A stretch of DNA of 60,033 bases from NCBI GenBank assembly GCA_902785605.1, contig CACZZL010000011.1, positions 1 to 60,033 of the forward strand. The letters are read 5' to 3'. Below are positions 1-60,033 of this stretch, in pieces. How positions within the stretch are numbered: the first letter of the stretch is position 1; every line of letters begins with the position of its first letter. The notes beneath the pieces were generated by a model, which saw nothing but the letters and a program-made list of their open reading frames with translations, was not told the origin of the DNA and made no database searches. Source of the stretch: an uncultured Bacteroidales bacterium (lineage in GTDB: Bacteria > Bacteroidota > Bacteroidia > Bacteroidales > Paludibacteraceae). A program made the translations under genes and the position numbers.

Positions 1-153
1 GATAATAAATTTGATTTGGAAAAGAAATCAGCACAAAATCTGTTTATTCAGTTATTGGATGATGCTTTTCTTCATTCTGAATTATCCAGCAACGACTATC
101 TCTCTCCAGGAAAGGACATTCTCCGTCCTGAAGAGGTTCCAGATGCCCAATAG
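1..153 (+). CDS. 3' end of an unrecognised gene
   Basis: An open frame runs from the first base of the window to a TAG at 151-153, giving 50 residues of the C-terminus of a protein whose start lies outside. The fragment is mixed charged and polar and ends in EVPDAQ. No family motif is recognised. It is followed by a strong hairpin terminator, which supports this being a real gene end. Nothing else can be said about function. Confidence 0.6.
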   Translation, partial: DNKFDLEKKSAQNLFIQLLDDAFLHSELSSNDYLSPGKDILRPEEVPDAQ

Positions 154-202
154 TTAATAATTGAATTTTATAGTGCCATAAAGGCACGCATAATACCAAA
201 CG

Positions 203-244
203 ATAAATAAGGTGGCTGCCATTCGTGGTAGCCGCCTTATTTAT
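203..244. terminator. Strong, probably bidirectional hairpin terminator
   Basis: A nearly perfect stem of about 19 bp with a TTCG tetraloop. The arms start ATAAATAAGG and end CCTTATTTAT, so the A and T runs serve as U-tracts on either strand. It follows the partial gene ending at 153. A smaller hairpin (GTGCC/GGCAC, 173-186) lies just upstream. Confidence 0.85.
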
Positions 245-357
245 GCCATGTATTCGTCCGCCTCCTATTGCTTGTTTTATTTGTTTATATCCCTGTTTGG
301 GATTATTTGTTGTATCATATCGGCGATTTGTCGATAACTATAATTCAAGTAATAATT

Positions 358-546
358 ATGAAATATAAATCAATGTATAAATATGAGCTCGCAAATGCCG
401 CGGGCGTATCATCGGAGACATTCCGCCATTGGCTCAAAACCGACCGGGACTTTCTAACTTCAATGGGTATTACCCCAAAGCAACAACTCCTTCCTCCCAA
501 AGCTGTTCGCTACCTCTGTGAGAAGTACGACATAGAAGTCGGATAA
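358..546 (+). CDS. DUF4248-like small helix-turn-helix protein
   Basis: A 62-residue protein. The frame is open from 268, but the ATG at 358 gives the usual start of this family (MKYKSMYKYELANAAGVS), so the upstream hydrophobic stretch is not counted. The N-terminal half, with AGVSSETFRHWL, looks like a short winged-helix or HTH segment. Such proteins are common in Bacteroidales accessory islands; their role is unknown. It is followed directly by a terminator, so it is probably transcribed alone. The family assignment is from memory of its typical sequence. Confidence 0.7.
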   Translation: MKYKSMYKYELANAAGVSSETFRHWLKTDRDFLTSMGITPKQQLLPPKAVRYLCEKYDIEVG

Positions 547-557
547 TAACATTTAAA

Positions 558-605
558 GCAGGGGACTATGCAGGCAAGCCCCACAATGTCCCCTGCCCGT
601 TTTTC
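558..605 (+). terminator. Rho-independent terminator
   Basis: Perfect 9-bp stem GCAGGGGAC (558-566) with GTCCCCTGC (588-596), followed by a T run at 600-604. It ends transcription of the DUF4248-like gene. Confidence 0.85.
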
Positions 606-615
606 TCCCGCATCG

Positions 616-623
616 TATCTTTG
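616..623 (+). promoter_or_regulatory. Possible -7 element
   Basis: TATCTTTG followed by GCAC fits the Bacteroidetes -7 consensus TANNTTTG, but the -33 position 15 bases upstream falls in the preceding terminator and does not match. It would drive the gene at 794 through a leader of about 170 bases that holds a 17-bp tandem repeat. Confidence 0.4.
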
Positions 624-683
624 CACTCGATTTCGGAATCAAGTTAACAAAAGTATTAATCCGTCAATTTCGACACTCCGCAT

Positions 684-775
684 GGTTGTCTTTCAGGTCG
701 TAAACCGGTCTTTCAGTGCAACGGTCTAACAGCGTAAGCGGTCTATCAGCACGAAGTGCGGTCTGTTGGGGTCGG
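684..775. repeat. Degenerate ~17-bp tandem repeat in a gene leader
   Basis: CGGTCT recurs at 706, 722, 739 and 759, each followed by a variant of WTCAGYRYAA, with a weaker copy near 686. Spacings are 16, 17 and 20 bases. The array lies between the possible promoter at 616 and the start codon at 794, so it would be in the transcribed leader. Confidence 0.65.
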
Positions 776-793
776 CACAACACCAACATTATT

Positions 794-1105
794 ATGAGTC
801 AAGTAAAACCAATGGGACTTATTGAGTCCATGAGTGGCAAAATCTGTGGTCACTCCGACATGTATTTCTTCCGCAAGAACGGCAAAGTGTTCTCCGGCAA
901 GATCTGTAACCCCTCCACCAAAGAACCAACTGCCGCCCAACAGGCACAGCGCGCTAAGTTCGCCACAGCACGTGCCAATGCGAAGACCGCCCTCGCTGAT
1001 CCAGAACAGAAGGCTGCGTATCTCACTGCCTTCAAGAACCAAAAGAAGTACAGCGACTTCAGCGGTTACGTCTTTGCAATGGAGTATGCCAAACTCGGAG
1101 ATTAA
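794..1105 (+). CDS. Conserved Bacteroidales hypothetical protein
   Basis: A 103-residue protein. The ATG at 794 (MSQVKPMGLIESMSGKICG) is preferred to an upstream start at 716 that would begin inside the tandem repeat. The first half is Cys/Gly/Lys rich (SGKICGHSD, GKVFSGKICNPS); the second half is an Ala/Lys-rich helix with many KxxK pairs. I recall very similar proteins in Bacteroidales accessory islands, without a known function. The order of small genes here (DUF4248, this, a membrane peptide, DUF5675, a lipoprotein) suggests a conserved accessory or phage-derived module. Confidence 0.75.
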   Translation: MSQVKPMGLIESMSGKICGHSDMYFFRKNGKVFSGKICNPSTKEPTAAQQAQRAKFATARANAKTALADPEQKAAYLTAFKNQKKYSDFSGYVFAMEYAKLGD

Positions 1106-1142
1106 GCATCAGCAATATATGACTGATTAAAAGTCCAGTACA

Positions 1143-1337
1143 ATGAAAAAGTCTCTTTTGCAACTGATCCTCGCTACAGCAATGTGCATCTTCGGGTGCG
1201 CCTTGCTTGTAGCAGGGCTGGCACTTCCCCCTGCCGGCATCATTGATTCCTCGCTCCTTGTAGCCTACGGCGAAACCCTTACCTTCGCCGGTGCCCTCAT
1301 CGGAGTGGATTACCACTACCGCTATCGTCATAAATAG
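1143..1337 (+). CDS. Small membrane protein, holin-like in size and position
   Basis: A 64-residue protein with a short positive N-terminus (MKKS), one long hydrophobic segment (about residues 5-30) and a second weaker one (about 38-55), ending in a positively charged tail (YRYRHK). Size, two possible membrane helices and position before a DUF5675 gene and a spanin-like gene would fit a holin, but holins have no dependable motif, so this is inference. It could equally be a simple membrane peptide or contain a cleaved signal. Confidence 0.6.
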   Translation: MKKSLLQLILATAMCIFGCALLVAGLALPPAGIIDSSLLVAYGETLTFAGALIGVDYHYRYRHK

Positions 1338-1339
1338 CC

Positions 1340-1387
1340 AAATGTCTAAATAAATCGTACATCGTAAATGACTAAATCGTAAATATA
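1340..1387. repeat. 7-8 bp tandem repeat between genes
   Basis: Units close to AAATCGT recur at 1352, 1359, 1366 (8 bp) and 1374, followed by AAATATA. The array fills the gap between the 64-aa gene and the DUF5675 gene. The same unit, reverse complemented (ATTTACG), occurs at 52245 and 53251. Confidence 0.65.
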
Positions 1388-1392
1388 AGATT

Positions 1393-1863
1393 ATGGTATT
1401 ATCTCTTATCCGAACTAACGAGTCTCCGAACGAGACCACAGGCATCCTCCTCATCGGAGGTAAACCCTTCTGCGGTACTCTTGAACCGCCTACCGTTCCC
1501 AACGCTACGCACCCGAAAGGTTGCATCCCTCTCGGATGGTACAAACTGACGCTCACCCGGTCTTCCAAGTTCGGTCGCGTGCTGCCGCTGGTCAACTATG
1601 TGCCTGGCTTCGAGGGTATCCGTATTCATGCAGGCAATAACAAAGACCACACCACAGGCTGCATCCTCGTCGGACAGCTGAGCGGTAGCACGCTGCTCCA
1701 TTCCCGACAGACCGAACGTGACTTGGTGGCCAAACTTCAAAAACACCCCAATAATGAGAACTATATCGAAATCACCACACCCGAACGCTTCTTTACTGAG
1801 CATTGCAGTTCTGTTGATACTTTTGCCTGCCTGCTCCGCGGTGCGCAGTTCGACGGAGAGTAA
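1393..1863 (+). CDS. DUF5675 family protein
   Basis: A 156-residue protein with the pattern of DUF5675: an N-terminal segment ending GTLEPP, then PKGCIPLGWYKL, then GIRIHAGNNKDHTTGCILVG, where a His, a second His and a Cys are conserved in the family as I recall it. DUF5675 genes are often found near lysis or cell-wall genes in phages and Bacteroidales elements, and the conserved His/Cys suggest an enzyme; the reaction is not known to me. Its last 110 bases are overlapped in another frame by the lipoprotein gene starting at 1754. Confidence 0.75.
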   Translation: MVLSLIRTNESPNETTGILLIGGKPFCGTLEPPTVPNATHPKGCIPLGWYKLTLTRSSKFGRVLPLVNYVPGFEGIRIHAGNNKDHTTGCILVGQLSGSTLLHSRQTERDLVAKLQKHPNNENYIEITTPERFFTEHCSSVDTFACLLRGAQFDGE

Positions 1864-2152
1864 CCATACCCGCCTCTCCAACAACATCCAACGTGACAGC
1901 ATCTATCTGCATGACAGTATCTTCGTTCACATACGAGCAGACACGGTCTATCTGGAGAAATGGCACACGCGGTACAGGGATCGCCTTGTAACAAAGACGG
2001 ACACCGTCACTAATGAGGTCATCCGTACCGAGACCGTCCAAGTCCGCTATGTGCCTTCGTTTTACAAGTATTGCGCAGCCTTTGCAATCCTCTTTGTGCT
2101 GTTCCTCCTTGTCCGTTTGGTACTATATATCAAAAGACACTTCTTTCTCTAA
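1754..2152 (+). CDS. Lipoprotein with C-terminal membrane anchor, possible unimolecular spanin
   Basis: A 132-residue protein starting at ATG 1754 inside the DUF5675 gene. It has a lipoprotein signal ending LLPAC, with the lipidated Cys at about residue 27, then about 75 polar residues rich in Asp/Thr/Arg (DSIYLHDSIF, YRDRLVTKTDTVTNE), then one membrane segment at about residues 106-126 and a positive tail (KRHFFL). A lipobox at the front plus a membrane helix at the back is the layout of unimolecular spanins such as phage T1 gp11, which link outer and inner membranes during lysis. The overlap with the gene before also recalls Rz/Rz1 nesting. The spanin role is inference; similar proteins occur in Bacteroidales islands as hypotheticals. 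Confidence 0.7.
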   Translation: MRTISKSPHPNASLLSIAVLLILLPACSAVRSSTESNHTRLSNNIQRDSIYLHDSIFVHIRADTVYLEKWHTRYRDRLVTKTDTVTNEVIRTETVQVRYVPSFYKYCAAFAILFVLFLLVRLVLYIKRHFFL

Positions 2153-2197
2153 CATTAACCCCTCGCACGGCACGAGACTAAACAACGCCGAACAATC

Positions 2198-2584
2198 ATG
2201 GCTAAAGTAAAGTGGAGCGCCGGTATCGAATATGTCTCCGGTGCATTATGTAAATGCGGTAAACATGGTCATCACCGCCATACGCGGATGTTACTTGCCA
2301 CGCACCGCGTCGCCGCCACTACGGCAACCAACTGCAACAATGTCTATTTGCGTGACGACATCGAACGTACCACCGCTCCGAGTACTGACGAACTCTTCGC
2401 TCGCGTTCGTTTCACCGCAGTAGCAGCTGCTGTCCGCACCCGCTCGAAGGACCTCTCCAAGATCTCCCAAGACCAACAGGCCTTCATCGCCCAGAAAGAC
2501 CTTGCTGGCGGCAAGAAGACTATGCGTGCCTATTATTGGCACATCTGCGGTCAGGAGTATGATGCACAACATCCACGTAGCTAA
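2198..2584 (+). CDS. Conserved Bacteroidales hypothetical protein
   Basis: A 128-residue basic protein (MAKVKWSAGIEYVSGAL) with a Cys/His-rich early part (CKCGKHGHHRH), a central YLRDD segment, a helical stretch RFTAVAAAVRTRSKDL and a conserved-looking DLAGGKKTMRAYYW. I recall homologues next to the same set of small genes in other Bacteroidales, with no known role. It starts 45 bases after the spanin-like gene and ends the strip; the next gene is convergent. Confidence 0.75.
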   Translation: MAKVKWSAGIEYVSGALCKCGKHGHHRHTRMLLATHRVAATTATNCNNVYLRDDIERTTAPSTDELFARVRFTAVAAAVRTRSKDLSKISQDQQAFIAQKDLAGGKKTMRAYYWHICGQEYDAQHPRS

Positions 2585-2621
2585 TCTCTTTTTTTGTCAA
2601 TATTTGCATATGTTGCAAACT

Positions 2622-3470
2622 CTAAAGCCCGGCTCGGAATTGCTGGGGAGTAAGGCCGGTGACGCGTTTGAAGAAACGGCAGAACGAAGCGGATTCGTCG
2701 AATCCTAATCGGAATGCCGTTTCTTTGATTGTAAACGGCTGGGTGTGAAGCATCAGTTTGGCTTGTGCGGCGACGTACTGCTCGATCCAATCTGCCGGAG
2801 ACATGCCTGCAGTTTCGGTGATGACCTTGGAGAAATACTTGGGGCTGAGATTCATCAGTGCGGCGTAATACTTCACTTCGCGCGATTCGCGGTAATGCTC
2901 CACGACCAGTTCGCTGAACCGCGCCAGCAGTTGTGCATTCCGTTGTTTTTCCAGATCCTTGTCCTGCTCCCTGCGGTAGAGGTGGAGAAACTCGAGCCCG
3001 ATAGAGAGGATCGCCAGCAGCATCTCTTTGCGGTGCGGCAGTTCGGATTCCGTATGGTTGGCGATGATCTCCAACTGGTCGGTGAGGTCCATCATGTGCT
3101 TCGCCTGTTCGGGTGTGAGGTGGCAAAAGGGCGCAGAATGGTACTTGGCAGCATCGTGGCTGAACGAGTGAAACGATAGCGCATTGTGCAGACCATGCGA
3201 GAGAACGAAGATGGTGACATTGCTATCCCCGGAACACTCCAGCGGACAATGCATGTGTCCGGGCATAATACAGACGACGTCGTTCGGACCATGAATCAGT
3301 TCCTGCAAGTCGTACATAGCACGCATTATACCGCTATGACAGAGCACAAGGGTCGCGTAGGGCCATACGGTCTCCTGTCCGAGTGTTACAAAATTAGTGA
3401 TGTTGCGCATCACTACAATTCCTCTTTCTTCGATGTGTTGAAGATGTTCTTCGTAGTCTTTCGGAGTCAT
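2622..3470 (-). CDS. AraC family transcriptional regulator
   Basis: A 282-residue regulator. The N-terminal part (to about 165) resembles a cupin-type sensor (PGHMHCPLECS), and the C-terminal about 100 residues carry two helix-turn-helix motifs: NLSPKYFSKVITETAG, then ETAFRLGFDESASFCRFFKR and GLTPQQFRAG, the classic AraC signature. It acts in the cytoplasm on unknown promoters. It is divergent from the feoB region, with its own promoter at 3489-3519, so it may control neighbouring genes, but no operator repeat is obvious. Confidence 0.92.
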   Translation of the reverse strand: MTPKDYEEHLQHIEERGIVVMRNITNFVTLGQETVWPYATLVLCHSGIMRAMYDLQELIHGPNDVVCIMPGHMHCPLECSGDSNVTIFVLSHGLHNALSFHSFSHDAAKYHSAPFCHLTPEQAKHMMDLTDQLEIIANHTESELPHRKEMLLAILSIGLEFLHLYRREQDKDLEKQRNAQLLARFSELVVEHYRESREVKYYAALMNLSPKYFSKVITETAGMSPADWIEQYVAAQAKLMLHTQPFTIKETAFRLGFDESASFCRFFKRVTGLTPQQFRAGL

Positions 3471-3488
3471 AAAAAGTCATTTTGTCTG

Positions 3489-3519
3489 CAAAAGTACTGC
3501 TTTTTTTTGAAATATACAA
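3489..3519 (-). promoter_or_regulatory. Promoter of the AraC gene
   Basis: On the minus strand TACTTTTG (3496-3489) lies exactly 15 bases after TTGTATAT (3519-3512), with an A run in the spacer. Matches the window-wide promoter pattern. Confidence 0.8.
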
Positions 3520-3583
3520 CAAAAAGCGACTTTTTGTTAATAATTTTTTCGTTTTTGTTAACGCTCGTTTCAAAAAAAAGCCG

Positions 3584-3591
3584 TACCTTTG
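3584..3591 (+). promoter_or_regulatory. -7 element of a short transcript before feoB
   Basis: TACCTTTG followed by CACC, preceded by an A run (CAAAAAAAAG). The -33 position (3561-3568) does not match the TTGCATAT type well. Start of transcription would be near 3597. Confidence 0.65.
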
Positions 3592-3596
3592 CACCC

Positions 3597-3703
3597 GATT
3601 TACAGACAGTACTTACTTACTGAAAATAAATAAGTGAACCGGAAATGGGTAATTGTACCATTTCAAGCAGACCTTCGCGGTGACGCGCGGGTCTGTTTTT
3701 TTG
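3597..3703 (+). ncRNA. Possible small RNA or attenuated leader of feoB
   Basis: Between a good -7 element (3584) and a T-tailed hairpin (3668-3703) lie about 105 bases with no reading frame of note. Three stems can be drawn: CAGTA/TACTG (3606-3621), GAAATGG/CCATTTC (3642-3664) and CAGACC/GGTCTG (3668-3695). feoB has its own promoter further down (3713-3743), so this unit could be an independent small RNA. No known RNA family is recognised. Confidence 0.5.
3668..3703 (+). terminator. Rho-independent terminator before feoB
   Basis: CAGACC (3668-3673) pairs with GGTCTG (3690-3695), with inner CGCG pairs, and is followed by TTTTTTT. Confidence 0.85.
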
Positions 3704-3712
3704 TAAATAATT

Positions 3713-3743
3713 TTGCACAATTCAAAAAAAAGTAGTAATTTTG
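3713..3743 (+). promoter_or_regulatory. feoB: Promoter of the feoB operon
   Basis: TTGCACAA (3713-3720), 15-base spacer with an A run, TAATTTTG (3736-3743) followed by C. A second TAATTTTG at 3708-3715 overlaps the -33 element. The feoB start codon follows 26 bases later. Confidence 0.8.
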
Positions 3744-3769
3744 CAGCGCGAAACGAAAAAGGACGTTAA

Positions 3770-5443
3770 ATGACGAAGATTGCGGTCATAGGATTAGCGA
3801 AGAGCGGCAAGAGTTCGCTCACTCATGCGCTGCAGGGGATAGCAGATGTGGAGAAGCGTGATCTGCAGTTCGTGGAGGTGCATCACCCCGACGATTTGCA
3901 TGGTCATGCGTACGATGTGGTGCTGCAGGTAGTCGATTCGACCCGACTGGAAGAGTCGTTGATGCTCACACCGCATATCATCGACGAGCAGGAGAAGATC
4001 GTGATAGCCATCGGTCGGTATGACTTGTTGCTTAAGACGGACCATTCGCTTAATATCCCTAAACTGGAGCAATTGATCGGTGTACCGACCTGCCGTGTAT
4101 CGGTTCGACTGAACTACGGCCTGCCGAACTGTCTGTCGATCCTGCAAGAGGTGGCAGCACGTCCTGCGTCCAAGGCGCACCCGATCTATCACCTTCGTGA
4201 TCAAGAGGGCGATGAAGATACCTACCGCGCGTATGTGCACGGTATTTTGACAGAGACGCTCACGCATGCGAAAGATGACAAGCATCAGACGCGGCTGGAG
4301 AAGATCGATAAGGTGCTGACGAACCCGTGGTCGGGTTTCCCGATCATGATGGCTATCCTCTATTTCGTATTCTGGTGCACGTTCACGCTCGGTGCGTATC
4401 CGCAGGAGTGGATTGAGAGCGGCGTGGATTGGTTGAGCGAATGGGCGAGAGGTGTCATGGACGAAGGTTGGTTCTCCTCGCTGCTGATAGACGGCGTGTT
4501 AGCCGGAGTGGGCGCAGTGCTCGCGTTCGTACCGAACATAGTCATTCTGTTCTTTTTCATCTCCCTCATGGAGGACTCGGGTTACATGGCGCGTGAGGCG
4601 TTCATCATGGATACAATCATGCACCGCGTCGGTCTGCACGGCCGTAGTTTTGTGCCGATGCTCATGGGCTTCGGTTGTAATGTGCCGGCGATCATGGCCG
4701 CGCGTGACATCCAGAACCCCAAGGACCGTGTGCTGACCATGCTCATGGTGCCGTTCATGTCCTGCTCGGCTCGTCTGCCGGTTTATATGCTGTTCGTCGA
4801 TACGTTCTTCGAACGTCACAAAGCGCTGGTGATGATCTCGCTCTATGCGATCGGTATCAGCCTGTCCGTGCTGTTCGCGATCATCATGAAACGCACCAAA
4901 TGGTTCCGTCAGGATAATGACGACACGGTGAACGAGTTGCCGGAGTTCCGTATGCCCAAGGCACGTAACACGGCTGCCCATATCTGGGAGCGCGTGGCAG
5001 ACTATCTGCAGAAGATCTGCACGGTCATTCTGTGGGCATCCATCATCATTTGGGCACTGGAGTATTTCCCGACGCAGGATCTCAACGACCTGGAGCACTC
5101 GTTGTTGGCTTCGATCGGTCAGTTCGTCTCGCCTCTCATGGAGCCGCTGGGCTTTGATTGGAAGATGTCCGTCTGCCTGATTACCGGTCTGCCGGCCAAG
5201 GAAGCCATCGTCTCCACGCTCGCCATTCTCTACGGCGGCGATATCACCACTGCCGGCTTCACTCCGCTGACCGCGTTCTCGTTCATGCTGTTCGTGCTGC
5301 TCTATTTCCCCTGCGTGGCAACAATCGCTACCCTGCGACGCGAAGCGGGAAAAGGATGGGCATGGTTCACCGTGTTCCACAGCCTGTTCCTGGCTTGGCT
5401 CATATCGTTTGCAGTGTATCAAATAGGAAGTTTATTCATATGA
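3770..5443 (+). CDS. feoB: FeoB ferrous iron transporter with a reduced G domain
   Basis: A 557-residue inner-membrane Fe2+ importer. The membrane core carries the family landmarks GFGCNVPAIMAAR, SCSARLPVY, GLPAKEAIVSTLAILYG and YFPCVATIATLRRE. The N-terminal domain has a good P-loop (GLAKSGKSS, from residue 8), but the usual DLPG of G3 is not found, the NxxD of G4 reads GRYD (in IAIGRYDLL), and the domain is much shorter than the ~270 residues of typical FeoB (whole proteins are usually 700-830 residues). No feoA is present or fused. First gene of an operon with 4-bp ATGA overlaps. GTP binding may therefore be altered; the transport assignment itself is firm. Confidence 0.93.
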   Translation: MTKIAVIGLAKSGKSSLTHALQGIADVEKRDLQFVEVHHPDDLHGHAYDVVLQVVDSTRLEESLMLTPHIIDEQEKIVIAIGRYDLLLKTDHSLNIPKLEQLIGVPTCRVSVRLNYGLPNCLSILQEVAARPASKAHPIYHLRDQEGDEDTYRAYVHGILTETLTHAKDDKHQTRLEKIDKVLTNPWSGFPIMMAILYFVFWCTFTLGAYPQEWIESGVDWLSEWARGVMDEGWFSSLLIDGVLAGVGAVLAFVPNIVILFFFISLMEDSGYMAREAFIMDTIMHRVGLHGRSFVPMLMGFGCNVPAIMAARDIQNPKDRVLTMLMVPFMSCSARLPVYMLFVDTFFERHKALVMISLYAIGISLSVLFAIIMKRTKWFRQDNDDTVNELPEFRMPKARNTAAHIWERVADYLQKICTVILWASIIIWALEYFPTQDLNDLEHSLLASIGQFVSPLMEPLGFDWKMSVCLITGLPAKEAIVSTLAILYGGDITTAGFTPLTAFSFMLFVLLYFPCVATIATLRREAGKGWAWFTVFHSLFLAWLISFAVYQIGSLFI

Positions 5444-5799
5444 AAAAGTATTTATTGATTGCGTTGGCGCTTCTTCTTTCGCCTCTCGCCATTAGCCTTT
5501 CGCCTTTATCGGCAAAGACCGATAAGCAAACTGTGGTGTTGTCGTGCGATCTGCATTGTCAGGGATGCTGCGACAAGATCATGAAGAACATCGCGTATGA
5601 GAAAGGGGTGAAGGACATCGTGTGCGACCTGAAGACGAAGACGGTCACCGTGACGTTTGACGCACAGAAGACGGACGTGGAGACCTTGCTTAAAGCGTTT
5701 GAGAAGATCGGCAAACCGGCTACCGTAAAAGCGCTGCCGGCTCCCGAGAAAGAGGCCCCGGCTCCGCAGACCGATGCGAATACCGGTGCGTCGTACTAA
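5440..5799 (+). CDS. Exported heavy-metal-associated (HMA) domain protein
   Basis: A 119-residue protein overlapping the feoB stop by ATGA. A signal peptide (MKKYLLIALALLL to about residue 25) precedes an HMA fold at about residues 30-95 with the metal-binding CxxC in DLHCQGCCDKI. A Pro/Ala/Glu-rich tail follows (PAPEKEAPAP). It probably binds a soft metal ion in the periplasm; its place directly after feoB suggests a role in metal handling. The signal peptide is partly encoded by a 5 x 7-bp tandem array (5476-5510). Confidence 0.88.
   Translation: MKKYLLIALALLLSPLAISLSPLSAKTDKQTVVLSCDLHCQGCCDKIMKNIAYEKGVKDIVCDLKTKTVTVTFDAQKTDVETLLKAFEKIGKPATVKALPAPEKEAPAPQTDANTGASY
5476..5510. repeat. Five 7-bp units within a signal peptide
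   Basis: Five adjoining heptamers close to CTTTCGC. They encode the LSPLAISLSPLSA part of the HMA protein signal peptide. Confidence 0.75.
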
Positions 5800-5801
5800 G
5801 C

Positions 5802-6581
5802 ATGAAGAGTCCCGAGCAAATAGAGACGGAGCGAGTCCGGGCACGGTTGACGAAGAAGTTCCACAAGGCCTGTGCCGACTACGGGCTGATCGCTGACGGC
5901 GATCGTATCTTGATTGGTCTGAGCGGCGGCAAGGACAGTCTGGCGCTGGTGGAACTGTTAGGGCGCCGGTCGCAGATCTACAAACCACGTTTTGAGGTGA
6001 CAGCGCTCCATGTGCGGGTCAAAGAACGTGCCTATCAGACCGATCTCAGTTACCTGGAGTCGTTCTGCGCCGAAGCGAAAGTGCCGCTGTTGGTTCGTGA
6101 TGTAGAGATAGGAGAGAAACCGGAAATCTCCAATCTCCAATCTCCAATCTCCAATACGCGAAGCGTCAACCCGTGTTTTCTCTGTTCGTGGTACCGGCGC
6201 AAAGCCCTGTTCAATGTGGCACAGGAGTTAGGGTGTAACAAGATCGCGTTCGGGCATCACCGCGACGATATCATGGAGACCCTGCTGATGAACCTCATCT
6301 ATCAGGGTGCGTTCGCGACCATGCCACCGCTGCTGCAATTAGACAAGATGCCGCTGCAGATCATTCGTCCCTTGTGCCTGATTGACGAAGCGGAACTGGT
6401 GCATTATGCCGCGCTGAGCGGATACGAGAAACAAACCAAACTGTGCCCGTTCGAGCACGTCAGCTCACGTGAGAAAGTGAAAGGACTGCTGGCGCAGATC
6501 AAGGAGCTCAATCCCGAAGCGGTCGATTCTATGTACGGCGCAATGACAAATATTAAAACAGAGTATTTACCAAAATTATGA
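5802..6581 (+). CDS. ttcA: TtcA-like PP-loop ATPase (tRNA 2-thiolation family)
   Basis: A 259-residue cytoplasmic enzyme of the TtcA/TtuA family. The PP-loop ILIGLSGGKDSLAL binds ATP; CFLCSWYRRKALF supplies the CxxC of the Fe-S or thiolation centre, and GHHRDDIMETLL is the conserved downstream motif. A third Cys lies in TKLCPFEH. It likely adds sulphur to a tRNA base, cytidine 32 in E. coli TtcA. A stretch EISNLQSPISNTRS just before the CxxC is encoded by a 7-bp tandem repeat (6125-6159) and looks like an insertion relative to the family. It starts 2 bases after the HMA gene and overlaps the next gene by 4. Confidence 0.85.
   Translation: MKSPEQIETERVRARLTKKFHKACADYGLIADGDRILIGLSGGKDSLALVELLGRRSQIYKPRFEVTALHVRVKERAYQTDLSYLESFCAEAKVPLLVRDVEIGEKPEISNLQSPISNTRSVNPCFLCSWYRRKALFNVAQELGCNKIAFGHHRDDIMETLLMNLIYQGAFATMPPLLQLDKMPLQIIRPLCLIDEAELVHYAALSGYEKQTKLCPFEHVSSREKVKGLLAQIKELNPEAVDSMYGAMTNIKTEYLPKL
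6125..6159. repeat. 7-bp tandem array inside the ttcA frame
   Basis: Four perfect copies of AATCTCC (6125-6152) and a fifth partial copy (AATACGC). Read in successive frames they give the residues ISNLQSPISN just before the CxxC motif. Confidence 0.9.
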
Positions 6582-6949
6582 ATGCATTTTATACCATATT
6601 GTTATTATTGGCGTCGAATATCTTCATGACGCTGGCGTGGTACGGTCATTTGAAACTGCAGCAGACCGGTTTCTTTACGAATGCGACCCCGCTTATTTTT
6701 GTGATTCTGCTGTCCTGGGGTATCGCTTTCTTTGAGTACTGCCTGCAGGTTCCGGCTAACCGGATCGGTTTTGAAGGGAACGGCGGACCGTTCACGTTGA
6801 TGCAGCTGAAAGTGATTCAGGAAGTGATCACGCTGCTGGTGTTTGTGGCTTTCTCGGCCGTGGCGTTCCATATGCCGCTGCGTTGGAACCATGCCGTAGC
6901 TTGTATGCTGCTCATCGGTGCTGTGTACTTTGTTTTTGGATTTAAATAA
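6578..6949 (+). CDS. DUF486 small multidrug-like membrane protein
   Basis: A 123-residue protein with four predicted membrane helices (about residues 5-25, 38-55, 78-98, 104-122) and the DUF486 pattern NIFMTLAWYGHLK near the start, then SWGIAFFEYCLQVPANRIG. DUF486 proteins belong to the drug/metabolite transporter clan; substrate unknown. Overlaps the ttcA-like stop by ATGA, so it is translated from the same operon message. Confidence 0.85.
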   Translation: MNAFYTILLLLASNIFMTLAWYGHLKLQQTGFFTNATPLIFVILLSWGIAFFEYCLQVPANRIGFEGNGGPFTLMQLKVIQEVITLLVFVAFSAVAFHMPLRWNHAVACMLLIGAVYFVFGFK

Positions 6950-6950
6950 T

Positions 6951-7649
6951 ATGAAAAAGATCGTTGTTTTTACAGGCGCCGGAGTGAGCGCAGAGAGTGG
7001 TCTGGGTACGTTCAGAGACTCGGACGGTTTATGGGAGCACTACCGCATTGAAGATGTGTGTACGCATGAGGCATGGCTTCGCAACCCGGAGTTGTGCGTC
7101 GAGTTCTACAACGCGCGCCGTAAGGACACCTTGGCAGCTCAACCGAATGCCGCGCACATAGCAATCGCTAAGTTGCAACAGGCGATTCCCGGAACACGGG
7201 TCATCACGCAGAACATTGACGATCTGCATGAGCGTGCCGGTGCAACCGATGTGGTGCACTTACACGGTGAGATCACCAAACTGCGCTCCGAGCGCAACGA
7301 GACGGCGACTGTTCCGTTGAAGGGATGGGAGCAGCACTACGGAGACCGTCACCCCGACGGTTCGTTGCTGCGGCCGTACATCGTGTTCTTCGGAGAGGGC
7401 GTGCCGTACTTTGACGAGGCATGTCATATCGCCAGCCAGGCGGATATCATGGTCGTGGTGGGTACGAGTCTCAATGTCTATCCTGCCGCTTCGCTCATTC
7501 ATTACGCGCCGGCGAACTGCCCGATCTATTTCGTAGACCCGGGACAACCGGAATTCGGCATGTGGGCCGACCGGATCACTCATATTCGCAAAAAAGCCAC
7601 GGAAGGAGTACCTGAACTGGTAGAAAAATTGATAGCTGAATTAGCATGA
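6951..7649 (+). CDS. Sir2-family NAD-dependent protein deacylase
   Basis: A 232-residue sirtuin. ATG 6951 is used (MKKIVVFTGAGVSAESGLGTF), which places the NAD motif GAGVSAESG at residue 9; a start at 6918 would add residues from the previous gene. TQNIDDLHERAG and the catalytic His in VVHLHGE are present, as is VVVGTSLNVYP. The four zinc-binding Cys of most sirtuins are absent, as in several Bacteroidetes homologues I recall. It should remove acyl groups from lysine using NAD. It lies in the feoB-menA operon, 1 base after DUF486. Confidence 0.92.
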   Translation: MKKIVVFTGAGVSAESGLGTFRDSDGLWEHYRIEDVCTHEAWLRNPELCVEFYNARRKDTLAAQPNAAHIAIAKLQQAIPGTRVITQNIDDLHERAGATDVVHLHGEITKLRSERNETATVPLKGWEQHYGDRHPDGSLLRPYIVFFGEGVPYFDEACHIASQADIMVVVGTSLNVYPAASLIHYAPANCPIYFVDPGQPEFGMWADRITHIRKKATEGVPELVEKLIAELA

Positions 7650-8512
7650 ACCCGTATATCCAATCTTTGCGTTTACGCACCTTACCTTTATCGGTATCCG
7701 GTATCATCCTGGGTACCGGTATCGTGTTACTGCATCAACCCGAAGCGGTCACCACGCAGCAGTGGCTAGTGTTCGCTTTGGCGATTGCGACTACACTCAG
7801 TCTGCAGATATTGAGTAACTTATGCAATGAGTTAGGCGACGCGCAGAAAGGGACGGACGCGGACCAGAAAGGTCGTGCGGCGTACGGTCTACAGCGCGGT
7901 GCTATCACGCCAAAACAGATCAAGGGAATGATCGGTTTGTTCATTGTGTTATGCCTGCTGTTCGGTGTGGCGCTTATCTACAGCGCGTTCGGTTCGCTCA
8001 GTTGCACACCGAGTCTGGTGTTCATCGGTCTGGGACTGCTGGCTGTGGTGGGCGCGATCACCTACACGCTCGGCAAGCACAGTTACGGTTATCTCGGGCT
8101 GGGCGATCTGGGCGTGTTCGTATTCTTCGGTCTGCTCAGTACGATCGGTTCGTATTACCTGCTTGCCCAAAGCGTGACATGGGAAGTGGTGTGGTACGGT
8201 GTGGCGGTCGGCTTGCCTTGTGTGGGCGTGCTGAACCTGAATAACATCCGCGACATGGCCAATGACCGCAAGCACGGCAAACATACGTTCGCCAGCCTGT
8301 TAGGTCCGACCGGAAGCCGGGTGTACCATACACTGCTGCTCATCGGCTGTCTGACGATTTTTGCACTATACGGACACTTCTGGTGTCTGTGTATCATACC
8401 CGTCTGGGTATGGCACCTATGGTATATATGGTCCCATACGGATAAGCTGGACAAGCAGATGCCGGTGCTCATGTTTACTACTCTCATTGTAGTCCTTTTG
8501 GCGTTAATTTGA
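7646..8512 (+). CDS. menA: 1,4-dihydroxy-2-naphthoate polyprenyltransferase (MenA)
   Basis: A 288-residue UbiA-family membrane enzyme that joins a polyprenyl chain to DHNA to form demethylmenaquinone. The first Asp-rich motif reads NLCNELGDAQKGTDAD, with Asn/Glu in the first places, and the second NNIRDMANDRKHGKHT. About eight hydrophobic helices are visible. Overlaps the sirtuin stop by ATGA and ends the operon. Other men genes are not in the window. The alternative, another UbiA prenyltransferase, is less likely given the NELGD and NNIRD motifs. Confidence 0.88.
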   Translation: MNPYIQSLRLRTLPLSVSGIILGTGIVLLHQPEAVTTQQWLVFALAIATTLSLQILSNLCNELGDAQKGTDADQKGRAAYGLQRGAITPKQIKGMIGLFIVLCLLFGVALIYSAFGSLSCTPSLVFIGLGLLAVVGAITYTLGKHSYGYLGLGDLGVFVFFGLLSTIGSYYLLAQSVTWEVVWYGVAVGLPCVGVLNLNNIRDMANDRKHGKHTFASLLGPTGSRVYHTLLLIGCLTIFALYGHFWCLCIIPVWVWHLWYIWSHTDKLDKQMPVLMFTTLIVVLLALI

Positions 8513-8552
8513 CCAAAAATACACATGTATGTGTAAATTTTGACACAAACGC

Positions 8553-8583
8553 TTGCGTATGTGGAAAAATTATAGTACCTTTG
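8553..8583 (+). promoter_or_regulatory. rmlA: Promoter of rmlA
   Basis: TTGCGTAT (8553-8560), 15-base spacer, TACCTTTG (8576-8583) followed by C. Upstream lies ACACATGTATGTGT (about 8521-8534), two 6-bp inverted arms that might bind a regulator. Confidence 0.85.
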
Positions 8584-8606
8584 CAGTCGCAAAGGTTTTT
8601 TTTGAT

Positions 8607-9476
8607 ATGAAAGGAATTATTTTAGCCGGAGGCAGTGCAACGCGTTTGTACCCCTTGAGCAAAGCGATCAGTAAACAGATCATGCCGGTTTATGACAAAC
8701 CGATGATCTATTATCCTCTCAGTACATTGATGTTAGCGGGTATCCGTGAAGTGCTGATCATCAGTACCCCGCGTGACCTGCCGATGTTCGAAGAGTTGTT
8801 AGGCGACGGTAGTCGAATCGGTATGACGCTGCGTTACAAAGTGCAGTTGGTACCCAACGGTCTGGCACAGGCTTTTGTGCTGGGACGTGAGTTCCTGAAC
8901 GGCGAGCCGGGCTGTCTGATCTTAGGCGATAACATGTTCTACGGCCAGCACTTCAGCGGCATGCTCAAAGAGGCGGTTGAGTCGGTTAAAGACGGTGGTG
9001 CGTGTGTGTTCGGATACGAAGTGGCCGATCCGCGTGCGTACGGTGTTGTGGAGTTTGACAAGGACGGTAAGGTGTTGAGCCTGGAGGAGAAACCGGCGCA
9101 GCCGAAGAGTAACTATGCCGTACCGGGACTCTATTTCTACGACGAGACCGTGTGTGAGAAAGCAGCGAATCTGCAACCCAGCGCTCGTGGCGAATACGAG
9201 ATCACGGACCTCAATAAGTTGTACCTGAACGAAGGACGACTCAAAGTCAAACTGTTCAGCCGCGGCTTCGCATGGCTCGACACGGGTAACTGCGACAGCC
9301 TGTTGGAAGCCGGTAATTTCATTGCTACCATTCAGAACCGTCAGGGGCTGTACGTGAGCTGCATCGAGGAGATCGCATGGCGTAACGGCTGGATATCTAC
9401 CGAGCAGATGGCCGCGCTGGGTAAGGAGATGAAAACGAACTACGGTCGCTATCTGGAGAGGCTGGCAGCAAGGTAA
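8607..9476 (+). CDS. rmlA: Glucose-1-phosphate thymidylyltransferase
   Basis: A 289-residue nucleotidyltransferase that makes dTDP-glucose, the first step towards dTDP-rhamnose and related sugars. ATG 8607 gives [18 protein letters not shown], with the nucleotide-binding signature, then [19 protein letters not shown] and LGDNMFYG, and [16 protein letters not shown] near the end, as in RmlA. Length is standard. It is transcribed from its own promoter (8553-8583) and followed by a heptamer array rather than other rml genes. Confidence 0.95.
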
Positions 9477-9477
9477 T

Positions 9478-9540
9478 TGAAAAATGAAAAATGAAAAATG
9501 AAAAGTGAAAAATGAAAAGTGAAAAATGAGAAGGGAGAAG
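9478..9540. repeat. 7-bp tandem array between rmlA and the hybrid regulator
   Basis: Seven copies of TGAAAAA/TGAAAAG (9478-9526) followed by two decayed units. The ATG of the next gene (9526) is formed by the array. Confidence 0.92.
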
Positions 9541-12500
9541 ATACATAGTCTGCTGTTGAGAGGATTGATCGTCCTTTCATCTTTCATCTTTTATCTTTCA
9601 CCTTCCTCGGCGCATGAGCAGTACATCACACGTCATTATTCCATCAAGGACGGTTTGAGCCAAAACACCGTAATGGCGATTCTGCAGGATCGTCAGGGTT
9701 TTATGTGGTTCGGTACCTGGGACGGTTTGAACCGTTTTGACGGCTACACGTTCAAGGTCTATAAGGCGATGAACAACGGCGTGGCGGCTCATGTCAACAA
9801 CCGCGTTGTGTGGATCTACGAAGACGAGGCGGAGCAGATATGGTGGGCTACGTACGATGGTCACTACTACCGTTTGGACGCCACACGCCGAACCACCACC
9901 GAGCAGCGTCAGGAGGACCTGCCGGCCGCGATGATCGGGCAAATGGAAGAGGCGACGGCCAATACGAAGATAGATGGGAACGGTATCATTTGGCAGGCGG
10001 ATGACACGTACGGCATCCTACGCTACCGCGACGGACAGTGGAAACGCTTCACCCCGTCTTTGGACAGCCGTTATGCAGGACGACTCCGGGAACATTTCTT
10101 CCTGCTGGTAGATGCGAAAGGACGTACCTGGGTCAACCCGACCGGTGGCGGATGGAGCTATTACGATTATGACAAAGACGAATTGGTTAGTCCGTTCAAA
10201 GGACTGACGAACATGATCCATACGGCCTATATTGACCGCGAAGGGCAGATGTGGATCGCTACCTACGACGGCGGTGTGGATTGTGTGAACATGGATCCTG
10301 TGCCGTATGAACTGCATGACTTGAAGGGCAATGACGGAAACGGAGAAGTGCGTGCTTTCTGTCAGGACAAGAATGGTCAAGTTGATCCTTTTCTTCATTA
10401 CTATTGCGCCTTGGAGAGCCGTCACGGACGTTTGTTCGGAACCAAAGGCAACGGTCTGTTGCTCAACGGCAAACGTATCCCGACTTCGCATAACGATATC
10501 TACGATATCGAAGAGGATGAGGATGGTACGCTGTATGTGGCTACGTACGGCGGAGGTGTGAATATCCTTCGCTGGAATGAGAAAACCAAAACCTGGTCCG
10601 CTCCCGAAGTGGTAGAAGACGGCATGAAAGTGCGGGACATCGAGTTGGTGAACGGCATTCTGTGGTGCGGTACGACGACGGGTATCCTGCGTGTTAATCC
10701 GGCTACCGGCGAGAGCACCGTGTTACCCAGTTACGACATCCGCGCCGTCAGTTATTGCCAAGACCGCATATGGTTCGGTTCGTTCGGCGGCGGTTTGATG
10801 GCCATTGATCCCCAAGATACGGCGTTGACCGTTGTCTATGCGGAGACGTTCCACGATATCATCCTGAGCATGGCGGCAGACAGCACGAACCTGTGGTTCT
10901 GCTCGGAGTTGGATATCGCACAGTTGAACCTGGAGACCGGTATGCTCTATTACTACAACGCGTTGGACGGAGAACCGAACTCGTACTTCACCGAAGCAGA
11001 AGCGGTAATAACACCCGAAGGGAAGATATTGTTCGGCTACTCGAACGGTTATGTGTCCATGGACCCGTCCCTCATTCGTCGCTCCAAAGCGGTGCCTCCG
11101 GTTTATATCACCCGGATCGAGACGCAGGACGGCGAGATGGAAGGGGATACGGTCACGGTTGATAACGGCTCTACGATCACCATCGACTATGCGGCTATTG
11201 ATTATATCGGAGCGGACAAGATCGTCTATTACTACAAGATGGACGGTGTGGATAAGGAGTGGCGGTATGTCCAAGCACAGCGGCAGGTGACATACAGTAA
11301 CTTACGTCACGGCACATATGTATTCCATGTGCGCTCTACCAACCGCGAAGGAGGCGAAGTGGACAATGAGAAACAAGTGGTGATCATCGTTCAGAACCCC
11401 GTGTGGCTCAGTTGGTGGGCCATCCTGTTGTACATACTGGGTATAGTAGTTATCGTCGTTTTGGCCGTCTATGCGATCGGAATCTACAACGGTTTGCGGC
11501 AACGTGTGAAAGTGGAGCAGCAGGTGACGGACATCAAACTGCGATTCTTTACCAATATCAGCCATGAGTTACGTACCCCGCTGACGCTCATTGCCGCACC
11601 TGTGGAGAACATCCTGCAGACCGAGCATATCACTCCGAGTGTGCGCAGTCAACTGGAGATCGTGCTCAGTAACAGCCAACGTATGCTCCGTATGGTGAAC
11701 CAGTTGCTGGAGTTCCGTAAGGTGCAGAACCAGAAGATGAAACTCAAAGTGCAGCAGACGCTGCTCAGCGAACTAGTCGAAGAGACGAGTGCGAACTTCA
11801 AGAAAGAGGCGTACGACAAACATATTCAATTCGAGATTATCAATAACGCCTCCGATTCGACCGTATGGGTCGATCGCGGTCGTGTGGATACGATCCTGTG
11901 GAACCTGCTGAGTAATGCGTTCAAGTTCACGGCGGCCGGCAAGGCGATCCGTGTCATTGTGGCAGACAAACCGGGCTTTGTGACGCTGACAGTACAGGAC
12001 GAGGGTATCGGTATCCCGCCGGAGAAACGCAGTGTGCTGTTTGAGCGTTTCTCGAGTAACAATGAACTGAACAACACCGGTCTCACCGGTACCGGTATCG
12101 GTATGAACCTCACCAAGGAACTGGTGGACCTGCATCACGGTTACATCGATGTGGACAGTGAAGTAGGCAAAGGAACGACTATCACCGTGCTGTTCCATAC
12201 CGGCAAGGAGCATTTCGATTCGGATGTGGAGTTTATTGCCGATGACCTCTCTTCGGCACAGATGGCCACCCCGACTACGTTCGCAGACAAGTTGGAACAA
12301 CTGGAGCAAGAGCAGCAGGAGAGTCATCAGACGATTTTGGTAGTGGATGACAACCAAGACATGCGCCAGTTCCTCGCCGGTATCTTCAATAAGGACTATA
12401 ACGTCGAGACCGCGGAAGACGGCGAGCAGGCCAAGCAGATCGTGACTACCAAACCGATTAATATCGTGGTGACCGATCTGATGATGCCGCATGTGGACGG

Positions 12501-13101
12501 TCTGGAGTTGACGCAGTTCATCAAGAAAAACCCGGATCTGGATAATATTCCGGTTATTCTGCTGACTGCCAAAACGGCGATCGAGAGTCGTCTGCAGGCG
12601 ATGCAGTACGGAGCGGATGACTATGTGACCAAGCCTTTCGAACCGGAGTTCTTGCGTGCTCGTGTGCATAACATCCTGGCTCAACGTGCGCAGTTGGAGA
12701 AGAGTTATCGGCAGCGTCTGATGCGTCTGGAGACCAAGAACCCGGACGAACAGATTCCGGGTGACGCATTCCTAGCTAAACTGCTGAACGTGATGGACAA
12801 GCAGATGGACAACAACACCCTCACCGTGGACGAACTGGTGGAAGAGATGGGTATGGGGCGAACGGTGTTCTTTAATAAACTGAAGAGCATGACCGGCTTG
12901 AGCCCCGTGGAGTTCATTCGCGAGATGCGTATCAAACGTGCCGCCCAGTTGTTGGAGGAACGACAGTATAACATCACCGAAGTGACGTACATGGTCGGTA
13001 TGAACGACAGCCGTTATTTCGCCAAATGCTTCAAGAATACCTACGGTGTCACGCCGAGTGAGTACCGCCGTGCCTGTTTGGAGAAGAAAGGAGAGAAATG
13101 A
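9526..13101 (+). CDS. Hybrid two-component regulator (one-protein sensor, kinase, receiver, AraC output)
   Basis: A 1191-residue protein of the class that controls glycan-use loci in Bacteroidetes. Order: signal peptide (to about 28); periplasmic two-bladed-propeller repeats (about 30-560; e.g. GFMWFGTWDGLNRF); Y_Y_Y domain (about 570-630); membrane helix (about 637-660); HisKA with SHELRTPLTL (His near 680); ATPase with NLLSNAFKFT, DEGIGIPPE and GTGIGMNL; one receiver with VVDDNQD and phospho-acceptor in VTDLMMP (near 983); C-terminal AraC HTH (about 1095-1190; GLSPVEFIREMRIKRAAQLL, GVTPSEYRR). No susC/susD pair is adjacent, so its target is unknown. Start and signal peptide are encoded by heptamer arrays (9478-9540, 9574-9608). 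Confidence 0.95.
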   Translation: MRREKIHSLLLRGLIVLSSFIFYLSPSSAHEQYITRHYSIKDGLSQNTVMAILQDRQGFMWFGTWDGLNRFDGYTFKVYKAMNNGVAAHVNNRVVWIYEDEAEQIWWATYDGHYYRLDATRRTTTEQRQEDLPAAMIGQMEEATANTKIDGNGIIWQADDTYGILRYRDGQWKRFTPSLDSRYAGRLREHFFLLVDAKGRTWVNPTGGGWSYYDYDKDELVSPFKGLTNMIHTAYIDREGQMWIATYDGGVDCVNMDPVPYELHDLKGNDGNGEVRAFCQDKNGQVDPFLHYYCALESRHGRLFGTKGNGLLLNGKRIPTSHNDIYDIEEDEDGTLYVATYGGGVNILRWNEKTKTWSAPEVVEDGMKVRDIELVNGILWCGTTTGILRVNPATGESTVLPSYDIRAVSYCQDRIWFGSFGGGLMAIDPQDTALTVVYAETFHDIILSMAADSTNLWFCSELDIAQLNLETGMLYYYNALDGEPNSYFTEAEAVITPEGKILFGYSNGYVSMDPSLIRRSKAVPPVYITRIETQDGEMEGDTVTVDNGSTITIDYAAIDYIGADKIVYYYKMDGVDKEWRYVQAQRQVTYSNLRHGTYVFHVRSTNREGGEVDNEKQVVIIVQNPVWLSWWAILLYILGIVVIVVLAVYAIGIYNGLRQRVKVEQQVTDIKLRFFTNISHELRTPLTLIAAPVENILQTEHITPSVRSQLEIVLSNSQRMLRMVNQLLEFRKVQNQKMKLKVQQTLLSELVEETSANFKKEAYDKHIQFEIINNASDSTVWVDRGRVDTILWNLLSNAFKFTAAGKAIRVIVADKPGFVTLTVQDEGIGIPPEKRSVLFERFSSNNELNNTGLTGTGIGMNLTKELVDLHHGYIDVDSEVGKGTTITVLFHTGKEHFDSDVEFIADDLSSAQMATPTTFADKLEQLEQEQQESHQTILVVDDNQDMRQFLAGIFNKDYNVETAEDGEQAKQIVTTKPINIVVTDLMMPHVDGLELTQFIKKNPDLDNIPVILLTAKTAIESRLQAMQYGADDYVTKPFEPEFLRARVHNILAQRAQLEKSYRQRLMRLETKNPDEQIPGDAFLAKLLNVMDKQMDNNTLTVDELVEEMGMGRTVFFNKLKSMTGLSPVEFIREMRIKRAAQLLEERQYNITEVTYMVGMNDSRYFAKCFKNTYGVTPSEYRRACLEKKGEK
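9574..9608. repeat. Five 7-bp units in a signal peptide
   Basis: Two CTTTCAT, one CTTTTAT, one CTTTCAC and one decayed unit, in register. They encode SFIFYLSPSS at the end of the hybrid regulator signal peptide. Confidence 0.8.
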
Positions 13102-13643
13102 GTAAGGCCAACCCGATAACAAACGCAAAACAGTTCGTGTGGCTGCTGTTGACTGCTGTGCTGTTGGCGGCTTGTTCGCAACCCGATCCGCAGCGTCCGA
13201 GCCGACGCATGGGTGAGGAGCCTAAGAAGGACACGGTGCAACTGGCGCTGCTGGAGATGAACCAGCAGATGGCCTTAGCAGCAGACAAACAGTTGACGCA
13301 GTTTGCCCAAGCGCAGGACGAAGCGTTCGCGTTGTACGAATCCAATACGTGGATTCATATCTACACACCCGGTGATACCTCTACTCCGAGCCCAAAGACC
13401 GACGAAGAGTGGACGGTGCATATGCGGGTCTATGACCTGAAGGAGCATCTGCTGGTCGATTCGGAAGCATCGTACCGCATCGGTAAGAACGAACTGCCAC
13501 AGGCGGTGGAAATGAACATAGGCGAATGGCATCACGGCACGAAAGCGCGTCTGCTGGCTCCCTGGTACGGTGCCTTCGGCATGAAAGGGACTGCCCAAGT
13601 GCCGCCGTATGAAAACGTAATGATAGATATAGAAATACGATAA
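13098..13643 (+). CDS. FKBP-like lipoprotein
   Basis: A 181-residue protein overlapping the regulator stop (ATGA). A lipoprotein signal ends VLLAACSQ, with lipidated Cys at about residue 26. The C-terminal half ends in GAFGMKGTAQVPPYENVMIDIEI, which is the typical ending of FKBP-type peptidyl-prolyl isomerase folds (a PYG.G...IPP...L.F.VEL pattern). Active-site residues seem weakly kept, so it may be a folding or structural variant. The next gene looks like a relative, and the pair precedes glmM. Confidence 0.72.
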   Translation: MSKANPITNAKQFVWLLLTAVLLAACSQPDPQRPSRRMGEEPKKDTVQLALLEMNQQMALAADKQLTQFAQAQDEAFALYESNTWIHIYTPGDTSTPSPKTDEEWTVHMRVYDLKEHLLVDSEASYRIGKNELPQAVEMNIGEWHHGTKARLLAPWYGAFGMKGTAQVPPYENVMIDIEIR

Positions 13644-14221
13644 TGAGAAAAAACATCCTTTTTCTGGTAATGACCGTGTTGTGCGTCGCTACCGGGTGCA
13701 ATAACAACACGTATTCGAACTTGCGTAACAAGGAAGATAAACTGATAGCCAACTATATCAGTCGTAACGGTTTGGTGATTCTGACCGAAGAACCGGCAAC
13801 GGACTATGTGTGGGGAGAGAAAGAGTACTACAAAGTGCAAGGGTACGACAATTTCTATTTCCACCTCATTTCGCGTGGTGATTCGGTTTATATCGATTCC
13901 ATCAGTCCTACCAAACAGGACACGGTGGACCTGAGTATCGTGTTGAACGATGTGATCATTGCCCGCTACAAGCAGTTCGCGTTGACCGAAAACGCCGATA
14001 CGCTCAGTTATTGGACCACGTTGGAGCAGGCGTATCCGTATGAGTTCCACTACGGTAACACCAGCGAGTGCGAATGTGTGGCATGGCACCTGGCCGTGAA
14101 GATGATGAAGTTCCCGGATTCGCAGTGCGAGATCATCGTACCCAGCAAACTGGGCTTCAGCAACGAACAATCAACGGTAACACCGTATGTTTATATATTA
14201 AAAATCAAAGTGAAACAGTAA
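13643..14221 (+). CDS. DUF4827-like, FKBP-related lipoprotein
   Basis: A 192-residue protein whose ATG shares a base with the stop of the gene before (TAATG). The signal ends CVATGC, lipidated Cys at about residue 19. The body contains YISRNGLVILTEEPA and YYKVQGYDNFYFHLISRGD, then SECECVAWHLAVKMMKFPDSQCEIIVPSKLG, matching the DUF4827 lipoproteins that I recall just upstream of the phosphoglucosamine mutase gene in Bacteroides. Likely on the periplasmic side of the outer membrane; role unknown. Confidence 0.75.
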   Translation: MRKNILFLVMTVLCVATGCNNNTYSNLRNKEDKLIANYISRNGLVILTEEPATDYVWGEKEYYKVQGYDNFYFHLISRGDSVYIDSISPTKQDTVDLSIVLNDVIIARYKQFALTENADTLSYWTTLEQAYPYEFHYGNTSECECVAWHLAVKMMKFPDSQCEIIVPSKLGFSNEQSTVTPYVYILKIKVKQ

Positions 14222-14222
14222 T

Positions 14223-15590
14223 ATGAGTTTAGTCAAGAGTATATCCGGCATCCGCGGAACAATAGGCGGCAGAGTAGGTGATGGATTGAATCCAGTGGAT
14301 ATCGTTCGTTTCACGGCAGCGTATGCGACCCAGCGTCGAGCAGCTCTGCCGGACAATAACGTCATCGTGGTCGGCCGTGATGCCCGTTTGAGCGGACACA
14401 TGGTGGAGCAGATCGTATGCGGTACCTTGATGGGAATGGGTTACGATGTGGTCAATATAGGGTTGGCTACCACACCGACTACCGAACTGGCGGTGACCGG
14501 AGAGAAAGCTGCCGGCGGTATTATCCTTACTGCCAGCCACAACCCCAAACAGTGGAATGCCCTTAAGTTGCTCAATGAACACGGTGAGTTCCTCAATGAT
14601 GCGGAAGGAAAGGGCGTGTTGGCGATTGCGGAGGCGGAGGATTTTTCCTTTGCCGAAGTGGATCAGTTGGGCCATATGACGGTCAAAGACTATCTGCCGT
14701 ACCATGTGCAGCAGGTGTTGAACCTCAAACTGGTGGACACCGAAGCGATTCGTAAGAAGCACTTCACGGTAGCTATCGATTGTGTCAACTCAGTCGGCGG
14801 CTTGGCTATTCCCGCTATCCTGCGTGCCGTAGGTGTGGAGAACATCATCGAACTGAACTGCACGCCTGACGGTCATTTCCCCCACAACCCTGAACCGCTG
14901 CCGCAACACTTGACCCAGATAAGCGACCTGCTCAAGTCCGGTAAGGCTGATGTGGGATTCGTCGTGGACCCGGATGTGGATCGTTTGGCCATCATCTGCG
15001 AGAACGGCGATATGTTCGGCGAAGAATATACGCTGGTCAGCGTAGCGGACTACGTACTGCGTCATACACCGGGAAACACGGTGAGCAATATGTCGAGTAC
15101 CCGTGCGTTGAGCGATGTGACCCGTGCACACGGAGGTGATTATAGTGCAAGTGCGGTAGGCGAAGTGAACGTGGTAGCCGAGATGAAACGGATTCATGCG
15201 GTCATCGGAGGTGAAGGTAACGGCGGTGTGATCTATCCCGAGTGCCATTACGGTCGTGATGCGCTGGTAGGCATCGCACTCTTCCTGAGCCATCTGGCAC
15301 ACTTGGATATGAAAGTGAGCGAACTGCGTCGTACCCTGCCGGACTATTGCATCAGCAAGAACCGTATTGACCTCACACCGGACACCGATGTGGATGCAAT
15401 CCTGGCACGTGTCAAAGAACTGTACAAGAACGAGCGTGTTAATGACCGCGACGGCGTGAAGATCGATTTTGCAGACGGATGGGTACATCTGCGCAAATCC
15501 AATACCGAACCGATTATTCGCGTCTATTCGGAAGCCGCTACAATGGAACAAGCCAACCAATTGGCACAAAAAGTAATTGCGGTAGTATGA
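14223..15590 (+). CDS. glmM: Phosphoglucosamine mutase family enzyme
   Basis: A 455-residue alpha-D-phosphohexomutase that should convert GlcN-6-P to GlcN-1-P for cell-wall precursors. Four expected landmarks are visible: GIRGTIGG at the start, active-site serine loop ILTASHNPKQWN, metal loop DPDVDRLAI, sugar loop GGEGNGGVIYP, and the phosphate-binding RKSNTEPIIRVYSEA near the end. Substrate choice between glucosamine and other hexoses is inferred from length and Bacteroidales context. Starts 1 base after the DUF4827 stop and overlaps surE by 4. Confidence 0.92.
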   Translation: MSLVKSISGIRGTIGGRVGDGLNPVDIVRFTAAYATQRRAALPDNNVIVVGRDARLSGHMVEQIVCGTLMGMGYDVVNIGLATTPTTELAVTGEKAAGGIILTASHNPKQWNALKLLNEHGEFLNDAEGKGVLAIAEAEDFSFAEVDQLGHMTVKDYLPYHVQQVLNLKLVDTEAIRKKHFTVAIDCVNSVGGLAIPAILRAVGVENIIELNCTPDGHFPHNPEPLPQHLTQISDLLKSGKADVGFVVDPDVDRLAIICENGDMFGEEYTLVSVADYVLRHTPGNTVSNMSSTRALSDVTRAHGGDYSASAVGEVNVVAEMKRIHAVIGGEGNGGVIYPECHYGRDALVGIALFLSHLAHLDMKVSELRRTLPDYCISKNRIDLTPDTDVDAILARVKELYKNERVNDRDGVKIDFADGWVHLRKSNTEPIIRVYSEAATMEQANQLAQKVIAVV

Positions 15591-16330
15591 ACATAGTAGT
15601 AGTCAACGATGACGGATGGGGCACGGCAGGCATACGTCTGTTAGCCAAAGAAATGACCCGATGGGGACAGGTGACGGTCATCGCACCTGACGGTGCCCGT
15701 AGCGGTAAGGGTGCGGCGATCAGCGTAGAGACACCGATCTATCTGAAACGTGTGGAAGAACATGACCTGAACGGAGCAGAGGTCTATACAACCAACGGCA
15801 CACCGGCAGACTGCGTCAAGTTGGCACGGGAGGTGCTCTTTGCCGACAAGCAGATCGATTTGCTCGTTTCGGGTATCAACCACGGCAGTAATGCATCGGT
15901 GAATGCGATGTACTCCGGCACCATCGGTGCTTGTCTGGTAGCCGCAGAGAAAGGTATCCCGGCAGTCGGATGGTCGATTGACAGTCATGCTATGGACGTG
16001 GATCTGCATTGGTTACAGCCCTTCCTGCTGGAAGTGACACAACATCTGTACGAAGAAGGAATAGCCCCGCGCACGTGCTTTAATATTAACGCGCCAGTAG
16101 GCGAGATCGAAGGAATCCGCTGGACACGGCAGTGTGTCGGTCATTGGTCCAATGAACTGGTACCGCTTGCTGACGAGTTGCCGCAGGACGTGCTCAAAGG
16201 ATATAAACTGGCCGGTCAGTTCATCAACGATGAACCCGATGCCGGCGATACGGATATATGGGCGATGCAGCATCAACTGCTGTCCATCACCCCGCTAACG
16301 ATTGATTGGACTGACTATGGATCGCTTTGA
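15587..16330 (+). CDS. surE: 5'/3'-nucleotidase SurE
   Basis: A 247-residue enzyme. ATG 15587 overlaps the glmM stop (ATGA) and gives MNIVVVNDDGWGTAGIRLL with the metal-binding NDDG; the longer frame from 15479 would run inside glmM. VIAPDGARSGKGAAIS and LLVSGINHGSNAS are further SurE motifs. It hydrolyses nucleoside monophosphates and short polyphosphate. The next gene begins 14 bases before its stop. Confidence 0.94.
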   Translation: MNIVVVNDDGWGTAGIRLLAKEMTRWGQVTVIAPDGARSGKGAAISVETPIYLKRVEEHDLNGAEVYTTNGTPADCVKLAREVLFADKQIDLLVSGINHGSNASVNAMYSGTIGACLVAAEKGIPAVGWSIDSHAMDVDLHWLQPFLLEVTQHLYEEGIAPRTCFNINAPVGEIEGIRWTRQCVGHWSNELVPLADELPQDVLKGYKLAGQFINDEPDAGDTDIWAMQHQLLSITPLTIDWTDYGSL

Positions 16331-16595
16331 CAGATATTGGATCGGTGTCTTGTTGGGCCTCATCATACCGGCAGCGTTTGCGCTGGTCTATATCGATGTG
16401 ATGAATCTATGGTACCCGTTTAAGACCTTGCAGTTCCAGGTTGGCAGCGTGTTGGGCAAACTGCTCATGGTGAGCGTGTTCCCGGATTTGGCACTCATCT
16501 ACGTGTTCTACACAACAGACACCTGGCGCCTGTCGAAAGGAATACTCATCGGAGCGATGCCGTATATTCTGGCTATGATCTATTTCTCGATATGA
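16317..16595 (+). CDS. Small integral membrane protein
   Basis: A 92-residue protein (MDRFDRYWIGVLLGLIIP) with three hydrophobic segments, about residues 8-28, 42-62 and 72-90. ATG 16317 is chosen over 16302 because it begins with a typical charged N-terminus. A similar small gene sits between surE and lpxB in Bacteroides as I recall it; function unknown. Here lpxB is on the opposite strand, and the two 3' ends overlap by 23 bases (16573-16595). Confidence 0.75.
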   Translation: MDRFDRYWIGVLLGLIIPAAFALVYIDVMNLWYPFKTLQFQVGSVLGKLLMVSVFPDLALIYVFYTTDTWRLSKGILIGAMPYILAMIYFSI

Positions 16596-17685
16596 TATAT
16601 TCGGCCGCGGTAGCTGCGGCGGGTTGGGAACCCAACAGAGAACGGATATGCTCGTACGACGCGAGCATATTCTTTTTGTAATCATCGTCCGTCAGCAGAC
16701 GTTGTAACTCGTTCGCTACCTTGTCCGTGGTGAACTCATTAGCGATGCACTCTTTGATCACCTGTTTGCCGGCGATGATGTTCACCAGCGTGAAATACGG
16801 TATAGAGAAGAACAGCGGCTGCGCCCATCGGATCAGACCGACCAACCGTGAGCCGGTCAAGTGGTACACGGCTACTTGCGGGCAACCGAGTAAGGCCGTC
16901 TCCAGCGTGGCGGTACCGGAATTGACGATAGCTGCTGCGGCCTGTTGCACCGTGCCGTAGGTATCACGGGTCAGGCATTCTCCGGCACGGAGGTACGGTG
17001 TATAGAACGCATCCTCTATGCCCGGTGCGGCACAGACAGTGATGGAATAGTTCGGAAAACGGTGTGCTGCCTCCAGCATTCGCGGCAGACAATGACTGAT
17101 TTCGCTTTGGCGTGAACCCGGAAGGATAGCAATCGATCTAGGCCTCCTAAGATCCCTAGGAACCCTAGGCGTCCTAGATAGTTCTTCTGCTGTCGGGTTA
17201 CCGACATAGGTGCATTCATATCCGTAACGGGTATAGAAAGCTGGTTCGAAAGGAAAGATACCGAACACTTGGTCGCACAGGTGTGCGATCTGATGCACCC
17301 GTCTGCGTTTCCATGCCCATACCTTAGGCGGGATATAGTAGTAAACCTTGGTGTTGGGCAGGTGTTTCCGGCAGAACTGCGCCATGCGCAGATTGAACGA
17401 AGGATAGTCAATCAGGATCAATGCGTCCGGCTGTTCGTTGAGCAGCGCTTCCCGGGCAATGCGGAAATTGGTACGTACCTGTCCCATGTGACGCAGTACG
17501 GCCGCAAAACCCATGAACGCCATCTTCCGATAGTCCTGATACAGATGGCAGCCGGCGGCGGCCATAAGGTCGCCGCCGAGCCCTGAGAAGTGCGCTTCGG
17601 GGTCACGTTGCTGAATCTGTTTGATCAGTGCAGCCGCGTGCCTGTCCCCGGACGCTTCACCTGCTATCAGAAAATACGTAGCCAT
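16573..17685 (-). CDS. lpxB: Lipid-A-disaccharide synthase
   Basis: A 370-residue glycosyltransferase of lipid A synthesis, joining UDP-2,3-diacyl-GlcN and lipid X at the inner membrane. Landmarks: YFLIAGEASGDRHAA, YYIPPKVWAWKRRRV, FPFEPAFY, VGNPTAEEL, ILPGSRQSEI, VNSGTATLETALLG and PYFTLVNIIAGK. Between VGNPTAEEL and ILPGSR lies an RxP-rich stretch encoded by five 9-bp units (17138-17182), where the family normally has a short linker. Begins 15 bases after the M16 gene on the same strand and is probably the last gene of the rsfS operon. Confidence 0.95.
   Translation of the reverse strand: MATYFLIAGEASGDRHAAALIKQIQQRDPEAHFSGLGGDLMAAAGCHLYQDYRKMAFMGFAAVLRHMGQVRTNFRIAREALLNEQPDALILIDYPSFNLRMAQFCRKHLPNTKVYYYIPPKVWAWKRRRVHQIAHLCDQVFGIFPFEPAFYTRYGYECTYVGNPTAEELSRTPRVPRDLRRPRSIAILPGSRQSEISHCLPRMLEAAHRFPNYSITVCAAPGIEDAFYTPYLRAGECLTRDTYGTVQQAAAAIVNSGTATLETALLGCPQVAVYHLTGSRLVGLIRWAQPLFFSIPYFTLVNIIAGKQVIKECIANEFTTDKVANELQRLLTDDDYKKNMLASYEHIRSLLGSQPAAATAAEYIISRNRS
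17138..17182. repeat. Five 9-bp CTAGG-type units inside lpxB
   Basis: Five adjoining 9-mers starting CTAGG, CTAAG, CTAGG, CTAGG, CTAGA at 17138, 17147, 17156, 17165 and 17174. In frame on the minus strand they give a 3-residue period of the RxP type. Confidence 0.9.
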
Positions 17686-17700
17686 CCGCTCACGCTTCAG

Positions 17701-20505
17701 CTAGTTCTCGGGAAACATCACCACTTCCAGTACATTACCGGACTGTGTCAACTGTTGCAGCATGGCGCGTACACTCTCACCGGTGAGTGCTTCAACCGTC
17801 GGCTTATAGTCGTGGATGTAGTTGATGTGGTACATGTAGTACATGTACAGTACGGTACGCCAGTAAGTGTTGGTCTCCAGATCCTCCTGGTACTCCTTGA
17901 GAATCGCTTCTTTCTCTTTCTGCAGATCTTCCGCAAGCGGACCGTCCCGCAGGATAGTCTCTACCTCCTCGTGGATGATCTCCATTAGACGTGTCTGTTT
18001 GAGCGGATCGGTGTCGAAACGCATCACCAGTGCGGCTTTGGCAGCCGGAAGAATACCCATATACGCGTAGGTAGCTACGCCGTATGAACCGCCTTCCCGC
18101 TCGCGGATAGACTCCAGATAACGTCTGTCCAGAATACGGCCGATCACTTCCATGTTCAGTTCGTTGGCTAGCGTGTACGGGATATCATACGAGGTGTATT
18201 GGATATAGTTAGAAGCCGTTGTAGTCTCCATCGAGCGGGTGAAATAGTTCTTCTGCTTGCCCGGTGCTACCGTCACGTGATGGTTCACTACCTCTTCGTG
18301 GCATCTTTTTGTCTTCAGACCTCCCAGCCAGGTACAGATCAACTCCTGCACCTTCGGGTCATTCGGGTTGATGTTGCCGATAAACACAAACGTGAAGTCT
18401 GCCGGGTTCGCAAAACGGGCCTTATAGATCTCTAACGCTTTGTCCAACTTAACGCGCTCCAGAGTCTGTGTGTTGAAGATGATCTCGCGGTCCGAGTAGT
18501 TGGATGTCATCACCTTAACCGAATCGGAGAACGTGTTCTTCGGGTTCTTGTCGCGGTTAGCCAATTGGTTACGCATCAGTGCCATGAAGGTCTCATAGCC
18601 CTGCTCATCACGACGCGGAGATGTGAAATAGAGATAAGTCAACTGCAACATCGTCTCGAAGTCTTTGACGGACGATGAACCATGCATCTGCTCCGTGTTA
18701 TCAGCGATAGAAGGAGAAACGGAAACAGTCTTGCCGGTCAGCGCTTTCTCCAGTTGGGTAGCATTGAAACGACCCAGACCGCTGAACTCTATGATCGCGG
18801 TAGCTGCTAATGCGGACGGCAGATCTTCGGTCTTGACGAGCGAGTAGCCGCCTTTCGAGAAACCGCGCATCAGGATCTCATCTGCCTTGAACTGCGTCGG
18901 GCGGAAGGCCACTTTGATACCGTTGCTCAGAGTCCATTCGGTCATGCCTAACTCTTCGTTGCGTGTAACGGATTTGATCTTGCCTTTATGCGGTGCTTTC
19001 TTGACTAGCGTAGCATCGAATGTCTCTTCTTCCGGTGCCTCAATCGCCAGTTCGCTCAATCCTGCCAACGATGCGAGAATAGTCTCTTCCGACGGGAGGT
19101 TCACACCCTCTTTCTCCGGTCCGGAGATGGATACGGTCGGGTTGGCATGCGTCAGTGCTTGTGCTATCGTGTTTACTGCGTCCAGCGAGATGAGCGGCAA
19201 AGTAGCTTGTACGAATTCGTACTCCCACTCTGCACCCGGCATCGCGTCTCCGTCCAGGAAATGGAAGATACATTCGCGTGCTAAGTTATAGTTCTTGCGG
19301 GTGTTGCGCTCGTTGTAGTACTTCTCCATCTGATTCATTTTCTCAGCTTTCACGCGCTCTAATTCCGCAGCGGTAAAACCATAGCGGTGCATCTTCTCCA
19401 GTTGGAACAGCAGGTCGTTGTACGCCTCGGTCTCACGTCCCTCTTTCGGGATAATAACACCGTAGAATGCGTCCATCTTTTTCACCGCTTCACCGTAATA
19501 AGCACCGGCTGCAGTAAACGAAGCGTTCGGGTCCAAAGCCAACTCCGAGAAACGGTTGTTGAGTATGTCGCAAGCCAATTCGCGTACCAGATCCAGTGTG
19601 TACTCTTGTGCCGTGCTTTGCAGCACTTCGGGCAGCTGGTCGAACTTGTACTGCAGGGTGATGCGGCTGCCTTCCGCTTCCGGATCGGTTACTAAAGCGA
19701 TCAACGGTTTGTCGTTATGGTTGACCGTGTAGATAGGACGCTCACCGTAATTGGTACGACGCGGTACGTCTGCCCACAGGGTCTTAATTTTTGCCTCGAT
19801 AGCATCAATATCGATATCACCGACTACGATAATGGCCTGGTTGTCAGGTCCGTACCATTTATGGTAATAGTCGCGGATAGCCTGATACCCAAAATTGTTG
19901 ATAACCGCCGTGTCTCCGATCACATCGCGGATAGCGTATTGTGAACCCGGGTACATCGCAGCCTGCATCTGTTTCCAGATACGGCGACGTGCCGTACGGC
20001 CGGTACGCCACTCTTCACGGATCACACCGCGCTCTGCATCAATCTCCTCCGGGAGCAACAGCAGACCGCAACTCCAATCGTGCATCACCAGCAACGCGCT
20101 ATCAACGATACCCTCACGGTATGTCGGCACGTCCGACAGACGATACACCGTCTCGTCCAATGAGGTGTAAGCATTGATGTTGCCACCGAACGTAACACCG
20201 ATGGATTCGAAGTAATTGATGATTCCCTTACCCGGGAAATGTTGTGTTCCGTTGAATGCCATATGCTCCAGGAAGTGTGCCAGACCGTTTTGGTGATCTT
20301 CTTCCAAAATAGCACCCACGCATTGTGCGATATGGAACTCTGCCCGTTGTTTGGGCTGCTCGTTATGACGGATATAATAGGTCAAACCGTTGTCCAGTTT
20401 ACCGTAACGAACGTCCGGATCCAACGGCAGTTTCTCCGGTACCTCTTGAGCAGCCAGGGTCATCGCTGCGCACAGCAGCATCAGGTTAAGCAGTAGTCTC
20501 TTCAT
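17701..20505 (-). CDS. M16 (insulinase-family) metallopeptidase
   Basis: A 934-residue zinc peptidase. The frame is open to 20622, but the ATG at 20505 begins a proper signal peptide ([20 protein letters not shown]), so that start is used; it overlaps the ftsH stop by 20 bases. The inverted zinc motif HFLEHMAFNG lies near residue 75, and two pairs of M16 domains follow, the second half lacking the motif as usual for single-chain forms. It should be exported and degrade peptides in the periplasm. Ends 15 bases before lpxB. Confidence 0.92.
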   Translation of the reverse strand: MKRLLLNLMLLCAAMTLAAQEVPEKLPLDPDVRYGKLDNGLTYYIRHNEQPKQRAEFHIAQCVGAILEEDHQNGLAHFLEHMAFNGTQHFPGKGIINYFESIGVTFGGNINAYTSLDETVYRLSDVPTYREGIVDSALLVMHDWSCGLLLLPEEIDAERGVIREEWRTGRTARRRIWKQMQAAMYPGSQYAIRDVIGDTAVINNFGYQAIRDYYHKWYGPDNQAIIVVGDIDIDAIEAKIKTLWADVPRRTNYGERPIYTVNHNDKPLIALVTDPEAEGSRITLQYKFDQLPEVLQSTAQEYTLDLVRELACDILNNRFSELALDPNASFTAAGAYYGEAVKKMDAFYGVIIPKEGRETEAYNDLLFQLEKMHRYGFTAAELERVKAEKMNQMEKYYNERNTRKNYNLARECIFHFLDGDAMPGAEWEYEFVQATLPLISLDAVNTIAQALTHANPTVSISGPEKEGVNLPSEETILASLAGLSELAIEAPEEETFDATLVKKAPHKGKIKSVTRNEELGMTEWTLSNGIKVAFRPTQFKADEILMRGFSKGGYSLVKTEDLPSALAATAIIEFSGLGRFNATQLEKALTGKTVSVSPSIADNTEQMHGSSSVKDFETMLQLTYLYFTSPRRDEQGYETFMALMRNQLANRDKNPKNTFSDSVKVMTSNYSDREIIFNTQTLERVKLDKALEIYKARFANPADFTFVFIGNINPNDPKVQELICTWLGGLKTKRCHEEVVNHHVTVAPGKQKNYFTRSMETTTASNYIQYTSYDIPYTLANELNMEVIGRILDRRYLESIREREGGSYGVATYAYMGILPAAKAALVMRFDTDPLKQTRLMEIIHEEVETILRDGPLAEDLQKEKEAILKEYQEDLETNTYWRTVLYMYYMYHINYIHDYKPTVEALTGESVRAMLQQLTQSGNVLEVVMFPEN

Positions 20506-22585
20506 TTGCTTGTGTTGTTTGAGTATTTTCTTCTGTATTAGGTTGCGCCTCCTCCGTTTTCTTCTTACGCGGCGCACGTTTCTTCTTTGCTTTCGCAGAC
20601 TCCGCTTCTGCGATTGCTGCATTCACTTCCAGCAACTCGTCTCCGCGGCTTTTCCACGGACGTGGACCTAACACGCGCTCTACATCCTCGCTGGTGATCA
20701 CTTCGTGCTCAATGAGCATTTGTGCCAATTGATGATGTCCCTCTGCGTGCTCGGTCAGTATCTGTTTGGCACGTGCCATCTGCTCGGCGATGATGCGTTG
20801 CGTCTCCGTGTCAATCAGCGTAGCGGTTTGTTCTGAATAGGGCTTGGTTAAACCGTACTCATAACGTCCGGTGGAATCGTAGAAACTGACATCTTTGAGT
20901 TTGTCACTCATGCCGTAGAACGCTACCATAGCATAGGCTTGTTTGGTAGCACGCTCCAGATCATTGAGCGCACCGGTCGAAGTCTGGTTCAGGAACAGTT
21001 GCTCGGCAGCACGACCGCCTAAGAGCGAGCACAACTCGTCCAGTATATGCTCTTCGTTCGTCAGTTGACGCTCTTCCGGCAGATACCAGGCTGCGCCTAA
21101 AGCCATACCACGCGGTACAATCGTCACTTTGACAAGCGGGTTAGCCCAGCGTAACATCCAGCTGATGGTTGCGTGACCTGCCTCATGGAACGCGATCGAG
21201 CGCTTCTCGTCCTCGGTCATGATCTTGTTCTTGCGCTCCAAACCACCGACAATACGGTCCACTGCATCCATGAAATCCTGTTTGGTCACTTTCTTACGTC
21301 CGCCACGAGCTGCGATTAGGGCCGCCTCGTTACATACATTCGCTATGTCTGCACCGGAGAAACCCGGTGTCTGCTTGCTCAGGAAATCCAAATCAACGCT
21401 CTCATCCAGTTTGATGGGGCGCAGGTGTACTTGGAATATCTCTTTGCGTTCCTGCAGGTCCGGCAGCTCTACATGAATCTGACGGTCAAAACGTCCGGCA
21501 CGCAGCAACGCACTGTCCAGCACGTCTGCTCGGTTGGTAGCGGCTAAGATGATCACACCGCTATTGGTGCCGAAACCGTCCATCTCGGTCAGTAACTGGT
21601 TGAGCGTACTCTCGCGCTCGTCGTTACTGCCGGTCGTTACACCTCTACTGCGCGAACGGCCTACTGCGTCGATCTCATCGATAAAAATGATAGCAGGAGC
21701 CTTCGCTTTCGCTTGTGCAAACAAGTCACGTACACGGCTGGCTCCGACACCGACGAACATCTCTACGAAATCCGAACCGCTCATCGAGAAGAACGGCACG
21801 TCCGCTTCTCCGGCTACCGCTTTTGCCAACAGGGTCTTTCCTGTTCCCGGAGGGCCTACCAATAAGGCTCCCTTCGGAATCTTAGCGCCTATCTCGGTGT
21901 ATTTCTTCGGGTTCTTAAGGAACTCAACAATCTCTTGTACTTCCTGTTTGGCTCCGTACAGACCGGCTACGTCCTTGAACGTCACTTTGTCCTTCTTGTC
22001 CTTGTCAAAGATCTGTGCTTTTGCTTTGCCGACACCGAAGATACCGCCGGGGCCTCCCATGTTGCCGATACCGCGGCTGAGGTAAACGAAGAACAGCACA
22101 ATGAGCACGAACGGTAGTACGTTCACCAAAATGAGGTACCAATAGTCGTGCGATTTGTCAAACTTGACATCCACTGCCGCTTCGTTTTTTTGCTTACGCG
22201 AGGCGTTCACTTCATCGATGTATTTGGAGAACTCCTCCAGGGAAGGAACTTGCGTCTTCAGAGTGCCTTTGGCATTTTCTCCGGCTCCTTGTGTCCCGAA
22301 TACCACCGAGTAGTTTTGCGGACGTACGGTCGCCTTGGCCTGCAAATCATCGGTGACTACGATCTTCTCTATCGCACCCACTTCTATGTATGCTTTCAAC
22401 TTGGTGTATGTTAGGTCCTTGCTTGTGCCGGTATCTTCTTTCGGATTCCCCAGAAAATAATATCCCATCAGCGCAAACGCGGCCGTGTACAGGATGATAC
22501 CCAGCCAACGCCGCGGTCCGCCGTTCTTGGGGCCTTGCGGCTGTTGGAACAACCTGCGTTGCTTTTTGTTGTCTTTATCTGCCAT
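20486..22585 (-). CDS. ftsH: ATP-dependent zinc metalloprotease FtsH
   Basis: A 699-residue inner-membrane AAA protease that degrades membrane and regulatory proteins. Two membrane helices (about 25-45 and 152-172) flank a periplasmic part; then Walker [17 protein letters not shown], Walker [12 protein letters not shown], second-region-of-homology [18 protein letters not shown] and the zinc site [10 protein letters not shown]. The tail is basic then acidic ([14 protein letters not shown]). Preceded by rsfS, as in many Bacteroidetes, with a heptamer array in the gap. Confidence 0.97.
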
Positions 22586-22586
22586 T

Positions 22587-22628
22587 AATCGAAAATCTTA
22601 ATTTTGAAATCCTAATTCCTAAATCGAT
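22587..22628. repeat. Six 7-bp units between rsfS and ftsH
   Basis: Units close to AATCCTA at 22587, 22594, 22601, 22608, 22615 and 22622 fill the whole 45-base gap. Confidence 0.7.
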
Positions 22629-22630
22629 GA

Positions 22631-22996
22631 TCAAAGCATATCCGGCAGCTCCGTCACTTTGCCGTCTGCCCAAAGGTGCTCGATATCATAAAATGCACGC
22701 GGTTCACGCTGCATGACATGTACAAAAATAGTGCCGTAGTCCATCGCGATCCATTCGGCATTCTCCTGACCGGAAACGGACAACGGGTGCACATGCGTGG
22801 TTGTACGAACGAAATCGTCAATCTCGTCTGCGATAGCGGACACCTGCGTGTTACTTTGTCCTTCACAAATAAGCATCATCTCCACCGGTGCTTCTTTAAT
22901 CTTGCGCAGGTCAATGGTCACAATACGCTGACCTTTGCGGTTGCGGATACCCTCAATAATGGTATCCAATAGTTTCTTAGTTGTTATTTCTTTCAT
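22631..22996 (-). CDS. rsfS: Ribosomal silencing factor RsfS
   Basis: A 121-residue protein of the RsfS/Iojap family, which binds L14 and stops subunit joining in starvation. Typical pieces: DTIIEGIRNRKGQRIVTIDL, MLICEGQSNTQVSAIADEI and WIAMDYGTIFVHVMQREPRAFYDIEHLWAD. First gene of the minus-strand operon rsfS - ftsH - M16 - lpxB, with its own promoter at 23031-23061. Confidence 0.95.
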   Translation of the reverse strand: MKEITTKKLLDTIIEGIRNRKGQRIVTIDLRKIKEAPVEMMLICEGQSNTQVSAIADEIDDFVRTTTHVHPLSVSGQENAEWIAMDYGTIFVHVMQREPRAFYDIEHLWADGKVTELPDML

Positions 22997-23030
22997 ATAA
23001 GCGATATTTGTCCAAATTATAAATCGGGTG

Positions 23031-23061
23031 CAAAATTACAAAAAAAAATCCGAATGTACAA
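23031..23061 (-). promoter_or_regulatory. rsfS: Promoter of the rsfS operon
   Basis: On the minus strand TTGTACAT (23061-23054), 15-base spacer with an A/T run, TAATTTTG (23038-23031), then CACCC. Confidence 0.85.
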
Positions 23062-23089
23062 ATAAAACGTAGGAAATATGCAAATAAAT

Positions 23090-23120
23090 TTGCGTATATG
23101 AAATATTTTGTGTAATTTTG
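23090..23120 (+). promoter_or_regulatory. udk: Promoter of udk
   Basis: TTGCGTAT (23090-23097), 15-base spacer, TAATTTTG (23113-23120), then CACC. A hairpin CCGGCT/AGCCGG with a 3-base loop (23131-23145) lies in the leader. Confidence 0.85.
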
Positions 23121-23169
23121 CACCCCGAAACCGGCTTAGAGCCGGGGCAAGCAATCAAAATAACGTATT

Positions 23170-23790
23170 ATGTTTATCATCGGCATTGCGGGCGGTACCG
23201 GCTCGGGTAAAACAACGGTAGTCAAAAAACTCATTGAGCGCCTTCCTAAGGGCGAAGTGGTAGTTATCCCCCAAGACTCGTACTACAAGGACAGTAGTCA
23301 CATTCCTGTCGAGGAGCGTCAGAATATCAACTTCGACCACCCCGATGCGTTTGATTGGAATTTGCTGACCAAGCATATTTCTATGCTCAAAGAGGGCAAG
23401 GCTATCGAGCAGCCTATTTATTCCTATATCACTTGTACGCGCCAAGAAGAGACGATTCATATTGAACCCAAAGAGGTGATTGTGGTGGAGGGTATTATGG
23501 CGTTGCGGGAGTACAACCTGCGTCAACAGATGGACCTCAAGATATTTGTAGATGCCGATGCCGATGACCGTCTGATTCGTGTCATGAAACGTGATGTGAT
23601 TGAGCGTGGACGCACGGCTGAGGCGGTGATTGAGCGTTACCAGCGTGTGCTTAAACCGATGCATGAGCAGTTCATCGAGCCCTGCAAACGTTTTGCCGAT
23701 GTCATTGTTCCGCAGGGCGGGCATAATAATGCCGCCATCAACATGCTGTCTAAATTTATCAAGCAGCAATTGCGCGAGAACAAAGAGTAA
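23170..23790 (+). CDS. udk: Uridine kinase
   Basis: A 206-residue P-loop kinase that phosphorylates uridine and cytidine for pyrimidine salvage. MFIIGIAGGTGSGKTTVV holds the Walker A; VIPQDSYYKD, NFDHPDAFDW and VVVEGIMAL are uridine-kinase motifs, and RVMKRDVIERGRT the lid. Standard length. The next gene starts directly at the base after its stop. Confidence 0.96.
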   Translation: MFIIGIAGGTGSGKTTVVKKLIERLPKGEVVVIPQDSYYKDSSHIPVEERQNINFDHPDAFDWNLLTKHISMLKEGKAIEQPIYSYITCTRQEETIHIEPKEVIVVEGIMALREYNLRQQMDLKIFVDADADDRLIRVMKRDVIERGRTAEAVIERYQRVLKPMHEQFIEPCKRFADVIVPQGGHNNAAINMLSKFIKQQLRENKE

Positions 23791-24330
23791 GTGTTTTTCC
23801 AATTATTTTGGACATATCTCAAAATAGGCACCTTCACCCTTGGTGGAGGATATGCCATGTTACCCCTTATTCAGCGTGAAGTAGTGGACCGCAGGGGATG
23901 GATTGATGAGCAGGAGTTTCTCAATATGATCGCCCTGGCGCAAGCCGCTCCGGGGCTCATTGCGGTCAATTCTGCCATCTTCATCGGTTGGCGCATCGGC
24001 GGTTGGAAAGGGGTGTGCGGTGCGGTATTGGGTGCAGTGCTGCCGTCTTTTTTGATTATATTGGGGATCGCCATGGTGTTTGCGGATTGGAAAGAACTAC
24101 CGGCTGTAGAAGCGGTATTCAAAGGTATTCGTCCTGCAGTAGTGGCGCTGATTGCGGCTCCTTTGTTCAAATTAGCCAAGTCTGCGAAGATCAGTTGGCT
24201 TACTGCACTCATTCCGATAGTAGCAGCTTTGCTCATTTGGCTGCTTGGAGTCAATCCCGTCTGGGTCATTGTGGCAACCATCGTGATTACACTTATCGTC
24301 GTGGATATAGTAGAAAGGAGGCGCAAATGA
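23791..24330 (+). CDS. chrA: Chromate transporter, N-terminal half-size protein
   Basis: A 179-residue CHR-family membrane protein. The start is GTG at 23791, right after the udk stop; MFFQLFWTYLKIGTFTLGGGYAMLPLIQREVVD is the classic CHR N-terminus and AQAAPGLIAVNSAIFIGWRIGG follows. Bacteroidetes commonly have two short CHR proteins acting together as one antiporter; this one overlaps the second by 4 bases. The substrate may be chromate or another oxyanion. Confidence 0.92.
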   Translation: MFFQLFWTYLKIGTFTLGGGYAMLPLIQREVVDRRGWIDEQEFLNMIALAQAAPGLIAVNSAIFIGWRIGGWKGVCGAVLGAVLPSFLIILGIAMVFADWKELPAVEAVFKGIRPAVVALIAAPLFKLAKSAKISWLTALIPIVAALLIWLLGVNPVWVIVATIVITLIVVDIVERRRK

Positions 24331-24923
24331 TCTATCTGCAATTGTTCCTTTCGTTCTTCAAGATTGGTCTCTTCGGTTTCGGAGGGGGCTTGGCGATCTT
24401 GTCGCTGATTCAGATGGAGGTGGAGCAGAACGGCTGGATGACGCAGCAGGAGTTTGTGGATATTGTGGCGGTGAGTCAGATTACACCCGGTCCGATTGGT
24501 ATCAACTGCGCTACGTATGTCGGCTATACGGTCGGAGGTATATGGGGTAGTGTGCTGGCGACGTCAGCTATTGTGCTACCGAGCTTGATCATCATGCTCA
24601 GTATTTGCAAAGCCTATTTCTGGCTTAATCGCCGGTTTAAAGGAAATCCGTATTTTGAGCAAACGCTCCGTATGTTACGTTTTACGGTATTGGGTTTGAT
24701 TGCTTCGGCGGCACTGCTGCTGATGAAACCCACCACGTTCATCGATTCAACCAGTTGGATCATCTTCGGTATAGTCGCATTTCTCACGATTTCACCGGAG
24801 ATTTTTAGAAAGAAAGAAGGGAATAAACTTTCAACTTTCAACTCTCAACTTTCAACTTTCTTGAGTCACCCGATTCTCCTAATTGTCCTTGCCGGAGTAG
24901 CCGGTTATCTCATCTACCGCTAA
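24327..24923 (+). CDS. chrA: Chromate transporter, second half-size protein
   Basis: A 198-residue CHR-family partner of the gene before (ATGA overlap). MIYLQLFLSFFKIGLFGFGGGLAILSLIQ and SQITPGPIGINCATYVGY are the family signature. Before the last membrane helix the loop KLSTFNSQLSTFLS is encoded by a 5 x 7-bp array (24827-24861), so the last helix is joined by a repeat-derived loop. Only 7 bases separate its stop from the convergent helicase stop. Confidence 0.92.
   Translation: MIYLQLFLSFFKIGLFGFGGGLAILSLIQMEVEQNGWMTQQEFVDIVAVSQITPGPIGINCATYVGYTVGGIWGSVLATSAIVLPSLIIMLSICKAYFWLNRRFKGNPYFEQTLRMLRFTVLGLIASAALLLMKPTTFIDSTSWIIFGIVAFLTISPEIFRKKEGNKLSTFNSQLSTFLSHPILLIVLAGVAGYLIYR
24827..24861. 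repeat. Five 7-bp units inside the second chrA gene
   Basis: ACTTTCA at 24827, 24834 and 24848, ACTCTCA at 24841 and ACTTTCT at 24855: exactly 35 bp in register. Confidence 0.92.
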
Positions 24924-24926
24924 CGA

Positions 24927-24947
24927 ATTCTCAATTCTCAATTCTTT
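24927..24947. repeat. Three 7-bp units at a convergent gene junction
   Basis: ATTCTCA twice and ATTCTTT. The stop codon of the minus-strand helicase (24931-24933) and its last residues (ERIEN) lie in the array. Confidence 0.8.
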
Positions 24948-27168
24948 CCAGTTTGGCGTGTGTGAGTAGCAGCGTCTTGGTGCCTTGTGTGTCGAACGCT
25001 ATCTCTATCTTGTCGTTTTCTGTCACTTCATCGCGATAAATGCGGTTGACAGTCCCTTGTCCGAACACACGGTGACTCACGCGGTCACCTGCTTTCCAGT
25101 CGGACTCCAGTTGTGTGGTCGGACCGGTTTTGGGTGCGACTGGAGTGGAGAAAACAGGTTTCCTGGGAAAACTGGGAATACCAGGTTCACTAGGACGACT
25201 ATACTGATGGCTGGCGGCTGATTGCTGAAGGCTAAAATACTGCCTGTCTATATCTTTTAAGAACCGGCTTGGTGAGGCAAACGAGAATGAACCGTTGCGG
25301 AAACGTTGCTTAGCGAACGATAGGTGACATTGTTCCATCGCCCTCGTGACGGCTACGTATAACAACCGCCGTTCTTCTTCTATCTCTTGCGGGCGCTCGG
25401 CGAACTGCGACGGGAATAGGTTTTCTTCCATTCCCACGATGAAAACAACAGGAAACTCCAATCCCTTGGCAGCATGTACAGTCATCAGAGTCACACGTTC
25501 GGTGGTATCCTCTAAGTGCTCGTCCTGATCGGTCAGCAGACTCACCTCGCTCAAGAAATCGCTGATGGGGGTGTAGTCGATACCTTCGTTCTGCCGCTGT
25601 GCTACGAACTCACGAATGGCGTTCAGTAACTCTTGTACGTTCTGCGCACGGTCAATACCCTCTTGTGTCAGATCTGTTGCCAAGGCAGTCATCACACCGG
25701 AAGTGCGGAGCACTGTTTCGGCAAATTGGAACGCGTCCATCGTATCGCTCTGCTCATGAAAAGTATCGATGAGACCGGCGAAAGTTTGCATTTTCTTCTT
25801 CGTTCCGGCATTAACTTCCAGACCTGTCTCTTCGGGGGCACGCATCACATCCAGATAACTCCGGTGATGCTCGGTTGCGTTCACCGCTACCTTCTTCATC
25901 GTCGTCTCTCCGATGCCACGTCCCGGGAAGCCGACGATGCGCAGCAGGGCTTCGTTGTCACGCCCGTTCACTGCCAAGCGGAAATAGCCTAAGGCATCTT
26001 TGATCTCCTTGCGCTGATAGAACGATGTGCCGCCGTAGATGCGGTAGGGGATATTGAGTTTACGCAACTCGCCTTCTATTACCCGGCTTTGTGCATTGGT
26101 GCGGTATAATACTGCGAATGAGTTGTATCCTTTGTGCCGCATTTTCTGAATATGCGTCGCCACACCAAGTGCCTCCGTTCGGTCGTCCATGTACGCCTGT
26201 AGTGTTAGCGGTTGACCTTGCTCTTTTTTTGAATAAACGGTTTTCTCTATTTGGTTGATGTTTTTGTGAATGAGCGAATTGGCAGCATTGACGATGTTCT
26301 GCGTGGAGCGGTAGTTCTGCTCCAATTTGAATAAACGCGCTTGCGGATAGACTTGTCTGAAATTGAGAATGTTACGAATGTCTGCACCGCGGAATGAGTA
26401 TATCGACTGCGCGTCATCACCTACTACGCAGATGTTGTTCTGCGGTTCGGCAAACCGTTTAACAAGTAGGAACTGGATATAGTTCGTGTCCTGATACTCA
26501 TCGACCAAGATATACTGAAACTGCTGTTGGTACCGTTCGCGCACCTCGGGGCTGATGTTCAATAGACGGAGCATGTTAATCAACAGATCATCAAAGTCCA
26601 TTGCATTGGTCGCTTTTAGCCGCGCTTGGTATAGTGCATAAACTGTAGGCAGTTCGTACAGCCGCATCTCGCGATCCTCACGCAATAATTGGCTATTTTT
26701 TTCGTATTCATCGGGAGAAATGCCTCGGTTCTTGGCTATGGAGATACGGCTATATACCGCTGCCGGTTTGTAGATTTTTTCGTCTAATCCGTGCTCTTTG
26801 CAAATCGCTTTAAGAACCGATTTGGTATCGGTGGTGTCATAAATACTGAAATCGCGTGTGAAACCTAACAAATCTGCGTACGGGCGTATGAGACGCGTGC
26901 ACACGCTATGAAACGTACCCATCACAAGGTAGCGAGCATCTTCGCCCACCAACTTCTGAATGCGCTCTTTCATCTCCCGTGCCGCTTTGTTGGTGAACGT
27001 TAACGCCATGATGCGCCCAGCCGGCACACCTTGTGACAGCAGGTATGCGACGCGGTATGTCAGCACGCGTGTCTTACCGGATCCGGCTCCCGCCACAATG
27101 AGCGAAGCTCCTTCGGTATATGTCACCGCCTCTCGCTGAGACGGATTTAATCCTTCCAAAAAATCCAT
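24931..27168 (-). CDS. pcrA: PcrA/UvrD-type superfamily 1 DNA helicase
   Basis: A 745-residue 3'-5' helicase for nucleotide excision repair and replication-conflict relief. ATG 27168 gives MDFLEGLNPSQREAV; the upstream extension to 27327 crosses the promoter. Motifs: AGAGSGKTRVLTYR, ILVDEYQDTNYIQ, VVGDDAQSIYSFRGAD, TVHAAKGLEFPVVF, YVAVTRA. The tail AGDRVSHRVFGQGTV is the Tudor-like domain that binds RNA polymerase in PcrA. The linker between helicase core and this domain is largely made of a 9-bp and a 7-bp tandem array (25154-25239), plausible because that linker is disordered in the family. Confidence 0.95.
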   Translation of the reverse strand: MDFLEGLNPSQREAVTYTEGASLIVAGAGSGKTRVLTYRVAYLLSQGVPAGRIMALTFTNKAAREMKERIQKLVGEDARYLVMGTFHSVCTRLIRPYADLLGFTRDFSIYDTTDTKSVLKAICKEHGLDEKIYKPAAVYSRISIAKNRGISPDEYEKNSQLLREDREMRLYELPTVYALYQARLKATNAMDFDDLLINMLRLLNISPEVRERYQQQFQYILVDEYQDTNYIQFLLVKRFAEPQNNICVVGDDAQSIYSFRGADIRNILNFRQVYPQARLFKLEQNYRSTQNIVNAANSLIHKNINQIEKTVYSKKEQGQPLTLQAYMDDRTEALGVATHIQKMRHKGYNSFAVLYRTNAQSRVIEGELRKLNIPYRIYGGTSFYQRKEIKDALGYFRLAVNGRDNEALLRIVGFPGRGIGETTMKKVAVNATEHHRSYLDVMRAPEETGLEVNAGTKKKMQTFAGLIDTFHEQSDTMDAFQFAETVLRTSGVMTALATDLTQEGIDRAQNVQELLNAIREFVAQRQNEGIDYTPISDFLSEVSLLTDQDEHLEDTTERVTLMTVHAAKGLEFPVVFIVGMEENLFPSQFAERPQEIEEERRLLYVAVTRAMEQCHLSFAKQRFRNGSFSFASPSRFLKDIDRQYFSLQQSAASHQYSRPSEPGIPSFPRKPVFSTPVAPKTGPTTQLESDWKAGDRVSHRVFGQGTVNRIYRDEVTENDKIEIAFDTQGTKTLLLTHAKLERIEN
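25154..25198. repeat. Five 9-bp CAGG/CTGG/CTAGG-type units in the pcrA linker
   Basis: 9-mers begin at 25154, 25163, 25172, 25181 and 25190. On the minus strand they encode SEPGIPSFPRKP with a 3-residue period. Confidence 0.85.
25205..25239. repeat. 7-bp units next to the 9-bp array in pcrA
   Basis: TGATGGC, TGGCGGC, TGATTGC, TGAAGGC and a decayed fifth unit, in register. They encode FSLQQSAASHQY just before the 9-bp-derived segment. Confidence 0.8.
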
Positions 27169-27176
27169 ACGGACTG

Positions 27177-27207
27177 CAAAATTACAACAATTTTTGCATA
27201 TACGCAA
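27177..27207 (-). promoter_or_regulatory. pcrA: Promoter of pcrA
   Basis: On the minus strand TTGCGTAT (27207-27200), 15-base spacer, TAATTTTG (27184-27177). Only 8 bases then remain to the ATG, so the leader is very short or absent. Confidence 0.8.
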
Positions 27208-27254
27208 ATTTATATGCATTTTTTGACGACTTTTGTGGAAAATGAAAAATAAAT

Positions 27255-27285
27255 TTGCACATGTCATTTTTTTTTTGTACCTTTG
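27255..27285 (+). promoter_or_regulatory. uxaB: Promoter of uxaBA
   Basis: TTGCACAT (27255-27262), 15-base spacer with a T run, TACCTTTG (27278-27285), then CACC. About 60 bases of AT-rich leader follow. Confidence 0.85.
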
Positions 27286-27346
27286 CACCGCAAAGGTTTG
27301 CGAACAAGAGAAACAATAAATAAACATTTAATAAAATCTAAGCATT

Positions 27347-28834
27347 ATGGCAAAAAAAGCATTGAACAAGTGGACCGCGCCGAAGAGCGTAGCGCCCGAG
27401 AAAATCATCCAGTTTGGTGAAGGTAACTTCCTCCGCGCATTCGTGGACTGGATTGTATGGAACATGAACGCCAAGACGAACTTCAACGGTTCGGTGGCAG
27501 TAGTTCAGCCGATTGACAAGGGTATGGTAGAGTGGCTCAACGGTCAGGACTGCCTGTATCATGTTAACCTGCAAGGTCGTCTGGATGGTAAAGCCGTTAA
27601 CTCGCTTGAGCGTATTGATGTCATCAGCCGTGCCCTCAATCCCTATACACAGAACTGGGCATACATGGCACTCGCAGAGCAGCCGGAGATTCGTTTTGTT
27701 ATCTCCAATACCACTGAGGCAGGTATCACGTTTGATCCGAGCTGTAAGTTCGCTGATGCACCGGCAAGTTCGTATCCGGGCAAGTTGGTTCAGCTGTTGT
27801 TCCGTCGTTATAAGACCTTCAACGGTGACCCGACCAAGGGTTTGATCTTCATGCCGTGCGAGCTGATCTTCCTCAACGGACACCACCTCAAAGACTGCAT
27901 CCGCAAGTATATCGAGTTGTGGAAAGATGATTTCGGAGCTGACTATGCCGGTTTCAAAGAGTGGTTTGAGAAATACAACTACGTGTGCGCTACCCTCGTG
28001 GACCGTATCGTGCCGGGCTTCCCGCGTAAAGATATCGCTGAGATTCAGGAGAAAGTGGGCTACAACGACAACCTCGTTGTACAAGCTGAGATATTCCACC
28101 TCTGGGTGATCGAGAAACCGGAGAACATGTCGATCGAGGAGCTCGAGGCAGAGTTTCCTGCTAACAAAGCCGGTCTGAACGTGCTGATTGCAGAGAGCGA
28201 GAAACCTTACCACGAGCGCAAAGTGACGCTGCTCAACGGCCCGCACACTGTCCTCAGTCCTGTCACTTACCTCAGTGGTGTGAACATCGTTCGCGATGCT
28301 TGCAACCATGAGGTTTTGGGTAAGTACATTCACAAAGTGATGTTCGATGAGTTGCTCGAGACTCTCAACTTGCCGAAGGACGAACTGAAAGCTTATGGCG
28401 AGAGCGTATTGGAGCGTTTTAACAACCCGTATGTGGATCACGCTGTGACCAGCATCATGCTTAACTCGTTCCCGAAATTCGAGACGCGCGATCTGCCGGG
28501 CTTGAAGGTTTATCTGGAGCGTAAAGGCGAACTGCCGAAGGGTTTGGTACTCGGTTTGGCTGCTATCATCACATATTACAAGGGTGGTACCCGCGCAGAC
28601 GGTGCACCGATTCAACCGAACGATGCACAAGAGATCATGGACCTGCTCGCACAACTCTGGGCTACCGGTGATCACCGCAAAGTGGCAGAAGGTGTGCTTG
28701 GTGCTACCGACATCATCTGGAAAGAGAGCAAAGAGGACCTCAATAAGATCCCGGGGCTGACTGATATGGTTGTTAAATTCCTCGATGAAATCGAAGCAAA
28801 AGGTATGTTAGAAACCGTTAAAACGATTCTCTAA
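27347..28834 (+). CDS. uxaB: Tagaturonate reductase (altronate oxidoreductase)
   Basis: A 495-residue long-chain mannitol-dehydrogenase-family enzyme that reduces tagaturonate to altronate with NADH. IIQFGEGNFLRAFVDW is the nucleotide-binding start of UxaB, and VISNTTEAGITF, MPCELIFLNGHHLKD and LLNGPHTVLSPVTYLSG are typical; the Lys-containing stretch VTLLNG is the catalytic region in the family. Followed after 1 base by uxaA, giving two successive steps in galacturonate breakdown. uxaC and the KDG enzymes are not in the window. Confidence 0.93.
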   Translation: MAKKALNKWTAPKSVAPEKIIQFGEGNFLRAFVDWIVWNMNAKTNFNGSVAVVQPIDKGMVEWLNGQDCLYHVNLQGRLDGKAVNSLERIDVISRALNPYTQNWAYMALAEQPEIRFVISNTTEAGITFDPSCKFADAPASSYPGKLVQLLFRRYKTFNGDPTKGLIFMPCELIFLNGHHLKDCIRKYIELWKDDFGADYAGFKEWFEKYNYVCATLVDRIVPGFPRKDIAEIQEKVGYNDNLVVQAEIFHLWVIEKPENMSIEELEAEFPANKAGLNVLIAESEKPYHERKVTLLNGPHTVLSPVTYLSGVNIVRDACNHEVLGKYIHKVMFDELLETLNLPKDELKAYGESVLERFNNPYVDHAVTSIMLNSFPKFETRDLPGLKVYLERKGELPKGLVLGLAAIITYYKGGTRADGAPIQPNDAQEIMDLLAQLWATGDHRKVAEGVLGATDIIWKESKEDLNKIPGLTDMVVKFLDEIEAKGMLETVKTIL

Positions 28835-28835
28835 T

Positions 28836-30317
28836 ATGACGAATATTCTTAAAATCAATCCTGCCGACAATGTGGTTGTAGCGATACAGCCGCAGTCGGC
28901 AGGAGCCGTAATAGAAGTAGACGGTAAAGCCATTACCGTACTTGAAGATGTTCCGGCAGGCCATAAGATAGCTATCAAAGACCTGGCAGAGGGTGAGAAC
29001 GTTATCAAATACGGATTCCCGATTGGTCATGCACGTGAAGCAAAGAAAGCCGGCAGTTGGATGAATGAGAATAATATCAAAACGAATCTTGCCGGACTGC
29101 TCGAATATGAGTATCATCCCAAGGATGTAGTGCTGAATATTCCCGATGAATCCAGAACTTTTATGGGGTATCGCCGCAAAGACGGTCAAGTCGGTATCCG
29201 TAACGAAGTGTGGATCATTCCGACGGTGGGTTGCGTGAATGGAATCATACAGAAGTGTGCAGAGCGTCTGCGTAGGGAGACAGGATCGGACAATATCTTC
29301 GCCTTTACGCATAACTACGGATGCTCACAACTTGGAGACGACCACGAGAATACGAAAAAGATTCTGCGTGATATGATTCACCATCCGAATGCAGGTGCGA
29401 TACTCGTTGTCAGCCTTGGATGTGAGAACAACCAACCGGATGTGTTCAAAGAATTCTGCGGTGAAATCGATGAAGATCGCGTTAAGTTTGTCGTAACGCA
29501 GAAGATTCAAGGCGATGAAGTGGAGTACTGTATGCCTATTCTGCGTGACCTATATGACAAAACGCAACAAGACGAGCGTGTGGCAGTGCCGTTGAGCGAA
29601 CTGCGTGTGGGCCTGAAATGCGGTGGCTCGGACGGATTCAGCGGTATTACTGCTAACCCGCTTCTTGGTTGCTTAAGTGACTGGTTGGTTGCACAGGGAG
29701 GAACGACCGTACTGACCGAAGTGCCGGAGATGTTCGGCGCAGAGACGATACTGATGGACCGTTGCGCGAACAAAGATCTGTTCGATCAAACCGTGCATCT
29801 AATCAATGATTTCAAAGACTATTTTCTATCGCACGGTGAGCCTGTCGGCGAGAATCCGAGTCCGGGTAATAAAGCCGGCGGTATATCGACACTCGAGGAC
29901 AAAGCGCTTGGTTGTACGCAGAAATGCGGTGCTTCGCTCGTGCGCGGTGTGATGGCATATGGTGAACGTTTGCAAGTGAAGGGGCTTAACCTGTTGTCTG
30001 CGCCGGGTAATGACCTTGTGGCTTCGACGGCACTGGCTTCCTGCGGATGTCATATGGTGCTCTTTACAACCGGTCGCGGTACACCGTTTGGTACCTATGT
30101 GCCGACGATGAAGATTTCCACCAATTCGAACTTGTATCACAACAAACCGAACTGGATAGATTTCAATGCCGGTGTGATAGCAGAAGGCGAGCCGATGGAG
30201 CAGGTGGCTAAGCGCTTCGCGGAATTCGTGATCGAAGTAGCCAACGGTGCGAAGACGAATAACGAGAAGAACGGCTATCACGAGATAGCTATCTTCAAGA
30301 ACGGCGTCACGCTGTAA
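28836..30317 (+). CDS. uxaA: Altronate dehydratase
   Basis: A 493-residue enzyme dehydrating altronate to 2-keto-3-deoxygluconate. The short SAF-type N-terminal domain (GHKIAIKDLAEGENVIKYG, about residues 40-60) and the large UxaA domain (GYRRKDGQVGIRNEVW, HNYGCSQLGDDHENT, VSLGCENNQ, LKCGGSDGFSGITANP) are both present in one chain as in E. coli. It needs Fe2+. Cotranscribed with uxaB; a hairpin terminator follows. Confidence 0.95.
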   Translation: MTNILKINPADNVVVAIQPQSAGAVIEVDGKAITVLEDVPAGHKIAIKDLAEGENVIKYGFPIGHAREAKKAGSWMNENNIKTNLAGLLEYEYHPKDVVLNIPDESRTFMGYRRKDGQVGIRNEVWIIPTVGCVNGIIQKCAERLRRETGSDNIFAFTHNYGCSQLGDDHENTKKILRDMIHHPNAGAILVVSLGCENNQPDVFKEFCGEIDEDRVKFVVTQKIQGDEVEYCMPILRDLYDKTQQDERVAVPLSELRVGLKCGGSDGFSGITANPLLGCLSDWLVAQGGTTVLTEVPEMFGAETILMDRCANKDLFDQTVHLINDFKDYFLSHGEPVGENPSPGNKAGGISTLEDKALGCTQKCGASLVRGVMAYGERLQVKGLNLLSAPGNDLVASTALASCGCHMVLFTTGRGTPFGTYVPTMKISTNSNLYHNKPNWIDFNAGVIAEGEPMEQVAKRFAEFVIEVANGAKTNNEKNGYHEIAIFKNGVTL

Positions 30318-30340
30318 TTCAAACAACGTAGTTGTTTATA

Positions 30341-30366
30341 GAACATCCGTTTCTGCGGGTGTTCTT
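30341..30366 (+). terminator. uxaA: Terminator after uxaA
   Basis: GAACATCCG pairs with CGGGTGTTC (with G-T pairs) and is followed by a short T run. A second small hairpin AAACAAC/GTTGTTT lies just upstream (30321-30337). Confidence 0.7.
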
Positions 30367-30428
30367 TATGATTTTGTTGACTGATGTTTGCAAAAGAAAT
30401 ATTTTTTGTGCATTTTATCAATTTTTTC

Positions 30429-30459
30429 TTGCATATATTCCTTTTTTTTTGTAATTTTG
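30429..30459 (+). promoter_or_regulatory. Promoter of the DUF4105 gene
   Basis: TTGCATAT (30429-30436), 15-base spacer with a T run, TAATTTTG (30452-30459), then CGCC. Confidence 0.85.
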
Positions 30460-30481
30460 CGCCGTTTTTTTTAAGGTACAA

Positions 30482-31702
30482 ATGCGCATACGCCTGAACA
30501 TATTATCCGTTTTGCTCTTTTTCTCCATGCTCGCATGGGGGCAAGGACCTGCTTTGTCTGTGGAGGAGAGTAATGAGCAAACGGGCTTCAATGACACCAT
30601 CAACCGACAAGCAGAGGATTTTGTGACAGTGAGTTTGTTGGTGTGTGAACCGTATGAAGTGCTGTACTCGTCTCTTGGGCATGCCGCACTGCGTTTGCAG
30701 TGTCCGGTGTATGATCTGGACTATGTTTTCTCGTATGAAGGCGAAAATGTACGCGCGAAGATGTGGACGTACCTGCGCGGAGATCTCAAAATGGGCATGT
30801 ATGCCTTCCCGACGGAAGTGTTCTTGGCTATGTATGACCAGCTGGGACGCGGTGTGACAGAGTATAAGATCAACCTGTCTCCGGAGCAAGAGCAGCAGTT
30901 GTGGAAAAGGATGGATGAGATGCAGACGGCGGGAATGACACTGCCGTATGACTATTTCAAACGCGGCTGCGCCAAATCGGTGGTAATGGTGATCCGTCAA
31001 GTGGTTGGACCGAGTGGTATTCACTATGCGCCCTGGTCGAAGAAATATACTGACCATACAATTCGTGAGTTGGTGCGCGACTATATCACCACGGCACCGT
31101 GGACGGAGTTCTTCCTCTATTTCATGATTGGTACGGAAGCAGAGCAACCGATGAGTTGCGAGCAGAAACTGATCGTACCGACTGATTTGGTGGAAGTGTG
31201 GCAACAAGCGACCTTTGATAACGGACTGCCGGTGCTGGCGAGCGAAGGCAAAGAGCTGGTGCACGGCACATGGCAACCGAAACGGACTGTCTTTACGCCG
31301 TTCCTGCTATCTTTGATTGTGTTGCTGCTGGCTATCGGTGCATTGTGCGCGAAGGATGCTCATTCGCGCGCCTGGCGTGTGGCGGGAGATGTCGTGGACA
31401 GCATCGTGATGACGATTGTTACCGGGTTAGGGATGCTGATGACGTATCTGGTTTGTTTCTCCTCTCTGCCGTGTACGAGTTGGAACTGGTTGATCATTCC
31501 GTTCAATGTGTTGCCGGCTTTGGCATGGTTTTTGCGCCGTTACTGGGCGATCCCGTATGCTGTCATCCTTGTTGTCTGGTGTGCCGTCATGATCGGTATG
31601 CTTCTCTGGGGTCATGTCCTCGTGGATTGGCCGCATATCCTCTTGGCACTGGCGTTCGCCATAACGCTTGTGAGACAGAAATGGATTGAGAAAAAACAAT
31701 AA
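30482..31702 (+). CDS. DUF4105 membrane protein
   Basis: A 406-residue envelope protein. A signal peptide (to about 21) is followed by a DUF4105 domain (LLVCEPYEVLYSSLGHAALRLQ, WTYLRGDLKMGMYAFPTEVF, LPYDYFKRGCAKSV), in which His and Cys residues recall NlpC/P60-like or lipoprotein N-acyltransferase-like peptidase folds, then five or six membrane helices (about residues 270-400). Reaction unknown. Own promoter; only 26 bases separate it from the large surface-protein gene, so the two may be cotranscribed. Confidence 0.85.
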   Translation: MRIRLNILSVLLFFSMLAWGQGPALSVEESNEQTGFNDTINRQAEDFVTVSLLVCEPYEVLYSSLGHAALRLQCPVYDLDYVFSYEGENVRAKMWTYLRGDLKMGMYAFPTEVFLAMYDQLGRGVTEYKINLSPEQEQQLWKRMDEMQTAGMTLPYDYFKRGCAKSVVMVIRQVVGPSGIHYAPWSKKYTDHTIRELVRDYITTAPWTEFFLYFMIGTEAEQPMSCEQKLIVPTDLVEVWQQATFDNGLPVLASEGKELVHGTWQPKRTVFTPFLLSLIVLLLAIGALCAKDAHSRAWRVAGDVVDSIVMTIVTGLGMLMTYLVCFSSLPCTSWNWLIIPFNVLPALAWFLRRYWAIPYAVILVVWCAVMIGMLLWGHVLVDWPHILLALAFAITLVRQKWIEKKQ

Positions 31703-31728
31703 AAATAAACATAAAAAAACAAAATGTG

Positions 31729-34700
31729 ATGAGAAAATTAGTTGTTAGATTTTTGATGTTGCTGTTTGTTCTCGGGATGAGCACAACAGCGTGGGCCGGA
31801 GGTTTACTTAATCAACTTGATGAAGATCAACGTCGGGAGATTATGGCTGCCCTGACAGCCAATCCTAAGTATAATGCGCAATTGACGGGTATGCCTTCTA
31901 CCACAGGTAGCGGATTTGTATATGTGACTACCGATGAATCCGAACCATTTGAAAATACTTATGAGGAGGGAAAAAGCAATGTTAAAACGAATGGTTTGAA
32001 TATTTCCATGCGCGGAATGTCTGAGTTTCAGGTATATATGTACGCTTGGGCAAAACCGGCTCCGGGATATTTTTTCACCGGCTGGTCTTTTACTCCGGAT
32101 GGAACGGATATTCATGACATGGAAGAGGATGGCGTACGTGAGAGATTAACTAGAAAGTACGATGTGTCAACGGATTCGAATGAGGTTGCGAACTACACTA
32201 TTTATGGTACTTTTGAACCGATACGTATGACCGATTATGTTATCACTGGTAGTAATTCAACAGACAATAGTGGTGAATGCTCTCAATCTGTTGTAATTGC
32301 ACTTTACGGCGAAGCAGAGGATATAGATGCTGAGGATTTTAAAGTTCCGCAAGTAACTAAAAAAGCAGGTACTAATGGCGCTTGGGAAGTAACAGAATGG
32401 GATTATGACGAAACAAATTCCGGAAAAGTAACTGTTAAGGTGAAATTTACAGCACCGGATGATGCTCCGGCTGAATATGCGGCTAATCTTGTCTTGGAAA
32501 CAAAAGCAGATATCCGGATGAATGTGTATCTTAATGCACGTACAGCATTAAGTAGTGATTATGATATTTCGCTGTACGATGGAAAAAACTATGTAAAAGC
32601 CATTGATTGGTCTGAATTGGCAACAGAAGATTTGACCGGATATACAAACCCGATTGTGAAATTAAATAGCAATTATTCTTCTCTGGTTACTATTACCAAA
32701 GATATTACATTAGACTTAAACGGTTATTCATTAAGCACATTGGCAGTCAGTGATAATACGAACGTGACGTTGGCGTATAGTGCATTTGGTGGTGAGATTA
32801 CCGATGAAATCACTGTCAATGGTAAATTAGTCCTTAACGGCGGTAAGATTAGTGCTGCATTAATCAATTACGGTACGTTAGAACAGAACGGTGCTACCAT
32901 CACAGGCAGTGTAACCAATAACGGCACTATGACTACTACGGACGGTGTGCTTACGGCTACGTTGAACTCGAATGCTACACTGATACTGAACGGTGGTGCG
33001 TTTAATACTACCAATGCAGTCGCTATTATGGTAAATAGCGGTAGTGCAACTATCCGTAAGGGAACAATCTCTGGTGCCGATTATGGTCTTCAAGTCGATG
33101 CAACAGGTACTGCTACTGTGGAAAAACTTGCGATTATAGATGGTGGTACAAAGGCGTTGAATTGTATTTCGGGCGGTACGTTGACTGTAAATTGCGGAAA
33201 GTTTGCTGATCCTAACAAACTGAATGATGGCACAATTGATTTTGTATCCGCTTATTTCCAAGCGAATGAGAGTGAACTGAGTATCGTGAGTGGGAAAGCA
33301 ATATGGCGCAATACGTCAGGTGCAGAGTTCCGCGACGGGTACAAGTTCTTTTCCGGAGATTGGAATGATGCAAAGACGGCAGGTGTGAGTGTATGTCATA
33401 TCGGCTCTACGTCATATGCTACATTAGAAGATGCGTTGGCTTTTGCAAACACAACAAATGAGCATTTGACCATTGTGATGGATAACGATTACACATTGCC
33501 TGCAGGATATTATACTTTGCCTGAGAATGCAATTCTACTTATCCCACGCAATGACACACAAGACTCTGAAACAGAGGTCGTTAACCGTATGTATGACTTG
33601 GGTTCTGATTTGACCGATAGTGCTATCAAACCGTCTATGCACCGCAGATTAATTTTCGAAAGCGGAGTAAATATGGATGTTTATGGGACGATTGAGGTTG
33701 CCGGATCTCAGTATAGTTATGGAGGCGTATATACCGGTGCCGCATGTGGTACGCATGGATTGCTCCAGATGAACAAAGGAAGTCACATGACACTGCAAGA
33801 CCGTTCTGTGCTTCGCGCTTGGGGCTTTATAACCGGTGATATAGCATCCGCAGATGATCAAAAGCATGTGCCGATGGGAGAGATAGATGCACGTCGCGGT
33901 TCTACTGTACATGAACTCTTCCAAATGGGAGATTGGGGATCTGCCATGAATGCTGGTATGGGACTTATACTTGGTACTGATTTGTTCCCTTTGAATACCT
34001 ATTTCATTCAAAATATTGAGGTGCCTGTTAAATATCATCCTGGAGCTATTTTGTCAACAGCAACTACAGTGCGTGAGAAAGGGCTCGGTATCCAAGTGAT
34101 GATGTCGGCTGATGATATAAAAATCATTGGTGTATCCAGTGGAGAACCTGCTATGTTCTCAATGGATGAGATGGCTGACGCGGAAAATACATGGGTGCGC
34201 AAATGGTACGATGCATCAACAGACCAGCAGGTGTATGATATTAATAGTGGTGCGCATGTGGGGCAGTTGATCATTCCACTGGTAAGCTCTCCGTTATTCC
34301 CTATGGTGCCGGGACTGTTAGGAGTAGATGTTCCTAAAGAGATGGTTCCTACAGAAGTTGTATTGAATAGTAGCCAATATAATTTGCCTCTTACCAATAA
34401 CTTCAAGTTACACCTATTGTCCGGAGAATTAGACTTTACACAAAATACGGAGTTGTTACCGGGTTGTGAAGTAGAGATTGATAAAGAGGCTACGGTTTAT
34501 ATATCCAAGAACCCTAACTTTAATAGTGGCGATTTGTATGTTTTTGACTGGCAAGATTGGTCGGATAATGCAGAGGGAGAATTTGCTCGCTTAGTCTCTT
34601 ATACTCCATTGTTTAATGGTCAGCCAACGACTCGTGTAGTAGATGACAATGAAGGAATTGGGAGTGCAAAGATAAATGTGCATGGCGCTTTTGAAACCCG

Positions 34701-37700
34701 AGATGGATTTGTTTATACATCAGAGCATGGAGCGGATATTTTCTCTTCCGTTGAGGATGCTGGTACGTTCTTGTTCTTTACGAATGATCATAAGGACTAT
34801 GTTAGTGTTAGTCAGAAAAATGGTGGTGTAACTTTCTATCCGGTCAAACTAAAGAACGATATAGTATTTGCAGAAACAGAATATGCTTACGTAGAGGCAG
34901 GGGCAGAAGCTGCAGAAGACGATACCTATTGTTATATGGACTTGGATAATACAGGTGGTCGTTGGACAAAATTAATGCAGCGTGCATGTTTTACAGTGGA
35001 TGAAGCGAATCCGGAAAATGAGATTTATTATATCAAATCACAGGAATATGTAGAAGTAGTTGTGCGTAGGGCAGAACTGGTGGAAATTTTTGATGCAGAT
35101 GGAGACCCGTTTGATGAAATTTGGCAAATGGAAGGTAATAGCGACCATACTTTCAGTGATGCTGCGGGGGCAGGACGCTTGTTTATCATGACACGTGATT
35201 GCCAATGGTGGGAAGTAGAACAGAAGAATAATCTTTATCATTGTCTTCACCCGTCTAACGATACTTATTACTATTGGGATACTATCAACAAAGAGGCAAA
35301 TGATGGAACTTATGCCTCGGTGGAATTGGATGGTAAAGGAAATCCGCTTGATTCAATCGTTGTTCCCTGTTGGAAAGAGAAGAGATTTACTATCACATGG
35401 AAAGACTACAACGGCACTGTACTGAGAACGTACGAAGTGCCTTATGGCACAATAGCAGAGTACATGAGTACGAACCCGACGCGTCCGGCAAGTATCGATT
35501 ATACCTACGACTTCACCGGATGGAGTCCGGCTCTCGGCAAAGTGACCAGCGATGTAACCTACACGGCTACCTACGAGGCTAAGCAAATCAAATACACCAT
35601 CGTGTTTGAGCAAGACGGTGGTATGGAGATTGAGCGTCACTTGCTGGCACGCAACGAAATGCCGGTATGTGAGAACGAACCGACCCGTACGGGATATATC
35701 CTCCAATGGGAACCGGCTCTCGCCGCTGTAACGCACGATACTACCTATGTAGCTACGTGGCTGCCCGAACCGCCGACAGAGTTCGCTATCCGCTTCGTTG
35801 ACTATGACGGTAAGACGGAACTGAAGAAAGACAGCGTGGAGGTAGGTACTATGCCGACACCGCCGGCTATTGTAGAGGGCAAACCGCAGAAAGAAGACAA
35901 ATCGTTCGGTGGCAAGCCGGCAACAGCAGAATATACCTATGTCTTCGACCATTGGTCACCGGCTGTAACGGAAGTAACACAGGCTATGACCTATGTTGCT
36001 GTATATCGTGAGGAGGCAGTGCTCTATTCTGTTCGTTTTGAAGACGAATACGGAAATGAGATAGAGACCAACCCATATGCTTATGGCGAAACACCGGTTT
36101 GCTCGTCAGCACCGACGAAAACCAATACAGCACAATATACCTATTCGTTCGCATGGACACCGCAGATACAAACAGTGACAGGTGATGCTACTTATAGAGC
36201 GGTATTTACTCCGACGACTAACAAATATACCGTTAGCGTCAAGAGTAATCCTTCCGGTGCATGTGCAATTTCCGGTGCAGGTATTTATGACTACAATACA
36301 TCGGCAACTATCACGCTTTCTGTTAATTCCGGTTATACCTTTAATGGATGGAGCGCCGGTCAAAGTGATTTGGATACCACTATCACCGTTACATCAGATG
36401 TCAATCTGGTAGCTAACTTTACGTACGACGGAGAAGGAACCAAGTATACGATTACTTGGAAAAATGAGGCTGGTACCGCTAATCTGGTAGATCCTGTTAC
36501 GCAATTAGAGAATACAGCTACTATCTACACAGGCCCTGCGCCAACTGAAGTGGGTGACGCCCAGTATTCGTATGTCTTTGACGGTTGGGTAACAGATACG
36601 GATTATCCGGAAGAAGGTGTGTTCTACAAGAACAACATGACCCCGAAGGCGACGGGAAATGCAACCTACTATGCACATTTTGCTGCAGTGCTTAACCAAT
36701 ATACCGTTTATTGGAAGAACGAAGCAGGTACGGCTAATATCGAAATGGATATTGACCAGCCGTATGGTGCAGAAGTGGCATATAACAGTGCTACTCCGAC
36801 CAAGAATGCAGATGCAGACTATAGTTATACCTTTGACGGGTGGTCGGCAACCCAAGGCGGTGCAGTTGTTCCTCTGCCGGCTACGGTAAGCGGAGATGCA
36901 GCCTTCTATGCACATTTCAGCAAGACCCCTGTCCTGCCTACGAATCTTATCTTGGGTGCGTCCGGAAGCGCTGATCTTGCAAGTGCGGACGTCAAGAAGA
37001 ATGATCTCGTCATCACTTCTAATGGCATTAACTCTTCTGAATTGAAAGGCGCTAATAACTTGACTTTAACCGGTGAAGCGATCTTCCGCTTGGAAAAGAA
37101 CTTTGCTGCACAGACATGGTACGCCGTAGCTGTGCCTTGGACGGTAGCACTCAGCGGCATTCGTGATAAGAGCGGCAATGCCTTCGCTGCTAACAGCGTC
37201 TATGTCCTTGAGTTCGATGCCAATGCGTATGCAACGGCAAACCGTGATGAGGGCAGAAATGACTACTGGCATTTCCTGGATCAAAACGGACATGACATGC
37301 AGCCGGGTAAACTCTATATGATCTGGTTCAAGTATGCGCAGACAGCTGTTCAATTCTATAAGAAAGACGGCGCAGAGATCTGGAACACGGAGACATCAGT
37401 ATCGCCTGCAGGTGGTAGTATCGCTAGCCAATCCAACTGGAATGCGATTGCCAACCCCGCTTTGTACCATGCAGATTTGAGCACCGGAGCTGCGGATGGA
37501 GATGTCCTGAAATATAATGGTAATGACAGTTATGTTCTTGGCTCTACAAGCAACATGATTGTAGGTGAACCGATGTTCGTTCAGGTAAGCTCTCCTGCCA
37601 CTGTTGTAGCAGTTCAGATAGGTGGCGCATCCCCTGCTCCTTACCATCGTGCGCCTGAAACCACTACAGAGGCAAACAACCGTTTCGTAGTCGAATTGAC

Positions 37701-38208
37701 GCAGGCAGGCCGGTTGAATGACCGTATGATTGTTCAGACGGCTGAAGAAAAGGCTAATGAATACGTCATCGGTAAGGATCTTGCGAAGATGGGCGTCAGC
37801 GCACTGAACGCACAGATGTGGATCAACCGCTATGATGCAAAACTCTGTAAGAACACCCTTGCGCTGCAAGGTGAGAGCGTCGAATACCCGTTGAATATCT
37901 CTGCTCCGCAAGCTGGAGAATATGTCCTCTCTGCTTCGCAGGAACGCGGTAATGCAACGCTCTATCTGACTCGCAACGGCGAAGCTATCTGGAACCTCTC
38001 GGAGAGCGACTATGTGATGACTCTGGAGCAAGGTACAACAGCCGAGTACGGTCTGCGAGTGAGCGCGAAAGCACCGCAAGTGGCTACCGGTGTGGACGAG
38101 GCCGTAGTGGATGCGCAAGGCGAAATCAAGAAAGTGCTCATTGACAATAAGGTATATATCATCCGTGGCAACAATGTATACACGGTAGATGGTCAAATGG
38201 TTAAATAA
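31729..38208 (+). CDS. Very large exported repeat protein with type IX-like C-terminus
   Basis: A 2159-residue protein. ATG 31729 is preferred to GTG 31726. The signal peptide ends TTAWAG. Residues about 300-480 carry NGT/NGG-rich repeats (GTLEQNGATITGSVTNNGTM) like a right-handed beta-helix. From about 1218 to 1745 come six to eight InlB-B/Listeria-Bacteroides-type repeats (YTITWKNEAGT, YTYSFAWTP, TYVATW). The end (about 2120-2159; KKVLIDNKVYIIRGNNVYTVDGQMVK is its core, here over 20 residues apart only in parts) resembles Bacteroidales C-terminal sorting domains for the type IX system. The first 1200 codons are visibly more AT-rich than the rest. Likely a surface adhesin; ligand unknown. 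Confidence 0.85.
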   Translation: MRKLVVRFLMLLFVLGMSTTAWAGGLLNQLDEDQRREIMAALTANPKYNAQLTGMPSTTGSGFVYVTTDESEPFENTYEEGKSNVKTNGLNISMRGMSEFQVYMYAWAKPAPGYFFTGWSFTPDGTDIHDMEEDGVRERLTRKYDVSTDSNEVANYTIYGTFEPIRMTDYVITGSNSTDNSGECSQSVVIALYGEAEDIDAEDFKVPQVTKKAGTNGAWEVTEWDYDETNSGKVTVKVKFTAPDDAPAEYAANLVLETKADIRMNVYLNARTALSSDYDISLYDGKNYVKAIDWSELATEDLTGYTNPIVKLNSNYSSLVTITKDITLDLNGYSLSTLAVSDNTNVTLAYSAFGGEITDEITVNGKLVLNGGKISAALINYGTLEQNGATITGSVTNNGTMTTTDGVLTATLNSNATLILNGGAFNTTNAVAIMVNSGSATIRKGTISGADYGLQVDATGTATVEKLAIIDGGTKALNCISGGTLTVNCGKFADPNKLNDGTIDFVSAYFQANESELSIVSGKAIWRNTSGAEFRDGYKFFSGDWNDAKTAGVSVCHIGSTSYATLEDALAFANTTNEHLTIVMDNDYTLPAGYYTLPENAILLIPRNDTQDSETEVVNRMYDLGSDLTDSAIKPSMHRRLIFESGVNMDVYGTIEVAGSQYSYGGVYTGAACGTHGLLQMNKGSHMTLQDRSVLRAWGFITGDIASADDQKHVPMGEIDARRGSTVHELFQMGDWGSAMNAGMGLILGTDLFPLNTYFIQNIEVPVKYHPGAILSTATTVREKGLGIQVMMSADDIKIIGVSSGEPAMFSMDEMADAENTWVRKWYDASTDQQVYDINSGAHVGQLIIPLVSSPLFPMVPGLLGVDVPKEMVPTEVVLNSSQYNLPLTNNFKLHLLSGELDFTQNTELLPGCEVEIDKEATVYISKNPNFNSGDLYVFDWQDWSDNAEGEFARLVSYTPLFNGQPTTRVVDDNEGIGSAKINVHGAFETRDGFVYTSEHGADIFSSVEDAGTFLFFTNDHKDYVSVSQKNGGVTFYPVKLKNDIVFAETEYAYVEAGAEAAEDDTYCYMDLDNTGGRWTKLMQRACFTVDEANPENEIYYIKSQEYVEVVVRRAELVEIFDADGDPFDEIWQMEGNSDHTFSDAAGAGRLFIMTRDCQWWEVEQKNNLYHCLHPSNDTYYYWDTINKEANDGTYASVELDGKGNPLDSIVVPCWKEKRFTITWKDYNGTVLRTYEVPYGTIAEYMSTNPTRPASIDYTYDFTGWSPALGKVTSDVTYTATYEAKQIKYTIVFEQDGGMEIERHLLARNEMPVCENEPTRTGYILQWEPALAAVTHDTTYVATWLPEPPTEFAIRFVDYDGKTELKKDSVEVGTMPTPPAIVEGKPQKEDKSFGGKPATAEYTYVFDHWSPAVTEVTQAMTYVAVYREEAVLYSVRFEDEYGNEIETNPYAYGETPVCSSAPTKTNTAQYTYSFAWTPQIQTVTGDATYRAVFTPTTNKYTVSVKSNPSGACAISGAGIYDYNTSATITLSVNSGYTFNGWSAGQSDLDTTITVTSDVNLVANFTYDGEGTKYTITWKNEAGTANLVDPVTQLENTATIYTGPAPTEVGDAQYSYVFDGWVTDTDYPEEGVFYKNNMTPKATGNATYYAHFAAVLNQYTVYWKNEAGTANIEMDIDQPYGAEVAYNSATPTKNADADYSYTFDGWSATQGGAVVPLPATVSGDAAFYAHFSKTPVLPTNLILGASGSADLASADVKKNDLVITSNGINSSELKGANNLTLTGEAIFRLEKNFAAQTWYAVAVPWTVALSGIRDKSGNAFAANSVYVLEFDANAYATANRDEGRNDYWHFLDQNGHDMQPGKLYMIWFKYAQTAVQFYKKDGAEIWNTETSVSPAGGSIASQSNWNAIANPALYHADLSTGAADGDVLKYNGNDSYVLGSTSNMIVGEPMFVQVSSPATVVAVQIGGASPAPYHRAPETTTEANNRFVVELTQAGRLNDRMIVQTAEEKANEYVIGKDLAKMGVSALNAQMWINRYDAKLCKNTLALQGESVEYPLNISAPQAGEYVLSASQERGNATLYLTRNGEAIWNLSESDYVMTLEQGTTAEYGLRVSAKAPQVATGVDEAVVDAQGEIKKVLIDNKVYIIRGNNVYTVDGQMVK

Positions 38209-38220
38209 GGAGGAAAAATT

Positions 38221-38376
38221 ATGGAAAAGAAAGCATATATAAACCCTCTTATGGAGGTTGAGACAATCAGTATGGGTAATTGTATACTGAGTGGCAGTCC
38301 TACGGATCCGCATCCGATACCACCTCTTGGACCTGGACTAAGTCCGGTTCGTCGCCGTTGGACGGAAGTGTTCTAA
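38221..38376 (+). CDS. 51-aa conserved-type small peptide downstream of the surface protein
   Basis: ATG 38221 lies 12 bases after the large gene and 7 bases after an AAGGAGG Shine-Dalgarno sequence, which is rare here and argues for translation. The peptide begins MEKKAYINPLMEVETISMGN and continues to a Cys, a GSPTD site, a Pro/Gly-rich middle (HPIPPLGPGLSP) and RRRWTEVF. I recall many Bacteroidales short proteins starting MKKxYxxPxxE, often after surface-protein genes and unannotated. It has no signal peptide. A terminator follows directly. Confidence 0.75.
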   Translation: MEKKAYINPLMEVETISMGNCILSGSPTDPHPIPPLGPGLSPVRRRWTEVF

Positions 38377-38380
38377 TTCG

Positions 38381-38420
38381 AAAAATCGCATGTACGTGTA
38401 AGCGTATGTGCGATTTTTTT
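38381..38420 (+). terminator. Terminator of the surface protein operon
   Basis: AAATCGCA pairs with TGCGATTT, with inner TACG/CGTA, followed by seven T. Strong. Confidence 0.88.
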
Positions 38421-38428
38421 GTTTTTAT

Positions 38429-38459
38429 TTGCGTATGTCAAAAAAAAGCACTACCTTTG
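38429..38459 (+). promoter_or_regulatory. Promoter of the GH97 gene
   Basis: TTGCGTAT (38429-38436), 15-base spacer with an A run, TACCTTTG (38452-38459). Confidence 0.88.
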
Positions 38460-38488
38460 CCACCAAAACATAGTTAACCCTATCTCTT

Positions 38489-40486
38489 ATGAAACGAATC
38501 TTCTATCTGCTACCATTTCTTTTGCTGTTTGCAGCATGTAATCAACAACCCCAAATCAGTTCGCCCAACGGACAAGTAACTCTCACATTTCGTGTGAATA
38601 AATCCGGTGTGCCGCAGTATAGCGTGAGCAAAAACAATACGACTCTCATTCTGTGGTCTTCGCTGGGACTGGCATGTGCAGAGCAGGATCTGACTTCCGG
38701 CTTTGAGATTACCGACACAGAGAGCCAATTCTTTTCCGACAAATGGGAAACGGTGTGGGGAGAAGAACGCGTAATAGTAGACCGACACTATGAGATGCGG
38801 GTAGCGCTGCAGCATCAGTCGGGAGTGCGAATGGATGTGCTGTTCCGCGTGTTCGATGACGGGATAGCTTTCCGTTATATCTTCCCCGAGCAAGAGATGC
38901 GTTCGCTGACCATCACTGACGAGATCTCCGAATACCGCTTCGCGGCGGACCATGCGGCATGGTCTATCCCTTGGCGTACGGAGTACTACGAAGGGCTGTG
39001 GACTAAGGCTCCGCTCTCCGAGCAGACAGACACCCTCTGTTCGCCTGTGACGCTGGAGTTGGCAGATGGCGGGTATGCGTTTGTGCATGAGGCTGCGTTG
39101 TATGACTATCCGGCGCAAAACCTATATATGAAGGATGGCGCGTTGCGCATCTATCTGACGCCGTGGCTGGATAGTACCAAGCAGGCATTGGATGCCAAAG
39201 CCTATGAAACGCTGCCGTTTGCGACCCCGTGGCGCATGGTCATATTGGCGGATGACCTAAGACAGATGGTCGCTTCGCGTATCATGCTCAATCTGAACGA
39301 GCCCTGCGCAATAGAAGACCCAAGTTGGATCAAGCCGATGAAGTTCATTGGTATCTGGTGGGGGATGCACATGAAGTCTATGACCTGGGAGCAGGGACCG
39401 ATACATGGTGCGACGACGGCAAATATGGAACGGTACTTGCGTTTCGCCAAGGAGCACGGTATTCAGGCTGTGTTAGCCGAAGGATGGAACTTGGGATGGG
39501 AGACCTGGGAACATTTCTCGTTCACCGAGCCGTATGATGATTGGAACATGGATTACCTGAGCCAATTGGCCGACAGTCTGGGTGTGCAGATCATCGGACA
39601 CAATGAGACCGGAGGTAATGCTGCCGACTACGAAGACCAATTGGAGGCAGCGTATGCGTATCATCAGGCGCATGGAATCCATGCCATCAAGACCGGCTAC
39701 GTGTCGCCGATCATCCGCACGGTGGACGGGTTGCAGTGGAACAAAGGGCAATCAGGCGTGCGCCATTACCGTAAGATCATTGAGACCGCTGCCAAGTACC
39801 ATATCGCTATCGACAACCACGAGCCGGTCATGCCGACCGGTCTGCAGCGAACGTGGCCGAACCTGATGACGCAGGAAGGAGTCCGGGGCCAGGAATGGAA
39901 CGCATGGAGTAATGACGGCGGCAGTCCGTGCAGCCACGTGACAATACTGCCGTTCACACGTGTGATGGCAGGACCGGTCGATTACACGCCGGGTGTGTTC
40001 GCGTTTGAGAATCCCGTCATGCCGCAGACCCGCGTGCACGCAACACTCATGAACCAATTGGGCCTGTTCGTGTGCATCTATAGTCCGCTGCAGATGGCGT
40101 GTGACCTGCCGGAGAACTACATGAAGCACCCGGACGCGTTCCATTTCATTGAAGATGTGCCCTGCAACTGGGAGCGCTCGATGTTAGTCGATGGTGTGAT
40201 CGGAGAGTACTGCATCTTCGCCCGTCAGGAGCGCGGCAGCGAGAATTGGTATATAGGCGGTGTCAATGCGGACGAGGCACGCGAAGTGACGATCCCGTTG
40301 AGTATGTTAACGGAGGGAAAGACGTACGTCGCCACGATCTATCGGGACGGAGAGGAAGCGGACTGGCAGACCAATCCGTACGACTATGAGATAGAGGAAC
40401 AGACGGTGACGGCTGCGGATGTGCTGCAGTTACGCATGGCATCCGGAGGCGGTTTGGCAATAGCGGTCAAACCGGCAGCTTTATAA
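38489..40486 (+). CDS. GH97 glycoside hydrolase lipoprotein (SusB family)
   Basis: A 665-residue protein with lipoprotein signal (LLLFAACNQ), GH97 N-terminal beta-sandwich (ISSPNGQVTLTFRVNKSG), catalytic barrel (WWGMHMKSMTWEQG, HGATTANMERYLRFA) and C-terminal sheet. In the barrel GIHAIKTGY has Gly where retaining members carry the Asp nucleophile, and DNHEPVMPTGLQRTWPN and MTQEGVRGQEWN carry the Glu residues used by inverting members, so an SusB-like inverting alpha-glucosidase is likely. It would act at the cell surface or in the periplasm on alpha-glucans. It stands alone, without susCD. Confidence 0.93.
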   Translation: MKRIFYLLPFLLLFAACNQQPQISSPNGQVTLTFRVNKSGVPQYSVSKNNTTLILWSSLGLACAEQDLTSGFEITDTESQFFSDKWETVWGEERVIVDRHYEMRVALQHQSGVRMDVLFRVFDDGIAFRYIFPEQEMRSLTITDEISEYRFAADHAAWSIPWRTEYYEGLWTKAPLSEQTDTLCSPVTLELADGGYAFVHEAALYDYPAQNLYMKDGALRIYLTPWLDSTKQALDAKAYETLPFATPWRMVILADDLRQMVASRIMLNLNEPCAIEDPSWIKPMKFIGIWWGMHMKSMTWEQGPIHGATTANMERYLRFAKEHGIQAVLAEGWNLGWETWEHFSFTEPYDDWNMDYLSQLADSLGVQIIGHNETGGNAADYEDQLEAAYAYHQAHGIHAIKTGYVSPIIRTVDGLQWNKGQSGVRHYRKIIETAAKYHIAIDNHEPVMPTGLQRTWPNLMTQEGVRGQEWNAWSNDGGSPCSHVTILPFTRVMAGPVDYTPGVFAFENPVMPQTRVHATLMNQLGLFVCIYSPLQMACDLPENYMKHPDAFHFIEDVPCNWERSMLVDGVIGEYCIFARQERGSENWYIGGVNADEAREVTIPLSMLTEGKTYVATIYRDGEEADWQTNPYDYEIEEQTVTAADVLQLRMASGGGLAIAVKPAAL

Positions 40487-42826
40487 TCCCAAATGAATAC
40501 GGAAACGCATCGCCCATGCTACTTCGGGCGAGAGCGACCAAACAGAGTATAGGTCGGCAACACGTAGAATGTTGCCGATTCCTATTCCTATCTCGGAATA
40601 GAACTGGTGCCCGCTTGTGTCTCCGGCCGATAGCGTACAAACCGAATGACTCCGGTAGCCGTAAGCAATCTTGGCTTCTACCAGCTCGCGCAAGTGCAAC
40701 CAGCGGATACCGGGAATGAGGTTAAAGAGAATGCCTTGTCCGTTCCACTCGGTCTGCAGTGTGACGTATTTGTCTGCCATCAATTGGTAGCCGTGCAGCA
40801 AAGTGAAACGGTACGGGTCGTAGGCATATCCTTGGTTGGCGGATGCCTGCCAGAGCATCGTCTGCGGCACGTGCCCGAAGATAGCACCCGCTTGCAGCGC
40901 ATATGTCAGGGTGCCACCCATGCCGAGGTTAGCGTGCTGGGTGAGCATGAGACGTAAGTGCGCGTAGAGTGCACTTTGCGTGTTGGCGCTTTGCCAGTGA
41001 CCGGCTTCCAGTCCGAGGTACAGAACGGGGTACTTGTGGGAATAAGCATAACGGCGCATGAAGAAACCGTCGTATTTGCGTTCGCCCCAGCTTAGACGTG
41101 CGATGAACGACATGGACTGATAGGAGTAGGGATCAATAGGCATGGTGTAAGGAGCGTCCCGATTCCAACCTGCGCGAAGATAGGTCTGCGTCTCCAGATG
41201 AGGAGTCCAATCGGCGAACCAACGGAATTGAATCTGTCGTTGGCGCATGGCGGTGTTGACGCACAGCGAGTCACGGTGCAACGCCTCGAAAGCATATGCC
41301 GTGAAATCGAAGTTTCCCCAACCCATGGAGTTCTCCCGCAACAGACGGTCAAAATCATCTACCTCCGACCAAACATAGCGGTCGTTGTACTCCAGTTGCA
41401 AGGTGTTTTTCCTCGGTGTGGGAAGATTAATGGAGATTCGTCCCATACCTTTTGGACTGCGGTCCTTGAATCCGTAGCCTACGGAGGCTTCGAGGCTGAT
41501 CACTTCGGAGAAACGCTCGTTGGTGCGGAACGGTAAACCGATATGTACTCCTTCGTGCTTGTTGACCTGTAGTATCTCTTCGATATGTCCTATATCGACC
41601 GGTGTGCCGGTAGGTATATATCCCGTGGTGGCAATCGTAGCAATCCATTTGGCCGTGCGGATAATAGGCAGACTGTCCAAGGTGGCGAATACGGAGTCTG
41701 TTGGCGGAATAGGAGTATTAGATTCCCTAGGAATACCAGGTATCCTAGGCTGACTCGTGTTATTCTTTAGCGAGGTTGTCAGCAATAGGGTCGGGAAGAC
41801 CGTGCCGGCTTGCTCGGATTTGATAGCGATATCCAAGATGGCGGAGACATGTTCGTCTGCGATAGAACCGTCTTCGTTCAGCGTCTGCGACACATGTAAG
41901 GTGTTGACGTAGTTGACAGCTACTTCCGCCGGTACATAGGCACTGATAGAACGAAGCGCAAACGTAGTGGTATCAATCACCATCTGACCGTTAAAGGTGG
42001 CGTAGAACGAGTTTTTCGTCCGAAAGTCTATTCGAACGTGATTAGAGATAGTATCGTCTTCGACGATATAATAGCGATAATATAGGTTGCCTCCGCTGGC
42101 CAAGGGCGAGAGGAACGCGTGCCCCATGAGGGAGACGGAGTTGGCATAAAAATTGAGGTTGCCTTCCCCGCCCAAGAGGGACGAGTAGTCCGTGGACGAG
42201 AGAATGAGCGCCTGAGTGCGTTGATCATTAGCAGGGATCATCTCCTGACCGGAGAGTCGGAACGACTGCGTCTCGCGGTATAAGGGCAGGATATAGGTAG
42301 AGTCTTCCTGTGCGATCATACCTGACTGCAGACTGCGCCAAAGTGCTCGACGCAGGTGCCGTTTCTGGATATGTGAGACATAGAGTGTCTGTTCGCGTTG
42401 CGCCACAAAAGACTGTTCAGGATGCAGTGTGCGGTCGTTGTCCGGACGGTGTGCCCGTACCTGACGCAGCAGTTCGAGTGCAGGGTTCTCATTAGGCGCC
42501 ACGACAATCTCCGTCAGTGTGGTCGTCTTTTCCCGCATCGCTACCTGCAGACCCGCCAAGGCTCCGGGCGTGATCTCAAAACGCTGAGTGTAGTAGCCGA
42601 CCGCAGAGAAGACCAGTTGCGCCTTGCCGGTCATATCGACTCGTAAGGCGTATGAACCGTTCTCATCGGAACTGGTACCTATCTTTGTGCCCCGGAAATG
42701 AATATTCACATTCGGAATAGCTTCTCCCGTCGTCTCGTTAACCACTTCGCCGACAATGATGGTTTCCACTGCCTGCAAAGGCAATGAAAGCAACAATAGT
42801 CCTATAAGCCATAACCTGTAACCCAT
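40481..42826 (-). CDS. DUF5686 outer-membrane protein with carboxypeptidase-like domain
   Basis: A 781-residue protein: signal peptide (MGYRLWLIGLLLLSLPLQA), a CarboxypepD_reg-like beta-sandwich (GEVVNETTGEAIPNVNIHFRGTKIGTSSDENGSYAL) and a long DUF5686 part rich in amphipathic strands, ending in a hydrophobic C-terminus as in outer-membrane barrels. Role unknown. The start codon and first residues come from a heptamer array (42804-42838), and the linker QPRIPGIPRESNTPIPP from a 9-bp array (41710-41754). Its 3' end overlaps the convergent GH97 gene by 6 bases. Confidence 0.87.
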   Translation of the reverse strand: MGYRLWLIGLLLLSLPLQAVETIIVGEVVNETTGEAIPNVNIHFRGTKIGTSSDENGSYALRVDMTGKAQLVFSAVGYYTQRFEITPGALAGLQVAMREKTTTLTEIVVAPNENPALELLRQVRAHRPDNDRTLHPEQSFVAQREQTLYVSHIQKRHLRRALWRSLQSGMIAQEDSTYILPLYRETQSFRLSGQEMIPANDQRTQALILSSTDYSSLLGGEGNLNFYANSVSLMGHAFLSPLASGGNLYYRYYIVEDDTISNHVRIDFRTKNSFYATFNGQMVIDTTTFALRSISAYVPAEVAVNYVNTLHVSQTLNEDGSIADEHVSAILDIAIKSEQAGTVFPTLLLTTSLKNNTSQPRIPGIPRESNTPIPPTDSVFATLDSLPIIRTAKWIATIATTGYIPTGTPVDIGHIEEILQVNKHEGVHIGLPFRTNERFSEVISLEASVGYGFKDRSPKGMGRISINLPTPRKNTLQLEYNDRYVWSEVDDFDRLLRENSMGWGNFDFTAYAFEALHRDSLCVNTAMRQRQIQFRWFADWTPHLETQTYLRAGWNRDAPYTMPIDPYSYQSMSFIARLSWGERKYDGFFMRRYAYSHKYPVLYLGLEAGHWQSANTQSALYAHLRLMLTQHANLGMGGTLTYALQAGAIFGHVPQTMLWQASANQGYAYDPYRFTLLHGYQLMADKYVTLQTEWNGQGILFNLIPGIRWLHLRELVEAKIAYGYRSHSVCTLSAGDTSGHQFYSEIGIGIGNILRVADLYSVWSLSPEVAWAMRFRIHLGL
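41710..41754. repeat. Five 9-bp TAGG-type units inside the DUF5686 gene
   Basis: 9-mers begin at 41710, 41719, 41728, 41737 and 41746 (TAGGA, TAGAT, TAGGA, CAGGT, TAGGC). In frame on the minus strand: PRI, PGI, PRE, SNT, PIP. Confidence 0.88.
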
Positions 42827-42838
42827 AACCTTTAACCT
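42804..42838. repeat. Five 7-bp units spanning xerD stop and DUF5686 start
   Basis: Heptamers close to ATAACCT at 42804, 42811, 42818, 42825 and 42832. The xerD stop (42832-42834) and the next start codon (42824-42826) both fall in the array. On the minus strand the unit is GGTTATN, the same family as in ddl (53487-53521). Confidence 0.9.
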
Positions 42839-43749
42839 TTATTGGCAGGATGACATTGGAGGATAGCCTGACGCAGGTCTTGTACGTCAAGGTGGGTGTA
42901 AATCTCGGTGGTAGCAAGGTCTTCGTGTCCGAGCAGTTGCTGAATGACGCGCAGGTCGGCTCCGTTCTGGAGTAGGTGGGTAGCAAACGAGTGCCGCAGG
43001 GTGTGCGGAGAGACGGTTTTGGTGATGCCGGCCGCTTCGCATAGACGGCGCACGATAGTGAAGACCATGGCCCTGGTCATCGGACGACCGTAGCGGTTGA
43101 CGAACGCAAAGTCCTTAGACTCTGGCTTAAGCGGCCACGTAGCACGCTCTTGCAGCCAATAACCGAACCATTCTTCCGCTACCGGAGAGAGGGGAACCAG
43201 ACGTTGCTTGGAGCCTTTGCCCTCGATGAGCATATAGTGTTCGTTGAGGTAGATCTTGCTCAGTTGCAGATTTACCAATTCGCTTACCCGCAGTCCGCTG
43301 CCGTATAGCATCTCCATCATCGCACGGTTGCGATGTCCTTCGTTGCTGCTGAGGTCGATTGCCGCCATCATGCGGTTGATCTCATCGAGCGTCAGCACGG
43401 TAGGCAAGTGCTTGGATTTCTTGGGTCCTTCAAGCAGTTCAGACGGGTCTTGTTCTATATAGTCTTTGTAGAGCAGAAAACGGAACCATGAGTGCAAGCC
43501 GGCGAGTACGCGGGCTTGAGTAGCCTCAGAGCGGATGTCTTTGAATTGCTGAAAGATGAACTCCTGCAGCGCATCAAAATCCAGTTTAACATAGTCTAAG
43601 GGTTTATTGTTTTTGTCCACATGCTCTTTGCAGTACGCACGCAGTTTCTCCAAATCCATCTCATAGCCTTCGACCGTGTTGGGCGAATAACCGCGTTCGA
43701 GACGGAGCCAGGTGTGGTACTCTTTGAGCAGTTGCTCTTCCGATGTCAT
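42832..43749 (-). CDS. xerD: Tyrosine recombinase XerD
   Basis: A 305-residue site-specific recombinase that resolves chromosome dimers at dif with XerC. ATG 43749 overlaps the upstream stop by ATGA. N-terminal SAM-like core-binding domain (EYHTWLRLERGYSPNTVEGYEMDL); catalytic residues in GSGLRVSELVNL (Arg), SPHTLRHSFATHLLQ (His-x-x-Arg), QLLGHEDLATTEIYTH (His and Tyr). Single-copy housekeeping type rather than an integrase, given its place among core genes. Confidence 0.95.
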   Translation of the reverse strand: MTSEEQLLKEYHTWLRLERGYSPNTVEGYEMDLEKLRAYCKEHVDKNNKPLDYVKLDFDALQEFIFQQFKDIRSEATQARVLAGLHSWFRFLLYKDYIEQDPSELLEGPKKSKHLPTVLTLDEINRMMAAIDLSSNEGHRNRAMMEMLYGSGLRVSELVNLQLSKIYLNEHYMLIEGKGSKQRLVPLSPVAEEWFGYWLQERATWPLKPESKDFAFVNRYGRPMTRAMVFTIVRRLCEAAGITKTVSPHTLRHSFATHLLQNGADLRVIQQLLGHEDLATTEIYTHLDVQDLRQAILQCHPANKG

Positions 43750-44291
43750 TTTTTTACCCATGGGATCAAAGCACCGTTGAAGGAACAAGTATAGGTGGCT
43801 TTCCCGCCGTAGTTGTTGCGGTAGTAGAGGGTGAAGAGCAGACTGTCGTTGCGATAAACGAACGCACCGGAGTCCAGCAGTTGAATGGACTGCAGTTTGC
43901 TGTCCTCCACATAGAGCAGGTACATACCATGCGGTGTACCTTCGTAGTCGCGCCCGGGCAGGAACGTGTAAGGGGCAGGTGATTGGCTGTTGGTCAGAGA
44001 ATGGTATTCACCTTCGGTTAAGAGACTGTCCGGCACGAAGATATCGGTGAGGCAAAGGTTGTATCCGGTGCCTCTCATACGTTGCGTCGAGTCCAGTTCC
44101 AATCCTTGGGAGTAGATGTCCAATCCGACGACGGCATAAGGTACGGAGTCATAACAATGTCCGTAGATCTGCTCATAGGCCAGCGTGTACTCTTTCGGGA
44201 ACCCACGGTAATACGAGGGCTGCGAAGGTGTACAGGCAGCAAAAAAGACCGCAGTCAGAATGAGGATATATAAAAAGCTTTTATCTTTCAT
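43746..44291 (-). CDS. Uncharacterised lipoprotein
   Basis: A 181-residue protein with signal MKDKSFLYILILTAVFFAAC (lipidated Cys at 20). The rest is Tyr-, Ser- and Gly-rich (SYYRGFPKEYTLAYEQIYGH, TLYYRNNYGGKATYTCS), likely beta-sheet. I do not recognise a family. The start codon and first residues are encoded by the heptamer array 44283-44359. It is translated with xerD (4-base overlap). Confidence 0.7.
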   Translation of the reverse strand: MKDKSFLYILILTAVFFAACTPSQPSYYRGFPKEYTLAYEQIYGHCYDSVPYAVVGLDIYSQGLELDSTQRMRGTGYNLCLTDIFVPDSLLTEGEYHSLTNSQSPAPYTFLPGRDYEGTPHGMYLLYVEDSKLQSIQLLDSGAFVYRNDSLLFTLYYRNNYGGKATYTCSFNGALIPWVKK

Positions 44292-44359
44292 CTTTCATCT
44301 TTCATCTTTCATCTTTCATCTTTCATCTTTCATCTTTCATCTTTCATCTTTCATCTTGC
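44283..44359. repeat. Eleven 7-bp units between two minus-strand genes
   Basis: Ten perfect copies of ATCTTTC (44283-44352) and one ATCTTGC. The array holds the last codons and stop of the permease gene (44337) and the start codon of the lipoprotein gene (44289-44291). Confidence 0.95.
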
Positions 44360-45554
44360 GAGTCGGGTACCATGCCGCTACCCAACCAAGGGTCAGGACA
44401 ATGACGGCCACCATCAGGACATCAAGCGGCTCGACGTGCACGGGGTAGGCGGAGATGACATACTCGGTGCCATTACCCAGTTTGAGCCAGCCGAAATGTT
44501 GCTGTCCCAAGCTGACAGCGACACCCAGCAGCACACCGCAGGCGGTTCCCAGCGCAGAGATGAGCCAGCCTTCCAGCAGGAAGATACGGCGAATCGTGCG
44601 CTCGTCCGCTCCGAGGTGCGAGAGGATACGGATACTCTCCCGTTTGTCAATGATGAGCATGGACAGCGAGCCGATGATATTGAAACTGGCGATAAGCAGT
44701 ATGAATACCAGCAACAGGACGGTCAGCAGTTTCTCAATGCGTAAGATACGGAAGAAATCTTCCTGCTGTTCGTACTGATCCAAAACCTTGTATCCGGGAC
44801 CTACTATTTTGGCTATTTCCGATTTTAAATGATTGATTTTGGATTCCTCTTTCGGCGCTATGCGCAGTGCGGAAGCGGTGTGCTCGTCGTAGTCGAAGAG
44901 TCGTTGAGCGAGCGGCAGGGAGACGAGCATCATCTGGTCGTCGTACTCCACTTGGTTCACGGCGAACGTGCCGGCAATGAACGCGTGTTCGTGTCGTAGT
45001 GACAAGTCGGGGCGTAGCATGTTGATACGTCCCGTACGTTCGGGTGCGTATAGGTGCAACGCTCCGGTGAAGTGTGCGTTCATACCAATCTGTGCAGCCA
45101 AACCGCGTCCTAACACAGCCCGCTCAAACGCACCGTCCCACACCGAGAAGAAACCGTCTGTGATGATGGTGTCCATATGTGCGGTACGGGTGAAGAGCGA
45201 ATCGACACCCAACACACGTGCCGGGAGTTGATGGTCTTTGTAGCGAACGAGGGCGGTCTGCTCCAGTTGCATGGAGACAGTGATATCTTCGCGCGCGTAT
45301 AACGAAGCAATAGGCAGGGTGTCGGTGTGTAAGGTCTGCCCTTCTGTGGGTACAACCAAGAGAACGGGGTCGAACTCCGAGAACATCTGTTCCACGAGCA
45401 CGCCGAAGCCGTTCATCACACTCAGCACGCAGATCATGGCAGCCGTCACCACAGCAACAGCGCCGGCACTGATGCCGGAAACGATGTTAATAGCGTTGTG
45501 TCCTTTCTTGGAAAAAAGGTACCGCCAGGCAATGTGTGGTTCAAGACGGGCCAT
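44337..45554 (-). CDS. FtsX-like ABC permease of the LolC/E type
   Basis: A 405-residue inner-membrane protein: first helix after MARLEPHIAWRYLFSKKGHNAINIVSGIS, a large periplasmic domain (about 50-270), then three C-terminal helices (FtsX domain). LolC/E proteins, with LolD, free lipoproteins from the inner membrane. The start motif and length fit; no ATPase gene is adjacent. The C-terminus KMKDER is encoded by the heptamer array, so its last residues are not family-derived. A possible decayed array lies at 44814-44848. Confidence 0.88.
   Translation of the reverse strand: MARLEPHIAWRYLFSKKGHNAINIVSGISAGAVAVVTAAMICVLSVMNGFGVLVEQMFSEFDPVLLVVPTEGQTLHTDTLPIASLYAREDITVSMQLEQTALVRYKDHQLPARVLGVDSLFTRTAHMDTIITDGFFSVWDGAFERAVLGRGLAAQIGMNAHFTGALHLYAPERTGRINMLRPDLSLRHEHAFIAGTFAVNQVEYDDQMMLVSLPLAQRLFDYDEHTASALRIAPKEESKINHLKSEIAKIVGPGYKVLDQYEQQEDFFRILRIEKLLTVLLLVFILLIASFNIIGSLSMLIIDKRESIRILSHLGADERTIRRIFLLEGWLISALGTACGVLLGVAVSLGQQHFGWLKLGNGTEYVISAYPVHVEPLDVLMVAVIVLTLGWVAAWYPTRKMKDER
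44814..44848. repeat. Possible decayed 5 x 7-bp array in the permease gene
   Basis: TATTTCC, GATTTTA, AATGATT, GATTTTG, GATTCCT in register; encodes part of ESKINHLKSEIAKI on the minus strand. Weak similarity between units. Confidence 0.4.
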
Positions 45555-45594
45555 AAAAACAGAAAGAGCCCTGAACGGACTCTATGCTTACTGG

Positions 45595-45930
45595 TTATTT
45601 ACCTAACAGTTCATCTATCCGTTCCATGCGGTCGATGGTCTCGTCCAGGTGGAAGATGATCTCCGGAATGATACGCAACTGGTGGCGCTCGAGCGCACCG
45701 AGTTCACCGCGGAACCGGTGACTGTTCTCCTCGATCAGCGCCATCGTGGACGCTACCTTGTCTTGCGGGAAGATCGAGAGGTAGATGTGTGCAATAGCCA
45801 AATCAGGCGACACGCGCACTTCGCTCACAGAAATCAATGTTCCGTGGAGCGTGCGCGCGTACCGCAATAGGATGTCGCTCATGTCTTTTTGAATCAGACG
45901 AGCGATCTTGTGTTGTCTAGTTGACTCCAT
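45595..45930 (-). CDS. rbfA: Ribosome-binding factor A
   Basis: A 111-residue KH-like protein that helps mature the 30S subunit. [23 protein letters not shown], then VRVSPDLAIAHIYLSIFP and HQLRIIPEIIFHLDETIDRMERID match RbfA. Its start codon shares a base with the rpmH stop (TAATG), so the two are translated together. Confidence 0.93.
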   Translation of the reverse strand: MESTRQHKIARLIQKDMSDILLRYARTLHGTLISVSEVRVSPDLAIAHIYLSIFPQDKVASTMALIEENSHRFRGELGALERHQLRIIPEIIFHLDETIDRMERIDELLGK

Positions 45931-46088
45931 TAAAATTTGTGGCGACCCTCGTCAGCTACGGTCAGTTTCTTACGACCTTTAGCACGGCGTGCAGCCAATA
46001 CGCGGCGACCGTTAGCGGTAGCCATTCTCTCCAAGAAGCCGTGTTTGTTACGACGCTTGCGTTGGGAAGGTTGGAATGTACGTTTCAT
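45930..46088 (-). CDS. rpmH: Ribosomal protein L34
   Basis: A 52-residue, strongly basic protein, [20 protein letters not shown] at the start and a tail [17 protein letters not shown]. It is the smallest large-subunit protein and very conserved. First gene of the run rpmH - rbfA - permease - lipoprotein - xerD - DUF5686. Its leader holds a hairpin GTTCTC/GAGAAC (46106-46121). dnaA and rnpA are not beside it, as usual in Bacteroidetes. Confidence 0.97.
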
Positions 46089-46145
46089 TGTCTTTAATTA
46101 TTTAGGTTCTCTCACGAGAACGGGTTTATACGTCAAAAAAGCATG

Positions 46146-46176
46146 CAAAATTACTGCTTTTTTTTGACATGACCAA
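46146..46176 (-). promoter_or_regulatory. rpmH: Promoter of rpmH
   Basis: On the minus strand TTGGTCAT (46176-46169), 15-base spacer with an A run, TAATTTTG (46153-46146). Confidence 0.8.
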
Positions 46177-46211
46177 ATTTTTTCGCATTTTTTTTACTTT
46201 TGTATGCGATT

Positions 46212-46796
46212 TTAGTCAAAAACTTCCATCAAAACATCCAGAGAATGGGGTGTTTTCCATGTTTCGACATGTTCTTCGAAGTATTCACAAAGTGCACGAA
46301 GTTGTTTCTGACGTTCCTCCCGTGTGACGGGTAGTTGAAGTAGCGCTATATGCTTCGGTTCGTTGTCTTCGGGAACTGCAAAACCGAGCTTGGCGGCAAA
46401 ATCGATGAGGAACTGCAGGTGAAAGTTCTGCGGTTCATCCGTCGCATCCAGTTCTTGGATGGCTTGAATGAGGAACTCGAACATGGGTCCGTCCTCCATC
46501 GGGTGTCGGAGGACGTTGTGTAAGATCTCGCTGATGAAAAGCGCGATTGTACGTTTATAAGGGTCTGTGACGAGAGTCTGTGGCACAAAGAGGAGTTGTG
46601 CCGTACGGACAGAGTGCTCGTCTGTGGTCAGTTGCACGATTGAGAGCGGGGTGTACTTGCCGGAGGTGTTCTTGCGTCCGAGGCCATACACCTTATAATT
46701 AGCGCGTCCGCCTGCGCGTGTGTACGTGTGGAGGACGTGTGCCTTGTCCGACTGCGGTTGCAGGCAGAGCACGATCGCATCAGTGGTGCTTAACAT
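46212..46796 (-). CDS. recO: DNA repair protein RecO
   Basis: A 194-residue protein that helps load RecA in the RecFOR pathway. ATG 46796 gives MLSTTDAIVLCLQPQSDKAHVLHTYTR, the usual OB-fold start; the longer start at 46823 adds residues from the gene before. Later: GRANYKVYGLGRK, ISEILHNVLRHP. It is shorter than the ~240 residues of Bacteroides RecO and ends without a zinc finger. The upstream phosphoesterase overlaps it by 17 bases. Confidence 0.88.
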   Translation of the reverse strand: MLSTTDAIVLCLQPQSDKAHVLHTYTRAGGRANYKVYGLGRKNTSGKYTPLSIVQLTTDEHSVRTAQLLFVPQTLVTDPYKRTIALFISEILHNVLRHPMEDGPMFEFLIQAIQELDATDEPQNFHLQFLIDFAAKLGFAVPEDNEPKHIALLQLPVTREERQKQLRALCEYFEEHVETWKTPHSLDVLMEVFD

Positions 46797-47727
46797 AGAC
46801 AATGTCCACCACTTGTCCGTCACTCAGACGGTAGGTGTTGAAGGTAAGGGGAGAGGGTTGATAACTGACATCCGTCCGTTTGACAGACAGTACCGAATAG
46901 GTCGGGACGGTGTCGGTTACATCCGGTGTGCAGCGTATATGCTGCTGTTTGGGGTTGCCGGCTGTGTTGAGCACGACGAACGGTCCTTGCCGCATGTAAC
47001 TGTGGTCATGTCCGGCGATGACGAGATCAGCGTCTGCCAGTGCATGACGGAACATAGCATAGATGAGCGGGTTACAACGTCCCTTACCGGGAGAGAGTAC
47101 CGGATGGTGCATCATGACGACGACGAATCGGTCTCCGGCGCTGTACATCAGTTCGCGCAGCCAGGTGAGGGTTCGCGTGAGATATACGAGCCGATAGAGC
47201 GGGTTGGTGTCAATGACGATGAAACGCACGGACGGGTAGTCCACGTAGTAACTGGCTCCGGGCACTTCGACCGGTCCGTTGTGCGGATGGGCAAAATGTT
47301 GTTCCCATATGGGTGACACGGTCTTGGTCAGACCTTTGGTGTACTCGTGGTTGCCCGGACAGGGGATGACCGGAGTGCCGAAGAGGGCGCTGCTGTTCCA
47401 TTCGCGCAGTAAATGCTGGTAGTAATACTCCTGTCCTCGGTCGAGCCAATCGCCGGCCTGTGCCACGGCATCCAGATGCGGTACACGGGCAGCGAGTGTG
47501 TCGTAGTCGGCACGGGTAAGACCGTTGTGTATGTCTCCCAGCACAAGTATATCCAGCGATTCGGGTGTCGTGTCGTGCTCAAAGAAGGGAAAAGCGTACG
47601 TGCGTCTTGGCCCTTCCCACTTGGGCTCTTCCGGCATCCCAAACCACGCCTGCCAGCGGACGACGCAAAGCGTTGCGCCGCCCGCTACCAGAAGTGCGAT
47701 TACTATGCTATAGATCCATTTTTTCAT
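46780..47727 (-). CDS. Membrane-anchored metallophosphoesterase
   Basis: A 315-residue calcineurin-like phosphoesterase. An N-terminal helix (about 5-25) anchors or exports it; metal motifs are LVLGDIHNG (D-x-H), AQAGDWLDRG (G-D), PCPGNHEY (GNHE), MMHHPVL and IAGHDHSYMR (GHDH). The substrate is unknown. Its start shares a base with the DUF3127 stop, and its end overlaps recO, so it is part of the pgk - DUF3127 - phosphoesterase - recO group. Confidence 0.9.
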   Translation of the reverse strand: MKKWIYSIVIALLVAGGATLCVVRWQAWFGMPEEPKWEGPRRTYAFPFFEHDTTPESLDILVLGDIHNGLTRADYDTLAARVPHLDAVAQAGDWLDRGQEYYYQHLLREWNSSALFGTPVIPCPGNHEYTKGLTKTVSPIWEQHFAHPHNGPVEVPGASYYVDYPSVRFIVIDTNPLYRLVYLTRTLTWLRELMYSAGDRFVVVMMHHPVLSPGKGRCNPLIYAMFRHALADADLVIAGHDHSYMRQGPFVVLNTAGNPKQQHIRCTPDVTDTVPTYSVLSVKRTDVSYQPSPLTFNTYRLSDGQVVDIVYVKHH

Positions 47728-48152
47728 TAGAAGGGCAGATCACTTGTGCCGTCACCGGCGGAAGCGTCAAACGGATCTACATTGGTCGGAGCAGCCTCTA
47801 CCGGCGCAGCAGCCGGAGCTGCTTGCATCGGAGCGGCAGCAGGAATAGGCGCAGCAGCCGGTTGAACGGCAGCCTGGGTGGTGTCACCCTGTTGGATGCG
47901 CCATGCGCGGATAGAGGTGTACCAACGACCGTTGAACTCACGGCTCTCGATGTCGAAACTAACCGTTACGAGTTGATCGATGTCGCAGGGGTTCTGTTTG
48001 ATACGCTCCTCACCGAATACCTCGAAATGCACTTTGCGAGGATACTGATCCAGCGTCTCTAATACGTACGGCTGCACTTTCCACGGGTTGCCGTTACGGC
48101 CAACACCTTCCTGCAAAGGCAGAACTTGAATTATCTTACCTACTACTTCCAT
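47727..48152 (-). CDS. DUF3127 protein with SSB-like C-terminal tip
   Basis: A 141-residue protein. Residues 1-90 match DUF3127 as I recall it (VQPYVLETLDQYPRKVHFEVFGE, VSFDIESREFNGRWYTSIRAW), a predicted OB-fold. Then comes a low-complexity Ala/Pro tail and the ending DGTSDLPF, which resembles the acidic DDDIPF tip by which SSB recruits partners. It may bind single-stranded DNA, but this is inference. Sits between pgk and a phosphoesterase and near recO. Confidence 0.88.
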   Translation of the reverse strand: MEVVGKIIQVLPLQEGVGRNGNPWKVQPYVLETLDQYPRKVHFEVFGEERIKQNPCDIDQLVTVSFDIESREFNGRWYTSIRAWRIQQGDTTQAAVQPAAAPIPAAAPMQAAPAAAPVEAAPTNVDPFDASAGDGTSDLPF

Positions 48153-48155
48153 TTC

Positions 48156-48190
48156 AATTCTTAATTTTTAATTTTTAATTCTTAATTACC
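48156..48190. repeat. Five 7-bp units between pgk and the DUF3127 gene
   Basis: AATTCTT, AATTTTT, AATTTTT, AATTCTT and AATTACC. The pgk stop (48186-48188) is in the fifth unit. Confidence 0.88.
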
Positions 48191-49433
48191 CTTGTATGGC
48201 TGCAACACCCGGGAGAACTTTACCTTCGATTGCTTCGAGCAGTGCACCACCACCGGTGGAGATGTACGAAACCTTATCAGCCAGACCGAACTTGTTAACA
48301 CATGCCACGGAGTCACCACCACCGATGAGCGAGAAAGCACCGTTAGCGGTTGCCTCTGCAATCGCATTGCCGATAGCGCGGCTGCCGTCGCAGAAGTTAT
48401 CAAACTCGAACACACCTGCAGGACCGTTCCAAAGAATAGTCTTGGCGTCCTTGATAGCAGCAGCGAAGTTCTTCTGTGCCTCAGGACCTGCGTCGAGACC
48501 TTCCCAACCCTCAGGAATAGCGTTGGACGGGAAAATCTTCTTGTTAGCATCGTTGCTGAAGCTGTCAGCGCAGATAGCATCCGGAGCGAGCACGAGCTCA
48601 ACGCCGTTCTTCTTTGCCAACTCCTCAACGCCGAGAGCTACATCTAACTTGTCGAGTTCAACGATCGAGTTGCCGATCTCACCACCGTGTGCTTTAGCGA
48701 AGGTGTAGGTCATACCACCGCAGAGGATGAGACGGTCTACTTTGCCGAGCAGGTTCTCGATGATACCGATCTTGGAGGATACTTTCGAACCGCCCATGAT
48801 AGCCACGAACGGACGTTTGATGTCACCGAGCACAGCGTCTACAGCGGCTACCTCTTTCTCCATGAGGAAACCGAGCATCTTGTGGTCTGCATCGAAATAG
48901 TCTGCGATGACAGCGGTCGAAGCATGTTTGCGGTGAGCAGTACCGAATGCATCCATTACGTAGCAGTCAGCGTACGAAGCGAGGATCTTAGCGAACTCTT
49001 TCTGACGGCCCTTCATCTCTTTCTTGGCAGCCTCATAAGCGGGATCCTCTTTCTCGATACCTACCGGCTTACCTTCCTCTTCCGGATAGAAACGGAGGTT
49101 CTCCAGCAGCAGTACCTCACCCGGTTTGAGGGCGGCAGCCTGCTCTTGTGCTTTCGCGCAGTCCTCTGCGAACTGAACAGGACGACCGAGTGCAGCAGCT
49201 ACCGCGTCTTTGATCTGACCGAGGCTGAACTTAGCCTGCACTTTGCCTTTGGGTTTACCCATGTGGCTCATGATAATGAGCGCACCACCTTCATCGAGGA
49301 TGTGCTTGAGGGTCGGCAGCGCACCGCGGATACGGGTGTCGTCTGTGATCTTACCGTTCTCGTCCAGTGGTACATTGAAGTCCACACGTACAATCGCTTT
49401 CTTACCAGCGAATTTAAAATCTTTAATTGTCAT
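48186..49433 (-). CDS. pgk: Phosphoglycerate kinase
   Basis: A 415-residue glycolytic enzyme converting 1,3-bisphosphoglycerate and ADP to 3-phosphoglycerate and [23 protein letters not shown] is the N-terminal signature; [29 protein letters not shown] and [17 protein letters not shown] the nucleotide-binding parts. Complete and typical. No obvious promoter was found; it may be transcribed from further upstream. Confidence 0.98.
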
Positions 49434-49462
49434 AATTCCAAATATTTAGTTTGTTAGTTAGT

Positions 49463-50797
49463 TTACCAATCAATCGAGTTCAGGCGTCCTTTATAGACAT
49501 CGCTGAACGTGGTCTGCGCATCTTGTCCGCCGAACAGGTAGATGTCGTTGTTGCGGACGATAGCCGTCTGTTTCTGCCGTGCCTGATAGACCTCGGGCAG
49601 TTGGTTCTTGGCCGTGTCGGCAGCGTACCAGTTGAGTCCTTCATCGTTCGAGATGAGGATGTCGCGGCCGTAATAAGTCATCTTGTCGTCCACACCGCCA
49701 AAGAGCAGCAGTTGGCCGTTGTAACTGATGACAGACACGCCGGTCAGGCTTTTGAAGGACGGACGGTCAATAGAGAACTCCTGCAGACGATAACCGTTGT
49801 CTTCCGGGGTGTGCGGGGAGTACTCGAGGTTCCAACGGGTGTTAAGCGGCAGACCGTTCTCTGCAAAACCACCGATGATCATCGCACGGTCACGCAGGCT
49901 GGCGCTGTGGAACGTGACAGTCGCGAAGTCGCTGACCGGGAACAGGCCGTCGGGTTTGAGGCCGGTGAACACGAGTGCTCCGTCGTCATAAAGCGCCAGT
50001 TCGTAGTTATCTTCCGCTCCGGTGAGCACCCACACTTGCTCGTTCCAATAGAGGAGCATGGTGACAACGGTCGCCGAGACGGTGTGGGCGGTCCAAACCG
50101 CTGCGTCCGTAGAGGTATAGACGGTGTTGCCCTGTCCGTAGTAGAGGGTCGTGCCGTCGCTGATGATCTGGCGTACGTGTGTGCCGGCAGGCAGGCCTGT
50201 AGGCGCAATTCGATCGCTCCACTCGACACCCTCTGCAGAACGGTAGGCACTCAGTTCAAAACCGTTGGAGACCATCATTACAAAATCGCTGCCCAGTTCC
50301 ACTACACGTTGCTCGCTGTCATCGGGCGCATAGACGGAAGAGGTCAGTTGCGTCCATGTGTACAGGTCCGGGTCCACTTGGTGAACGGTCGGGCGGATCT
50401 CATATACCTTGGTCGTCGATTTATCCGCCGAACGAATAGTCAGATAGACAGGGCTCTTGGTGAAGTCCAGGGTGTCATAGCCGGTCAGAACAACCGTCGT
50501 GTCCGGGAACGTGAGGAAAGCCGAACTCGGCGTAGCGGCAAATGTGAAACGGGGTCTTACTTTGTCCAACCGTGTGCCGTAGAGCATCGAGTCTTTATTC
50601 CATACCAAACCCGTGTCGAGACGCTCGTCAACGGTAAAGACCGCGGCTGCAAGGCCGGGCATGGTGTCGTTGGACGCGAAGGCGAAAGCCGTCAGTTTGG
50701 CTACCGATGAAGAGGCGGAACTGATGGTCGTTTTACTTTCACATCCTGTCAGTAGAACGGCTATGATGCACACTAATATGCTTAAAAAATGCTTCAT
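49463..50797 (-). CDS. DUF6242 lipoprotein with Kelch-like propeller
   Basis: A 444-residue lipoprotein (signal ending VLLTGC). Residues about 30-140 look like an Ig-like or cadherin-like DUF6242 domain (AFAFASNDTMPGLAAAVFTVD), the rest a six-bladed beta-propeller with Kelch/BNR-like pieces (MIIGGFAENGLPLNTRW, LLLFGGVDDKMTYY, IYLFGGQDAQTTFSDVYKG). Likely outer-membrane anchored and sugar- or protein-binding; role unknown. The family name is from memory. Confidence 0.8.
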   Translation of the reverse strand: MKHFLSILVCIIAVLLTGCESKTTISSASSSVAKLTAFAFASNDTMPGLAAAVFTVDERLDTGLVWNKDSMLYGTRLDKVRPRFTFAATPSSAFLTFPDTTVVLTGYDTLDFTKSPVYLTIRSADKSTTKVYEIRPTVHQVDPDLYTWTQLTSSVYAPDDSEQRVVELGSDFVMMVSNGFELSAYRSAEGVEWSDRIAPTGLPAGTHVRQIISDGTTLYYGQGNTVYTSTDAAVWTAHTVSATVVTMLLYWNEQVWVLTGAEDNYELALYDDGALVFTGLKPDGLFPVSDFATVTFHSASLRDRAMIIGGFAENGLPLNTRWNLEYSPHTPEDNGYRLQEFSIDRPSFKSLTGVSVISYNGQLLLFGGVDDKMTYYGRDILISNDEGLNWYAADTAKNQLPEVYQARQKQTAIVRNNDIYLFGGQDAQTTFSDVYKGRLNSIDW

Positions 50798-50831
50798 TTG
50801 GCGTTGTTTTCGTATAATTTTGTTTTTTTTC

Positions 50832-50862
50832 TTGCATATTTCGGAAAAAAGCAGTACTTTTG
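50832..50862 (+). promoter_or_regulatory. Promoter of the 5-FTHF cyclo-ligase gene
   Basis: TTGCATAT (50832-50839), 15-base spacer with an A run, TACTTTTG (50855-50862). Confidence 0.87.
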
Positions 50863-50893
50863 CAGCCCGAAATATAAATCGATATCACTTATT

Positions 50894-51496
50894 ATGTTAT
50901 TTGAAGCTCAAATACACGATTTTTTAGCTTGGCTTCCTTGGGTGCGCGTTCGTAAGGAGCAAAAGGCTATGCGCGCCTTGGTGGAGCAGAAACGTCGTAT
51001 CATGACTCCGGAAGAGGTAGCTGCCGAATCCGGTCGTATCATTGCGCAGATAGAGCAGATGTCCGCTTTCCGCGAGGCGAAGACGGTGCTTCTTTTTTAT
51101 CCGATTCATAATGAGGTGGACCTGCGTCCGTTGCTCACTAAGTACGGAGACCAAAAAACGTTTCTTTTCCCTGTTACCCATCGTCACTCGATGGAGGTTC
51201 GTCCCTATGACGGCGAGGATATGATGCGTAAGGGGCGTTATGGTGTGCCGGAGCCTCAGACTCAAACCTACAAGGGTCCGATTGATCTCATCTTTGTTCC
51301 CGGCGTGGTGTTTGACCAGCATTGCCATCGTATCGGTCGTGGTGGCGGGTACTATGATAAGTTCCTTGCTCACCAGCATCATGCGAAGAAGATCGGCGTG
51401 TGCTATACGTTCCAGCTAAAGAAGCATGACGTGCCGCATAAACTGTCCGACCATAAGATGGACCGTGTGGTCACTCCTCAAAAGACCATTGGATAG
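50894..51496 (+). CDS. 5-formyltetrahydrofolate cyclo-ligase
   Basis: A 200-residue enzyme that turns 5-formyl-THF into 5,10-methenyl-THF with ATP. ATG 50894 follows the promoter; the longer frame from 50789 crosses it. LLFYPIHNEVDLRPLL, GRYGVPEPQ, IDLIFVPGVVFDQHCHRIGRGGGYYDKFL are the family motifs. Its 3' end overlaps the convergent next gene by 26 bases. Confidence 0.93.
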   Translation: MLFEAQIHDFLAWLPWVRVRKEQKAMRALVEQKRRIMTPEEVAAESGRIIAQIEQMSAFREAKTVLLFYPIHNEVDLRPLLTKYGDQKTFLFPVTHRHSMEVRPYDGEDMMRKGRYGVPEPQTQTYKGPIDLIFVPGVVFDQHCHRIGRGGGYYDKFLAHQHHAKKIGVCYTFQLKKHDVPHKLSDHKMDRVVTPQKTIG

Positions 51497-52238
51497 TCGG
51501 TTGACTATCCCGGATACGTTTAAGCTCTCTGTCGGTATCGGCGGAGAGTTTTCTTTCGCCCTTACGGTAGTAATAGATGAGACCGTATAGCTGGCACTTC
51601 ATCAGTTTCTCGTACGGAAGGAGGTCCTTATAGTATTCCTCGACGAGGTTCCATATATTGAGGATGATCTCGTCTGCCTGTGCGCGCATGGGTTCCAAAT
51701 CACCGTGCACACGCTCGGTGTTCTGCACATGGAATGTATGCTGGCGCTGGTGCTCGCAGAAGATGTCATAGTGCACTTTGACCTTGTTAATGGCAGGATT
51801 ATAAATCGGGAATCCGCCGTTCGCCATCCGTTTCTGCTCGCCGTCGATGATGTTCTTTCCCCATTCGAGCAGGTTCTCTTCGGTCGATAGATCCGGCACA
51901 ATGTTCTGGTGCGGGTCCAGACCATAGAGCAGTTTCTGCTCCTTTTTGATCTCACCGCGTATGACAGCGAGGTTCAGTACTTGAATGAAGTGCGATATAT
52001 ACATACGTGCGTTCTGCACAATGTGCCGGTACTGTTTATTGGCTTTGACGGTTGAGGTGTAGTTATCCTTGGACTGCATGACTACGTTCTCAAACGACAC
52101 CAAGAACCGTTGTGCTTCACTCTGCACTTTGTACGGTATGACCTGCTCGGTGTAATCCGCGGTCTGGGCACGCTGGATAGCGTTCTGCAGCGCGTGGAGG
52201 CGGGCTAAGTCCGTGTTAGGTAATCGACGGTAAGGCAT
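51471..52238 (-). CDS. Conserved Bacteroidetes protein of unknown function
   Basis: A 255-residue, mostly helical protein (MPYRRLPNTDLARLHALQNA) with IYNPAINKVKVHYDIFCEH, EYYKDLLPYEKLMKCQLYGL and a charged end (SADTDRELKRIRDSQ). I recall homologues across Bacteroidetes, without a function. The N-terminal MPYRRLPNTD is very conserved in those. It has no signal peptide or membrane helix, so it is probably cytoplasmic. Downstream of the prenyl synthase on the same strand. Confidence 0.75.
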   Translation of the reverse strand: MPYRRLPNTDLARLHALQNAIQRAQTADYTEQVIPYKVQSEAQRFLVSFENVVMQSKDNYTSTVKANKQYRHIVQNARMYISHFIQVLNLAVIRGEIKKEQKLLYGLDPHQNIVPDLSTEENLLEWGKNIIDGEQKRMANGGFPIYNPAINKVKVHYDIFCEHQRQHTFHVQNTERVHGDLEPMRAQADEIILNIWNLVEEYYKDLLPYEKLMKCQLYGLIYYYRKGERKLSADTDRELKRIRDSQPTIQWSFEE

Positions 52239-52244
52239 AAAACT

Positions 52245-52273
52245 ATTTACGATTTAATCATTTACCATTTTTT
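52245..52273. repeat. 7-8 bp repeat before the conserved protein gene
   Basis: ATTTACG, ATTTAATC, ATTTACC, ATTTTTT across the gap between two minus-strand genes. Confidence 0.6.
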
Positions 52274-52277
52274 TTAT

Positions 52278-53246
52278 TTAGCTTTTTCTCATGACCAGTT
52301 GCTCTGCCATGACGCGGAGGCGTTCGGTCGTATCGTTCTGTGGCAGCTTGTCGAGTTGTGCAAGCGCGAGAGCGGTGTGCTCTTCCATGATCGCTTCGCA
52401 GGTCTGACGCACGCCGAGACGGTTGTAGATTTCGGTAACAGCCGCTATCTTTTCTTCATTGCGGTCGGTCGCCATAATCCACTGCAGCAGCTCGGCTTTG
52501 GACTCCGCGTCTGCGTTCTCCAGGGCGGTAATGAGCAGGGCTGTCTTTTTGTTGCAGCAGATATCTCCGCCGATGGCCTTGCCGAAGGTCTTGGGATCTC
52601 CATAGACATCGAGGATATCATCCTGAACCTGGAACGCGAGACCGATATGCAGGCCGTACTGATAGAGCGCTTCCTGCTGAACGGGAGTCGCGCCGGCGAT
52701 GTATCCGCCGATACGCATGGCGTTCGCCAGTAGCACGGAGGTCTTGAGCTCGATCATCTTCATGTAGTCATCAAGGGTCACTTGGCTCATATGCTCAAAG
52801 TCCACGTCCATCTGCTGTCCTTCGCAGATACCGGTTGCCATCTCGTTGAACCATTTGAGCACCTGCGGCAGTTTGTCGGCAGGCACCTCAGCGAGCAGTT
52901 TGTATGCTTCGATGAGCATCTGGTCTCCGGAGAGGATAGCGGTGTTATCGTTCCATTTGACGTGTACGGTCGGACGGCCGCGACGAATCTCGGCACGGTC
53001 CATCACATCGTCGTGCAGCAGGGTGAAGTTATGGAACACTTCCAGTGCGAGTGCGGCAGGCACGGTCTGCTCGATCGCGTCACCGTTCAGCAAGCCGCCG
53101 TTAACGATCACTTCTGCGGCCATCAGCGCCAAGGTCGGGCGAACACGCTTGCCGCCTGATGCCAGGGCATACCCGATAGGTTCGTACAAGCCTTTCGGCT
53201 CTTTGTCCCAATTGAGAGACTCAATTTCTTTGTTGATATCGATCAT
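52278..53246 (-). CDS. Polyprenyl (trans-isoprenyl) diphosphate synthase
   Basis: A 322-residue all-helical enzyme that extends prenyl diphosphates. The two Asp-rich motifs are LLHDDVMDRAEIRRGRPT and QVQDDILDVYGDPKTFGK; GGKRVRPTL is the substrate-binding Lys/Arg region near residue 32. Product length (C15, C20 or longer) cannot be fixed by eye. It could supply menaquinone side chains (menA is at 7646) or the cell-wall carrier. Confidence 0.92.
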   Translation of the reverse strand: MIDINKEIESLNWDKEPKGLYEPIGYALASGGKRVRPTLALMAAEVIVNGGLLNGDAIEQTVPAALALEVFHNFTLLHDDVMDRAEIRRGRPTVHVKWNDNTAILSGDQMLIEAYKLLAEVPADKLPQVLKWFNEMATGICEGQQMDVDFEHMSQVTLDDYMKMIELKTSVLLANAMRIGGYIAGATPVQQEALYQYGLHIGLAFQVQDDILDVYGDPKTFGKAIGGDICCNKKTALLITALENADAESKAELLQWIMATDRNEEKIAAVTEIYNRLGVRQTCEAIMEEHTALALAQLDKLPQNDTTERLRVMAEQLVMRKS

Positions 53247-53250
53247 CTGT

Positions 53251-53290
53251 ATTTACGATTTACATATTTACGATTTACGATTGATTTACG
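53251..53290. repeat. ATTTACG tandem repeat between ddl and the prenyl synthase
   Basis: ATTTACG at 53251, 53266, 53273 and 53284, with one 8-bp unit and one decayed unit. A second array with AATCGTC units occupies 53317-53360 and holds the ddl stop codon (53355-53357). The two fill almost the whole 108-base gap. Confidence 0.75.
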
Positions 53291-53354
53291 AGTGAGTTCA
53301 ATTGTACAATTTATAAAATCGTCAATAACTCGTACCTCGTCAATCGTCCAATCG

Positions 53355-54350
53355 TCAATTAAATTTGTTCTCGATGATATCTGTCAGCACATCCTTGATG
53401 TCGAGTCCGGCAGCACGTACCTGCTGCGGGATGAACGATGTCGGCGTCATACCCGGTGTGGTATTCACTTCGAGTAACATAAGTTTGGTATCCTGTAACC
53501 CGTCACCCGTAACCGGTAACCCTTTAATAATCCAATCGACCCGGATGATACCCTGTGCGCCGATGATGTCGTACAGACGCAGCGTCTCGGCTTGTATCTT
53601 ATCGCGCAGCGCATCGGGGATACGGGCCGGCGTGATCTCGTCCACTTGGCCTTTGTACTTGGCATCGTAGTCGAAGAACTCGTTGTGCGTCACTACCTCC
53701 GTGATCGGGAAAGCGACCGCTTTGGTCTTGGTCTTGTACACGCCGCAGGTCACTTCGGTGCCTTGCATGTACGACTCGCAGATCACCTCGTCGCCCTCTT
53801 GGAACGCACGCTCGATAGCCGGGTAGATGCCTTCGACGGTCTTCACCTTGGTGCAACCGAAAGATGAACCGCCTACGTTCGATTTGATGAAACACGGGAG
53901 TCCCAAGGTCTCGGCGATCTTCGGCGCGTTTGGCAGTTTCTGTCCGGCACGGAGCATCATACTATTCGCGATGTGGAAACCGAAGTAGGAGAGGTAGTGG
54001 TTGCAGGCGTACTTATTGAACGTCAGCGCTGCGGCTAACACACCGCAACAACTATACGGCAGACCGATCATGTCCAGATAGCCCTGCAGAATACCGTTCT
54101 CTCCCGGTGTACCGTGAATCGTGATATAGGCAAAATCGAAGGTGTGCTTCACGCCCCCGCGCGTAAAAGAAAAATCGTTCTTATCAATCGGACACCCGTC
54201 TTCGGTGTGCCAGTTCTTACCGTCAAAAACCACGATGGTCACATCGTAGCGCTCCTTGTCCATGAAGGAGTAGATTCCTGCTGCCGACCGCAGTGATACC
54301 TCATGTTCGCTGCTGTCTCCTCCTGCAATAATTGCTATGTTTCGTTTCAT
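53355..54350 (-). CDS. ddl: D-alanine-D-alanine ligase
   Basis: A 331-residue ATP-grasp enzyme that makes the D-Ala-D-Ala end of peptidoglycan precursors. IAIIAGGDSSEHEVSLRSA is the first motif, then FAYITIHGTPGENGILQGYL, LPCFIKSNVGGSSFGCTKV (glycine-rich loop), EVICESYMQGTEVTCGV and LLEVNTTPGMTPTSFIPQQ. Between VDWIIKG and LLEVNT the residues LPVTGDGLQDT are encoded by a 5 x 7-bp array (53487-53521), extending a hairpin that is short in relatives. The stop is also in a repeat. Confidence 0.95.
   Translation of the reverse strand: MKRNIAIIAGGDSSEHEVSLRSAAGIYSFMDKERYDVTIVVFDGKNWHTEDGCPIDKNDFSFTRGGVKHTFDFAYITIHGTPGENGILQGYLDMIGLPYSCCGVLAAALTFNKYACNHYLSYFGFHIANSMMLRAGQKLPNAPKIAETLGLPCFIKSNVGGSSFGCTKVKTVEGIYPAIERAFQEGDEVICESYMQGTEVTCGVYKTKTKAVAFPITEVVTHNEFFDYDAKYKGQVDEITPARIPDALRDKIQAETLRLYDIIGAQGIIRVDWIIKGLPVTGDGLQDTKLMLLEVNTTPGMTPTSFIPQQVRAAGLDIKDVLTDIIENKFN
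53487..53521. repeat. Five 7-bp units inside ddl
   Basis: On the plus strand units close to CGTAACC at 53487, 53494, 53501, 53508 and 53515, exactly 35 bp. On the minus strand the unit is GGTTACN, matching the array at 42804. Confidence 0.92.
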
Positions 54351-54375
54351 TTTATCCCTAAATTAAAATCGGGTG

Positions 54376-54406
54376 CAAAGGTACAATTTTTTTTTCATAT
54401 ATGCAA
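54376..54406 (-). promoter_or_regulatory. ddl: Promoter of ddl
   Basis: On the minus strand TTGCATAT (54406-54399), 15-base spacer with an A run, TACCTTTG (54383-54376), then CACCC. Confidence 0.88.
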
Positions 54407-54455
54407 GAGATATGGATTTTTTTTCTTTTTTCTCTTTTGCTTTTTCTTGATGGCT

Positions 54456-54620
54456 CGGACATAGGCAGATTAGTCCGTCGCTGTCCTCTCTCCACGTGAG
54501 GACGGTTATTCGCCCCATTCCGTCCTCTGTCTTTGTATCACGTTGCACGAGGCTACAAACGCCAGAGGCCTGCCCGGAATGGGCTCAATGCGGGTGTAGC
54601 CCATGCGGAGTGTAGCATTG
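54456..54620. other. Densely structured non-coding region, four hairpins
   Basis: Successive stems: CGGAC/GTCCG (54456-54477); GTCCTC/GAGGAC (54483-54503); a nested stem of three helices, GCCCCATTCCG with CGGAATGGGC (54512-54522/54575-54584), CCTCTG with CAGAGG (54524-54529/54563-54568), TTTGTA with TACAAA (54532-54537/54554-54559); and CAATGC/GCATTG (54586-54620). Such order suggests a folded RNA or a structured DNA element. No known RNA family is recognised and the transcribed strand is unknown. Confidence 0.6.
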
Positions 54621-54880
54621 GCTTGTACCTCCGGTGGTAATTTTGGCGAAAATTGAAGTTTAGTTTTTGGGGGCTTGTACCTCCGGTGGTATTCTTTGGC
54701 GTATTTTTGCTGGTAGTTTTTTTTCTCGGCTTCTACCTCCGGTGGTATTCTTTGGCGATGTTTTGCTGGTAGTTTTTTTCGTCTTGTACCTCCGGTGGTG
54801 ATTCTTGGCGATATTTTGGCTTTTTAGGGGGTGTACCTACGGTGTTTTCTTCGCTCTTTGGCGATTTTTTTGCCTGCTCA
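54621..54880. repeat. Five-copy degenerate ~53-bp minisatellite
   Basis: The core TTGTACCTCCGGTGGT recurs at 54623, 54675, 54731, 54784 and (decayed) 54831, each followed by a TTTGGCGAT segment and, in copies 2 and 3, GCTGGTAGTTTTTTT. Spacings are 52, 56, 53 and 47 bases. On the minus strand each unit carries GGAGGT. It lies in and downstream of a 62-aa minus-strand frame. Confidence 0.9.
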
Positions 54881-54921
54881 AAAAAAAGGGTCCTTTTATT
54901 GAACCAATTGCTGTTTTTCAT
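54733..54921 (-). CDS. Possible 62-aa Lys/Pro/Gln-rich protein reading into the minisatellite
   Basis: MKNSNWFNKRTLFFEQAKKS starts 4-5 bases after AAGGAG and about 35 bases after a promoter of the standard type (54956-54986), which favours expression. The rest is low-complexity (PPKKPKYRQESPPEVQ) and is encoded by the minisatellite; the stop arises from a G-to-C change in copy 3 that turns the usual TAC into TAG. No function is known. It may be a decaying gene. Confidence 0.5.
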   Translation of the reverse strand: MKNSNWFNKRTLFFEQAKKSPKSEENTVGTPPKKPKYRQESPPEVQDEKNYQQNIAKEYHRR

Positions 54922-55012
54922 AACTCCTTGTTTTTCAGTTAAACCTTAGCGGCTGCAAAGGTACAACTTTTTTTTGAATTGTGCAACAATAAAAGGACCC
55001 TTTTTTTGAAGC
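54874..55012. repeat. ~25-bp inverted repeat joining two divergent frames
   Basis: The sequence around 54874-54899 recurs inverted at 54988-55012 with about two differences; the core is AATAAAAGGACCCTTTTTTT. Both arms encode the residues NKRTLF, in the minus-strand 62-aa frame and in the plus-strand frame leading into the gene at 55030. Confidence 0.85.
54956..54986 (-). promoter_or_regulatory. Promoter of the 62-aa frame
   Basis: On the minus strand TTGCACAA (54986-54979), 15-base spacer with an A run, TACCTTTG (54963-54956). Confidence 0.8.
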
Positions 55013-55029
55013 AGCTCTCCGGCTTCGGA

Positions 55030-55401
55030 ATGGTGGTTTGTTTGGTCTTCGTCGGAGCCTTTTTCGCGGGATATTATTCTGCGAGAAACCATTCTCAATC
55101 TTCTGATGAACAGGCTGTTACATCAACACCTGTTGATGTGCGGGCCTCGTTGTTTCACAATCGAGACAGTGTGAACTATTACGCAGAGCGTGCTTACAAA
55201 CTCGACGACCCGCAAGGTCAGTTTGTTGTGGGCGCGTGCTACTACTTGCGCAAGCAGGGCGACCTGCCTGACGACATTTATGTCGTCTCTCACAACGAAG
55301 CGGACTCGATGCTCATCTTCTCAGCTGCCCAAGGCTTTGAGCCCGCCATCAACCTCATCCACTGCCTCCACGCCAACAACGCCTGGCGCTGGGAATATTA
55401 A
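55030..55401 (+). CDS. Membrane-anchored Sel1-like repeat protein
   Basis: A 123-residue protein from ATG 55030: one N-terminal membrane helix (MVVCLVFVGAFFAGYY), a polar linker, and one or two Sel1/TPR-like helical pairs (AYKLDDPQGQFVVGACYYLR, AQGFEPAINLIHCL). The frame is open further upstream (to a TTG at 54979 that overlaps the opposite promoter) and there shares NKRTLF with the divergent 62-aa frame. No standard promoter precedes it. Role unknown; Sel1 proteins often mediate protein contacts. Confidence 0.6.
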   Translation: MVVCLVFVGAFFAGYYSARNHSQSSDEQAVTSTPVDVRASLFHNRDSVNYYAERAYKLDDPQGQFVVGACYYLRKQGDLPDDIYVVSHNEADSMLIFSAAQGFEPAINLIHCLHANNAWRWEY

Positions 55402-55466
55402 CCGGAATAAACCATTCCTGTTAGAGGAATGACAAAATAATTATTCATCCATAAAAGACCAAAATT

Positions 55467-55733
55467 ATGGCAAGTATTCAAGACATTCAAGCGTTGGAAG
55501 AGCGAATCTACGACGCGGTTCAGGAGTATTTAGACAATCCTGAAGGTTACACAAACGCGACACTTCATGTCTACCTCGATGAGGACGAGATGGAATATCG
55601 CGCAGAGATGGAAGATAATCTCCAAGGAACGGAGGACGACGGCATCTATCCAGTTGCTGACCTCATTCGAGACGGAGAACCGGACAACGACAAGGCGAGT
55701 GACATCGCCAATAGTTGGATCTTCCTCGACTGA
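55467..55733 (+). CDS. Small, very acidic protein
   Basis: An 88-residue protein (MASIQDIQALEERIYDAVQE) with about 25 Asp/Glu against 4 Lys/Arg, concentrated in YLDEDEMEYRAEMED and DGEPDNDKASD. No family is recognised. Such charge is seen in DNA-mimic proteins including antirestriction proteins, and the gene sits just before a restriction-modification pair; the link is inference. Its leader shares 16 identical bases (ATCCATAAAAGACCAA, 55447-55462) with the leader of the next small frame (55749-55764). Confidence 0.7.
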   Translation: MASIQDIQALEERIYDAVQEYLDNPEGYTNATLHVYLDEDEMEYRAEMEDNLQGTEDDGIYPVADLIRDGEPDNDKASDIANSWIFLD

Positions 55734-55765
55734 TAATTGCCGCTAACAATCCATAAAAGACCAAT

Positions 55766-55852
55766 ATGAAGCGGAACAACTTATGGCAGCAAATACGTAT
55801 AGGTGATGGGCTTTGGTCTGCCTATGGACACCTATACGCCGCTGCCTTTTGA
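55766..55852 (+). CDS. Possible 28-aa leader peptide before the methyltransferase
   Basis: MKRNNLWQQIRIGDGLWSAY and eight more residues, ending TGA 24 bases before the methyltransferase start. It begins 2 bases after the same 16-bp leader found before the 88-aa gene, which suggests it is translated. It encloses a perfect 10-bp inverted repeat (55796-55838). Confidence 0.45.
   Translation: MKRNNLWQQIRIGDGLWSAYGHLYAAAF
55796..55838. promoter_or_regulatory. 10-bp inverted repeat upstream of the methyltransferase
   Basis: CGTATAGGTG (55796-55805) and CACCTATACG (55829-55838), perfect arms with a 23-base spacer. It could be an operator for the modification enzyme or a controller protein, or an RNA hairpin in the leader peptide coding region. 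Confidence 0.6.
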
Positions 55853-55876
55853 CAGAAAAATAACTACCAAAATAGC

Positions 55877-57004
55877 ATGGATAAATTACACATCTTTTCT
55901 TTCTTTTCTGGCTGCGGATTTCTAGATCTTGGCTTCGAAAAAAGCGGGTACACCATTGATTTGGTTAATGAGTTCTCTCCTTCCTTTTTAAACGCATACA
56001 AGTTTAGTCGAGAAAATTTAGGTCTTGCGAAGCCTCAATTCGGTTACAGCAATATGGATATTGCCAATTACCTAGGGGACAAGTCCAACGAACTTTCCGA
56101 ATATATAAAGGTTGTGCACGCGCAGCATTCTTATGTGGGCTTTATTGGTGGGCCTCCTTGTCCTGATTTTTCTGTGGCAGGTAAACAAAGAGGACGTGAA
56201 GGAGATAATGGTAAGTTGTCTCTTACTTACGTTCGGCTCATTATAGAGCAGAAACCTGATTTCTTCTTATTTGAGAATGTTAAAGGTCTTTGGAAAACCG
56301 CAAAACACAGAGCCTTCTATGAAGAATTAAAGCGGAAGTTGGCTCATGCCGGGTATACTATGACTGAGAGACTTTGTAATTCGCTCGAATTTGGTGCTCC
56401 ACAAGATAGAGATCGTATCCTTTTATTTGGTATATTGAAGGATAATTTGACCAAGAAGATAGATTTGAAGAAGGAGTTTCCTTGGGAAAAATATATTGTT
56501 GCAGATTTAGAAACAACTAAAAATCTTGCGTGGCCAGATAGAGATACGTTTGTGGAAAACGGCGAATATCCTTGTCCGAACAATATACCTATAGAATTTA
56601 CAGTACAGTATTGGTTTGATAAAAATGATGTTACCAATCATCCTAATGGTAATGATCATTTCGTGTCCAGGGCAGGCTTAGCCAAGATGGAGATAGTCGA
56701 AGAGGGTGATGTGTCTAGAAAGTCGTACAAACGTTTGCACCGCTGGAGATACTCTCCTACTGTAGCATATGGAAACAATGAGGTACACTTACATCCTTAC
56801 AAACCTCGCCGACTAACAGCAGCGGAGGCATTGGCACTGCAAACGCTTCCAAAGGACTTTATACTGCCGAAGGAGATGACCCTTAGCGACAAGTTCAAGA
56901 CAATAGGAAACGGAGTGCCGTTTATAATGTCAAAAGCAGTAGCTACGACTATTAGTGAATACTTGAATAAATTAATAGAAGATGGTACGTTACACAGCAT
57001 ATAA
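55877..57004 (+). CDS. DNA (cytosine-5) methyltransferase of a type II R-M system
   Basis: A 375-residue C5-methyltransferase. Motif I FSFFSGCGFLDLGFEKSG binds S-adenosylmethionine; motif IV GGPPCPDFS holds the catalytic Cys; motif VI is FENVKGL, VIII QDRDRILLFG, and IX/X RRLTAAEALALQTLP and IGNGVPF. The target recognition region (about residues 195-300) is unique and does not reveal the site. The DNA is clearly more AT-rich than the housekeeping genes, which suggests transfer. Overlaps the next gene by 23 bases. Confidence 0.95.
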   Translation: MDKLHIFSFFSGCGFLDLGFEKSGYTIDLVNEFSPSFLNAYKFSRENLGLAKPQFGYSNMDIANYLGDKSNELSEYIKVVHAQHSYVGFIGGPPCPDFSVAGKQRGREGDNGKLSLTYVRLIIEQKPDFFLFENVKGLWKTAKHRAFYEELKRKLAHAGYTMTERLCNSLEFGAPQDRDRILLFGILKDNLTKKIDLKKEFPWEKYIVADLETTKNLAWPDRDTFVENGEYPCPNNIPIEFTVQYWFDKNDVTNHPNGNDHFVSRAGLAKMEIVEEGDVSRKSYKRLHRWRYSPTVAYGNNEVHLHPYKPRRLTAAEALALQTLPKDFILPKEMTLSDKFKTIGNGVPFIMSKAVATTISEYLNKLIEDGTLHSI

Positions 57005-58136
57005 TTTGGTGCGCGCTATTAGCCAGTTGTCAAGGAATGAGCACTATAACTACGTTAACCCAAGGACAAAAGGGTTGATAAGTATAGAAGATGTTCATCT
57101 TCCCGCTGGTCCGATATCTATCAGACGCTGGGATCCTAGTAAAGGAGAAACCAAATCTACTGCCAAGGTGGAGAGCATCTCTACTGAAATGATTTGGCGT
57201 GTCGCTAATGCTATTAGTGAGGGAGAACCAATTAACTTTGACCGTGTTTTAGGAGGGTCATATAATACCCGCTCTGTGCTGGAGTCGCTACTTGCCGCTA
57301 CACCCGAATTTTACTATTGTTATCCGGGACGAATAATGGATATAGATGGACATTCAACGATAGAGCATGGTCATAAACACCTCGTTTGGCTTCCTAATGA
57401 ACCACATCAATTAGGAGCCCTATTTGAGAAGAAGGTTCAGAATATGGCTATCTCTGAAATACCTATGCAATCCGTTATTTATGATCAATTGGAAATCCCT
57501 GCTAGTTTAGCATCAAGCACAGGTCTTGATATTGAAGTGGTGCGTCGGCATACACAGATTCAGATAGCTCTGTATATTATTGGCCTACAATTGGGATATA
57601 GAACATGGATAGCTCAGAACGATAAAGGTATATTATATAAGGACAAGCCTCTATTGGAACAACCTGGCATTATTTCTTCTTTAATTCGTGACGAGAATGT
57701 AATCTCTGCATTCCCTGATGCTGAACCGTCAGCTAGATTTATTGACTGTATTTGGTTTCAGAACCATAGGTATATGCCTGCAGTTATGGAAGTAGAGCAT
57801 ACAACAGGTGTTACTTCCGGTTTGACAAGAATGAAGGGATTGCAAGACAATATACCTTCTTTTAAAACTCGTTACGTGATAGTGGCTCCCGATGATGACA
57901 GACAGAAGGTAGTAGATGAGGCTAATAGAGCTCAATTTCTATCGCTTGATACTAGGTATTTTTCATATTCTGCTGTAGAGGAATTATATTATATTTGTAC
58001 CCATAGAAACCTTCACGGTGTTACGCAAGATTTTCTTGATTGTTATATGGAGCCCGTTGTAAAAAAAACCTCTAATCTCGTCAACTACGGTACTGTAAAT
58101 ATTATTGATAATAGCAAAAATTTCCGTTTAGAGTAA
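56982..58136 (+). CDS. Probable type II restriction endonuclease
   Basis: A 384-residue protein starting within the methyltransferase gene. Context and the segment ARFIDCIWFQNHRYMPAVMEVE, followed by HTTGVTSGLTRM, suggest a PD-(D/E)xK-like nuclease core with Asp and EVE as metal ligands, in the last third of the protein. The N-terminal part (ISIRRWDPSKGE) may recognise DNA. Cleavage site unknown. The frame is intact, so the system is likely active. AT-rich like its partner. Confidence 0.8.
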   Translation: MVRYTAYNLVRAISQLSRNEHYNYVNPRTKGLISIEDVHLPAGPISIRRWDPSKGETKSTAKVESISTEMIWRVANAISEGEPINFDRVLGGSYNTRSVLESLLAATPEFYYCYPGRIMDIDGHSTIEHGHKHLVWLPNEPHQLGALFEKKVQNMAISEIPMQSVIYDQLEIPASLASSTGLDIEVVRRHTQIQIALYIIGLQLGYRTWIAQNDKGILYKDKPLLEQPGIISSLIRDENVISAFPDAEPSARFIDCIWFQNHRYMPAVMEVEHTTGVTSGLTRMKGLQDNIPSFKTRYVIVAPDDDRQKVVDEANRAQFLSLDTRYFSYSAVEELYYICTHRNLHGVTQDFLDCYMEPVVKKTSNLVNYGTVNIIDNSKNFRLE

Positions 58137-58143
58137 TTTTTAT

Positions 58144-58174
58144 TTGCATATCTCAAAAAAAAGCTGTAATTTTG
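58144..58174 (+). promoter_or_regulatory. Promoter downstream of the R-M genes
   Basis: TTGCATAT (58144-58151), 15-base spacer with an A run, TAATTTTG (58167-58174), then CACTC. It would transcribe the large hairpin (58242-58340) and the gene at 58374. Confidence 0.87.
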
Positions 58175-58241
58175 CACTCGCTTTCGTCGGATCTTAGACG
58201 TTAAATGAGATGACATAATTATTTTTTAGGCATATTCCTTT

Positions 58242-58340
58242 ACTAACAAGCGGCGAAACTTTAAGTGGTAAAAAGAAATATGTCCCATCACCTTTGCGTG
58301 GGTGCGTGGGGCATTACCACAAGTTCGCCGCTTTGTTAGT
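58242..58340. other. ~99-bp long hairpin in the leader of the next gene
   Basis: Outer arms 58242-58271 and 58314-58340 pair over about 26 bp with a few bulges (ACTAACAA/TTGTTAGT, GCGGCGAA/TTCGCCGC, GTGGTAA/TTACCAC); inner arms 58281-58292 and 58301-58313 pair over 12 bp with one bulge; the loop is 8 bases. It could be a structured RNA, a regulatory leader or the remnant of a hairpin-type mobile element. Confidence 0.75.
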
Positions 58341-58373
58341 TGTCCCACAAACCCATGCTTTATTTTAAAAGCC

Positions 58374-58781
58374 ATGAGTATAAATATAACAAATTTAGGT
58401 GGAGTTGTCAACTATCATGACAATCATAGAGACATCACCATCAACGTCAATGGTGCAAATCCTGCAGACCTTCTCCGTGCTGCTTTAGCAGAAGACATAG
58501 AGCCGGTACAAACGGAAAAAGAAACACCTTCTGACCTTCCATTCTTGGTGGTCTCTAAACTACAAGAACTCAACCTCTATTCCTTGCAGGAATTTGAGGG
58601 CAAATACCGCAAAGCGGTGAGGAGTGACGCAAAGACTCTTGCGTCCTTCATAAAGAAGTATAGTGAGTTAGAAGTCCTTGATATTAAGGACCGAAACAAG
58701 AAACAGATCTTCGAGGAATTAAAGGCTTATTTTGGCGCTGAATTAGACTTCGGCTATCCTAATTTTGCCGCATATTATTGA
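58374..58781 (+). CDS. Uncharacterised protein of the accessory island
   Basis: A 135-residue protein. ATG 58374 gives MSINITNLGGVVNYHDNHRD; the frame reaches 58302 but that part is inside the hairpin. The start looks like beta strands (DITINVNGAN), followed by an acidic helical part and KLQELNLYSLQEFEGKYRKA, a possible helix bundle with Lys-rich KDRNKKQIFEELK. No family recognised. Possibly regulated by the hairpin in its leader. Confidence 0.65.
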   Translation: MSINITNLGGVVNYHDNHRDITINVNGANPADLLRAALAEDIEPVQTEKETPSDLPFLVVSKLQELNLYSLQEFEGKYRKAVRSDAKTLASFIKKYSELEVLDIKDRNKKQIFEELKAYFGAELDFGYPNFAAYY

Positions 58782-58789
58782 TATTTTCC

Positions 58790-58881
58790 ATTTGATTTTC
58801 ATTTGATTCATTTGATTGAAAACACCCCTCTATTTGATTTTTATTTGATTTTCATTTGATTCATTTGATTTCTATTTGATT
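58790..58881. repeat. Iteron-like array of eight ATTTGATT boxes
   Basis: ATTTGATT occurs at 58790, 58801, 58810, 58832, 58843, 58854, 58863 and 58874. Spacings are 11, 9, 22, 11, 11, 9 and 11, so nearly all boxes are on one face of the helix. A T-tailed stretch and a poor -7 (GAACTTTG, about 58919-58926) follow, before the next gene. Confidence 0.9.
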
Positions 58882-58975
58882 AGTGGCTTCCGACACAACG
58901 GGAGCCATTTTTTTTTGTGAACTTTGCACCGGATTTGAGTTGTAGCAACGTCGCTGCACTAAAGATCCGACGCTT

Positions 58976-59197
58976 ATGATTTATACATTTTTTTCTTCGG
59001 TGTTTATCACCCTTGCCCTCGTTCTGGGAGCCCTCTCCCTCTACGGATTCTTAGATCTCTCCCGTGCAAACTATCTGTACACGTGGAGAAACTACCGTAA
59101 TGTTATCGTGCTGGCCATCATCGCCGCACTCTGTCTCATCGCTGCCGTCTTCTTCGGCATCCAAATCCCCGACTGTTATGCGCAAACGCAGCTTTGA
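58976..59197 (+). CDS. Small two-helix membrane protein
   Basis: A 73-residue protein (MIYTFFSSVFITLALVLGAL) with two membrane helices at about residues 3-28 and 43-65 and a positively charged loop between (SRANYLYTWRNYRN). No family recognised. It overlaps the HNH gene by 20 bases, so they are probably cotranslated. Confidence 0.65.
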   Translation: MIYTFFSSVFITLALVLGALSLYGFLDLSRANYLYTWRNYRNVIVLAIIAALCLIAAVFFGIQIPDCYAQTQL

Positions 59198-59738
59198 AAT
59201 CATCCGCAAACCGGAACTCGAAGGCTCGTCTTTCCTCTTCAATGACGTAGAGGTTCGCTATGTCGGCACTTGTCCCGAGACGGGTATCTCCTTCTATTGC
59301 AACAACGGTCATGGTGGGGCTGTCGGTGTGCGTGTCTATCCTGACGGACGGAAAGTAAAGGAAAATGCAAGTGGGATTAAGCATGGAAAAACCTATGCGC
59401 ACGGCAAAGCCGAATATCTGAATTTCAAGGACGCTTTCGGTCATCACAAAGGCATCCTCGTCTCTCATGCCGTCTATCTCGCGTGGGTAGGCCCGTTCGA
59501 TAAACCCTATATCGACCACAAGAACGGTATCACAACCGACAACAGATGGGAGAACCTAGAACCGGTCACTGGTGCGGAGAACAGCCGCCGTGCTACTATC
59601 CTCAGAGGACTCCGTAGGGTAGGCATCAACCCCGCTGAACTCCCGTTCGATGTTCTGGACAAGTACCTCGCTCCCGAGGCCCAAAAAGACCCCAAAACCG
59701 TCATGGATCACGACCTCAAAAACCATTGTGAAAATTAA
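59178..59738 (+). CDS. HNH endonuclease family protein
   Basis: A 186-residue protein from ATG 59178 (MRKRSFEIIRKPELEGSSFL). The HNH_3 core is YIDHKNGITTDNRWENLEPV followed by NSRRATI: the His of DHKNG, Asn, and the second His-position region. The N-terminal part contains GTCPETGISFYC and may bind DNA. Such genes are common in phages and mobile islands as free-standing homing-type nucleases. A start within the upstream gene fits a mobile unit. Confidence 0.88.
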   Translation: MRKRSFEIIRKPELEGSSFLFNDVEVRYVGTCPETGISFYCNNGHGGAVGVRVYPDGRKVKENASGIKHGKTYAHGKAEYLNFKDAFGHHKGILVSHAVYLAWVGPFDKPYIDHKNGITTDNRWENLEPVTGAENSRRATILRGLRRVGINPAELPFDVLDKYLAPEAQKDPKTVMDHDLKNHCEN

Positions 59739-59766
59739 AAAACAACACTTAAAAACAACAACTATT

Positions 59767-60033
59767 ATGGAAACAAAAAACTTAGAACAACTGCGCTCCC
59801 TGCGCACCCAAGAAAAAGCCATCAAGGCACGTATTGACGAAGTTATGCCCGATGCGGTTAAAGAAGCCCTCCCCCTCCTTGCCGCAAAAGGTCTCGACCG
59901 CGGTGAGTTCGATGTCGAAGGTCTCGGCAAATTTCAACTCCAGCGTACCGATGTCTTCGATCTCGCTGACTACAACAAGTACAAAGGCGAGGAAGCTGTC
60001 GGCTACCGCAAAGAAGCCAAGAAGAAAGTCAAA
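59767..60033 (+). CDS. 5' part of a conserved island protein, cut by the window end
   Basis: The first 89 codons from ATG 59767 (METKNLEQLRSLRTQEKAIK) are open to the end. The sequence is a charged helix followed by GEFDVEGLGKFQLQRTDVFD and a Lys-rich stretch (YRKEAKKKVK). I recall similar proteins in Bacteroidales islands with the kinds of small genes seen at 0.3-2.6 kb; no function is known. Confidence 0.7.
   Translation, partial: METKNLEQLRSLRTQEKAIKARIDEVMPDAVKEALPLLAAKGLDRGEFDVEGLGKFQLQRTDVFDLADYNKYKGEEAVGYRKEAKKKVK

Follow-up and report, generated by a model that had tools for sequence, protein, structure and literature searches.

Short heptamer arrays recur between genes and inside some proteins of a gut Paludibacteraceae bacterium and its relatives

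What makes tandem arrays of 7-nt units recur, at similar length and with different sequence, along one contig of an uncultured Bacteroidales bacterium? The window, the whole stretch of DNA analysed here, comprises 60,033 nucleotides of contig CACZZL010000011.1 (assembly GCA_902785605.1; Paludibacteraceae), and an earlier note had named 14 such places in it. TRF reported a period-7 array at 12 of these and missed 22587 and 52245, which are too degenerate for it at score 30 and where the heptads were recognised by eye. Exact lag runs of at least 12 occur five times at lag 7 in the window and are absent at every other lag from 2 to 13.

On the plus strand, a degenerate TAAATCG array (1351..1384; TRF 4.7 copies, 71%) lies between two plus-strand reading frames, a CTTTCGC array (5476..5507; TRF 4.6 copies) occupies the N-terminal stretch at the start of a heavy-metal-associated-domain gene (5440-5799; Pfam PF00403), and a perfect AATCTCC array (6125..6155; 4.4 copies by TRF, also seen in the lag runs) falls in a loop of a PP-loop ATPase gene (5802-6581; Pfam PF01171), which we take to be TtcA-like. 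A TGAAAAA array (9478..9540; TRF 7.4 copies over 9478-9529) begins 1 nt past a stop codon ending at 9476, and its inverted partner, a CTTTCAT array (9574..9604; TRF 4.4 copies), lies in the N-terminal region of a hybrid two-component gene (Pfam) read from 9526. Further along, an AACTTTC array (24826..24860; TRF 5.0 copies) is found in a chromate-transporter gene (24327-24923; Pfam PF02417). On the minus strand, a 45-nt diverged heptad filler (22586..22630; by eye, not TRF) makes up the whole spacer between rsfS and ftsH (Pfam RsfS PF02410 and FtsH domains), an AATTCTC array (24926..24945; TRF 2.9 copies) overlaps the 3' end of a UvrD-family helicase gene (24931-27168, minus strand; Pfam PF00580), and a GGTTATG-type array (42801..42838), for which TRF gives period 7 with 5.4 copies at 70% and also period 14 at 86%, covers both the end of a tyrosine-recombinase gene (42832-43761; Pfam PF00589) and the beginning of the gene that follows. 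A GATGAAA array (44278..44357; TRF 11.4 copies, with a lag run of 68) sits at the junction of two minus-strand genes, an AATTAAG/AATTAAA array (48152..48187; TRF) forms the spacer after the phosphoglycerate kinase gene (Pfam PF00162), and a degenerate heptad spacer (52239..52277; by eye, not found by TRF) separates two further minus-strand genes. Finally, a TCGTAAA-type array (53250..53282; TRF 53251-53282) lies upstream of a gene read from 53246, and a GGTTACG/GGTGACG array (53488..53521; TRF 53495-53522) lies inside a D-Ala-D-Ala ligase gene (53355-54350; Pfam PF07478 and PF01820).

We surveyed 860,033 bp of the same genome, taken from contigs met earlier in the analysis and tiled from base 1, by comparing lags 2 to 13 with dinucleotide shuffles as control. 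There were 154 arrays at lag 7, as against 7 at lag 6, 13 at lag 8, 12 at lag 9, 3 at lag 10 and 14 at lag 11, and no lag other than 7 exceeded 14. The shuffles gave no array at lag 7, so that tandem 7-nt units above chance, a mark of long simple sequence repeats (LSSR), are evident here. The recurrence of period 7 asserted by the earlier note is borne out, and its comparison with periods 6 and 8 clearly falls in favour of 7. Arrays were present in 15 of 20 stretches from the genus. In the family sample (20 stretches, 4 fully masked), 4 stretches came from genomes with a prior search match, and these genomes supplied 4 of the 11 arrays; in the class and phylum sample (16 stretches, 5 from prior-match genomes), one such genome, G270, supplied 2 of the 3 arrays. 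Loci L071-L120, which came from the two prior searches, were left out of the analysis. Heptamer arrays are a real, genome-wide phenomenon, and in this gut bacterium and its relatives they occupy some 30 bases at a time, both in gaps between genes and within certain proteins.

Rounded to whole units, the arrays comprised 17 with three units, 66 with four, 45 with five, 14 with six and 12 with more. Their length mode is 29–32 bp, equal to 4 to 4.5 units, and the peak remains after correction for detection. The fixed number of five proposed in the earlier note is not supported, and read to the letter the excess at five by which it was to be judged is lacking, with four commoner than five; a preference for four is also that of the Xanthomonas and Nostoc heptamers. 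According to a simple gene caller, on which the split is based, 66 of the 154 arrays lie in called coding sequences and 88 outside, most of the latter between codirectional genes. The length mode is alike in both sets, which indicates that spacer function alone does not set the length. In 19 of the 66 coding arrays the consensus unit holds a sense stop codon, so some of these calls may be wrong, or variant units may keep the frame open.

The 154 arrays have 58 canonical units, the commonest being TTAAAAA (23 arrays), TTACGGG (13), TGAAAAA (12), TTGAAAG (11) and TGAAAGA (10). The identical unit recurs at many loci, and the units have a degenerate pattern in common (3.39 log-likelihood per array versus 2.2–2.3 in column-permuted controls). 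The earlier description of a unit that differs by locus and is not one dispersed repeat agrees with the 58 canonical units but has to make room for recurring units and their common pattern, and the idea that the unit sequence is free is not supported. Nor do the arrays resemble one dispersed mobile repeat of the REP or MITE kind, as no core sequence common to all loci was met. Many arrays are mixed in unit sequence. Unit difference at separations of 1, 2 and 3 was 0.118, 0.131 and 0.145 in this genome, neighbours being slightly more alike, and 0.118, 0.135 and 0.131 in the genus sample, with no rise from 2 to 3; a measure of deviation by unit position, biased by tie-breaking, was excluded. Were plain slippage the cause, length counts should fall off and new units should be nearly identical; the length peak that survives correction, the many mixed arrays and the weak gradient between near and far units are at odds with it.

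Sister species were compared using one genome per species, and in six comparisons 19 of 59 arrays were dropped for want of alignable flanks (11, 1, 2, 5, 0 and 0). Length changes were divisible by 7 in 7 of 22 cases (binomial p 0.03, with some loci counted from both sides) and not in the other 15; whole-unit change between relatives, another LSSR mark, is thus seen here at that level. Changes of 7 or 14 nt were found in G059 at loci 18546 (41 vs 34), 14135 (29 vs 22) and 44793 (41 vs 27), and a change of 7 nt in G064 at locus 85530 (40 vs 47). At G406 locus 25376, one substitution is present in three of four units with length constant (41=41). Several arrays are unchanged or almost so in a sister species, and by eye the shorter or non-array allele retains unit-like sequence at G406 59754 and G409 3179. 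In many congeners the PP-loop protein carries differing units in the same loop (AATCTCC, AATCACC, AATCACA, AATCATA, AATCGAA); between our genome and L066 this gene is one unit apart, and a nearby 1-nt indel restores the frame (by eye). Identity between sisters was below 0.8 for 8 of 18 arrays versus 7 of 32 plain intergenic gaps, and a change of at least 6 nt was found in 8 of 18 versus 8 of 32. Array turnover is only modestly faster than that of plain gaps, which weighs against the reading we favour below; the difference from random 31-mers is large (20/40 versus 14/240, both directions counted and some loci twice).

The rsfS-ftsH junction was followed across 80 named relatives. Fillers of 15 nt or more number 56, of which 26 have period 7 and a further 7 have period 8; 30 have identity below 0.60 at lag 7, and 23 of these also at lag 8. 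Nine disjoint sister pairs have fillers of at least 17 nt, with identity of at least 0.94 in four and at most 0.66 in five, such that wholly different sequence stands at the same site in sister species. Fillers that are either nearly the same or quite different resemble discrete replacement, an observation that runs against a slippage reading.

On balance, we lean toward a mutational process, unusually active in this Paludibacteraceae clade, through which the arrays arise and evolve in concert. Replication or repair would give rise to them by slippage of strands or by template switching over short distances, with 7 nt as the strongly preferred step and 8 and 11 used less often. Each gain or loss would involve one or two units, which would allow a variant unit to spread along an array of four or five, and sometimes an array would disappear or be replaced in its entirety. 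Arrays would survive where harm is small, between codirectional genes or in tolerant loops or N-termini of proteins, with selection probably acting as the sorter; between codirectional genes an array would in many cases make up the spacer, and in many cases provide the stop codon of the gene upstream. Expansion balanced by contraction may account for the cap at about 35 bp. The polymerase or repair process with a 7-bp step raised in the earlier note fits the period, the likeness of lengths inside and outside coding sequences, the 7 of 22 changes and the unit change at constant length.

A dedicated process could instead write about 30 nt of filler DNA in one step, to be overwritten by later events, either by iterative priming with a poorly processive polymerase or by copying short blocks from other arrays; we regard this as a tentative possibility on the unlikely side. 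It accords with the length peak near 30 bp in called coding sequences and gaps alike, with the all-or-none filler differences between sisters whose flanks are 92–97% identical, with the inverted halves seen by eye in junction fillers L237, L243 and L244, and with the inversion of 4 of 14 close array pairs. Intergenic loci also have ordered blocks in common, in 22 pairs versus 8.1 at k=27 and 30 pairs versus 13.3 at k=24 (each 0/60 unit-order shuffles). However, block sharing with at least three variant positions shows no excess (3 versus 2.4; 28/60 shuffles), is weak at k=20 (4/60) and is absent at k=17 among all arrays, and convergence accounts for part of it, five AATTAAA-type arrays in called coding sequences being near copies that keep the frame open (by eye). 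Block copying between loci therefore has a mixed outcome, and local slippage alone leaves the shared unit pattern and the ordered multi-unit blocks unexplained. Direct 7- and 14-nt changes also count against one-step writing, as does the lack of a candidate enzyme, with RVT_1 not found in G000 and Ku in 0/19 genomes. In its fullest form, which we consider rather doubtful, a genome-wide writing process and not ordinary slippage would lay 7-periodic (sometimes 8-, 10- or 11-periodic) blocks of about 30 nt at gene junctions and tolerant coding sites, overwritten wholesale within a few percent of divergence, with block and degenerate unit as a polymerase footprint. Operon spacers and protein loops would then be re-authored while their flanks stay nearly identical.

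The arrays might also be functional, as A- or purine-rich 5' leaders for Bacteroidota translation start or as three-frame stop arrays separating genes, which we think quite unlikely. Among 75 codirectional arrays of this genome, 57 start at most 4 nt after the upstream stop, 49 finish at most 14 nt from the next start and 41 do both; the corresponding figures for 27 genus arrays are 20, 14 and 11. The purine strand is the sense strand in 76 of 102 codirectional cases (p 7e-7). After arrays with a gap outside 1-149 nt were left out (10 of 75 and 3 of 27), a sense-strand stop was present in the consensus unit of 53 of 65 junction arrays, versus 43.4 (maximum 52) with letters permuted, but the genus count of 21 of 24 (permutation mean 18.7, maximum 23) is not above all permutations. 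The last 7 nt of the upstream gene match the array in register (0.53 versus 0.25–0.34 at other shifts, with 5 of the 65 arrays left out), and an array that runs over the end of a gene provides the next stop itself, which could alone explain the register. Against a functional role stand the 66 coding arrays with their shared length mode and the 18 of 80 relatives with only 2-5 nt between rsfS and ftsH. Phase variation, in which slippage in contingency repeats would switch genes, is very improbable: repeats near gene starts tune expression elsewhere (MacGregor 2015, PMC4679880, introduction), yet in the window the arrays adjoin the housekeeping genes rsfS, ftsH, pgk and ddl, and the several arrays left nearly unchanged in sister species suggest little switching. 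G-quadruplex formation, proposed as the source of the four-unit mode in Xanthomonas and Nostoc, can hardly be credited here. GGGTTAC-like units do occur, and the G3+L1-7 pattern is matched by 4 of 154 arrays, but GGG and CCC are both absent from 127 of 154, where the mode is unchanged (54 four-unit, 41 five-unit); as a general cause in this genome it fails, with a G-tract of at least three in each of four units in only those 4 of 154.

Presence tests gave no support to a reverse-transcriptase origin, to Ku-dependent end joining, to loss of MutS or to one Y-family polymerase. RVT_1 occurs in 3 of 20 genomes (G015, G064 and array-poor G056) and was not found in G000, which is 83.5% complete, and Ku was found in none of 19. 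MutS is present in 18 of 19 and missing in array-rich but 71% complete G059, and IMS, for a single Y-family polymerase, is present in 18 of 20 and missing in G056 and G011, both array-poor. G075 and G406 match at the same coordinates in the RVT_1 and IMS searches and seem to be one genome. These presence tests are weak because MAGs are incomplete and 'array-poor' (G056, G029, G011, G084, G007, G077) means 0 or 1 array in one 17-20 kb stretch each.

Cyanobacterial STRR heptamers have period 7, are dispersed and are built from few fixed units; the present arrays are alike in period and dispersal but draw on a broad vocabulary. In Calothrix, the STRR comprise three heptanucleotides, as given in PMC4692102. 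The Xanthomonas and Nostoc arrays of GGGAATC or GGGGA(C/T)T, as presented by Rehm et al. 2015 (PMC4692102), share with ours period 7, mixed units, the four-unit preference, inverted pairs, a mostly intergenic position with most flanking genes codirectional, and length and sequence that vary strongly between close species. They differ in that the study followed one G-rich unit type per genome, whereas ours have 58 canonical units, mostly lack G-tracts, keep the same mode without them and lie in called coding sequences in 66 of 154 cases. Closer in taxonomy, TAACTGA arrays are described for marine Beggiatoaceae, cyanobacteria and five Bacteroidetes (MacGregor 2015, PMC4679880), with two sets in Paludibacter propionicigenes, so the earlier statement that no Bacteroidales counterpart had been described was too strong. 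According to that account, these heptamers also lie just upstream of start codons, with two to six copies in the BOGUAY genome, and differ between two Cyanothece strains mostly by 7-nt indels, like some of the changes found here; one unit dominates there, unlike here, and TAACTGA is not among our 58 canonical consensus units. Heptanucleotides are the commonest class of LSSR in most genomes (Mrazek et al. 2007, cited in PMC4679880 and PMC4692102), and our arrays resemble these in the over-representation of period 7 and in the polymerase-contact explanation; the density, the length cap and the replacement between sister species set this clade apart from LSSR as described in those two papers.

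Bacterial repeats of this kind are known but lack an explanation, and the arrays are a dense, mostly non-G-rich form of them. For the excess of heptamers in bacteria, an account in terms of polymerase contact length was put forward in 2007 (cited in PMC4679880 and PMC4692102), and the portions of these papers drawn on here contain no direct test of it; this clade offers a test system, in which 860 kb of one genome contain 154 arrays, sister species are numerous and one junction occurs both filled and unfilled. The four-unit mode, ascribed to G-quadruplexes in Xanthomonas, also occurs without G-tracts, and the arrays suggest one way in which operon spacing and protein loops could change quickly, with no sequence relation between old and new.

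An earlier note had named 14 places in the window (G000:C11, 60,033 bp of a draft genome of 2.08 Mb in 28 contigs, 83.5% complete) as carrying heptamer arrays, at least seven of them with close to five units; TRF called a period-7 array at 12 of them and made no call at the other two. A lag scan of the window (lags 2–13) gave exact runs of at least 12 only at lag 7 (n = 5). A tolerant scan of the own-genome sample (the window plus 40 further stretches, 860,033 bp) gave 154 segments with lag 7. Its multiples, lags 14 and 21, gave 104 and 52, and lags 6, 8, 9, 10 and 11 gave 7, 13, 12, 3 and 14, respectively; dinucleotide shuffles gave none at lag 7. In twenty congener stretches (392 kb), lag 7 accounts for 46 segments and lags 6, 8 and 11 for 3, 14 and 15, respectively; lag-7 arrays occur in 15 of the 20. 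A further 20 stretches, taken from the family outside this genus (277 kb of unmasked sequence, four stretches wholly masked), yielded 11 at lag 7, two at lag 9 and one each at lags 6, 8, 11 and 12, and 316 kb from 16 genomes at class and phylum level yielded three lag-7 arrays. Across these four samples the lag-7 density thus falls from the own genome outwards (~179, 117, 40 and 10 per Mb), subject to sampling biases, as 4 of the 20 family stretches and 5 of the 16 class and phylum stretches came from genomes with a match to an array motif. The minor-period classes (8 and 11) are true arrays too, forming separate classes of 22 to about 80 bp in own and congener stretches. An inverted pair of period-8 arrays lies at 1328/1396 of stretch L018, and TRF reported a tandem repeat of 3.7–3.8 copies of a 53–56-bp unit at window positions 54620–54821.

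Own-genome array lengths peak at 29–32 bp (48 of 154), flanked by 23 arrays of 26–28 bp, 27 of 33–35 bp and 10 of 36–39 bp. Because detection declines with shorter arrays (0.85 at 30 bp, 0.74 at 25 bp, 0.29 at 19 bp), the rise toward ~30 bp is partly, not wholly, a detection effect; the drop above 35 bp is not one. Counted in whole units, 17 arrays have three, 66 four, 45 five, 14 six and 12 more, and the length mode is identical within and outside called CDS. Fifty-eight canonical units cover the 154 arrays, the commonest being TTAAAAA (23), TTACGGG (13), TGAAAAA (12), TTGAAAG (11) and TGAAAGA (10). Alignment of the arrays by phase and strand brings out a common degenerate pattern, which on the pyrimidine strand is about T-[AC]-A-N-[CT]-T-[TG] (score per array 3.39 versus 2.2–2.3 with permuted columns). 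This pattern was recovered independently from coding and non-coding arrays and takes a similar form in congeners. Four-unit runs of GTTNAAA were present in 6 of 61 family genomes, and those of GGTTANN in 20 of 198 genomes of the phylum, both counts including the own genome. Three species (L014:18746-18819, the L218 junction, and the G064 ortholog of position 10526 in G059) have a partly palindromic sequence of ~42 bp (CTTAGCCC..GAAGGGCACGATTATTTGACAAGTCAAATTTTGA or a close variant) adjacent to or within heptamer arrays; allowing up to 6 substitutions, the own 860-kb sample contains one copy. At four own-genome places (L036:17685, L037:13667, L037:18482 and L028:13978), GTTGAAA-type arrays are linked with a second run by a bridge that differs from GAAAGAAGTCTTCTAGTTGAAAG by at most 4 substitutions, and similar bridges occur in congeners.

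Heptamer arrays as such are already known. Rehm et al. 2015 (PMC4692102) describe GGGAATC-type arrays, with inverted pairs and strong variation among close species, and tie their preference for four units to G-quadruplexes; MacGregor 2015 (PMC4679880) describes TAACTGA arrays upstream of starts, five Bacteroidetes included; and Mrazek and colleagues 2007, as cited in both, treat heptamers as a common class caused by polymerase contact. Passages of PMC4060949 yielded nothing on Paludibacteraceae, and among the matches listed from the open-licence literature none deals with such arrays in this family. In contrast to the GGGAATC-type arrays, the own genome shows the mode without G-tracts: 127 of 154 arrays contain neither GGG nor CCC, their mode is still four to five units, and quadruplexes are therefore ruled out as its general reason in this genome.

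By a simple gene caller, 66 of the 154 arrays fall in CDS and 88 outside. Those with two neighbours lie between codirectional genes in 75 of 87 cases, as do 250 of the 330 gaps that are 30 nt or longer (p 0.02 for the difference). Codirectional arrays start at most 4 nt past the upstream stop in 57 of 75 and end at most 14 nt from the next start in 49 (both in 41); the corresponding genus values are 20, 14 and 11 of 27. Among codirectional arrays, the purine strand is the sense strand in 54 of the 75 from the own genome and in 22 of the 27 from congeners (pooled p 7e-7). The last 7 nt of the upstream gene agree with the array at 0.53 in register versus 0.25–0.34 at other shifts (60 own arrays), and at 0.49 versus 0.28–0.40 in the genus (24 arrays); 27 of the 60 own arrays and 4 of the 24 genus arrays have the entire stop codon in register. 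This register shows where arrays lie, not their origin, because an array across a gene end supplies that stop by itself.

Within coding sequence, the array at 6125 occupies a loop of a PP-loop protein that we take to be TtcA-like. Congeners vary at this loop: many have different heptamers there, some have no heptamers, and others have a palindrome-like insert; inserts of the CTCCCTT-AAGGGAG type were seen at L044, L045, L047, L214 and L215. Compared by eye with the L066 gene, the surroundings are kept, the arrays differ by one unit, and a 1-nt indel directly past the array brings the frame back.

The closest named relatives, found via the rsfS gene, are MAGs labelled Paludibacteraceae or Bacteroidales, mostly from ruminant gut compartments where a source is stated (horse faeces for two). 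The rsfS-ftsH gap, read in 80 named loci, measures 2–5 nt in 18, 6–14 nt in 6 and 15–170 nt in 56. Identity reaches 0.60 or more at lag 7 in 26 of these 56 fillers and at lag 8 in a further 7 (shuffled means of 0.4 and 0.5 fillers, respectively). Lag 7 has the highest pooled identity in 20–75-nt fillers (0.55), ahead of lags 14 (0.47) and 8 (0.42), the other lags from 1 to 20 lying at 0.24–0.36. Octamer fillers include L255, L275 and L283. Inverted halves were noted by eye in L237, L243 and L244. Thirteen disjoint pairs had flanks at least 90% identical, though recombination may lie behind part of this high identity; in the 9 with a filler of at least 17 nt on one side, filler identity was at least 0.94 in 4 and at most 0.66 in 5. 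L272 and L276 (flanks 94.5% over 3,357 nt) have heptamer fillers of different units, L253 and L254 fillers of 3 and 32 nt, and L243 and L269 (97.2% over 2,177 aligned nt) long fillers unlike each other.

Array-by-array comparison of three sister pairs (six runs; mean flank identity 94.5–97.6% in five, 91.7% in one) showed some arrays conserved and others altered by 7 or 14 nt. The unit changed at constant length at G406 25376; an array stood opposite an equally long stretch, either a different repeat or non-repetitive sequence, at G064 2286 (47 = 47) and G059 49289 (35 = 35); and arrays were nearly absent from the sister at G408 9488, G064 27605 and G406 59754. A further candidate absence, G407 40748, was rejected as a duplication difference within a longer repeat. 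The shorter or non-array alleles at G406 59754 and G409 3179 keep unit-like sequence, as in-place growth or decay would leave. Identity below 0.8 was found for 20 of 40 arrays versus 14 of 240 random 31-mers, and for 8 of 18 arrays versus 7 of 32 plain intergenic gaps; since this last excess is modest, the fast change is in part a property of gaps generally.

The simplest account of these patterns is slippage or template switching in preferred steps of 7 nt. It leaves unexplained the ~30-bp peak, the mixed units within arrays, their common degenerate pattern, some sharing of ordered blocks and the all-or-none filler differences, and because of these a one-step process that writes whole arrays stays alive as a rival. 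Intergenic arrays share ordered blocks (k=27) in 22 pairs versus 8.1 (0 of 60 shuffles), but the excess disappears once three variant positions are required. Presence tests of candidate enzymes (RVT_1, Ku, MutS, IMS) across the compared genomes gave no lead. We lean somewhat towards slippage or template switching, whereby units within an array would turn over in concert and arrays would be tolerated at gene junctions and in protein loops.
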